From: Candidatus Borkfalkia faecigallinarum
GTDB taxonomy: Bacteria; Bacillota; Clostridia; Christensenellales; Borkfalkiaceae
DNA: 39,781 nt
Reading direction: 5' to 3'
Assembly: GCA_019114625.1 (NCBI GenBank)
Contig: DXFD01000015.1
Location: 1-39,781 of the forward strand
The notes below the pieces were generated by a model that made no database searches, was not told where the DNA came from, and was given only the letters and a program-made list of their open reading frames with translations. Each line of letters starts with the position of its first letter. The stretch's first letter is position 1. Both the position numbers and the translations under genes were made by a program. Positions 1 through 39,781 of the stretch are shown here, one piece after another.

Positions 1-1569
1 CGCGTCCTTGTTGAGCTTGCAGAACTCGTCCACCGAATGGACGAACTCGTCGATATTCGCCTTCTTGTTGATGGACTCGTCCGAATCGTCCTCGTACATG
101 GCGAGGATGCCGCTGTCGTTGATGACGTCGCGGACCAGCTCGTCCGCGCCCTCCTCCGCGCCCTTGATGACCAGCTCTTTGAGCAGGGCGCCGAAGGCGC
201 GCACCCGCTGCTTGGCGCCGGCGTTGAGGGGGAGCAGGTCGACGTCGAGCACGGCGTCGTACACGGAGAGGTCGTTGTCGGCGGCGTACGCCTCGAGCGT
301 CTCCACCGTCTTGGCGCCGATGCCGCGCTTGGGGACGTTGACGATGCGGGTGACCGCCTCGCTGTCGAAGGGGTTGTTGACCACGCGCAGATAGGCGAGC
401 AGGTCCTTGATCTCCTTGCGCTCGTAGAAGCGGAAGCCCCCGAACACCTTGTACGGGATGCCGTATTTGGCGAACTCCTGCTCGTACGGGCGGGTGAGCG
501 CGTTGATGCGCATGAGCACGGCGATATCCGAAAAGCCGTAGCCCTGCCGCGTGAGGTCGGCGATGGTGCGCGCGGCGAAGAGCGCTTCGTCCGTCTCCGT
601 CTCCGCCTGGTAGTACTTGGGCTCGGCGCCCTCGCCGTTGTCCGTCCAGAGCACTTTGTCCTTGCGGCGGCCGTTGTTGCGGATGACCGCGTTGGCGAGC
701 TTGAGGATATTTTTGGTCGAGCGGTAGTTGCGCTCGAGCTTGTACACTTTGGCCCCGGGGAAATCCTTTTCAAACCCCAAGATGTTCTCGATCTCCGCGC
801 CCCGCCAGCCGTAGATGCTCTGGTCGTCGTCGCCGACGACGAAGAGGTTGCCGTGCACCGCCGCGAGCAGCTTGACGATGGCGTACTGCACGCCGTTCGT
901 GTCCTGGAACTCGTCCACATGGATGTAGCGGAAGCGGCCGGAGAGATATTCGAGCGCCTCCTTGTCCGCCTCGAGCAGGCGCAGCGTCTCGGTGAGCAGG
1001 TCGTCGAAATCGAGCGCGTTGTTCTTTTTGAGGTGGTCGCAGTAGGCGGCGTACACCCGCGCGATGTCGCCGATGCCCTTTTGCTCGGCGTTTTGTTCGG
1101 CGTACTCTTCCGGGCTTTGGCCGAGCATCTTGGCGTTGGCGATGTGGAATTTGATGTTTTTGAGCTGCTTTTCGTCCTCCAGCCCGCATTCGGCGAACGC
1201 CTTCTTGATGACGTTGGCGCGCTCCGTCTCGCTGTAGATGGAGAAGTTTTTTTGGAAGCCGCGGCGGTCGGCGAACTGGCGCAGGATGCGCACGCACATG
1301 CTGTGGATGGTGCACACCCACATGGAGGAAGCGCCGTCGATCATGGCGGAGAGGCGCTCCTTCATCTCGTTGGCGGCCTTGTTGGTGAAGGTGATGGCGA
1401 GGATGGAGGAGGGATAGACCCCCTTCTCCTCGACGAGGTAGGCGATGCGCGAAGTCAGAACGCGCGTCTTGCCGCTGCCCGCGCCCGCCAGCACGAGCAC
1501 GGCGCCCTCGGTGTCCGTCACCGGTTTGATCTGCTCTTCGTTGAGTTTTGCAAGGATTTCGTCGATCAT
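1..1569 (-). CDS. pcrA: ATP-dependent DNA helicase PcrA/UvrD (C-terminus cut by window edge)
   Basis: Minus-strand translation from ATG at 1569: MIDEILAKLNEEQIKPVTDTEGAVLVLAGAGSGKTRVLTSRIAYLVEEKGVYPSSILAITFTNKAANEMKER...; Walker A GAGSGKT, VDEFQDTN, GDDDQSIYGWRGAE. Open to position 1; not in ORF track because it is unterminated. Confidence 0.96.
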   Translation of the reverse strand, partial: MIDEILAKLNEEQIKPVTDTEGAVLVLAGAGSGKTRVLTSRIAYLVEEKGVYPSSILAITFTNKAANEMKERLSAMIDGASSMWVCTIHSMCVRILRQFADRRGFQKNFSIYSETERANVIKKAFAECGLEDEKQLKNIKFHIANAKMLGQSPEEYAEQNAEQKGIGDIARVYAAYCDHLKKNNALDFDDLLTETLRLLEADKEALEYLSGRFRYIHVDEFQDTNGVQYAIVKLLAAVHGNLFVVGDDDQSIYGWRGAEIENILGFEKDFPGAKVYKLERNYRSTKNILKLANAVIRNNGRRKDKVLWTDNGEGAEPKYYQAETETDEALFAARTIADLTRQGYGFSDIAVLMRINALTRPYEQEFAKYGIPYKVFGGFRFYERKEIKDLLAYLRVVNNPFDSEAVTRIVNVPKRGIGAKTVETLEAYAADNDLSVYDAVLDVDLLPLNAGAKQRVRAFGALLKELVIKGAEEGADELVRDVINDSGILAMYEDDSDESINKKANIDEFVHSVDEFCKLNKDA

Positions 1570-1575
1570 CGTAAA

Positions 1576-1680
1576 AAATTCCGCCGCGCGCGGGCACGCC
1601 CGCGCGCGGAAAAGTCCCCTTCCCGAAGTCGTTGTTTGTCTGTATTTATTATACCACATCCGCCGCCGTACGGCAAGCCT
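1576..1680 (-). promoter_or_regulatory. pcrA promoter (TTGCCG-N17-TATAAT) and 5'UTR with GC palindrome
   Basis: Minus strand TTGCCGTACGGCGGCGGATGTGGTATAATAAATAC, then perfect hairpin CCGCGCGCGGGC-GT-GCCCGCGCGCGG (1584-1609) followed by a T-run just before the ATG. Confidence 0.6.
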
Positions 1681-1848
1681 TTTGTTCGCCCGCTGGGGCG
1701 GCAAAAGGCGCCTCTGCGGCGCCTTTTCTCCCGCGGCCGTCCCCCGCCGCCGCTCTGCCCTTGTCCGCGCCGCCTTGTCCGCGGGCGCCGTTTCCGTTTT
1801 CCTCGCCGCGCCGCCTTGTCCGCGGGCGCCGTTCGTTTTGCCCGCCGT

Positions 1849-2247
1849 TTAGCCGCGGCCCTCGTACTCGCACTCCTTGCGGTAGCGCTCGAGCGCCTTC
1901 AGGTACCGCTCGGACAGCGTGAGGGTGTAGCGCTGCTTCTCTTCATAGGAAAGTTTGTCGAACACGGCGCGGTCGGTCAGGCGGCCGATCGCGTCGGAGA
2001 CCTCTCCCTCCTTGACGAGGATGGCCTTGACCTTCTCGTAGAAGGCGTCGTCGTCGCCGCCCTTGATGGTGCAGGTGACCTTGCCCGCAAAGTAGTGCCC
2101 GGCGCGGCTCTCGCTGACGCCGGCGCGGCGGGCGCGCTCGCGCTCGTCCGCCCATTCGTCCTTGCAGTTTTCCCAAAAGCCGCTCTTTAACCGGTTTTTC
2201 GCCTCTTTCGCGATGCTTTTGAAACTTTTCGGCTGATTTTTCGACAT
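1849..2247 (-). CDS. conserved hypothetical protein (~132 aa, charged, cytoplasmic)
   Basis: MSKNQPKSFKSIAKEAKNRLKSGFWENCKDEW...; start chosen at MSKNQ. Lies directly downstream of the rpsU terminator. Confidence 0.7.
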   Translation of the reverse strand: MSKNQPKSFKSIAKEAKNRLKSGFWENCKDEWADERERARRAGVSESRAGHYFAGKVTCTIKGGDDDAFYEKVKAILVKEGEVSDAIGRLTDRAVFDKLSYEEKQRYTLTLSERYLKALERYRKECEYEGRG

Positions 2248-2278
2248 AACGCCTCCGCAAACGACAAATTTCGAGCAA

Positions 2279-2316
2279 ACAAAAAGCCCGCTATTTTTCA
2301 ATAACAGGCTTTTGTG
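2279..2316 (-). terminator. rho-independent terminator of rpsU
   Basis: Minus strand AAAAGCCTGTTATTGAAAAATAGCGGGCTTTTTGTTTG, stem-loop plus T-run. Confidence 0.75.
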
Positions 2317-2322
2317 TTTCCG

Positions 2323-2502
2323 TTAGTTTTTCGAACTTCTCTTACGAGCAGCTTCCGACTTCTTCTTCTTGCGCACGGAAGGCTTTTCGTAATGCTCTTT
2401 CCGCCGAAGATCGCCGATAATGCCGTCGCGCGAGCACTTTCTCTTGAAACGGCGCAGTGCGCTGTCGATAGACTCGTTCTCTCCGACCCTGATCGTGGAC
2501 AT
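2323..2502 (-). CDS. rpsU: 30S ribosomal protein S21
   Basis: Minus strand [59 protein letters not shown] (59 aa). Typical S21 with basic C-tail; SD AGAGAGGA before ATG. Missed by ORF track for length. Confidence 0.96.
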
Positions 2503-2547
2503 TCCTCTCTACCCTCCTTCGCCTGAAGCACTTAATCGAACATATTT

Positions 2548-2576
2548 ATTTTAATATAAAGGGGCGCTTCTGTCAA
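2548..2576 (-). promoter_or_regulatory. sigma-A type promoter for rpsU
   Basis: Minus strand TTGACA (2576-2571) - N17 - TAAAAT (2553-2548). Confidence 0.75.
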
Positions 2577-2649
2577 GCCATTTCCGCGGCGTCGCGAAAA
2601 ATTTTTTGGGCGCGGCAACATTTTCCTGTATGACAAAACGTCTGCTTCC

Positions 2650-2678
2650 TTGACAAACGCATGGGCAAAGGCTATAAT
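2650..2678 (+). promoter_or_regulatory. consensus sigma-A promoter for 2755..4002
   Basis: TTGACA (2650-2655) - 17 nt - TATAAT (2673-2678), divergent to the rpsU promoter. Confidence 0.85.
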
Positions 2679-2754
2679 GTTTTCGAAACGAAAGAGCCGA
2701 TGCTCATTCCATCTTACGTTTCCCCGCCGACGGGCGGGCTACGGAGTTCTATCT

Positions 2755-4002
2755 ATGGAAACGGAAACCAATCGGACCGCCGACGGCCGCGCCGCCGCGC
2801 GGCAGGCGGAAGCGGCTTTGCAGCAAAAGCTCGTCTGGCCCAACATCGCCATCCTCGTGATCGCGCTGACGGCGGGGCTTGCGCTGCTGTTCGGGCCGTG
2901 GCTGGACCTGCGCGTCAAGATCGACGCGCCGCTCGTGCAGGAAGTGCTGGAGACGGCCGACCTCGGCGACGATGCGGACATCGCGCAGTTCGTGCTCAAA
3001 GACGTGCAGGCGGAGGTGCGCGTCTCGCTGACCCCCGCCACCCTCCTGCAGGCGGGGACGGCATCCGACCGCGGCGGCCTGCGCGAGCTGGTCAACTACG
3101 CCCTGCGCGACGTGACCGAAACGGTCGCGCAGATCGGCAAGCAGGTGCTGCCCGCCGCGATCACGCTGGCGGTCGCCGAATCGATCACCCTGCCCGAGGG
3201 CATGAGTTACGAGGACCTGGACACGACCGTCTTTAACGAGACCATCGAGCTGTTGGACGAGCAGAAGCCGGAGGAGGCGAAGCAGTCCTTCCTGGCGGCG
3301 GTGGACACGTTCGCGAGCGAATCGCTGGATACGGAGATCGACGAGGAGACGCGCGCCGAGATCGAGGACATCTACGACGAAGCGATCGGCCTGATGACGG
3401 TGGACGGCGAATTTTCCTTTGCCCGCCTGCCCGACGCGGCGCAGGTGCTGCTGGATAAATATTCGGGCGGACAGGCGAGCCTGCCCGGCGTCCGCGCGCG
3501 CGGCGCGCGAGAATACACGGCCGGTTTTGCGGAAGGAGAGGCGGAGAGCGGCGACACGCTGCTCGAGATCCTCGAGGACCCCGGCCGCTATGTGGACGAA
3601 CTGGACGACGAGACGGTCGCCCTGCTCATGCAGGGATGTCTGATCGCCGCCGTCGCGATGATTGCCCTGGCGTCCGTCTGGCTGATCCTCGCCCTCTTCG
3701 CCCTCGTGCACATCTTCACCCCCAACAAAAAGGTGGCGATGTGGTATGTGAAGCTGCTCGGGCTGCTGCCCTTCCTGCTGTTCGTGGCGCTGCCCCTCCT
3801 CGCGCTCGCCGTGCTGCCCGCTTTCGTGCCGTCCATGCCCGCCATCGCGGCGGCATTCCTCGGCATGACCGTCGTCGCGGCGGTGTGCTATGTGGCGCTG
3901 TGGCTGATCTCCATCTTCTGGTGCCACCCCATCCGCGAACGCATCGAGGCCGCGCGCGAAAAGCAAGCGTATGCCGCCCGCGAAGCGCGTGAAGCCAACT
4001 GA
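2755..4002 (+). CDS. integral membrane protein with large extracytoplasmic loop, unknown function
   Basis: METETNRTADGRAAARQAEAALQQKLVWPNIAILVIALTAGLALLFGPWLDL... N-terminal TM, ~270-aa soluble segment, then three C-terminal TMs. The track start at 2650 lies in the promoter, so ATG 2755 is preferred. Confidence 0.8.
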   Translation: METETNRTADGRAAARQAEAALQQKLVWPNIAILVIALTAGLALLFGPWLDLRVKIDAPLVQEVLETADLGDDADIAQFVLKDVQAEVRVSLTPATLLQAGTASDRGGLRELVNYALRDVTETVAQIGKQVLPAAITLAVAESITLPEGMSYEDLDTTVFNETIELLDEQKPEEAKQSFLAAVDTFASESLDTEIDEETRAEIEDIYDEAIGLMTVDGEFSFARLPDAAQVLLDKYSGGQASLPGVRARGAREYTAGFAEGEAESGDTLLEILEDPGRYVDELDDETVALLMQGCLIAAVAMIALASVWLILALFALVHIFTPNKKVAMWYVKLLGLLPFLLFVALPLLALAVLPAFVPSMPAIAAAFLGMTVVAAVCYVALWLISIFWCHPIRERIEAAREKQAYAAREAREAN

Positions 4003-4018
4003 ATTTTTGCCCATAACG

Positions 4019-4054
4019 AAGCAGCCCGCACCGATCGGTGCGGGCTGCTTTTTT
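4019..4054 (+). terminator. rho-independent terminator
   Basis: AGCAGCCCGCACC GATC GGTGCGGGCTGCT TTTTT, perfect stem. Confidence 0.92.
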
Positions 4055-4106
4055 GCCCTGCGTGCCTCTCCCCCGCCGACGGCGGGGATCTTTTGCGGGA
4101 GGGGTG

Positions 4107-4760
4107 TCACTTTTCGTCGAGGTCGAGATAGGCCACGGGGTCGATGCTCTCGCCGTCGAGCGTGACCGCAAAGTGCAGGTGCTCGCCCTCGTTGTACTCG
4201 TTGCCCATCGCGTCCGCCGCGGCGGACACGGTGCCGATCAGGTCGCCGCGCTCGATGCTGCCGCCCACGCGCAGGCTGTCCGCCACGTCGATGGACGCGT
4301 ACTCGCTTTTCAGGCCGTTGCCGTGGTCGATGACGACCTTGCCGCCCTCGAGCAGGGTGTCGGTGATGCTCTCCACCCGCCCGCCGTACGCCGCCGTCAC
4401 CGACGTGCCCGCAGGGGCCTTGAAGTCGACGCCCGTGTGCAGGTTGTAGCGGTCGAGCGTGGAGTTGTACCAGAAGGTGTACCCCGTGCCGACCGTCGCG
4501 CCCTGCACGGGCAGGGCGAAGATCACCTCGGTGCTGCCCGGCTCTTCCGGCTCGCCGTCCGCGTCGTCATCGTCGGACGGATCCTCCTCGACGGGGCCGC
4601 CCGGATCGTCCGCCACGCCCGGTTCGCGCGGGACGGTGAAGAATACCGTCAGCACGATCGCCGCCGCGACGAGCAGCGCGCCCGCCGCGATCAGCGCGGT
4701 GTACAGCGCCCTGCGCCTGACTTTGACCGGCGAATCTGCCGGGGTCTTGTGTTCGTTCAT
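4107..4760 (-). CDS. M23 family metallopeptidase with N-terminal TM; SpoIIQ-like by architecture
   Basis: MNEHKTPADSPVKVRRRALYTALIAAGALLVAAAIVLTVFFTVP...; LytM motifs HTGVD and HLH (GEHLHFAV) intact. Confidence 0.85.
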   Translation of the reverse strand: MNEHKTPADSPVKVRRRALYTALIAAGALLVAAAIVLTVFFTVPREPGVADDPGGPVEEDPSDDDDADGEPEEPGSTEVIFALPVQGATVGTGYTFWYNSTLDRYNLHTGVDFKAPAGTSVTAAYGGRVESITDTLLEGGKVVIDHGNGLKSEYASIDVADSLRVGGSIERGDLIGTVSAAADAMGNEYNEGEHLHFAVTLDGESIDPVAYLDLDEK

Positions 4761-4864
4761 TGCAGTTCCTCCGCTGATTTTTTTGTTGTCTGTCCGATTT
4801 TTGACAGTCCGACGCTTTTTATACCTGCCTTTCCAAAAATTTTCGGAAAAGTCGGCGCAAAAGC

Positions 4865-5299
4865 TCAATACCCGCCGAAGATGAGCGGCGTGCCGACGGC
4901 GGCGCTCTCCCCCCGCACCGCGACGTGCAGGTTGACCCGCCGCCCGTCCAGCCACACCCCGCCGCCGAGCGCGGGCGCGCGGTAATAGTAGTTGACCACG
5001 TCCCCCACCCGCTCGGCAAAGAGCAGCGCCGCGCCGTACCGCTCGGCTTGGGCGAAGGCGTCCGCGGCGTCGGCGTAAAAGGCGCTCTCCCCCGTCCGAT
5101 CGGCGAGGGACGCGCGGACGGCACCCGCCTCCGCCGCCGAGGCGGAATAGATGACCGCCTGCGAGGAGGCGGAGCGCGCATAGAAGAGGTAACTGTCCGC
5201 CCCCGCAAAGAGGGGCGCGCCGCCGAGAAGCCGGGGCAGGAGCAGCAGCGCCAGCGAGAGCAACGCCGCCAGGGACGCCGCCAAAAAACGTCGGATCAT
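4865..5299 (-). CDS. small secreted/membrane-anchored protein, possibly YwmB-like
   Basis: MIRRFLAASLAALLSLALLLLPRLLGG...VNYYYRAPALGGGVWLDGRRVNLHVAVRGESAAVGTPLIFGGY*; N-terminal hydrophobic segment. Family assignment is only a resemblance (…NLHVAVR…VGTPLI..GY). Confidence 0.6.
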   Translation of the reverse strand: MIRRFLAASLAALLSLALLLLPRLLGGAPLFAGADSYLFYARSASSQAVIYSASAAEAGAVRASLADRTGESAFYADAADAFAQAERYGAALLFAERVGDVVNYYYRAPALGGGVWLDGRRVNLHVAVRGESAAVGTPLIFGGY

Positions 5300-5301
5300 A
5301 C

Positions 5302-5336
5302 AAAAAAACGCCTCCGTGATTGTTCGGAGACGTTTA
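5302..5336 (-). terminator. terminator-type hairpin between tsaD and the downstream gene
   Basis: Minus strand AAACGTCTCCG AACAATCA CGGAGGCGTTTTTTT ending 2 nt before the next ATG. Confidence 0.75.
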
Positions 5337-5484
5337 TCGCCTGTTTTTTGAACTTTTATACCGCGCGGCCCCTTTTGCGGCGGGATGCGCACGTTTTCTG
5401 CCGCCGCGCCGCCCGATGCAAGAGGAACGCCCGCCCGTACGGCCCGGCGGAAGGAACGCCCGCGGCTCCCGATGAAGGAAGAGC

Positions 5485-6543
5485 CTACTGTTTGCCCTTC
5501 TTCCCCAACGGGATATGCGCGCAGGCGTTGACGGTGAGGTCGGCGAAGTTGCCGGCGCGGTACTGCATCAGCCCCTCGGCGGCGATCATGGCGGCGTTGT
5601 CGGTGCAGTACTTCTTTTCGGGGAGGACGAGGCGGATGCCCGCGCGCGCGCAGCGCTCGGCCAGCAGGGCGCGCAGATAGCCGTTGGCGACGACGCCGCC
5701 GCCCGCGGCGACCGTCTTGCACCCCTTTTGCAGCGCCGCCTCCACCGCGCTGTCGGCGAGCACGCCGCACGCCGCGCTCTGGAAGGACGCCGCCACGTCC
5801 GCGCGCGGGATGCTCTCCCCTTTCTGCGCGCAGTTGTGGCAGTAGTTGATGACCGCCGTTTTGAGGCCGCTGTACGAAAAGTCGAACCCGTTCCCGCGGA
5901 ACATCTTGGGGAAGGGGATGTTCGCTTCCCCCTCGCGCGCGAGCTTTTCCACGTTCGGGCCGCCGGGATAGGGCAGGCCGAGCACGCGGGCGGCCTTGTC
6001 GAACGCCTCGCCCGCGGCGTCGTCGCGCGTGGAGCCGAGGATCTCGGACTCGGTATAGGACTTCGTGTACAGCACGGCGGTATGCCCGCCCGAGGCGAGC
6101 AGGGTGATGAAAGGCGGCTCGAGCGAAGTGTCCGCCAGATACGCCGCCGCCATGTGGCCGCGGATGTGGTTGACCGCGATGAGCGGCACGCCCAGCGCGA
6201 AGGCGAACGACTTGGCAAAGGACAGCCCGACCAGGAGCGCGCCCAAAAGCCCCGCGCCGTAGGTGACGGCGACCGCGTCGATCTCTTCCTTTTCGATGCC
6301 CGCCTCGCGGACGGCGGCGAGCACCGCCTCGTCCACGACGTCGACGTGCGCGCGGGAGGCGATCTCCGGGACGACGCCGCCGTATTTGGCCTGCTCGGCG
6401 GCGGAAGAGCGCACGACGTTGGAAAGGATCGTGCGGCCGCGCAGGACGGCGGCGGCCGTCTCGTCGCACGAGCTTTCGATGCCCAGGATGACCGGCTCGG
6501 CGGCGCGGGGGCGCGCGGCGGCGCGTTCGGCATAAGTGTGCAT
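5485..6543 (-). CDS. tsaD: tRNA N6-adenosine threonylcarbamoyltransferase
   Basis: MHTYAERAAARPRAAEPVILGIESSCDETAAAVL...NHIRGHMAAAYL...LLASGGHTAVLY... hallmark TsaD/Gcp motifs; SD AAGGAGAGAGAT before ATG. Confidence 0.97.
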   Translation of the reverse strand: MHTYAERAAARPRAAEPVILGIESSCDETAAAVLRGRTILSNVVRSSAAEQAKYGGVVPEIASRAHVDVVDEAVLAAVREAGIEKEEIDAVAVTYGAGLLGALLVGLSFAKSFAFALGVPLIAVNHIRGHMAAAYLADTSLEPPFITLLASGGHTAVLYTKSYTESEILGSTRDDAAGEAFDKAARVLGLPYPGGPNVEKLAREGEANIPFPKMFRGNGFDFSYSGLKTAVINYCHNCAQKGESIPRADVAASFQSAACGVLADSAVEAALQKGCKTVAAGGGVVANGYLRALLAERCARAGIRLVLPEKKYCTDNAAMIAAEGLMQYRAGNFADLTVNACAHIPLGKKGKQ

Positions 6544-6601
6544 ATCTCTCTCCTTATTCTTCGGCGATGCGCCCCGTTCCTTCCCGAACGGCGGGCGCGC
6601 A

Positions 6602-6672
6602 GCCGCACTCGGCGGCGGGATGGCGGCGGGGGCGACCAAATCAATGCCCGCGCCGCACTCGGCGGCGGGATG
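6602..6672. repeat. 21-bp direct repeat GCCGCACTCGGCGGCGGGATG (2 copies, 50-bp period)
   Basis: Copies at 6602-6622 and 6652-6672, intergenic. Confidence 0.85.
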
Positions 6673-6774
6673 GGCGGCAAGCCGCCCGAAGCGCGCGGCA
6701 GAGGGTGCGGCGCCCTCCGCCGCGATGGCGCGGCGCGCGGCAGGCGTGCCGCGCGCCGCTTCCCATACAGGATC

Positions 6775-7416
6775 TTACTTTTGCAGCCGCTCCTTGACGG
6801 CCTTCGGGATGCGGTCGTACACGACGACGCGCCCGTCCCCGCCGAACAGCTGTTCAAAGCCCGGCTTATACAACTCGTGGATGTACTCGGAAATGTAGAA
6901 ACTGCCCGCGAAGTCGGACTCGTACAGCTCGCGCAGCAAATCAAAGTCGAGCGGGGCGGACGCGATGACGTCCTTGCGGAACACGGCGCAGGTGTTCGAG
7001 CGGGTGTCGCAGATGTCCAGCTCCTCCTCGACGCCCTCGCGGCGGCGCAGCAGCACGAGCGCGGGCAACGGGAGCGGCCCGTTCTGCCCCGCGAAGGTGA
7101 CGGGGGTAAAGCCCTTCCAGCGGCGGTATTCGTCATAGATGCAGAGGACGGCGGCGCCGATCTCCCCGGCGGGGATGCGGCGGGGCAGCCCCGCGCGGCG
7201 ATAGACGAAATCCTTGCCGCGGAAGCCGCAGCGCGCAAACACGGCGAACTGCGGGAGCACGGCGAGCAGGACCCCCGCCGCGGCGACGGCGGCGCCCAAG
7301 CCGACCGGCTCGACGCTGCAAGCCCCGAATACGCCGACGGCGGCAAGGATGCCGCCGAGAACGAGGAAGAGCGCCATGTCCGAGCGGCGCCGATATTTTT
7401 GGTAGTACCGTTTCAT
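6775..7416 (-). CDS. hypothetical protein with two N-terminal TM segments
   Basis: MKRYYQKYRRRSDMALFLVLGGILAAVGVFGACSVEPVGLGAAVAAAGVLLAVLPQFAVF...; PH-domain-like membrane protein layout; family uncertain. Confidence 0.7.
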   Translation of the reverse strand: MKRYYQKYRRRSDMALFLVLGGILAAVGVFGACSVEPVGLGAAVAAAGVLLAVLPQFAVFARCGFRGKDFVYRRAGLPRRIPAGEIGAAVLCIYDEYRRWKGFTPVTFAGQNGPLPLPALVLLRRREGVEEELDICDTRSNTCAVFRKDVIASAPLDFDLLRELYESDFAGSFYISEYIHELYKPGFEQLFGGDGRVVVYDRIPKAVKERLQK

Positions 7417-7436
7417 ATCCTTTTGCACGCGGAGCC

Positions 7437-8534
7437 TCAGCTCTTTTTGAGGTAATCGATGATGAAGGGCTGGATGTCGCCGTCCATCACCGCCTGGATG
7501 TTGCCCGTCTCGCAGCCGGTGCGGTGGTCCTTGACGAGGGTGTACGGGCAGAATACGTACGAGCGGATCTGGCTGCCCCACTCGATCTTTTTGATCTCGC
7601 CCTTCAAGTTCTGTTCGTTGGCGAGGCGCTCGTTCTCTTTGAGTTCGATCAGCTTGGAGCGCAGCATCTTCATCGCCATCTCGCGGTTCTGGATCTGCGA
7701 ACGCTCGTTCTGGCAGGAGACGACGATGCCCGTCGGGATATGCTGGATGCGGATGGCCGACTCCGTCTTGTTGATGTGCTGGCCGCCCGCGCCGGAAGAG
7801 CGGAAGGTGGTCACCTTCAGATCCTCGGGGCGGATCTCCACGTCCCCGTCGTCCTCGATCTCGGGCATGACCTCGAGCGCGGCGAAGGAGGTCTGGCGGC
7901 GTTTGTTCGCGTCGAAGGGGGAGATGCGCACCAGGCGGTGCACGCCGCTCTCCGCCTTGAGGTAGCCGTAGGCGTTTTCTCCCTCGATCTTGAAGTCGAC
8001 GCTCTTGATGCCCGCCTCGTCGCCGTCTAAGCGGTCGAGCTCGGTCACCTTATAGCCGCTGCGCTCGGCGAAGCGCGTGTACATGCGGTAGAGCATGGAG
8101 ACCCAATCGCAGCTTTCCGTGCCGCCCGCGCCCGCGTGCAGCGAGAGCAGCGCGTTGTAGCTGTCGTACTTGCCGCGCAGCAGCGAGCGGATGCGCATAT
8201 CCTCAAGGTCGGCCTCCGCCGTCGCGAGCAGGCTGTCCAGCTCGGGGATGAGCTCCTCCTCGCCCGTCTCCTCGATGAGGTCGATGACCTCGTTCACCTC
8301 TTCGAGCGCCTTTTTGCCCTTGTCGTACGAGTCGACCTTGCCCTCGATGGCAGAGATCTCCCGCCCCAGCTTTGCAGAGCGCTCGAGGTCTTGCCAGACC
8401 TCCGGCTTTTCCTGCTCCACTTTCAGCTGCGCCAGCTGTTCGCGCAAAATATCGATGTCCAGCGCCTCTTTCGTCTCCGCAAGCGTGTCGGAGAGCAGCT
8501 TGGCGCGCATCCTGTAATCGTCTGCCTTAAACAT
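7437..8534 (-). CDS. prfB: peptide chain release factor 2
   Basis: GAGGTESCDW, SPF motif (RISPFDANKRRQTSFAA), GGQ motif (RSSGAGGQHINKTESAIRI). Single uninterrupted frame. Confidence 0.97.
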   Translation of the reverse strand: MFKADDYRMRAKLLSDTLAETKEALDIDILREQLAQLKVEQEKPEVWQDLERSAKLGREISAIEGKVDSYDKGKKALEEVNEVIDLIEETGEEELIPELDSLLATAEADLEDMRIRSLLRGKYDSYNALLSLHAGAGGTESCDWVSMLYRMYTRFAERSGYKVTELDRLDGDEAGIKSVDFKIEGENAYGYLKAESGVHRLVRISPFDANKRRQTSFAALEVMPEIEDDGDVEIRPEDLKVTTFRSSGAGGQHINKTESAIRIQHIPTGIVVSCQNERSQIQNREMAMKMLRSKLIELKENERLANEQNLKGEIKKIEWGSQIRSYVFCPYTLVKDHRTGCETGNIQAVMDGDIQPFIIDYLKKS

Positions 8535-8556
8535 AAACACCTCTCTAAGTCCTACG

Positions 8557-8586
8557 ATTATACCATAAAGAGGAAGAGCTTGTCAA
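8557..8586 (-). promoter_or_regulatory. prfB promoter
   Basis: Minus strand TTGACA - N18 - TATAAT. Confidence 0.75.
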
Positions 8587-8660
8587 TAAAAGTTCGCGGC
8601 GGGAACGCGGGCACGAATGCGGGCGCGCATTTTTCGCGCCCGAACGGCCTCTTTCATTGC

Positions 8661-8697
8661 AAAAAACAAGGAGCCGGGCCCGACTCCTGTTTTTCAT
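8661..8697 (-). terminator. rho-independent terminator of the 8719..9276 gene
   Basis: Minus strand AACAGGAGTCGGGCCCGGCTCCTTGTTTTTT. Confidence 0.8.
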
Positions 8698-8718
8698 GAT
8701 AAGATCCTCCTTTTTTCT

Positions 8719-9276
8719 TCACCCGATAACGCACATGGACTCGGTCACATCGGTGACGAGCGCCTGATCGACCTTCGCGATCAATAAATATGTGACCACA
8801 GAATCATGTTCCAAAATACTATCCGGATACTCGACATACAGGATCAGTTTACTTCCCGCGACATCCATCCCTTCGATACGAAATTGCCCCGGGTCGGTGG
8901 ATTTGTAAAAGCCGCACACGACATACGCCGTATCCTGAAAATCCTGACTTGTAAGCCCGCACAATACTTCCGCCGCCTCATGATCATAGATACCGCTTCC
9001 CGGATTTTCTTCATGGAAAAGCCCTCCGTAACCGTTGCGCGAACAAACGGCTTTCATTTCGGACAGCGAGCGGCACAGCGCAACAAAATCTTTGCCTTCA
9101 TCGGCGCTTCCCACAAAAGTCTCTTCTAAAACGACTTCATATTCCTCCGAAGCGACGAGCCTGTCCGCAAAGAGAACGGCCGGATCGGCATCTTCGCGCG
9201 CGCATCCCGTCATGCCGAACAGCGCGGATAAGCATCCCAAAAATAACCACGCAAATCTGTAAACAATTTTTTTCAT
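8719..9276 (-). CDS. lipoprotein of unknown function
   Basis: MKKIVYRFAWLFLGCLSALFGMTGCAREDADPAVLF...; lipobox MTGC; SD GGGAGGAGATCGTT before ATG. Confidence 0.8.
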   Translation of the reverse strand: MKKIVYRFAWLFLGCLSALFGMTGCAREDADPAVLFADRLVASEEYEVVLEETFVGSADEGKDFVALCRSLSEMKAVCSRNGYGGLFHEENPGSGIYDHEAAEVLCGLTSQDFQDTAYVVCGFYKSTDPGQFRIEGMDVAGSKLILYVEYPDSILEHDSVVTYLLIAKVDQALVTDVTESMCVIG

Positions 9277-9310
9277 AACGATCTCCTCCCAAAACAAATA
9301 TTCGAAGCAC

Positions 9311-9351
9311 AAAAAAAGCACAAACAAAGCCTTAGCAAACTTTATTCGTGC
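9311..9351 (-). terminator. hairpin + T7 in leader of 8719..9276 (candidate attenuator)
   Basis: Minus strand GCACGAATAAAG-TTTGCTAAGG-CTTTGTTTGTGC-TTTTTTT; 12-bp stem with two G-T wobbles. Confidence 0.75.
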
Positions 9352-9372
9352 TTATAACAAAAATTTATTCAT
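9352..9372 (-). CDS. candidate leader peptide MNKFLL*
   Basis: Minus strand AAAAGGAGGTGAGCTCCA ATG AAT AAA TTT TTG TTA TAA; near-perfect SD, stop codon abuts the hairpin. Confidence 0.45.
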   Translation of the reverse strand: MNKFLL

Positions 9373-9472
9373 TGGAGCTCACCTCCTTTTCAATTTTTTT
9401 CGCATTGTTTATGATAGAAAAGGCAAACACCCTCCTGCATGTTGTTTTTGTTCCCCTCTTTATCACGATTCT

Positions 9473-9501
9473 ATTGTATCACCGCTGCCAATATCTGTCA
9501 A
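9473..9501 (-). promoter_or_regulatory. consensus promoter for leader/lipoprotein
   Basis: Minus strand TTGACA (9501-9496) - N17 - TACAAT (9478-9473). Confidence 0.85.
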
Positions 9502-9537
9502 TACTTATTTTTAAGTTCCATGCTTCGGCCGCAAAAA

Positions 9538-9583
9538 GCGGGAGGGCCGCAAAAAAGCGGGAGGGCCGCAAAAGCTCTCCCGC
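9538..9583 (-). terminator. malQ terminator with tandemly duplicated 3' arm
   Basis: Plus strand GCGGGAGGGCCGCAAAAAA (9538-9556) then GCGGGAGGGCCGCAAAAGCTCTCCCGC; minus-strand stem GCGGGAG/CTCCCGC followed by TTTTTT. Confidence 0.75.
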
Positions 9584-9607
9584 TCGATATTTTTCGATAA
9601 GACCGAT

Positions 9608-11155
9608 CTATACCCGCCCTGCGCTCCCCAGCGCGGCGCGGAGCCGCCGGGCGAGGGACGCCGGCAGGTCCCGCCGCAGGCGGAAACGCCAATTCCCCTC
9701 CCCGACGGCAGGCGTATTCATGCGGGCCTCCCCCCCCAGCAGCAAAAGATCCTGCGCGGGCAGGACGGCGAGATTTGCCGCGCTCGCCCAGCAGAGGGAA
9801 CACAGCGCCTTCGCCGCGCTTGCACGGCCGGAGATGCGGCCTTCCACCCCTTCCTGCTTCATCGCCGCGCGCAGGCGTGCCTTGACGCGGACAAATTCGT
9901 CCGCGGGGAGGCTCTTCATGAACCCGAGCGACGTGTCGTTGTCGTGCGTGCCCGTGTAGCAGACGCTGTTGACGGGAATGTTGTGCGGGAGATAGGGGTT
10001 GTCGGGGTTGCCGTCAAAGGCGAACTGCAAAATTTTCATCCCCGGGAAGCCGGAGCGGCGCAAAAGGCGCAGCACGCCCCCGTCCATCTGCCCGAGGTCC
10101 TCCGCGATGAAGGGGAGTTCGCCGAGCGCGCGTTCGGCCGCGGCAAACAGCTTCATGCCCGGGCCGCGCCGCCAGCAGCCGTGCTCGGCCGTCGCGGCGC
10201 CCGCCTCCACCTCGTAATAGCGGTCCAGCCCGCGGAAATGGTCGATGCGGACGACGTCGTACAGCGAGAAGGCGGCGCGGATGCGGCGGACCCACCAGGC
10301 GTACCCTTCCGCCGCGTGCGCCTTCCAGTCGTAGACGGGGTTGCCCCAAAGCTGGCCGGTCGCCGAAAAATAATCGGGCGGGACGCCCGCCACCCGCCGC
10401 GCGGTGCGGTTTTTGTTGAGTTTGAACAGGTGCGCATTCGCCCACACGTCCGCCGAATCGGCCGCGACGTAGAGGGGGATGTCGCCGATGAAGCGGATGC
10501 CCAGCCCGTTGACATAGGCGCGCAGATCCTCCCACTGGCGGCGGAATTCGTATTGCAGGAACAGCCAGAAGAGATATTCGCCGCGGTTTTCGGACAAAAA
10601 GCGTTCGAGGGCGGCGGGGTCGCGCAGGCGGTATTCCTTCTTCCAGCGGTCGAAGCTCGCCCCGCCGTGCGCCTCTTTGAGCGCCATGAACAGGGCATAC
10701 TCGTGAAATTCTCCCCCCTCGACGAACGCCGCAAAGGCGGGATCGCGCACATCGAACCGCGAAAAGGCGCGGCGCAGCACGGCGAATTTGACGTTGTACA
10801 GGAAGCCGTAGTCGATGTCCCCGACGCGGCGCAGGGCGCGCACCTCGGCGGGGCGGAGCAGCCCCTCCGCGACGAGGCGCTCCACATCGAGCAGGTACGG
10901 GTTGCCCGAAGCGCCGAACACCGACTGATAGGGCGAATCGCCGTACCCCGTCTGCACGAGGGGCAGCACCTGCCAGTAGCGCACGCCGGCGGCGTGCAGG
11001 AAGTCGGCAAAGCGCCGCGCGCTCTCGCCCAGCGTGCCGATGCCGTACCCGCCCGGCAGCGAGGCGATGTGCAGCAGCACCCCCGCCGAACGCTGCGGGA
11101 TGGTCGTGTTGGGAACTTCTTTCCTGCCATTTTGTGTCTTTCCGCGAATAGCCAT
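9608..11155 (-). CDS. malQ: 4-alpha-glucanotransferase (GH77)
   Basis: RSAGVLLHIASLPGGYGIGTLGESARRFADFLHAAGVRYWQVLPLVQTGYGDSPYQSVFGASGNPYLL...VRIDHFRGLDRYYEV...IAEDLG...YTGTHDNDT. Confidence 0.97.
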   Translation of the reverse strand: MAIRGKTQNGRKEVPNTTIPQRSAGVLLHIASLPGGYGIGTLGESARRFADFLHAAGVRYWQVLPLVQTGYGDSPYQSVFGASGNPYLLDVERLVAEGLLRPAEVRALRRVGDIDYGFLYNVKFAVLRRAFSRFDVRDPAFAAFVEGGEFHEYALFMALKEAHGGASFDRWKKEYRLRDPAALERFLSENRGEYLFWLFLQYEFRRQWEDLRAYVNGLGIRFIGDIPLYVAADSADVWANAHLFKLNKNRTARRVAGVPPDYFSATGQLWGNPVYDWKAHAAEGYAWWVRRIRAAFSLYDVVRIDHFRGLDRYYEVEAGAATAEHGCWRRGPGMKLFAAAERALGELPFIAEDLGQMDGGVLRLLRRSGFPGMKILQFAFDGNPDNPYLPHNIPVNSVCYTGTHDNDTSLGFMKSLPADEFVRVKARLRAAMKQEGVEGRISGRASAAKALCSLCWASAANLAVLPAQDLLLLGGEARMNTPAVGEGNWRFRLRRDLPASLARRLRAALGSAGRV

Positions 11156-11300
11156 CTTTCTCTCTCCAAAGAAACGGCGCCTTTTCCCGCGCCATCCCCC
11201 CTATTTTACCACAGGAAGCGCGGCCTTTCAAGATTTTTTTGAAAAAAGCTCCCCTGTTTTTTGCATTTTGAATTTTTTCCGCATTCCGCATAAAAATCGT

Positions 11301-11328
11301 TTGATTTTTCCGCAAAATATGCTATAAT
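11301..11328 (+). promoter_or_regulatory. candidate promoter for the tRNA-Thr transcript
   Basis: TTGATT - N16 - TATAAT. Confidence 0.6.
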
Positions 11329-11419
11329 AATCAAGCTAAGTCGCTCGGGAGGAAGAATTTCTCCCACGGCGCCGCTTCGGCTTCGTGGCGCCGACCCGCC
11401 CGTTGCAAAGATCCCTGCG

Positions 11420-11570
11420 CGGAAAGGAAACCCTATACGCTACTGTGGTTCCGTCGCTTCGGCCGATCCGTCGCGGAGTTGAGCACACGGAAAGGAAACT
11501 GCATACGCTACTGTGGCTCAGTCGCTCCAGCTGATTCGTCGCGGAGATGACATAGCTTACAGAAATAGAA
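11420..11570 (+). repeat. two ~68-bp tandem repeats containing degenerate 5' halves of the adjacent tRNA-Thr
   Basis: CGGAAAGGAAACNNNATACGCTACTGTGG... starts near 11420 and 11488; TACGCTACTGTGG at 11436, 11504 and 11571 (the tRNA). Confidence 0.85.
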
Positions 11571-11573
11571 TAC

Positions 11574-11649
11574 GCTACTGTGGCTCAGTCGGTAGAGCAG
11601 CTGATTCGTAATCAGCAGGTCGCCGGTTCAAGTCCGGCCAGTAGCTCCA
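11574..11649 (+). tRNA. tRNA-Thr (anticodon CGT), CCA encoded
   Basis: GCTACTGTGGCTCAGTCGGTAGAGCAGCTGATTCGTAATCAGCAGGTCGCCGGTTCAAGTCCGGCCAGTAGCTCCA; 7-bp acceptor GCTACTG/CAGTAGC, anticodon loop TTCGTAA, T-loop GGTTCAAGTCC. Confidence 0.96.
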
Positions 11650-11654
11650 TACTC

Positions 11655-11688
11655 GCCCCCGAATCAATCATTCGGGGGCATCGTTTTG
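11655..11688 (+). terminator. terminator after tRNA-Thr
   Basis: GCCCCCGAAT-CAATC-ATTCGGGGGC ATCGTTTT, 10-bp perfect stem. Confidence 0.75.
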
Positions 11689-11768
11689 GCCACTGCCCGG
11701 ACTGTCGAAATGACGTGACGCGATCGCGCCTGCGGCGAACGATCGCTGTTCCGTCGCTCCGCTCCTTA

Positions 11769-11789
11769 CAAGTCCGTCCGGTAGCTCCA
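11769..11789 (+). pseudogene. tRNA-Thr 3'-end remnant
   Basis: CAAGTCCGTCCGGTAGCTCCA matches CAAGTCCGGCCAGTAGCTCCA of the tRNA except for a few positions. Confidence 0.6.
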
Positions 11790-11797
11790 AAAAAGAG

Positions 11798-11824
11798 AAC
11801 ACCCTTGCGGGTGTTTTCTGTTTT
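11798..11824 (+). terminator. rho-independent terminator
   Basis: AACACCC TTGC GGGTGTT TTCTGTTTTT. Confidence 0.75.
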
Positions 11825-11922
11825 TGGTTTACGGGCGGGGTTTGGATCCGTCCGGCCGAAGATCAAACGGACGGGGTCCCCGAAAAAAGGCGCGCCCGCA
11901 GGACGGGCACGGGGCAAAAGCC

Positions 11923-11979
11923 CTGCAAACGCGGCCAAAAAGCCCCGCACGGCGGGGCGCGCCTTGCAGGGCTTTTACG
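11923..11979. terminator. nested inverted repeat, likely terminator of 12025..14106 (minus)
   Basis: AAAAGCCCTGCAA ... GCCCCGC-ACG-GCGGGGC ... TTGCAGGGCTTTT; outer and inner stems. Confidence 0.65.
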
Positions 11980-12024
11980 ATCTGTCCCGCGGCATCCGCC
12001 GACAGGCGGATGCGGGGCGAGGAG

Positions 12025-14106
12025 CTATGCCGCGGGGAAGCGTTCGACCAGGCGGCGGAAATTGGAGTTGCTGCCGACGGGGCCTCCGATGTCGTTGATC
12101 ACGTTGTTGATCGTCGAAGTGCCGGAAGCGGAAAAGGAGCAGGTCACCATGTGGAGCATTTCGATCCCCTCGCCGGCGGGCGCCTCGATCGCGCTGTCGA
12201 TGTCGAAGGAGTTGTCGTACTGCACGAGATAGACGCCCAGCCCGTACGCGCGGTGCGTCTGCACGCCGTCGTCCACTTTATAGCTCGCATAGCCGTTTTT
12301 GGTGCCGTTGTGCGAGAGATAGACGTCCTGCGAGGGGACGCGGTAGGGCGTTTCCGACTGGTACATGACCGTGAGCCCGTTCTCCCCCTTCCAATAGGTC
12401 TGGTACTGCTCGCAATGCTCCACCATCAGAGCGTAGCAGCGGACGTCGTCGCCGTTGACGAGCAGCCCCGTCTGCACGGGGTTGCCGTACGCCGTGACCG
12501 TGCCGTCCTCGCCGTATTCGTCCTCCCACGCCACGCCGCGCGAATGATCGGCGCGCCAGATCCAGAAGTTGTCCCCGATCGTGTCGTTTGCGTTGATCAC
12601 CATCGCGGTGTCCGTCTCCGTGTGGACGTTCTCCACGCCGCCGATGCGCAGGAAGAGATCGCTCACGACGACGGGGCAATCCGCATACGAAATGCCGGGC
12701 GTCTCGCCGATGACGACCATGTTCTTGCAATACGCGCCCGCGTCGATGAGCAGGTTGGCGAGCCGCACGCCGCCGACGTCCCCCACCTTGACCGCGCCTT
12801 CCGCATTGGCGTCGCCGATCTTAAGGGTGGCGTACCCCATGCCGAGCACGACCGTGTCGTCCCAGTCAATGACGAGCGGCTCTTCCAGCAGATACTGCCC
12901 GGGCGTCAGGAGCAGATGCTTGCCGTCCGCGAGGGCGGCGTTGATCGAGGCGGCGGTGTCCGTGTCCGGATTCGCCACGTAAAAGTCGTCGAGCGGGATG
13001 CGCGTGCCCGCCTCCGCCTGCGTCCACGTCACGCCCGCCGTGCCTTCCGCGACGTCCGGGACAAAGACGGCATATTCGCCGTCGACGCAGGTCAGGAAGG
13101 GCTTTTCCGCGATCTTTTCCGTCTGCTCGATGACGGTGTAGCGGTTGCCGCTCTCCGACCACTTGGCCGCGGGGATATAGCCCTCGCAGCCGCTGAACAC
13201 ATAGTTATGCGAGTTGCCCGACCACGCGGCCCACTCGTCGTTGCGCGACATCCACTGCTGCTGCGTCCCCGCGCGGACGGTGCCGGACACGCGGCTGTTG
13301 GCGAGAAACCCGCCGGACGACCAGCCGGACGGCGTGGACAGCGCGAGGTCGCCGCGGATATCCACGCGGCGCATGCTCGTCGCCTGCGAGACCGCCCAGC
13401 GCACGACGGTGGCGCCGTTCCAGGGCGTGTCCGCATCGATCGCGACGTTTTCCACCCCCCGCCAGAAGGTGCAGGTCGAGTTGTCGTTGGAGAGGACCTT
13501 GTCGGAGACGTACAGGCCGCCGAGATGCACCTCCCCCGGCACGCTCCCCAGGCCCATCACGTTGGTGTAATAGCCGACCTTGACGCTCAATTCGCCATAG
13601 TCGCCGGGCAGGAACATCACGGCGAAGCGCTCGCTCGAAAACTGTCCGGTCGAGCCGGTCTCCAGCCGCGCGTGTTTGTCGTCGATGTGCCTTTGCACCG
13701 CCGCCATGTCGTCGCCCTCCGCCACGATGAGCGTTTCGTCCCCGAAGGCGCTCACGGGGTCGGCGATCGCCTCTTCCTCCCCCTCCCGCACGGCAGCGAT
13801 GCGGAAATAGTCGTATGCGTGCCCGGACGGCTCGAACCGCTCCGCGCGCAGCAATTCCTCGTTGACCTTCTCGTATTCGCCGTACAGGCCGGGCGACGCG
13901 TAGACGTTGTACCCGTCCGCGTCGGCTTCTTCCCCCCAGCGGACGATCGCCTGCCCGTCGCGGACGTTGACGCGGACCTCGCCCGCCGCCAGCGCCTCGC
14001 CGGCAAATTCGTCGTCCGGCGCGCACGCCGCCAGGCAGAGCGCCGCCAGCGCGCACAAAAGCAGGATGCAGGCCAACACGGCCGCCCGTTTGATCTTCCC
14101 TTTCAT
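12025..14106 (-). CDS. lipoprotein: FnIII-like N-terminus + right-handed beta-helix, GH55-like / actinobacterial 'adenylyl cyclase'-annotated family
   Basis: MKGKIKRAAVLACILLLCALAALCLAACAPDD...; GVTWTQAEAGTRIPLDDFYVANP, LLLTPGQYLLEEPLVIDWDDTVVLGMGYATL, DTIGDNFWIWRADHSRGVAWE, TGLLVNGDDVRCYALMVEHCEQYQTYWKGENG. Confidence 0.75.
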   Translation of the reverse strand: MKGKIKRAAVLACILLLCALAALCLAACAPDDEFAGEALAAGEVRVNVRDGQAIVRWGEEADADGYNVYASPGLYGEYEKVNEELLRAERFEPSGHAYDYFRIAAVREGEEEAIADPVSAFGDETLIVAEGDDMAAVQRHIDDKHARLETGSTGQFSSERFAVMFLPGDYGELSVKVGYYTNVMGLGSVPGEVHLGGLYVSDKVLSNDNSTCTFWRGVENVAIDADTPWNGATVVRWAVSQATSMRRVDIRGDLALSTPSGWSSGGFLANSRVSGTVRAGTQQQWMSRNDEWAAWSGNSHNYVFSGCEGYIPAAKWSESGNRYTVIEQTEKIAEKPFLTCVDGEYAVFVPDVAEGTAGVTWTQAEAGTRIPLDDFYVANPDTDTAASINAALADGKHLLLTPGQYLLEEPLVIDWDDTVVLGMGYATLKIGDANAEGAVKVGDVGGVRLANLLIDAGAYCKNMVVIGETPGISYADCPVVVSDLFLRIGGVENVHTETDTAMVINANDTIGDNFWIWRADHSRGVAWEDEYGEDGTVTAYGNPVQTGLLVNGDDVRCYALMVEHCEQYQTYWKGENGLTVMYQSETPYRVPSQDVYLSHNGTKNGYASYKVDDGVQTHRAYGLGVYLVQYDNSFDIDSAIEAPAGEGIEMLHMVTCSFSASGTSTINNVINDIGGPVGSNSNFRRLVERFPAA

Positions 14107-14143
14107 CTCAGTCTCCTCTTTTTTCCGTAAAATCGTCTCTCCC

Positions 14144-14239
14144 GCGGCTGCGCCGCGCGGGGCTCACTCTCTTCCGCGGCTGCGCCGCGCGGGGTGTACT
14201 TTGTCCAGCGGCTGCGCCGCGCGGGGCTCACTCCGCCCC
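14144..14239. repeat. three tandem 32-bp units, GCGGCTGCGCCGCGCGGGG core
   Basis: Units start at 14144, 14176, 14208; the last unit contains the stop codon of the 14228..15526 gene. Confidence 0.92.
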
Positions 14240-15526
14240 GTCCGACAGGTGCCGCTTGTAGATCGCCTCGAGCGTGGAGGCGTCGTCAAAGGTGTGCGGC
14301 GTGCAGTTGGACGTCTGCAAACAGGTGAATTTTTCGAGGATCTCCTCGTAGGAGTCGGTATCGGCGTTCACCTTGTTCTCGGCGACGTTCGGGACGTTGA
14401 CCACGCCCCAGGACATATTCCCCCAGACCTTATACGTCCACGCCGTCCAATGCCAGCCCGACTTGTTCAGCAGCGCGAGCACATAATCCCAACGCTCGGG
14501 CGACTCGTAGTTGGTAAATTCCCCCATGTACAGCGGGACGCCGAACTCCTGCGCCTCCGCATCCGCGAGCTTGTTGTCCCAGCTTTGGCAATACCCGTCG
14601 TAATCGACGGTGTCCCCCGCGTAGTGGTGGAAGGAATACATGCAGTTTTCCCAGCCGTAGTCCTCCGGCGGCGGCAGGTTGCGGCCGCCCCAGCACGATT
14701 CGAAGATGACGATGTGCTCGTCGCCCGCGGCGCGGATGGCGTCGTAGGCGCGGTCGAAAAATTCCCAGTGCCGCTCGGACGTCTGGCCCGCCTTTTCGCC
14801 CGGTTCGTTGAGGATGTCGTATCCCGCGACGGCGGGGTTGTCCTTGAAGTGCAGCGCGATCTGTTCCCAGAGGCGGACGGTCAGGCTCATGAGCCGCTCG
14901 TCCGAATAGAAGGTCACGTCGCCGACGTCGTCGATGATCTGGCCGCTGTGATCCTGCCCGTTCTGCGAGCCGTACGCCCCGTGCAGATCGAGGATGGTAT
15001 AGAGGCCGTACTCCGCCGCCTTGTCGACGAACGCCTCGAGCGCGGAGAAGTCGTACTCCTGCCCGGCGGCGTCGAGGTCGGTGACGGCGGGGAAGTCGAC
15101 GTTCATATAGGTGAAGGGCAGGCGGATGACGTTCATGCCCATGTCCGCGCAGCGCGCGAAATCGGCGTCCGTCCACCAGTTCGAGCGGTACGCCGCCCAC
15201 AGCTCCTTCGTCTTCTGCTCGCCGAAGCGTTTCAGGAAGGTCTGCGTGAGCGAGCGGTAGTCGTTGTCCGGCTGCGTGCCGTAGCTGAACCCGGTCATCC
15301 AATGCTCGGTGACGAACAGGCCGCCCGCGTTGACGCCGCGCAGGGTCACCTCGTACCCGGCGTCGTCATACACCTTGCCGGACTCGGCAAAGAGAGCGCG
15401 CATCTGCGTGTGAGCGGGCGGATCGTCCTCGGGCGCGCACGCCGCAAACAGGAGCGCGCCGCCGCACACCGCCGCACATAAAAAAATTGCGATCACTTTG
15501 AAAAAACGTCTGATTCCCATACTCAC
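14228..15526 (-). CDS. glycoside hydrolase family 5 lipoprotein (cellulase/exo-beta-glucanase type)
   Basis: Lipobox LLFAACAPE; VTLRGVNAGGLFV, GMNVIRLPFTYMN, YTILDLHGAYGSQN, VAGYDILNEPGE (acid/base NEP), PLYMGEFTNYES (nucleophile). Confidence 0.92.
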   Translation of the reverse strand: MSMGIRRFFKVIAIFLCAAVCGGALLFAACAPEDDPPAHTQMRALFAESGKVYDDAGYEVTLRGVNAGGLFVTEHWMTGFSYGTQPDNDYRSLTQTFLKRFGEQKTKELWAAYRSNWWTDADFARCADMGMNVIRLPFTYMNVDFPAVTDLDAAGQEYDFSALEAFVDKAAEYGLYTILDLHGAYGSQNGQDHSGQIIDDVGDVTFYSDERLMSLTVRLWEQIALHFKDNPAVAGYDILNEPGEKAGQTSERHWEFFDRAYDAIRAAGDEHIVIFESCWGGRNLPPPEDYGWENCMYSFHHYAGDTVDYDGYCQSWDNKLADAEAQEFGVPLYMGEFTNYESPERWDYVLALLNKSGWHWTAWTYKVWGNMSWGVVNVPNVAENKVNADTDSYEEILEKFTCLQTSNCTPHTFDDASTLEAIYKRHLSDGAE

Positions 15527-15575
15527 ATTCTACCCGAAAGGGCCCCGCAAGTAAATACACGATTGCCCCGAAGCG

Positions 15576-15664
15576 TCCATTTATAAACCGTTCGCCCGAT
15601 CGGTCTGTAAATAACCGTTAATCGAAATCTGTATCTTGCAAATGCGCACATCCTCGGCTATTAT
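15576..15664 (+). promoter_or_regulatory. GH3-1 promoter (TTGCAA-N17-TATTAT) with shared upstream module
   Basis: TCCATTTATAAACCGTTCGCCCGATCGGTCTGTAAATAACCGTTAATCGAAATCTGTATCTTGCAAATGCGCACATCCTCGGCTATTAT. Confidence 0.8.
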
Positions 15665-15718
15665 AGAATTGCTTGTTCAAAGCCGCAGCAGAACATCAAA
15701 AATTATTGGAGGTATTCA

Positions 15719-18700
15719 ATGAAAGAACAACGTTTCAAGATCATTACGATCGTCTCGGTTGCCATCATCCTTGCGATCGTTCTGGCTCTGAATGTCGCAG
15801 TCGGGATCTTTTCGCCCCTGCTGGACAAGTTCGTCGTCGGCTACCAGGAAGGCGAATCTTCCGGCGCGGCGAGAGCGGAAGGCGTGGCGCTGTCCGAACA
15901 GATCCAGGCGGAAGGCACGGTCCTGGTGCAGAACAACGACAACGTGCTCCCGCTGAGCAAGGACGATGCGCCGCGCGTGAACGTGTTCGGCTGGGCGGTG
16001 ACCGACTGGGTCATCAGCGGCTCCGGCTCGGGCCAGGTCAAGAGAGCGGGCGCGGTCGACCTGTTGGAAGCGCTCGAAGAATACGGCATCGAATACAACA
16101 CCGAACTGACGGATATGTACGAGGGCTACCGCCCCAACCGCGAGTTCAGCATCGCCGGCAGCCACGCGGGCAGCGAGACGGGCGCCAACCCCGGTTCCAG
16201 CGGCTCGCTGCACAGCTTCAACTATGAGTTCAGCCGCCTCTACGAGCCGGACATCGAGGACCGCAACTACTATTCCGATTCGCTTTTGAGCAACGCGGAG
16301 AGCTATTCGGATACGGCGCTGGTCGTCATCGGCAGAGTTTCGGGCGAGAGCAACGACTCGCCGAAGGTGCAGTACAAGGACTGCTCGGGCAAGGGCAAGC
16401 CGAGCCCGCAGTACATCGACGAGACGCGCACCTATCTCGAGATCTCGACCGAGGAAGAGGCCCTGCTCGAATACGTCGGCGCGACGTATGAGAACGTGAT
16501 CGTCCTCATCAACTCCCCCAACGTGATGGAGCTCGGCTTCATGGAGACCATCCCCGGCCTCGACGCCTGCCTGGTCGTCGCCACGACGGGTACCGCGGGC
16601 GCACGGGCGATCCCCAAGATCCTCTACGGCGACGTCTCCCCTTCCGGCCGCCTCGCCGACACCTTCGCGTACGACCTGTCCACCTCCTCGACCTACGTCG
16701 ACACCGGTTCGGGCAACGATACGACCAACTTCTACACCAACGGCGCGGGCCTGTACCCCACCACCACCACCCACACGAACGGCAGCTCCGTCGTCCCCTA
16801 TGAGGGCGTCGCCTACACCGATTACCGCGAGAGCGTCTATCTGGGCTACCGCTGGTACGAGACGGCGGACGAGGCGGGCTTCTGGGATTCCGACTTCGCC
16901 AAAAACCGGTGGGGCATCAGCAACGGCTATGAAGACGTCGTGCAGTACCCCTTCGGCTACGGCCTGTCCTACACCGAATTTGAATGGACGATCACCTACA
17001 TGGAGATCCCCAACAACCAGTCCCTCTCCATCGACGACGTGATCAAAGTGGGCGTGACGGTCAAGAACGTCGGCGATGTGCCCGGTCAGGACGTCGTGCA
17101 GCTGTATTACAGCGCCCCCTACAACGAGATCGAAAAATCCTCCCTCGTCCTCGGCGCGTTCGGCAAGACGCAGAACGTCCTGCAGCCGGGCGATTCGGAA
17201 TATGTGGAGCTGACGATGAAGGTCTCGGATATGGCGTCCTACGACTACGAGGGCTTCCTCGTCCCCGGCGGCGGCTATGTCCTCGAAGAGGGCGACTATA
17301 CCCTCTCCCTGCGCTCGGATGCGCACACCCTCGCGAGCGAAAAGATCGTCGGCGGGTCGGGCAGCGTCCACAACGACGCGATCATCCACTACTCGGTCGG
17401 CGACGACACCAATTATATGCAGGATGAAGTGTACAACCGCTTCACCGGCGAGGGCACGACGGACGGCGTCGCCATCGACGGCAACAGCGACGGCTCGGCG
17501 GAGATCACCTATCTGACCCGCGCCGACTTTGAAGGCACCTTCCCCGCCGAACAGGGCGAAAACCGCGCGATGACCGAGGAGATCATGGCGCTCAACCTCT
17601 TCACCGAGGAGATGGCGGACGAATGGGCGGCGGAGCGCTCGGATGCGGAACCCGTCACCTTCGGCGACACTTCGCAGGGCGGGCTCGTGTACGAGAACGA
17701 CCAGATCAACGACTACGGGATGCAGCTCGGCCTCGACTACGACGACCCCGAATGGGAAGAGCTGCTCAACCGCATCACCAAGCAGGAGATGCTCAGCCTC
17801 GTGCTCAGCTCTTACACCGAGACGCAGGCGATCCCCTCCATCGGCAAGCCCAAGACCAACGACTTCGACGGCCCCAACCAGCCGGGCAGCTTCTCCGACG
17901 GCATCACCGCCGAGGCGACGGGCTTCAGCTCCATCGTGCTCGCGCAGTCGTGGAACGACGAGCTCGCGTACAGCATGGGCTCCGCCTTCGCGACCGAATG
18001 CGTCAGCTACGGCATCCAGGGCCTGTACGGGCCGGGCGTGAACCTGCACCGTTCCCCCTTCGGCGGCAGAAACTACGAGTATTACTCGGAAGACCCGCTG
18101 ATCTCGGGCATCATGTGCGCGAACTTCGTCGAAGCCGCCAAGAACAAGGGCGTGTTCTGCTACCTCAAGCACATCTGCCTCTATGAAACGGAAAGCGGCC
18201 GCGACGGCATGTACACCTGGCTGACCGAGCAGGCGCTGCGCGAGCTGTACCTGCGCCCGTTTGAACTCGCCGTCAAGGAAGGCGGCTCGACCGCGATCAT
18301 GACCTCCTACGGCCGCATCGGCGCCGTCTGGACGGGCGCGAGCGAAGCGCTCCTGCAGGAAGTGATCACGGGCGAGTGGGGCTTCCGCGGCGCGTTCCTG
18401 ACCGACTACTCCGACCACCCCGAATTTATGGATCCCGACGCGATGATCCGCGCGGGCGGCGACCTGTTCATGCGCGTGGGCGGCGGCTCCTTCGGTTATG
18501 AAACGGAATCCAACGCATTCGACCAGGCGCTGCGCGCCGCCACGAAGGACGTCGTCTATATGTGGCTGAACGCGCTGGCGACCAACGCGGACTACAACGC
18601 GAAGATCGAGAGCGGCGAGATCGTGGACAGCATCGTCATCCCGACCAGCCCGAAGCTGAACTTCCGCTGGTACATCCCCGTGCTCATCGCCGTTGACGTG

Positions 18701-18766
18701 ATCGCCGTTGCCGGCTGCGCCGTCTGGCTGTTCTTCGCGCTCCGGAAAAAACCGGACCAAGAGTGA
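15719..18766 (+). CDS. GH3 beta-glucosidase-family protein, domain-permuted, TM at both ends (GH3-1)
   Basis: N-terminal TM IITIVSVAIILAIVLALNVAVGIF; GH3 C-domain first, then FnIII-like, then TIM barrel (GPGVNLHRSPFGGRNYEYYSEDPLISG, FCYLKHICLYE, GFRGAFLTDYSD); C-terminal TM YIPVLIAVDVIAVAGCAVWLFFAL. Confidence 0.94.
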   Translation: MKEQRFKIITIVSVAIILAIVLALNVAVGIFSPLLDKFVVGYQEGESSGAARAEGVALSEQIQAEGTVLVQNNDNVLPLSKDDAPRVNVFGWAVTDWVISGSGSGQVKRAGAVDLLEALEEYGIEYNTELTDMYEGYRPNREFSIAGSHAGSETGANPGSSGSLHSFNYEFSRLYEPDIEDRNYYSDSLLSNAESYSDTALVVIGRVSGESNDSPKVQYKDCSGKGKPSPQYIDETRTYLEISTEEEALLEYVGATYENVIVLINSPNVMELGFMETIPGLDACLVVATTGTAGARAIPKILYGDVSPSGRLADTFAYDLSTSSTYVDTGSGNDTTNFYTNGAGLYPTTTTHTNGSSVVPYEGVAYTDYRESVYLGYRWYETADEAGFWDSDFAKNRWGISNGYEDVVQYPFGYGLSYTEFEWTITYMEIPNNQSLSIDDVIKVGVTVKNVGDVPGQDVVQLYYSAPYNEIEKSSLVLGAFGKTQNVLQPGDSEYVELTMKVSDMASYDYEGFLVPGGGYVLEEGDYTLSLRSDAHTLASEKIVGGSGSVHNDAIIHYSVGDDTNYMQDEVYNRFTGEGTTDGVAIDGNSDGSAEITYLTRADFEGTFPAEQGENRAMTEEIMALNLFTEEMADEWAAERSDAEPVTFGDTSQGGLVYENDQINDYGMQLGLDYDDPEWEELLNRITKQEMLSLVLSSYTETQAIPSIGKPKTNDFDGPNQPGSFSDGITAEATGFSSIVLAQSWNDELAYSMGSAFATECVSYGIQGLYGPGVNLHRSPFGGRNYEYYSEDPLISGIMCANFVEAAKNKGVFCYLKHICLYETESGRDGMYTWLTEQALRELYLRPFELAVKEGGSTAIMTSYGRIGAVWTGASEALLQEVITGEWGFRGAFLTDYSDHPEFMDPDAMIRAGGDLFMRVGGGSFGYETESNAFDQALRAATKDVVYMWLNALATNADYNAKIESGEIVDSIVIPTSPKLNFRWYIPVLIAVDVIAVAGCAVWLFFALRKKPDQE

Positions 18767-18837
18767 CCGTCCGACCGGACCGGGGAGGCCTCCCCCGCGG
18801 AGCCGCCTCTCCCGCCCGGCCGCCCGAACGGATAAGG

Positions 18838-18872
18838 AAGCCCTCCGCTGCACCGGCAGCGGAGGGCTTTGC
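18838..18872 (+). terminator. terminator of GH3-1
   Basis: AAGCCCTCCGCTGC ACCG GCAGCGGAGGGCTTTG. Confidence 0.8.
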
Positions 18873-18934
18873 GTTGGGGGGCATCTTGGCGGATCCGCCG
18901 AACTTCGATCGCAGGGAGATGAGGGCAAGCCCCT

Positions 18935-20374
18935 TCATTCCCCGCTGCCGATCCCGGAAAGGTATCTTTCGGTAAACTCGCGCTCGCCGTCGGCGATCAG
19001 CGTGACGATATTGCTGGTCGTCGCGTCGAACAGCATCTTGTCAAACAGCGAATCGAGCAGGGTGTACAGCTCTTCGCGGGCGTGCGGCTCGCCCGAGCGC
19101 TTGCGCGCGTCGAACCCGTCGTAAAATTCCCGGATGTACGCCGCGTCCACGTTCTGAAATTCCGTATAGACCGCGCGCAGATGCGCCTCGTACGCCTCGT
19201 CCTCCCAGACGGAGAGGACGGGAAAGACGGGGACGCCCTGCCGGCTGCGCTCGCGGATGTTGTGCTCGACGACGGAAAAAGTACCTTCGCCCGCGTCCGG
19301 CCCGTATCCCATGAACTGCAAAAAGAGGAAGGCGCCCTCCGTCTGCGCGCTGTCGGCGCGGGAACTGACGGCAAAGACGGTGCCGCCCCAGACGGAGGAG
19401 CTGTTCACCCCTTCCGCCGAAGGCATCGGCACGAAGGCGATGCTGCCGTTCAAGCCGGGCTCCGCGGCGAGCGCCGTGGAGAGGCTGTCGCTCCGGCAGA
19501 AGGCGACGGCGATCTCGCCCGCCGCCATCGCCGCCGCCCAGTCCTCCACGCCGTATTGCGCGGAATGATCGATACAGCCCTCCAGCGACATCGAGCGCAC
19601 CCAGCGCATCGCGTCGCCGAAGGCGTCGGTGTTGAGGACGAGCCGCCAATTCCCCGCCTCGTCGCGCTGTTCCAGCCGCTCGCTGCCGAAGTTGTAGACC
19701 ATGTCCAGGAACAGCCTGCCGCAGTCGGCGTCGCCGGAGGGGATCATGGCGCCGTACGCCCCGCCGGACGTGTGCCGCACGACCGCTTCGGACGCGGCGA
19801 GAAGTTCGGAAAAGGTGTCCGGGTACAGCGGCTCGCCCTGCGCATCGTACAGGATGTAGCCGCCCTGCGCGTCCTGCCCGATGACGCCCGCCTCGCACAG
19901 CAGCGGCAGGTTGAGGACCATGCCCGCCGCGTACTGCTCGGCGGGGACGCCGTACACGCGGCCGCCGTCGGAGATCTCTTCCAGAAAGAAGGCGTCCGCC
20001 TTGTCCAGCCAGCCGAGCGCCTTTAACTCGGCGGAGACGTCCCGGATGTGCCCGTTGCGGTAAGCGCCGCGCGCGTAGGACGCGTCCATTTCAAAGAGGA
20101 TGGGGAGTTGGCCGGACGCGAATTTGGCGACCGCCGTCTCCGGATCGTAGACGTACGGGGAGACCTCGATCTCGTACTGCGGATAGGCCTCCTCGAAGGC
20201 GGCGATGCGCTCCTCGTAAAATTCCGCGTCATAGACGGAGGAGCCCTGCCACATGCCGATCGCGATCCTGGTCTTGGGCGGGGCGCTCCCGCAAGAAGAA
20301 AGGACGGCGCAGGCACAGACGCAGAGTGCCGATATCGCCGCACACAGAGTAAACTTGATCGATTTTTTGGGCAT
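18935..20374 (-). CDS. extracellular solute-binding lipoprotein (family 1-type, ABC sugar binding)
   Basis: MPKKSIKFTLCAAISALCVCACAVLSSCGSAPPKTRIAIGMWQGSSVYDAEFYEERIAAFEEAYPQYEIEVSPYVYDPETAVAKFASGQLPILFEMDASY... Confidence 0.88.
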   Translation of the reverse strand: MPKKSIKFTLCAAISALCVCACAVLSSCGSAPPKTRIAIGMWQGSSVYDAEFYEERIAAFEEAYPQYEIEVSPYVYDPETAVAKFASGQLPILFEMDASYARGAYRNGHIRDVSAELKALGWLDKADAFFLEEISDGGRVYGVPAEQYAAGMVLNLPLLCEAGVIGQDAQGGYILYDAQGEPLYPDTFSELLAASEAVVRHTSGGAYGAMIPSGDADCGRLFLDMVYNFGSERLEQRDEAGNWRLVLNTDAFGDAMRWVRSMSLEGCIDHSAQYGVEDWAAAMAAGEIAVAFCRSDSLSTALAAEPGLNGSIAFVPMPSAEGVNSSSVWGGTVFAVSSRADSAQTEGAFLFLQFMGYGPDAGEGTFSVVEHNIRERSRQGVPVFPVLSVWEDEAYEAHLRAVYTEFQNVDAAYIREFYDGFDARKRSGEPHAREELYTLLDSLFDKMLFDATTSNIVTLIADGEREFTERYLSGIGSGE

Positions 20375-20378
20375 CGGA

Positions 20379-20407
20379 TTGAATTTTCTCCAAAAATGTG
20401 CTATAAT
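20379..20407 (+). promoter_or_regulatory. promoter of 20419 sensor gene
   Basis: TTGAAT - N17 - TATAAT; the -10 ends only 11 nt before ATG. Confidence 0.65.
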
Positions 20408-20418
20408 CGTGGTAAGCT

Positions 20419-21384
20419 ATGTTTCAGAAGACGAAAAAACGGTTTTATCGGACGTTGATGCTGATCGCGCTGCTGCTGGTCGTCCTGATCGTCGCGCCGA
20501 GCATCTTCCTGTTCACCAATATTTTTTATTCGACCTACGAATCGATGGCGAAAAACCAGCTGGACCGCGGCATCTCGGCGGGGCGCATGTTCGTCGACTC
20601 GATCATGTCCACGACGGACAACCTCGCGCTCAACCGGCAGCTCATCGAGACGCTGGACGGGACGCGGTCGGGCTCGCTCGCGCCCCTTCTGGACTCCACC
20701 TGCACCTATTCGCTCGACATCGCCGCCATCACCGTGTACGGCGAAAACGGCGCCGTCTATACCTCGTCCGGCGTGACCAACCCGCCGAGCGCGGCGGAGC
20801 TGGCATCGCTCGCCGACATCGCCGAATTTTTCGCGGATGAGGACGCGGACGAATACGTCTCGCTGCGCACGTCCGCGATCATCAAGGCGTACGACAACGC
20901 CCCCTACGACGCGCGGGCGGGGATCATCAGCTACTGCCGCAAGGTCTATGCCGAGGACGGCTCCTTGCTCGGCTGCATCTTTGCGGATATCTTCCCGCAC
21001 GAGCTGTTCGAGCGCTTCAACATGACGGACGGCGGGGCGGACGGGAGCGTGATCCTGATCGCCTTCGGCGGCGGCCACTTCTCCTCCGAAGGCGGGGAGG
21101 CGGCGCAGGAATATCTGCGCGCCGAGGCGGATACGTCCGTCGGCGGGCGGCTGGTCATCGCCAGCACCCGCAACTTTTACGGCGGGACCATCCGCGCCGC
21201 CGTGCCACTCGCCCCGTTTTATCAGAATACCCTGCTCATCGCGGCGATCATCCTGCTGTGCGGCGGGGCGCTGCTGTACGCGGCGCATTGGATCGCGCGC
21301 ATCGCCGCCGACTGGGTGACCAACCGCCTGAACGGGCTGCTGCAGCAGATGATCGAATCCTCCCGCAAGATCAACAGCCTGTGA
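20419..21384 (+). CDS. YesM-type sensor protein lacking kinase domains (TM-Cache-like-TM only)
   Basis: MFQKTKKRFYRTLMLIALLLVVLIVAPSIFLFTNIFYSTYESMAKNQLDRGISAGRMFVDSIMSTTDNLALNRQLIETL...LLIAAIILLCGGALLYAAHWIARIAADWVTNRLNGLLQQMIESSRKINSL*; no H-box or HATPase. Confidence 0.75.
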   Translation: MFQKTKKRFYRTLMLIALLLVVLIVAPSIFLFTNIFYSTYESMAKNQLDRGISAGRMFVDSIMSTTDNLALNRQLIETLDGTRSGSLAPLLDSTCTYSLDIAAITVYGENGAVYTSSGVTNPPSAAELASLADIAEFFADEDADEYVSLRTSAIIKAYDNAPYDARAGIISYCRKVYAEDGSLLGCIFADIFPHELFERFNMTDGGADGSVILIAFGGGHFSSEGGEAAQEYLRAEADTSVGGRLVIASTRNFYGGTIRAAVPLAPFYQNTLLIAAIILLCGGALLYAAHWIARIAADWVTNRLNGLLQQMIESSRKINSL

Positions 21385-21488
21385 CCGCGGGCGCGCCTGA
21401 CGGTCAGATTTATGACCGCGGAAACGCTTTCGGGGCGAGGTCGGCAGACGTGCGGCCGCAGACGCGCTCGACGGGCGAACGCGCGGCC

Positions 21489-23168
21489 TCAGACGCGCTT
21501 TTGGATGCGGATGGTGACCTTTGTGCCCTCGCCCTTGCGCGAGAACACTTCCAGCCCGTACGCCTCCCCATACTCGAGCTTGATCCGCTCGTTGACGTTT
21601 TTCAGTCCGAACCCGCTGAGGTCGGACTTTTTCTTATGCGTGACCGTGTCGTCGCTGACGTCGAAGCCGATGCCGTCGTCCTCGACTTCGAACACGATAT
21701 CCCCGCCGACCAGCTTGGTGCGGATGATCAGATGGCCCTTGCGGTCCTCGAAGGCGTACTTGACGGCGTTCTCCACGATGGGCTGCAGGATCAGTTTGAG
21801 CGTCGAATAGTTGAGGAGGCTCTCGTCCGTCTCGAAGCGCACGTCCACCCTGTCCGGGAAGCGGATCTTGTCGATCTCCAAAAAGTGCGCGGTCAGCTCG
21901 AGCTCCTCGCCGACCGTGATGAACTTGTCCCCCTTGTGCAGCGAGAGGCGGAAAAATTTGGCGAGGTTGACGGCCAGCTTCTCGATCTCCGGCTCCTTTT
22001 TCAGGCGCGCCATCCAGGAGACGGCGTCCAGCGTGTTGTACAGGAAGTGCGGGTTGATCTGCATCTGCAGCGCTTCCAGCTCGAGCTGGCGCTGCACCTC
22101 GGCGTCCTCGCGGTTTTTCTGGATGAGGCGGAAGAGGTGGGTGATCACCTCGTCGTACTTCTCTTCCAGCATATACAGCTCGTCCCCCTCGTCCGGCTTC
22201 CACAGCCCCTTCCTGCCCGTGCGGATGGTCTCCTCGATGTTCGCGTTGAGTTCGGCGATCGGCTTGGAGAGCTTTTTGGCGCGCAGGACGGCGACGAGCA
22301 CGCCGACCAGAAAGACGGTGACCATGATGCCGACCAGCAGCCAGGTCAGAAGGTCGAACGTACCGTAATAATGGCCGTAATCGAGGATGCTGACGAGGTA
22401 ATATTCCCCGCCGTACCGCTCGTTCAGCCGCTGCATCGGGCCGACGTTGACGATCTTCTTCTCGTCGCCCATCTGCAGCGTGCGGAGGCTCGACCCGCCG
22501 TCCAGCTCGTAGATATTTTCATAAAAATACAATTTTCCCACGTAGTCCTGATCGACGTGGGAAAAGACATAGCCGTCCTTGCGGATGATATAGGAATACC
22601 CCTCCTCCGTACCGAACCCGGTCAGGTAGTAGGAGATCGCCGTTTCGGGCATGAAAAAGACGAAGCAGCCCTTCGTTTCGGTCACGCTGTTGTCCAGACA
22701 GATGACGAAGGCGTGGCAGCCGCTCGCATAGCCGCCGACGACGACGCGGTTTTTGTTCTGCTCCGCCGCCAGAAAGACCTCCGCCGCGGGCGCGGCGTAG
22801 CCGTTGACGGAGAGATAGCCGCCCTCGTCCTGCCAGCCGACGTCGCTGAACGTATCCGACTGGGCGAGCGTGGCGAGATCTTTGAGCGCGCGCATCCGCA
22901 CGGCGTAGCCGTTGTCGCTGTTCAGATCTTGCAGCGCGTCCGCGTTGGTGTCGCGGACGATGCGCGCATAGGCGTAAGCGACCTCGTCGATCGCGGCGAC
23001 GACGTTCGAATCCACGTCGCCGTGATAGGCGTCGAGGTTGTCGCCGATGTAGCCGCGCATGGACGAGGTCATGGAGAGCTGTACGACGGCGAGCATGACG
23101 GCGAAGATGCCCGTCAGCACCGCGGTGAACAGCAGGATGAATTTCGTGCTCAGTTTAGCTTTCTTCAT
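21489..23168 (-). CDS. sensor histidine kinase, YesM/LytS class
   Basis: H-box INPHFLYNTLDAVSWMARLKKEPEIEKLAVNLAKFFRLSL; HATPase PIVENAVKYAFEDRKGHLIIRTK...VEDDGIGFDV. Confidence 0.95.
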   Translation of the reverse strand: MKKAKLSTKFILLFTAVLTGIFAVMLAVVQLSMTSSMRGYIGDNLDAYHGDVDSNVVAAIDEVAYAYARIVRDTNADALQDLNSDNGYAVRMRALKDLATLAQSDTFSDVGWQDEGGYLSVNGYAAPAAEVFLAAEQNKNRVVVGGYASGCHAFVICLDNSVTETKGCFVFFMPETAISYYLTGFGTEEGYSYIIRKDGYVFSHVDQDYVGKLYFYENIYELDGGSSLRTLQMGDEKKIVNVGPMQRLNERYGGEYYLVSILDYGHYYGTFDLLTWLLVGIMVTVFLVGVLVAVLRAKKLSKPIAELNANIEETIRTGRKGLWKPDEGDELYMLEEKYDEVITHLFRLIQKNREDAEVQRQLELEALQMQINPHFLYNTLDAVSWMARLKKEPEIEKLAVNLAKFFRLSLHKGDKFITVGEELELTAHFLEIDKIRFPDRVDVRFETDESLLNYSTLKLILQPIVENAVKYAFEDRKGHLIIRTKLVGGDIVFEVEDDGIGFDVSDDTVTHKKKSDLSGFGLKNVNERIKLEYGEAYGLEVFSRKGEGTKVTIRIQKRV

Positions 23169-24369
23169 GGATCAAATCGATATATTCGCTCGGCGTGATC
23201 CCGACCCGCTCCTTGAATACCTGGCCGAAATACCGCCCGTCCGCAAACCCGACCGCCGCAGCGATCTCGTTGATGCGCATCTTGCCCTGCGCGAGCAGTT
23301 CTTTCGCCTTCGCGATCCTGTAATAGGTGAGGCACTCGTTGAAGGTGGCGCCCGTCTCCTCTTTGAATTCGTGCATCAGGTGGCTTTCGGAGATGAAGAG
23401 CTTGTCCGCCGCCCACTTGACCGTGATCTTTTCCGAATAATGCGCGACGATGAGCGCGAGCGCGTCTTCGGCGATCTTTTTCAGCTTCTTGCCGCCGCGC
23501 ATCCCCGCCTCCGCAAAGGAGAACACGCCGCCCACTTCGAACACGGGCGAGGCGGCGGCCTTCGCCTGCGCCGCGGCCGTGCACAGGTCGGCGTCCGCGC
23601 CGAACGCGCCGCTCAGCCCGACGCAGGCGAAGGAAGCGTTCTTCCCGCATTCGCCGTACAGCCGCTCGGCACACTCGCGCAGCGCGTCCGCGTCGGTCAG
23701 GCCGGTCACGATGATGAATTTTTCCCGCGAGCAATCGCCCACCGCCTTAAAATTGTCCAGCGCGCGCAGCAGGGCGCGGTACAGTTCCTCGAACGCCGCG
23801 TCGAGCATGCGCAGCGCCTTCCCGTAGAGGACGGTGCCCGAACGGGGCAGGGAAATGTTGAGCACGGAGAGCTGGTCGCGCAGGGAGCGGTCGTCCACCC
23901 CCTCCTCCAGTTTGCGGAAATAGATCTCTTTGATGTACGCCGCGCCCGAGGAGAGGCTCTGCAGGGCGTTGCTCTTTTTGCGGCGCTCTTCCAGCACCGT
24001 GATGGTCTCCGCCGCCTTGCGGGTGAGCAGGTCGTTCTCTTCCGGCTTCAGCACATAGCCGGAGACGCCGTACTCCATCGCCTTGCGGACGTACTCGAAG
24101 TCGCTGTACCCGCTGTAAAAGATGACGGCGCCGTCAAAATTCATCTCCGCGAGCTTTTCCGCCATCGCCAGCCCGTCCATGACGGGCATGCGCACGTCGG
24201 AAATGATCAGGTCGGGGCGGCAGCGCTCGACCTCGGCGATCGCCTGCCTGCCGTTCTCGCACTCGGCGACGATCTCCGCGTCCAGCACGGACCAGTCGAC
24301 CGTCTCCCGCAGCCCCCTGCGCACCAGATATTCGTCATCGACAATCAGTATTTTATATTTCGCCGCCAT
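23155..24369 (-). CDS. response regulator with AraC-type DNA-binding domain (YesN class)
   Basis: REC: YKILIVDDEYLVRRGLRETVDW...PDLIISDVRMPVMDGL; C-terminal HTH: VKWAADKLFISESHLMHEFKEETGATFNECLTYYRIAKAKELLAQGKMRINEIAAAVGFADGRYFGQVFKERVGITPSEY. Overlaps the kinase start by 14 bp. Confidence 0.96.
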   Translation of the reverse strand: MAAKYKILIVDDEYLVRRGLRETVDWSVLDAEIVAECENGRQAIAEVERCRPDLIISDVRMPVMDGLAMAEKLAEMNFDGAVIFYSGYSDFEYVRKAMEYGVSGYVLKPEENDLLTRKAAETITVLEERRKKSNALQSLSSGAAYIKEIYFRKLEEGVDDRSLRDQLSVLNISLPRSGTVLYGKALRMLDAAFEELYRALLRALDNFKAVGDCSREKFIIVTGLTDADALRECAERLYGECGKNASFACVGLSGAFGADADLCTAAAQAKAAASPVFEVGGVFSFAEAGMRGGKKLKKIAEDALALIVAHYSEKITVKWAADKLFISESHLMHEFKEETGATFNECLTYYRIAKAKELLAQGKMRINEIAAAVGFADGRYFGQVFKERVGITPSEYIDLIHEES

Positions 24370-24437
24370 AGAGCCCCCCGGACGTCCTCCCGATCACAGA
24401 TCTCTTCGCCTTCTTTTGCGGAAACGCTCCGCAAAGA

Positions 24438-24977
24438 TCAGACCGCGCTCACCCCGACGGGGGTGAGGAAGATCTTGAAGATCGCCTGCGGCATGACGGC
24501 GCTGATCAGGTGGAACACCTCCGGGCGGCTCTCCTTGCAGCCGCCGGAAAGCCAGCGCAGGATGAGGTCGGTCACGTTCGCGCAGTACAGGCGGATGGCG
24601 AGGGTATTCATCGCCGCGTCCGGTTCGCCGCCGCAGTTGCGGACAAAAAATTCCGCAAGCAGGCGGTTGAAATAGTTTTTGGGCGAGTTGATGTCCTCGG
24701 AGTCGAACGCGTGCAGGATGACCTTGTCGTGCTTTTCAAAGACGGCGAGGCACTGCATGATCAGCTCTTCCCAGTTCTTGCTCTCTTCCGGGATGCCGCC
24801 GTAGATGTAGTTATGCAGGCTCTGGCAGCACAGATGGTACTTGTCGATGTAATGCTTATAAAACGTACCCTTGCAGGAGCCCACCTCTTCGATAATTTCC
24901 GCTACGGTGATGCTGTCGATGCCCTTGCGCTCCAAGAGCGCGAGCATACCCTGTTCAAAGTATTTTTTCATGTTCAT
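24438..24977 (-). CDS. TetR/AcrR family transcriptional regulator
   Basis: MNMKKYFEQGMLALLERKGIDSITVAEIIEEVGSCKGTFYKHYIDKYHLC...; start at 24977 with SD GGAAGGTG. Confidence 0.88.
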   Translation of the reverse strand: MNMKKYFEQGMLALLERKGIDSITVAEIIEEVGSCKGTFYKHYIDKYHLCCQSLHNYIYGGIPEESKNWEELIMQCLAVFEKHDKVILHAFDSEDINSPKNYFNRLLAEFFVRNCGGEPDAAMNTLAIRLYCANVTDLILRWLSGGCKESRPEVFHLISAVMPQAIFKIFLTPVGVSAV

Positions 24978-25035
24978 GATCACACCTTCCTGCCCGAGCG
25001 CGCGGCACGGCGGCGCGGGGTCTTTTCTTGGGTGC

Positions 25036-25078
25036 ATTGTAACACACATTCCCCCGTTTGTCTATATGTAAAGACAAA
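25036..25078 (-). promoter_or_regulatory. TetR-gene promoter with 22-bp palindromic operator candidate over the -35
   Basis: Plus TTTGTCT-ATATGTAA-AGACAAA (25057-25078); minus promoter TAGACA-N17-TACAAT. Confidence 0.65.
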
Positions 25079-25299
25079 GTGTGCATACTTTTCGACAGTT
25101 GCAACAGTTTTACCATACTCCTGCACGATCTCCGGTCATTTTTAGACTGCTTTTGCCGAATGTCCTCTTTCTCCCCCCTTTTGTCCGATCTGTCTGCCCC
25201 GCCCCCGACACAAACGGGCATAATTGCGGCACGATCTGTAATGCCCCGCGCGCGGGGCAGCGGCAAGCCCGCGCCCGCCGCGGCGGCGCGGCGGGCAGG

Positions 25300-27516
25300 C
25301 TACGTCTTATAAATATAGACAACGTCCATATTCGGGGCGCCGTAGGCGAGCGCTTCGATCGAAAGGACGTTCTCCCCCGCGCGCAGCGGACAGCCGGAAA
25401 CGGTGACCGCCTTCCACGCGTAATAGTTGGCGGGAGAGTCGACTTCGAGCACCAGTTCGTCCAGGCGGACGGCGACGCCGTTGACCTCGACGCGGATCTT
25501 GTCCTGCAAGTCGCGCGTGGCGACGTTGCCGCCGACCTCCGCGTCGAAATAGGCGCTCGCCAGCATGAACACGATGTCGGCGTCCGCCGCCTCCTCGCAG
25601 GTGAACCGCCAGGTGATCGTGTTGCCGGGCACGGCGAAGTTGCCGATCGCCGAGTTGTTGCTCGCCGGCTTGCCGGTGTTCTCGAAGATGTGCACCTCGA
25701 TCAGCTCCACCCCCTCGCGCGAGGAGACGCTGTCGCCCAGATCCGCCTCCTCCGCCTCGAGGATGAGATCGGGCACAGCGAACCCTTCCGCGCCCTCCTC
25801 GCGGTTCTTCAGATAATCGTACGCGGGGACGATGGCGCTGTCGTACGCGCGGGGGACGGAAGCGGGCGTATAGGCCTGCACGGCGACGAGGCGCACCCCC
25901 TCCGCCGCGGAGAAGGCGACCTCGTTGCGCAGCTCGCGCAGGGGCACGCCGTGCAGCACGATCGTGTTGACGCCCTTTTCCAGCTCGATCCCGCCCGGGT
26001 TGACCGTCCCGCCGTTGACCGAGATCTCCGGCAAAAGCGCCGCGTCGGAGACGGCGGCGTCCGCCTCCACGGTCAGAACGTAATCGGCGCGCGCGGCGGA
26101 CGTGCCCGCATACAGCGTGAACGTGCTCCCCGCGGCGAAGTCGAGCGCATACGCATAGCCGCCCGTGTACGCCCCGACGGAGACGTCGTTGATATCGTAG
26201 TGCAGGACGGTGTCCACGCGCACGCCGTCCGTATAAATTTTCAGAACGTCGGTGTTCGGCATCGTGACTCTGCCGCCGCCCTCCTTCGGGCCGATCTCGA
26301 TGACGCTGTGCGCGGACAGAGCGACGTCCTTGATCACGACGTACCGCCACTCGAAATAGCTGTGCTCGTCAAAGCCGGGGAACGCCACATAGGAAAAGTC
26401 GACCTCCTCCCCGTCGATCGTGCAGTAGACGTAGTCGCTCATCGGGTTGAGCTCGGCGATCCCCTCCTCCGAATATAGGACGTTGGACATGCGGAACACG
26501 AGGTCCGCCACGCACGGCTGTTCGGGCTCGAGCTCGAAGCGGATATAGTTGCCGATCTTGGAGATGTTTTCGACCAGTTTGCCGCCGCTCGGGTCGTTGC
26601 TGCTGCCGTCGTCGACCTTGATATAGGAAGTGCCGTTGTTCAGGCCGCCGTCGATGCAGACGTACGCCTGTTCCGCCTCGTAGATATACTCGTCGGGGCG
26701 GGTGGTGAACTCCCCTTCCGCGAAAAAGACCTCGCCGAAGTATTTGGAATCGGGCTTGTTCGCCGTGCGCTTGTCCCCGCAGCGCTCGCAGACGGCGACC
26801 ATCTGCCCCAGCTCGCCGTCATAGTGATAATCGCCGTACTGGTGGCCGAGCGGCAGGATGGGGCTGCTCTCGTAGGAATAGCCGCATTCGTCGCACGTCT
26901 TATAGGTGTAGCCCGCCTCCGTGCAGGTCGCGGGCTCCTGCGTATTTTTCCAATAATGGGTGTGCTCGGCGATCTCCCCGTCGGAAGAGAGCACGGCCAT
27001 GTAATCGACGTTGACGAGGGCGGTGTCGGCGAGGGCGGTCAGAACGACCATGTTGATGCCCGCCGAGACGGCGTACGTCCCCAGCGAGATCTCCTGCCAA
27101 TAGTCGCTGTACTGCGTGCCTTCGGCGATCTCCATCGCCGGGACGCGGACCGCCGTCCCGTTTATGGCTAAGGAAAAGGCTTTGCCTTCGCCGAAGGCGA
27201 AGGCAGCCGAATTCGGCTGCGCGTTGGCAAGCGCGACGCGGATCTCGCAGCGGGCGGACCGCTGCGCCGTAAAGAACCAGGTGACCGAGCTGCCCGCATA
27301 CAGGCTGCCGACGTATTTGCCGCCGCTCGTGATGTTCTCGCTGCGGCTGTTGGCGCGGACGACCTCCGCCCGCTCCTCGCCGTATTCGGGCAGGATGACG
27401 GCGTTTTCCGCCTCCAATACGCAGCGGGACGCCGCGTCACATGCGCTCAGCACCCCCAACCCCGCCGCCGAAAGCGCCAGCGCCAGAACCAGGCTGAGCA
27501 AGCGTTTGAACTGCAT
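25300..27516 (-). CDS. large lipoprotein with multiple CBM6/CBM35-like EAE/EAEQ modules and a Cys-pair H-x-H-W module
   Basis: Start MQFKRLLSLVLALALSAAGLGVLSACD; VLEAENAVILPEYGE, YIYEAEQAYVCIDGG, LILEAEEADLGDS; HTHYWKNTQEPATCTEAGYTYKTCDECGYSY...VCERCGDK. Confidence 0.8.
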   Translation of the reverse strand: MQFKRLLSLVLALALSAAGLGVLSACDAASRCVLEAENAVILPEYGEERAEVVRANSRSENITSGGKYVGSLYAGSSVTWFFTAQRSARCEIRVALANAQPNSAAFAFGEGKAFSLAINGTAVRVPAMEIAEGTQYSDYWQEISLGTYAVSAGINMVVLTALADTALVNVDYMAVLSSDGEIAEHTHYWKNTQEPATCTEAGYTYKTCDECGYSYESSPILPLGHQYGDYHYDGELGQMVAVCERCGDKRTANKPDSKYFGEVFFAEGEFTTRPDEYIYEAEQAYVCIDGGLNNGTSYIKVDDGSSNDPSGGKLVENISKIGNYIRFELEPEQPCVADLVFRMSNVLYSEEGIAELNPMSDYVYCTIDGEEVDFSYVAFPGFDEHSYFEWRYVVIKDVALSAHSVIEIGPKEGGGRVTMPNTDVLKIYTDGVRVDTVLHYDINDVSVGAYTGGYAYALDFAAGSTFTLYAGTSAARADYVLTVEADAAVSDAALLPEISVNGGTVNPGGIELEKGVNTIVLHGVPLRELRNEVAFSAAEGVRLVAVQAYTPASVPRAYDSAIVPAYDYLKNREEGAEGFAVPDLILEAEEADLGDSVSSREGVELIEVHIFENTGKPASNNSAIGNFAVPGNTITWRFTCEEAADADIVFMLASAYFDAEVGGNVATRDLQDKIRVEVNGVAVRLDELVLEVDSPANYYAWKAVTVSGCPLRAGENVLSIEALAYGAPNMDVVYIYKT

Positions 27517-27611
27517 AAGACCTCCCCGCGCGCCCGCCCGCGCCGCCCGCCGCTCCGGCGGGCGGCCGCAAGGCCCGTACGCCCGCCGGAGCGGGGGTGC
27601 CGCGCGCAAAA

Positions 27612-27648
27612 TAATACGGCCGCGGACAAATTGTCCGCGACCGTATTA
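27612..27648 (-). promoter_or_regulatory. 37-bp inverted repeat overlapping -10/+1 of the 27516 gene promoter
   Basis: TAATACGG-c-CGCGGACA-aat-TGTCCGCG-a-CCGTATTA; minus promoter TTTACA-N17-TATAAT whose -10 runs into the repeat. Confidence 0.7.
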
Positions 27649-27785
27649 TACACTAAGAAATCGGATTTGTAAAGTGTCTTCGAAAATTTCACAAAAGCGT
27701 GGCGCATCCTGCGCAGGGGGGACGCCCGCGGGCGCCCCCTGCCCGGGATAAAATCGGTACACCTTCTCTTCCGTCCGATCGCTCG

Positions 27786-29966
27786 TTAAGCAGCCGCTTC
27801 GACGTAGATGGAGACCAGCTGCGTGCCCCAGCCCGTGAACACGCCCAGGCGATACTGCACGGCCGTGTCGCCGATCGTGCCCGCGACGGTCGCCTCCGTG
27901 TCGATGTTGGCGGAGGTCAGGTTGGAACCGGTATTGCCGTCCAGGCTGAAGTGGGAGAAGAGGACTTCGCCGACCGCGTTCTCGCGCGCGGAGAGGTCGA
28001 GGTAGATCGTCCACTCGCCGCCTTCCGCCGTCACGAAGATGGTCGCCGCGCCGTCCTCGCCGCCGAGGGAGAGGACTGTCGGGCTGCCCCAGTCGCTGTT
28101 GGTGGAGCCGGAGCCGCCGTCCGCGTTGTTCTGGATGTCCGCATACAGATCCTGCGTCAGATACGCGATGACGTCGTCGGGGGTGCCGAGCTCGGCAATG
28201 TACGTGCCCCGGATGGCGAGGCAGGGCTTGCCTTCATACGTGGCGAGGGTGACGCCCTCCGTCTTGACCGCCTCGTTCTGCGCGCGGTAGACGATGCCGC
28301 CCCACTTGCCGAGGCCGACATAGGAGACCCGCGTGCCGTCCACGTTGGAGATGCGCAGCGCCTTCTGGTTTTCGATCAGGCCGATGTTGACCGTCTCGAG
28401 GTCGGTGTTGATGCAGCCGGCGTTGAGCAGGTTGCCGTCGCCGTCTTTATAGAGGACGGTGGGATCGGACTCGGACTCGACGATGCTGAAGTGGCAGTAG
28501 CCGTCCGTCTCGAGGCTGTAATTCGCAAAGTTGAAGGTCACGCTGTAAGTGCCGTCCGCCGCGATGACGCAATACTGCACGTCGCTGGGGGAGACGCAGC
28601 CCTCGAAGTCGATGCGAACGGTCTTGCCCGCCCAGTCTTCGGCGTCGACCTTGCCGTCGATGGTCAGGACGGCGTTGCCCTCCGCATCCTGCGAGCCTGT
28701 CAGCGTGTATTCGTTCATGAAGTAGTTGGAGTACAGCGCCTTGAGCAGGCCGTTGTAGGTGGCAAAGCTATACGAGAAGTCGCCGACGACGATGATCTGC
28801 TCGGTATCGACGAAGTCTTCGGGATAGTCGGAGAGCAGGATCTCCTGCGTTTCGGCGCTTTCGCCCTCGCCCGCGACGAACTTGATGTCCATCCACTTGC
28901 CGAGGTATTCCGCCTCGACCAGCTTGCGCATGTCGAATTTCAGTTCAAACGGGTCGCCGCGCTTGGTGTTCTCGTCGCCGACGGTGTCCCCCTTGAGCTC
29001 GACCATGTCGTTGCCTTCATACAGATACAGGTACGCGGTCTGCGCGGCGCGGAAGGTGCCGGAGATGACCAGGTACGGGACGTCGCCGTCCACTTCGTAA
29101 TAGATGGATTCGAGCGCCAGCAGGACGGGCTTGTAGCTCGCGGTGTAGACGACGCTGGACTCGTTGTCCGCGGCGATCTCGGTCGCGCCGTTGCTCCAGC
29201 CGGTGAAGATGTAGTCGCCCTCGGTGCCCCTCGACCACTGTTCGGCGGTCGGCAGCGCGACGTTTTCGGTCAGGGACGCGTACGAGAACGCGATGACGTC
29301 CGCGTCATCGGACGAGATCATGTGCAGTTCGTCGTTCGCTTCGAGCGCCGCGACGTAGTCCGCCGCGATCTCGCCGCCGTTCGGATCGATCGTGATCTTG
29401 ACTTCGACGGGAGCGCTCAGCTGCACGGGGTCGGAATCGACGCCGCGGAAGCGGACGGAGAAGGAGGTGTCGCCCAGCGCGAACGCGCTGCCGCTCTCAT
29501 AGACGATGGAGTAGTCGGTCTCGGCGGCGGTGCGGCCGGAACCGTACGCCACTTCGACGACCATCCCGTCGGTATCCACCTTTTCACCCGCATAGTAGGT
29601 CATCGTCGTCGGGTTGGTCTTGACCGTGACGGAAGAGACCTGTTCGATCGTCTCGACCTCGATGGTCGTGTCCGCCTTGACGTCGACGCTGTAATTGCCC
29701 TCTTTGTCGGCGCGCAGCGTGCGGTCGTTCGCGCGGACGGAGTCGACCTCATAGCCGCTGTTTGCCGCGACTTGGAAGGTGAGCGTCGTGCCTTCCGCAA
29801 CTTCGGAAGGAAGTTCGTCGTGATCGGTGACCGTGACGGTCGCGTTTTCGCTGACGTTCCAGGTGACTGCATACTTGACGCCGCCGCACGCGGTGAGCGC
29901 GCCGAAGCAAAGAACGGCGACGAGCGCGAGGACGAGTACGATCAGCCCTCTTTTTCTGTTTGCCAT
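27786..29966 (-). CDS. large lipoprotein with Big_3-like domain and repeated C-terminal domain
   Basis: MANRKRGLIVLVLALVAVLCFGALTACGG...; VKTNPTTMTYYAGEKVDTDGMVVEVAYGSG; repeat units ending GLGKWGGIVYRAQ and GWGTQLVSIYVEAA. Confidence 0.8.
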   Translation of the reverse strand: MANRKRGLIVLVLALVAVLCFGALTACGGVKYAVTWNVSENATVTVTDHDELPSEVAEGTTLTFQVAANSGYEVDSVRANDRTLRADKEGNYSVDVKADTTIEVETIEQVSSVTVKTNPTTMTYYAGEKVDTDGMVVEVAYGSGRTAAETDYSIVYESGSAFALGDTSFSVRFRGVDSDPVQLSAPVEVKITIDPNGGEIAADYVAALEANDELHMISSDDADVIAFSYASLTENVALPTAEQWSRGTEGDYIFTGWSNGATEIAADNESSVVYTASYKPVLLALESIYYEVDGDVPYLVISGTFRAAQTAYLYLYEGNDMVELKGDTVGDENTKRGDPFELKFDMRKLVEAEYLGKWMDIKFVAGEGESAETQEILLSDYPEDFVDTEQIIVVGDFSYSFATYNGLLKALYSNYFMNEYTLTGSQDAEGNAVLTIDGKVDAEDWAGKTVRIDFEGCVSPSDVQYCVIAADGTYSVTFNFANYSLETDGYCHFSIVESESDPTVLYKDGDGNLLNAGCINTDLETVNIGLIENQKALRISNVDGTRVSYVGLGKWGGIVYRAQNEAVKTEGVTLATYEGKPCLAIRGTYIAELGTPDDVIAYLTQDLYADIQNNADGGSGSTNSDWGSPTVLSLGGEDGAATIFVTAEGGEWTIYLDLSARENAVGEVLFSHFSLDGNTGSNLTSANIDTEATVAGTIGDTAVQYRLGVFTGWGTQLVSIYVEAAA

Positions 29967-30032
29967 AATGTTCTCCTTTCCTTATTTTTTGCGCGCAGAG
30001 ATGCCCCGCGCGCTGATTGTCGGTACAGTTTC

Positions 30033-30120
30033 AGTTTACCGCATCCCGCCCCAAATAGCAATAAACGATTTTTCGAATCGGTATAAAAATAAACCCTCTC
30101 CCATTTCGTTCAAAAATGAA
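30033..30120 (-). promoter_or_regulatory. promoter of 29966 lipoprotein (TTGCTA-N17-TAAACT) with shared upstream module
   Basis: Minus TTCATTTTTGAACGAAATGGGAGAGGGTTTATTTTTATACCGATTCGAAAAATCGTTTATTGCTATTTGGGGCGGGATGCGGTAAACT. Confidence 0.7.
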
Positions 30121-30134
30121 CGCTCCGTAAAGAC

Positions 30135-30194
30135 GCGGCGCGGGCGCAGCCGGGCAGCGCATGCCCGTAAGAGGCGGCGCGGGCGCAGCCGGGC
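30135..30194. repeat. 21-bp direct repeat GCGGCGCGGGCGCAGCCGGGC, period 39
   Basis: Copies 30135-30155 and 30174-30194, just beyond the stop of the ThuA-like gene. Confidence 0.88.
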
Positions 30195-30247
30195 GGGATC
30201 GCTCGGCCGCCTGCCGCGGGAACGCTCGGCAGCCCGCGCAAGAGCGT

Positions 30248-31252
30248 TCAGCCGCCGAGGACGAGCCCGTACATGGCGTCGAGGATGAAGCGGCACTGTT
30301 CGGGGCAGGAAAAAGTTTCCGACTCCTTTTCAAAATCGTTGTAGCTTTGCAGGTTGTGGCCCATGTTCGTGTACAGCATGTTGTAGCCGTCGTTCGCCCA
30401 GGCGATCGGGTAATGCCCCTCCCGCCAGATCTCGTGCGGCTTGTTCGGGTCGGGCTGGTCGCCTGCGGGGTTCTCCTCCGTCGGGTTGAGGGTGAGCAGC
30501 ACGGTGATGTCCTCGTTCTGCGTCAGGTCGTATTCCCAGCCGTACCACTCGCAGGGGGCGGAGTCGAACACGTCGGGGAGATTTTTCGTGGAAAAATGAT
30601 CGTGCGTCTCCACCGTCAGCGGCTCGCTCGTCGGGTTCCATGTGTTGCGCGCATAGTTGCCGCAGGCGAGAAAGTCGTCCTGATACCAGCTCCAATATCC
30701 CTCGCTCTCCTCCTTGCTGTCCACCATCGAAAAGGCGCAGGCGTGGAAACCGATCCACGCGCCGCCGCCCTCCATGAACCGCTCGAACGCCTCCTGCTGC
30801 GACCGCTCGTGCGGGCGGTCGTTGAGGAAGATGACCATGTCGTACCCCGCCAGCGTATCGTCGTTCAAAAGGCTGAAATCGGAGCCGGCGAAATCGTAGG
30901 TGAAGCCGTTTTCCTCGCCCTGCGCGGCGAACCACTCGTTCGCCTCCCGCGCGAAATCGGCGTGCGCGGCGTCCCCGCCCTCGGTGAACCCGAACGCGAG
31001 CGCCTTAAAGCCGTAGCCGCAGTCGGCGCACGGCTCGCCGGTATGCGCTCCGCGCTCCTCCGCGTCGCATTCCTCGCAGACGCGCCAATGCTCCCCTTCG
31101 CTGCGCTGCCAGTCGCCCCAGGTGTGCGTGTGCGTCTCGCAGCCCGAAAACGCCGCCATGCACGCGATGGGCAGGGCGACGCACAGCGCCGCGAGCGAGA
31201 ACAGGCGGGGCTTTTTGGTATGGATCTTCTTGGTTTGGGTCTTCTTTTTCAT
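30248..31252 (-). CDS. ThuA-like lipoprotein with N-terminal HTHTW/CxxC module
   Basis: MKKKTQTKKIHTKKPRLFSLAALCVALPIACMAAFSGCETHTHTWGDWQRSEGEHWRVCEECDAEE...; YDMVIFLNDRPHERSQQEAFERFMEGGGAWIGFHACAF, GWEYDLTQNEDITVLLTLNP, HYPIAWAND...MLYTNMGHN. Confidence 0.88.
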   Translation of the reverse strand: MKKKTQTKKIHTKKPRLFSLAALCVALPIACMAAFSGCETHTHTWGDWQRSEGEHWRVCEECDAEERGAHTGEPCADCGYGFKALAFGFTEGGDAAHADFAREANEWFAAQGEENGFTYDFAGSDFSLLNDDTLAGYDMVIFLNDRPHERSQQEAFERFMEGGGAWIGFHACAFSMVDSKEESEGYWSWYQDDFLACGNYARNTWNPTSEPLTVETHDHFSTKNLPDVFDSAPCEWYGWEYDLTQNEDITVLLTLNPTEENPAGDQPDPNKPHEIWREGHYPIAWANDGYNMLYTNMGHNLQSYNDFEKESETFSCPEQCRFILDAMYGLVLGG

Positions 31253-31416
31253 GTCTTGCCGCCTCCCTTTCTTTTCTGCAAACACTATACCACATCCGAC
31301 CCGCCCGCACAATAAACGGTTTTTTGTTTCCGTCTGCTTTTGACGCTCCCGCCCGATACGGACTAATTTTGCGCCTTCCGCAAAAAGCGCCCGCCTTTGC
31401 CGCGCGGACAGGCAAA

Positions 31417-31440
31417 GAAGCGCCCCTGCGGGGGCGCTTC
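31417..31440 (-). terminator. hairpin after 31467 gene
   Basis: GAAGCGCCCC-TGCG-GGGGCGCTTC perfect stem; weak T-run on minus strand. Confidence 0.65.
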
Positions 31441-31466
31441 CTCCTTGTGCGATTTTTGCGCGCGGG

Positions 31467-33539
31467 TCACGCCGCCTGCGAAACTTTCAGGCCGACGCAG
31501 CCCCAGTACGTGGTCTTGTCGTAGATCAGTTCGTAAGTCACGCCGTTTTGCTCGACGCTGTCGGTGAAGGTCTCGATGTCCGGCTTGAAGTCGTTCCAGC
31601 CGTTGCTCCCGGTGTTCGCGCTCTGCTCTTTGAGGTGGGTCGTGTAGGTGAACGCGGGGACGTCGGTGATGTCCATCACGATCTCGAAGGTCTTGCCGTC
31701 CTCGCCGAGGTTGACCTCGTGCGTGTTGTTGCGCACGATCGCCCATGCCTGGTTCGTGGTGCCGGGCGTCTCGTTCGGGTTCTCCTGGATGTCGAAGTAG
31801 TAGTAATTTTTCAGGGCTTTTTCCACGACTTCCTCGATCTCGTCGTCGGTGTAGCCGTCGTTGGTGTACTCGACGCTGCCGCCCTTGACGACGTACAGGA
31901 CTTTGCCGTCGCGCACTTCGAGGCCGATGTCGGTGCCGAGGGTGACCGCATCGAGGGTGACGGTCGCGTCGCTGGAAACTTTCAGCCCGACGCAGCCCCA
32001 GCACTCTTCCTGTGCGCTGCTGCCCGCCGCATAGACGACCTCGTAGGTGATGTGGCCGATCTTGACCGAGCCGCCCGTGACGGAGTCGCCGACCTGGTCC
32101 TGATTGAGGTCGAGGATGTTGCCGTTTTCGTCGCGCCCGAAGTGGGACGCGTAGGTGTCCGGGGTCTTGTCGCCGAGGTCGCTCACGTCCACGCGCAGCG
32201 TGAAGGTGCCGGCGCCGTCGCCCTTGACATAGTCAAAATCCCATGCGTCGGAGGACTGGAAGTAGCGGCTGCCCGTGTTCGTAATGGACTGCAAATCAAA
32301 CGCCAGCGCGGACAGCAGGGCGCCTTCCAGCGTCGCGTCGGCGTGGTTGGCGAACGTGAAGCTGCCCTCCACGACGTAGTACGGGACGCCGCCCTCCTCT
32401 TCGACGGAGACGTCCTCCGCCTTGACGCTCAGTTCGGGCGTCACGGGCGTGATGGCGATGTCGCTCGTCATGACGGTCATGTTGTCGATGTTGGCGGTGA
32501 ATTTCCCGGAGAAGTCTGCCTGGCTGGTGTCGGTATAGTCGTGCGGGATGAAGGTGATGCTCACGACGTTGATGCCCGCGACGAGCTCGATGTCGCCGAA
32601 CACGACGTCCTGCCAATTGAACCACAGGTCGGCGTTGGGTTCGCCGCCCTCTTCGCCGCCGCCGGGGAGGACGACGTCGTCGGGGATGGTCTGCGCCACG
32701 CCGTTGACTTCGACCGTCATGATCTTGTTGAGCTGGCAGTCGCCCATCCAGATCGGGGTCCAGTTGCTGTCCTCTTTCAGGTACTGGGAGGCGAGGCGGA
32801 AGATGATCTCGGCGGAGCCGGCCTTGTTTGCGCTGAACAGGAAGGACAGGGTGTCGCCCGACTTCATGTCGCCGACATAGCCGCCGCCCGTCGCGTCGGC
32901 GGAATCGTTGAATTCCTTGCCGGAGCCGGAATCGATGATCCCGTCCTCCGCTTCGACGAAGATGCCCGCCGTCGTGGTGATGGGCTCTTCGAGCACGACG
33001 TCGCCGACCTTGATCTCGACGGACGTCTGGCCCTCCGCGATCGGCGTCTCGTCCACGGTCACGGCGGAGTCTTCGGCGGTGATGTCCTCGCTCGAGCCGT
33101 CCTCGTAGGTGACGGTGATGACCATTCCCGTCGGATCGAACACTTCGCCGGGAAGGTATTCCGTTTTTGTTGCGTGCGTCTTGATGGCGGCCTCGACCAC
33201 GTCGTTGGTGACGGTGATGCGCTGGCGCACCGTCTTGGTCACTTCGTTTTCGGTGTAAGAGACGGTGACGTTGCGGTCGGACGTTTTCAGCTCTCCGGTC
33301 AGATCGTACGTCCAATCCTCCGCGGTCAGCGTCTTTTCCGTCTCGTCTTCATACTTGGCGGTGACGACCATGCCTGCGGGGTCGAATTTCTCGCCCGCGA
33401 CGTACTCCGTCTTGGTCGGCGGGGTCGTGATCTCGATGGACGAGAGCTCCGCGCTCGCGCCGCAGGCGGCCAGGGGTATCAGGCAGGACAGGACCATCGC
33501 GATGGCCAGAAGCGCCGATACTGCTCTTTTGCGTAACAT
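31467..33539 (-). CDS. large lipoprotein: two Big_3 domains, CBM-like module, two repeated C-terminal domains
   Basis: MLRKRAVSALLAIAMVLSCLIPLAACGAS; TKTEYVAGEKFDPAGMVVTAKYEDE and TKTEYLPGEVFDPTGMVITVTYEDGS; ECWGCVGLKVSSD and YWGCVGLKVSQAA. Confidence 0.85.
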   Translation of the reverse strand: MLRKRAVSALLAIAMVLSCLIPLAACGASAELSSIEITTPPTKTEYVAGEKFDPAGMVVTAKYEDETEKTLTAEDWTYDLTGELKTSDRNVTVSYTENEVTKTVRQRITVTNDVVEAAIKTHATKTEYLPGEVFDPTGMVITVTYEDGSSEDITAEDSAVTVDETPIAEGQTSVEIKVGDVVLEEPITTTAGIFVEAEDGIIDSGSGKEFNDSADATGGGYVGDMKSGDTLSFLFSANKAGSAEIIFRLASQYLKEDSNWTPIWMGDCQLNKIMTVEVNGVAQTIPDDVVLPGGGEEGGEPNADLWFNWQDVVFGDIELVAGINVVSITFIPHDYTDTSQADFSGKFTANIDNMTVMTSDIAITPVTPELSVKAEDVSVEEEGGVPYYVVEGSFTFANHADATLEGALLSALAFDLQSITNTGSRYFQSSDAWDFDYVKGDGAGTFTLRVDVSDLGDKTPDTYASHFGRDENGNILDLNQDQVGDSVTGGSVKIGHITYEVVYAAGSSAQEECWGCVGLKVSSDATVTLDAVTLGTDIGLEVRDGKVLYVVKGGSVEYTNDGYTDDEIEEVVEKALKNYYYFDIQENPNETPGTTNQAWAIVRNNTHEVNLGEDGKTFEIVMDITDVPAFTYTTHLKEQSANTGSNGWNDFKPDIETFTDSVEQNGVTYELIYDKTTYWGCVGLKVSQAA

Positions 33540-33575
33540 GATTTTCCTCCATTGAATTTTTTTTGCATATGTCTT

Positions 33576-33745
33576 CCGCCCCGCCGCGCCCACAGGCGCG
33601 GCGGGACAGGCATATCCCGCTCGGCTTTGCCCCGCCCGCGAACGGGCGGCAAAGCGGATGCCCCCGCCCGCAGACGGGCGGGGCGTCCGGGCGAGCCGCC
33701 GACGCGGCCCGCCCTCCCCCGCCGCGCCCGCAAGCGGGCGCGGCG
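33576..33745. repeat. cluster of four GC hairpins between GH3-2 and the 33539 gene
   Basis: CGCCGCGCC-CACA-GGCGCGGCG; CCGCCCGC-GAAC-GGGCGG; CCCCGCCCGC-AGAC-GGGCGGGG; CGCGCCCGC-AA-GCGGGCGCG. Confidence 0.75.
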
Positions 33746-33755
33746 CCTCTTGTCT

Positions 33756-36725
33756 TTACGCTTCCTGCGCCTTCTTCTTGGGCTTGAACAGGAAGAACAG
33801 CCAGACCGCCATGCCCGCGACGACGATCACGTCGATCAGGACGAGCAGGATGATCCACCAGGCAAACGGCTCTTCGCGCGTCTTGACGCCGACGTTGGCG
33901 TTGAAGATGGTGTCGAGCGAATCCCTGTCAAAGGTGTTGTAGTAATGGATGGTGTCGACCAGCGTGTACAGCACGTTGTGCGCCGAATTGCGCGCGCAGG
34001 CGACGTCCGTCGCATCCGAGGCGTTCAGAGCGCCGTTAATGCGCGTGTTCGGGTTGAGCCAGATGTCGTTGCCGGCGCGCACACCCTGGCGGGGGTTCAT
34101 CGCGCCGGGGTTGCCGCCATCCGACCAGTCGGTGATGACGGTGCCGCGGAAGCCCCATTCCCCGCGCAGGATGTCGACCAGCAGCGCGTGGTTGGAACCC
34201 GTCCAGATGGAGCCGAGGTTGTTGAAGGAGGACATGACCGCGTTGGAACCGCCCTCCTTGACGGCGATCTCGAACGGTTTGAGGTAGATCTCGCGCAGCA
34301 CCTGCTCGGGCAGCCAGGTGTTCCAGTCGCGGCCGTTCGGGCCGGACTCGCTGACGACGAAGTGCTTCATGTAGCAGTACAGGCCGTTGATCTTGGCGCC
34401 GTGGATGACGTTGGCCGCCAGGTTGCCGGAGAGGATGGGATCCTCCGAATAATATTCGTAGTTACGGGAGGTATAGTTGGTGCGGTGCAGGTTGATGCCC
34501 GGCGCATACCAGCCGTTGATTTCGGTCAGGCTCGCCTCGTTGCCCATGGACAGGCCCATCTGCAGGAGCAGATCCTTGTTCCAGGAGCAGCCGAGCAGGC
34601 ACTCGCACGGATACGCCGTCCAGGTTTCCTTCACCTCGGTGCCTTCCCAAGCACCGGACAGGGTGTTGGTGTTGAAGCCCGCGGGGCCGTCGAAGTCCGC
34701 CTGGCGCACTTTGCCGACCGACTCGATGGCGGGGGTGAAGAAGCCGCTGAAATGAACGAGGTCCATAAGCTCGCTCACGGTGATCTGGTTGAGCAGCGTC
34801 TCCCATTCGGGCGCGTCGTAGTCGGACAGCGTCGCGAACAATTCGTCGTTATACGCCAGCGACTCCCCTTCGCCGGTCGTCAGCAGCAGCGTATCGGCGC
34901 CGTTGTCCACGCCCTGCGTGGGAGCGGTGTCGGTGTCATAGGACGGATCGTACCAGTTCGCCGCGATCCGGTTGGCTTCCGCCGCGTTGGTGGGCAGGGC
35001 CGCGCGCTCGTCGGGGAAGGTGCCTTCAAAATCCGCACGGGAGAGATATTCCTGCGTCACGCCCGCGGTGCTGCCGTCGATGGGAACGCCCGCGTAAGCG
35101 TCGTCGCCCGTAAAGAGGGGTTCGACCGTCTCGCCCGTCACGGGGTCATCGGGGAAGGTGATGTCCTCCGCGATAGCGAAATCGATGGTCGCATTCTCCA
35201 TCGTCTCGCCGTCGTTCGCCTTCAGCGTGTGCGAATCGGTGCGCAGGCTGATGGTGTAGGTGCCGGCATCCAGCTCGTAGGTGGACGCGCCGTTGTTGTT
35301 GGCGTCCGTCGCGTCGAAGGAAGCCATGTCGTACGCGGTGAAAGTCAGCGTCAGCTCCTCGCTCTGGCCGGGCTCGAGGGAGATGGTCTTGTCGAAATCG
35401 AGCAGGTTGACTTCCGCCTTCTCGATCTCGCCGGAGATGTATTCGGGGGTGTAATACAGCTGGACGACGTCCTTGCCGTACACGCTGCCCGTGTTGGTGA
35501 CGACCACTTTCAAAGTGATCGTGGTATTCTTGTCGGCGTCGGTCAGATCGATCGCCGAGCCGAGCGAGGCTTCCTCCTCGCCGACGGCGATGCTCATGAC
35601 CTCCCACTCAAACGTCGTGTACGAGAGGCCGAAGCCGAAGGGGAACTGCACCTGGTCCTCGTACGAGGTGCCCTTCGCCTCGAAATAGCCGTCCGCGTCC
35701 GCGGTCTCGTACCAGCGGTAGCCGTAGTACAGGCCCTCGGAGTACTGGATGTTGGTGCCCGAGTTGCCGCTCGACGCGCTCTCGGTGTTGTTGAAGGCGG
35801 GGTCGTTGGACGGATCGTACGAATAGAGGTCGGACAGCTTGCCCGAGGGGGAGAACTGATCGCCTTTGAGCGTCTCGCCCTTGAGGATCTCGCCGATGGC
35901 GATGGCGCCCGACTGGCCGGTCAGGCCGACGTACATGGCGGCGTCGACATACTCGTCGTCCAAAAAGCCGCAGTGCATCGCGTTGGAGGTGTTCAGCAGC
36001 ACGATGACCTTGTCAAAGCGGTCGGTGACTTCGTCCAGAAGCTCCTGCTCGGGATCGGTGATCTCGAGGTAGGTCTTGTCGCGGTTGACGGCGCCCTGCG
36101 TCTGCTGGTGGGGCTGCTCGCCGATGTTTTCACCGCCCAGGCGGCTGAACACGACGATCGCGACGTCCGAATACTCCTCCGCCTGGCGGAACTGCTCTTC
36201 GGTGATCTCCGGCTCGTCCAGCCAGTAGGCGTTGCCCGAATTGCCGCCGCGGCCGACTTTGAATGCGTCATAGACCTTTTCCAGCTCGGTATTGTACTCG
36301 ATGCCGTTCTCCTCCAGCGCGCCCTGCAGGGCGATCGCCTTGTTTTCGGAGATGGTGGAGGAACCGCTGCCGATGCCCTTCATCAAAAAGCCGTCAAAGG
36401 AAGCGGCGTCGGAAGGGTCATAGGCGCTGAAGCCGAAGAGGTTGACCTTCAGCTCGTCCTCCGTCAGGGGCAGGGCGGGCTCGCCGTCCGAATCCTCCTG
36501 GTTTTTGAGGAGCACGATGCTGTCCTCCGCCAACGTGCGGACGAGCTCGTCGCTCTGCTGCAATGCCTGCTGCGTCTCTTCGCCGCTGAAGTCGGTCGAA
36601 TCCGCGTTGAAGGCATTGGTGATGATGCCGGCGAACATGCCGGCGACCACGTTGCCGGCGATCAGCGCAGCCAAAATGATCGCAATGGCCGCGATACAGA
36701 TCGCCTTTTTTACCTTGTCTGTCAT
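33756..36725 (-). CDS. GH3 beta-glucosidase-family protein, domain-permuted, TM at both ends (GH3-2)
   Basis: N-terminal TM AICIAAIAIILAALIAGNVVAGMF; barrel at C-terminal half: APGINLHRTNYTSRNYEYYSEDPILSG, YCYMKHFVVSESGPNGRDWNTWL, GFRGTVITDWSDGG; C-terminal TM FAWWIILLVLIDVIVVAGMAVWLFFLF. Confidence 0.95.
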   Translation of the reverse strand: MTDKVKKAICIAAIAIILAALIAGNVVAGMFAGIITNAFNADSTDFSGEETQQALQQSDELVRTLAEDSIVLLKNQEDSDGEPALPLTEDELKVNLFGFSAYDPSDAASFDGFLMKGIGSGSSTISENKAIALQGALEENGIEYNTELEKVYDAFKVGRGGNSGNAYWLDEPEITEEQFRQAEEYSDVAIVVFSRLGGENIGEQPHQQTQGAVNRDKTYLEITDPEQELLDEVTDRFDKVIVLLNTSNAMHCGFLDDEYVDAAMYVGLTGQSGAIAIGEILKGETLKGDQFSPSGKLSDLYSYDPSNDPAFNNTESASSGNSGTNIQYSEGLYYGYRWYETADADGYFEAKGTSYEDQVQFPFGFGLSYTTFEWEVMSIAVGEEEASLGSAIDLTDADKNTTITLKVVVTNTGSVYGKDVVQLYYTPEYISGEIEKAEVNLLDFDKTISLEPGQSEELTLTFTAYDMASFDATDANNNGASTYELDAGTYTISLRTDSHTLKANDGETMENATIDFAIAEDITFPDDPVTGETVEPLFTGDDAYAGVPIDGSTAGVTQEYLSRADFEGTFPDERAALPTNAAEANRIAANWYDPSYDTDTAPTQGVDNGADTLLLTTGEGESLAYNDELFATLSDYDAPEWETLLNQITVSELMDLVHFSGFFTPAIESVGKVRQADFDGPAGFNTNTLSGAWEGTEVKETWTAYPCECLLGCSWNKDLLLQMGLSMGNEASLTEINGWYAPGINLHRTNYTSRNYEYYSEDPILSGNLAANVIHGAKINGLYCYMKHFVVSESGPNGRDWNTWLPEQVLREIYLKPFEIAVKEGGSNAVMSSFNNLGSIWTGSNHALLVDILRGEWGFRGTVITDWSDGGNPGAMNPRQGVRAGNDIWLNPNTRINGALNASDATDVACARNSAHNVLYTLVDTIHYYNTFDRDSLDTIFNANVGVKTREEPFAWWIILLVLIDVIVVAGMAVWLFFLFKPKKKAQEA

Positions 36726-36867
36726 GGTTTTTATTCTCCTTTATTCCGTTCAAATTGAAAATGGATTGATTGCCTGCCGAAAACGTCTCCCTTTGCCGAT
36801 CCCTCCTTTTTTTGCGAAATTTCCGATCTGCGGGACATTTGCCCCGGGAAGATACTCTGTCAAGTCT

Positions 36868-36957
36868 ATGATATCCGAGAAATCCGCCTTTTTCAAGATA
36901 CGGATCTTCCGCGGACGGCTATTTACAGACCATTCGCGCCAACCGTCCAGAAATGAA
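36868..36957 (-). promoter_or_regulatory. GH3-2 promoter (TTGAAA-N17-TATCAT) with shared upstream module
   Basis: Minus TTCATTTCTGGACGGTTGGCGCGAATGGTCTGTAAATAGCCGTCCGCGGAAGATCCGTATCTTGAAAAAGGCGGATTTCTCGGATATCAT. Confidence 0.8.
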
Positions 36958-37175
36958 CTTCGCAAACAAGTGGTAAACCCGCCTTGCGTCGGGTTTCCGC
37001 CGCAAAAGCCGCGCGGGGGCAAGCGTAAGGGCGATGCGGGCGCGCGGGGGCAAGCGCGGGACAAAAAGCGCGGGGGCGGCGCGGGCGCGCGGGCAGACGG
37101 AGGGCGGACGCCGTCGCGTTTGCAGACGATTTCCCGATCCCTTCCAAAAAATGAACGCGCCCCGCCGACTGCCCA

Positions 37176-37205
37176 TTGACGCGGGCCGCGGCGGGGGGAT
37201 ATAAT
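37176..37205 (+). promoter_or_regulatory. promoter of 37241 gene
   Basis: TTGACG - N18 - TATAAT. Confidence 0.7.
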
Positions 37206-37240
37206 GGCGGTATCATCGAAAAAGAAGGAGGCTGAACAAA

Positions 37241-38998
37241 ATGAAAAGACGAACGGGCAGGCTCGCCGTGTACTGCCTGCTGGGGATCTTAGCGGCGGCT
37301 TTCGCGGCCCTGGGGCTTTCCGCCTGCAGCGGCGGGCGGTGGGACATCGCCGCGGGCGCGGACTCGACGGTGACGGCGCAGCTGGTCGAAACGGAAAACG
37401 GGACGGAGCTGCGCATCGGCGGGCGGGGCGAAATGCGCGATTTTGAAGAGGGCGGCGCGCCCTGGCAGGACCGCGCGGAGGAGATCGCGGCGGTCACCGT
37501 CGGCAGCGGCGTCACCTACATCGGCGCGAACGCCTTCGCCGGGATCGACGCCGACTATGTCATCCTCCCCTCCACGGTCACCGCGGCGAGCGAGAACTTT
37601 GCCGACGAGGCGATGAAGATCTTCGTGTTCGGCGACGTCGATTTTGCTTCCGAACCCGCGCTCGTGTACACCTACCGCGAGGAGGAGATCGTCACCCGCG
37701 ACCGCTTCTGGCAGTCGGACAAGAGCAGCGGCGACATCATCGCCGACGGCGAGGACCTCTCCTCCGCGGACGACGGCAGATATTGGCGGTACGTCCGCGA
37801 GGACAGCGACGAGGCGCAGGTCTATGAAAAGCTGAAAGTGCTGTTCATCGGCAACAGCTTCACCTATCGCAACGGCGTGGTCGAGTTCAGCAGCGGCGTG
37901 CCGGGGCTGTTCGACGGCATCGCGGAGGACCTCGGGTTCGCGGTCGAAACGTATTCGATCACCGGGCCGGGCTGGTACCTCGAAAGCCACGCAAACCCCT
38001 CCGACCGCTGCGGCAGGCAGGTGGACAAGCTGCTCAGCGCCTGCGACGACTTCGACTATATCGTCCTGCAGGACCAGAGCACCTGCCCCTACCGCGAGAA
38101 CGCGCGCTTCCTCAACGGCGTCGAGCGCATGTGCGAAAAGATCGAGAGCACGCAGACGCACGCCGAGGTCTACCTCTATGAGACGTGGGGCTCCCCCTTC
38201 TCTTCGGCGGAGGACGGCACGACCATCGCCGAAATGGAGAGCAAGCTGCGCAGCGCGTACACCGCCGCGGGCGAGCAGTTCGGCCTGCACGTGACGTACG
38301 TCGGCGCGGCGTTCACCGACGCGTATTACAACGGCGGCATCTACCTTTGGGATACCGACAACCGCCACCAGGGCTTTGCGGGAGCGTATCTGAGCGCGGC
38401 GACGCATGTGGGCAGCATGCTCGGCGCCGACGTGCGCGAGACCGCCTTCACGGGCGAGGGGCTTTACGGCGCGCCCGCGCTCGGCGAGGAGACGCTGACC
38501 GCGCTGCGGGAAGCGGCATACCGCGCGGCATCGGGCGAACTTGCCGTCATCGACGAGGGCGAACAAGGCCCGGACGGCGGCGAGGACGAGGAGCAGGCGC
38601 AGATTTTGAAGATCGCCTGCTGGGGGCGGTTCATGAAGGAGGAGAAGTTCCGCCGCCTGGTCGACGGCTTTGAAACGTACGCGCAGGAAAACGGGGTCGA
38701 ATACCGCGAGATCGCGGCGACCTATTACGAGGGCGCGGCGACGAGCGATCCTTACTATTACATCGCCAACTTCACCGCGCAGGTCTATCGGGACGGCGAC
38801 CCCGACATCGTCCTGCCGTGCGCGACCAACTTCAACGCCAACCAGGCGACCCTCGCCGCCGTCGAATTTGTGCCCGTCGACGTCTACGGCCAGACCGACC
38901 GCCGGGTCGCCGCGATCAACGACGACGCGCTGACCAAAGCGTTCCTGGATTATGTCCGGACGGACGAAGCCGCGGCGATCCTCGCCGCGCAGGACTGA
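37241..38998 (+). CDS. lipoprotein fusion: LRR_5/BspA-like segment + DUF4886/SGNH-like domain + binding-protein-like C-terminus
   Basis: LGLSACSGG lipobox; VTVGSGVTYIGANAFAGIDADYVILPSTV; KVLFIGNSFTYRNGV, DDFDYIVLQDQS, DNRHQGFAGAYLSA; C-terminal ILKIACWGRFMKEEKFRRLVDGFETYAQENG...GDPDIVLPCATNF. Confidence 0.82.
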   Translation: MKRRTGRLAVYCLLGILAAAFAALGLSACSGGRWDIAAGADSTVTAQLVETENGTELRIGGRGEMRDFEEGGAPWQDRAEEIAAVTVGSGVTYIGANAFAGIDADYVILPSTVTAASENFADEAMKIFVFGDVDFASEPALVYTYREEEIVTRDRFWQSDKSSGDIIADGEDLSSADDGRYWRYVREDSDEAQVYEKLKVLFIGNSFTYRNGVVEFSSGVPGLFDGIAEDLGFAVETYSITGPGWYLESHANPSDRCGRQVDKLLSACDDFDYIVLQDQSTCPYRENARFLNGVERMCEKIESTQTHAEVYLYETWGSPFSSAEDGTTIAEMESKLRSAYTAAGEQFGLHVTYVGAAFTDAYYNGGIYLWDTDNRHQGFAGAYLSAATHVGSMLGADVRETAFTGEGLYGAPALGEETLTALREAAYRAASGELAVIDEGEQGPDGGEDEEQAQILKIACWGRFMKEEKFRRLVDGFETYAQENGVEYREIAATYYEGAATSDPYYYIANFTAQVYRDGDPDIVLPCATNFNANQATLAAVEFVPVDVYGQTDRRVAAINDDALTKAFLDYVRTDEAAAILAAQD

Positions 38999-39085
38999 CA
39001 CCTCACCGCGCAAGGCTGACACCTCGCCGCGCAGGACTGACGCCCCCGCGCGCAGGGCCGACACCTCCCCGCGCAGCATCGGCCC
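38985..39085. repeat. 21-bp minisatellite (~4.5 units) overlapping the end of the 37241 gene
   Basis: CCGCGCAGGACTGACACCTCA / CCGCGCAAGGCTGACACCTCG / CCGCGCAGGACTGACGCCCCC / GCGCGCAGGGCCGACACCTCC / CCGCGCAGCATCGGCCC. Confidence 0.92.
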
Positions 39086-39142
39086 TTCCGCCGCGGCGAA
39101 ACGGTCCGAAGCGGTACGATGCGGCCCGATACCGCCATAACG

Positions 39143-39186
39143 AAAAAAGCGCCCCCGAACGTCTTTCGGACGTTCGGGGGCGCTTC
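39143..39186 (-). terminator. strong hairpin terminator
   Basis: Minus AAGCGCCCCCGAACGTCCGAAAGACGTTCGGGGGCGCTTTTTT. Confidence 0.85.
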
Positions 39187-39209
39187 CCCTGTCTTTATTC
39201 TATAAAATC

Positions 39210-39242
39210 GGCCGCCCGCAGCCAAAAAGGCTGCGGGCGGCG
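39210..39242 (-). terminator. hairpin directly downstream of galE
   Basis: GCCGCCCGCAGCC-AAAAA-GGCTGCGGGCGGC. Confidence 0.7.
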
Positions 39243-39255
39243 CAGAGCGATCGTT

Positions 39256-39781
39256 TCAGCTCCGATAGCCGTTCGGGTTCTTCGACTGCCAGTTCCAGAG
39301 GGAGGCGCACATATCGTCCAGCCCCCGCTGCGCCTGCCAGTGCAGCTCGCGCTTCGCCTTGCCCGCATCGGCATAGCAGGCGGCGATGTCGCCCGCGCGG
39401 CGGGGCTTGACCGTGTACGGCAGCTTGCGGCCGCACGCGCGTTCAAAGGCGTGGATCACGTCGAGCACGCTGTACCCGATGCCCGTGCCGAGGTTGTAGG
39501 TGTACACGCCCGGCTCTTCCAGCGCGTGGATGGCGGCGACGTGGCCCTTCGCGAGGTCAACGACGTGGATATAGTCGCGCACGCCCGTTCCGTCGGGGGT
39601 GGGATAGTCGTCCCCGAACACGCCGATCTCCGGCAGCTCGCCGATCGCCACTTTGGCGATGTACGGGGTGAGGTTGTTGGGGATGCCCTTCGGATCCTCG
39701 CCGATCAGCCCGCTCTTGTGCGCCCCGATCGGATTGAAGTAGCGGAGAAGCACCACGTTCCACTCCGGATCTGCTGTATGC
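39256..39781 (-). CDS. galE: UDP-glucose 4-epimerase (N-terminal part outside window)
   Basis: [76 protein letters not shown]...[14 protein letters not shown]. Confidence 0.95.

Follow-up and report, generated by a model that had tools for sequence, protein, structure and literature searches.

Do genes scattered over both strands of one glycan island share a promoter signal, and which regulator would read it? The question is raised by a stretch of 39,781 nucleotides from Candidatus Borkfalkia faecigallinarum (the window, meaning the whole stretch of DNA that was analysed). An earlier note had described one promoter module ahead of three of its transcription units, those of two GH3 proteins (GH3-1 and GH3-2) and of a lipoprotein (LP), and had named the YesN-type regulator encoded nearby as its candidate reader. 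We found the three quoted strings without a mismatch at 15576-15641 (+), 30056-30120 (-) and 36891-36957 (-), and the -35 and -10 elements are 17 nt apart in the GH3-1, LP and GH3-2 promoters alike. The CATTT and CCG elements are colinear as described; the distance from the C of CATTT to CCG, given as 36 nt, is 37 nt in all three. In the GH3-1 promoter, the direct repeats ATAAACCGTT (15583-15592) and AATAACCGTT (15610-15619) lie 27 bp apart, as claimed. All three sites precede genes for secreted or membrane-anchored proteins, and secreted-glycan genes are enriched downstream of module sites, the outcome that the note had named as support. Each of the three sites thus stands, whereas the list was incomplete: the promoters of a ThuA-domain gene and of a GH5 gene also carry the module. 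The genes and the modules with their promoters are as follows.

15719-18766 (+): GH3-1 gene
27786-29966 (-): LP (lipoprotein) gene
33756-36725 (-): GH3-2 gene
15566-15664 (+): GH3-1 module and promoter; A box CATTTATAAACCGTT 15578-15592, B box GTCTGTAAATAACCGTT 15603-15619; -35 TTGCAA 15636-15641, 17 nt, -10 TATTAT 15659-15664
15527-15625 (-): GH5 module and promoter, divergent from GH3-1 and on the same DNA; -35 TTTACT 15555-15550, -10 TAGAAT 15532-15527
30033-30131 (-): LP module and promoter; A box 30118-30103, B box GTTTATTTTTATACCGATT 30094-30076; -35 TTGCTA 30061-30056, 17 nt, -10 TAAACT 30038-30033
31284-31382 (-): ThuA-domain gene, module and promoter; -35 TTGTGC 31312-31307, -10 TATAGT 31289-31284, start ATG at about 31252
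36868-36966 (-): GH3-2 module and promoter; A box CATTTCTGGACGGTT 36955-36941, B box GTCTGTAAATAGCCGTC 36930-36914; -35 TTGAAA 36896-36891, 17 nt, -10 TATCAT 36873-36868
37111-37153 (-): tentative degenerate reversed copy (CATTTTTTGGAAGG..GTCTGCAAACG), found by eye

In order to define the module, we aligned the operators without gaps on the -35 element, MAFFT alignments having put the half-sites in the wrong place. The line-up reads ATTTwTanACCgTT, GTTTAwAwTATACCgaTT, AAAAAnTGTaTaTTGa, 17 nt, TAtAAT. The predicted operator is thus a pair of direct-repeat half-sites, about ATTTwTanACCgTT and about GTTTAwAwTATACCgaTT, 27-28 bp apart, the second ending some 15-17 bp upstream of the -35 element; the half-sites are followed by an A-rich stretch resembling a proximal UP element and then by a putative sigma-A promoter with 17-bp spacing. 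Conserved positions reach about 60 nt upstream of the -35 element. Compared with dinucleotide shuffles, the 28 bp direct repeat gives z 6.7 over 13 operators; the six window promoters alone give z 4.4, and 12 weaker sites from across the family, both G627 sites included, give a non-significant z of 1.5. The repeat is almost perfect in genome G446 (TTAAAATATACTGTTAA / TTAAAAATATACTATTAA). Over eight operators it scores 51/112, against 47/112 for a quasi-palindromic reading of the GH3-class sites. We did not prefer the inverted-repeat reading, which is strong in GH3-class sites only and is explained by divergent use: the GH5/GH3-1 half-sites can be read on both strands, so that a single stretch can serve both divergent promoters. 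The divergent arrangement is also present in G284. With about 7 nt between the -10 element of GH5 and its likely ATG at 15520, the transcript would be nearly leaderless.

The own genome was searched with patterns and with models. The gapped pattern CATTTNTNNACN{11,17}GTNTN{6,10}CCG matches four times in the window, where 0.02 matches are expected from shuffles, and zero times outside the window across the own 1.50 Mb genome; the fourth match (30559-) was taken as chance, as it lies inside the ThuA coding sequence. Two models were used as well, the sequence-only R1, trained on the three window sites and two orthologous sites of Candidatus Coproplasma avistercoris (L052), and R2, trained on eight sites. 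Beyond the trained sites, the top matches of the R1 and R2 scans in the own genome are the GH5 and ThuA promoters. As held-out matches, GH5 scores 13.7 bits with R1 and 18.5 bits with R2 (E 2.6e-3), and ThuA 20.8 bits with R2 (E 5e-4 in the own genome); held-out PWMs rank them 4 and 5, respectively, of 79366 positions in the window. When an entire gene class was withheld from training, most sites still ranked 1-6 per locus; GH3-2 was lost, a 1-nt shift taking it out of the ungapped PWM. The equal density in random intergenic DNA that would have spoken against the module is absent from the genome scan. The reversed copy at 37111-37153, which precedes the promoter that serves the 37241-38998 (+) gene, has no PWM support (rank 331 in the window); the G284 orthologue of that gene has a clear module (L145:9870-9968-, score 38).

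A shared module could simply reflect recent copying of whole promoters, which was part of the other refuting outcome named in the earlier note. Pairwise comparison of the window promoters showed identity at background outside the module, so recent whole-promoter copying is not its origin; between the GH3-1 and GH3-2 proteins, identity is just 35%. As had been proposed, one direct-repeat module is shared by transcription units that lie scattered over the two strands.

The module recurs in other genomes. Orthologues of the YesN-type regulator, in syntenic islands, are 64-67% identical in L052, in L053 (a locus of genome G062) and in G284, and 48% identical in G446. R1, trained on window and L052 sites only, retrieved the unseen LP promoter of G062 (E 1.7e-5); its best match among 395 other genomes of the order is the promoter of the GH3-1 orthologue of G284 (E 7.2e-5), and the G284 LP promoter was also retrieved unseen (E 0.0097). 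G284 is the only other genome of the 396 in the order with a close regulator orthologue. Among 398 genomes of the family, sites with E<1e-9 occur only in four genomes, all with regulator orthologues of at least 64% identity, every such site having been in the R2 training set and orthologous sites not being independent of one another. At 19 family loci from genomes without a regulator orthologue at E<=1e-60, GH3/LP/GH5/H homologues show enrichment of the module PWM in their upstream DNA when set against other genes preceded by intergenic DNA (p 5e-4); the enrichment has p 0.015 by the boxes alone and p 0.034 by the -35/-10 columns alone. G627, which has no clear regulator orthologue, carries two strong sites (scores 48.8 and 45.7), and module-like sites occur also in G208, G563 and other genomes without an orthologue at that threshold. 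The family loci with the module and without the orthologue encode no AraC HTH. The LP orthologue in G751, about 51-54% identical, has no module; this genome is 61% complete and yielded no regulator orthologue, a control that speaks for the YesN-type regulator as reader. Relatives of the SBP type with a roughly 40% identical regulator gave no module either. Exact and loosened patterns gave mostly chance matches across relatives. A G446:C65 match lies upstream of a small membrane gene and GH3, and a match in G000:C86, at the promoter of a DNA topoisomerase subunit, was rejected as it fits only the promoter-proximal part of the model.

We propose, with a probability of roughly 0.8, that the module is an activator-type operator of at least five promoters (GH5, GH3-1, LP, ThuA and GH3-2), making the island one regulon. 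That the glycan island genes form one regulon is, taken by itself, predicted with still greater confidence; this part of the earlier proposal holds as a prediction of co-regulation, and the evidence backs the YesN-type regulator as reader only in part. Both half-sites would be occupied by a DNA-binding protein, most probably the response regulator of a glycan-responsive two-component system, which, once bound, would recruit RNA polymerase; an activator role would fit, as the second half-site lies just upstream of the -35 element. For the glycan island of an uncultured bacterium, the proposal names the genes expected to act jointly, GH5 and ThuA being newly added to them.

The window encodes several proteins that could be connected with the module, and it contains two further repeats.

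23155-24369 (-): YesN-type response regulator, REC and AraC HTH (Pfam)
21489-23168 (-): YesM-type histidine kinase, the regulator's partner (Pfam)
24438-25049 (-): TetR-family regulator (Pfam)
25057-25078: palindrome TTTGTCTATATGTAAAGACAAA in the TetR gene's own promoter
25082-25120 (+): tandem repeat TGCATACTTTTCGACAGTTGC/AACAGTTTTACCATACTC, 21 bp, upstream of the TetR gene

The local YesN-type response regulator may be the protein that recognizes the module and turns on all five units, a reading to which we give clearly less than an even chance. The distribution described above argues for it, the E<1e-9 sites being confined to genomes with close orthologues and the best held-out site belonging to the sole other genome of the order that has one (G284). 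The REC aspartate D57 is conserved as well, and direct repeats upstream of -35 suit AraC-type response regulators. The regulator family, however, very likely has a conserved operator of its own that differs from the module. Tandem GCAGTTTTAYCNAC motifs at 20 bp are found in the SBP promoters of relatives with about 40% identical regulators (z 6.5; L054-L066, L087, L170 and L171), and the motif recurs at 21-22 bp upstream of TetR throughout the close clade, window included (in relatives at L052 7652-, L053 2839-, L145 17044- and L161 2569-). The PWMs of the two sets correlate at r 0.78, and the GCAGTTTTAYCNAC repeat at 25082-25120 is likely the operator of this regulator family. In PWM comparison, the module half-sites showed no significant match to the GCAGTTTTAYCNAC motif (p 0.13-0.51). 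The first half-site of the TetR-upstream repeat nevertheless scores in the top 0.07-0.33% with the module PWM in four species, a point in favor of the YesN-type regulator. Several AraC-type sites have a 21 bp period (PMC3870299), and the 27-28 bp of the module departs from it. Module copies in G627, G208, G563 and others without a clear orthologue also count against this regulator, and the TetR gene co-occurs with the module equally well. Thus the strongest sites do accompany orthologues of at least 64% identity, as the attribution in the earlier note would have it, but the different family operator and the module copies lacking a clear orthologue do not agree with it.

Alternatively, another trans-acting regulator encoded elsewhere, for example of the LytTR type, would read the module family-wide, and the YesN-type protein would control only TetR or SBP, an explanation that falls just a little short of even odds. 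The enrichment at the 19 loci without the YesN-type regulator, the strong G627 sites and the lack of an AraC HTH at those loci point to it, as does the presence, close to GH3 genes of some relatives, of response regulators of the LytTR type and of GHKL-like kinases. LytTR sites usually consist of two 9-bp repeats with a period of about 21 bp, unlike the module with its 27-28 bp, and the ACCGTT-like half-sites resemble the LytTR consensus. LytTR response regulators such as AgrA likewise bind direct repeats upstream of promoters (PMC4227749). On the other hand, the window has no LytTR gene, all three LytTR proteins that this genome has are encoded outside the island and the comparison gave no clear orthologue set for them in the other module genomes, and the strongest sites track the clade of the YesN-type regulator. 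Moreover, other YesN-type proteins occur in nearly all genomes, so genomes that lack the orthologue could make use of a paralogue instead. Binding of the module by the TetR-family protein is improbable. Its gene lies in the syntenic islands of all five module genomes (window, L052, L053/L109, G284 and G446) and was not detected in the 40% relatives without the module, but palindromes of the GGACAAA/TTTGTCC type stand in the promoter of the TetR gene itself in the window, L052, L053 and G284, a typical autoregulatory site that is absent from the module promoters. The module is no inverted repeat over a promoter and lies upstream of -35, whereas repressor sites normally overlap the promoter; the palindrome suggests that TetR would act at another site. 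Still less probable is the absence of any specific operator, the promoters being just strong, AT-rich and UP-element-like in a GC-rich genome. The A-rich stretch, the AT-rich boxes and the weak enrichment of the -35/-10 columns in relatives would fit, but not the conserved AC and CCG positions in a 27-28 bp register, the conservation far upstream of -35, the held-out retrieval and the absence from the genome's other promoters.

Tentatively, the module may be viewed as a glycan operator found across the family, whose direct repeats have an unusual 28-bp period and whose reader would be other than the adjacent two-component system, the island then carrying two stacked circuits. If so, the YesN-type regulator would act on GCAG repeats of 20-22 bp to control TetR or SBP, and a second regulator would act on the module to control the enzymes. 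Two concrete operator motifs emerge, the module with its 28-bp period and the GCAG repeat at 20-22 bp, and the case cautions against simply taking the closest regulator gene for the reader of a shared promoter motif.

Comparable systems share parts of this arrangement. In Caldicellulosiruptor bescii, sites placed upstream of -35 as in the module led to the prediction that regulators with AraC-type domains, of the single-component and the two-component kind, are activators; their local glycan regulons, likewise predicted by comparative genomics, show tandem repeats separated by large spacers ahead of the promoter. Each motif there is tied to a cognate local regulator, whereas the operator best conserved with the local regulator of the window differs from the module (PMC8579813). 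XydS/R of Clostridium cellulolyticum also places a YesN/AraC-type response regulator over separately located glycan-degradation genes, with direct and inverted repeats upstream of -35 as a further likeness; the repeat sequences differ, and binding and expression were demonstrated for XydS/R, whereas the module is predicted from sequence (PMC3572039). CuaDSR of Ruminiclostridium cellulolyticum shares the solute-binding protein beside a histidine kinase and a YesN/AraC response regulator, whereas the window has in addition a stand-alone dCache-like membrane protein and the TetR gene, and no transporter operon was found as a target (PMC10384115). The match of this membrane protein (20419-21384, +) to dCache is weak (1.7e-7) and falls below the curated cut-off; its gene is divergent from that of the SBP, and the ORF on the minus strand at 20401-21288 is probably spurious.

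Several other features were observed. At L109 7512-7700 (+) and L145 9881-10120 (+), an additional copy of the module precedes a short segment that contains CTCCTTATT and a strong hairpin, immediately before the LP promoter; this unit may be a gene for a small RNA belonging to the regulon. LytTR response regulators lie near GH3, GH5 or LP-type genes at L272 (G061:C45:19206-19454), L236, L249 and L253, some of them accompanied by GHKL-like kinases. A perfect GGACAAATTGTCC palindrome at 27624-27636 of the window, within a longer inverted repeat, stands just past a strong promoter upstream of the 25300-27609 gene and resembles the palindrome of the TetR promoter. Neither LP nor the YesN-type regulator was found in any of the same-genus genomes searched. 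LP homologues in L239, L243 and L251 lie near a release-factor gene, and the release-factor gene of the window (7437-8540) is also near the island. Beside the island, three tandem copies of the 5' part of a tRNA-Thr gene (spacing 67-68) occupy 11427-11598, the tRNA-Thr gene itself being at 11574-11649. In both the GH3-1 and GH3-2 proteins, the C-terminal GH3 domain precedes the N-terminal one.
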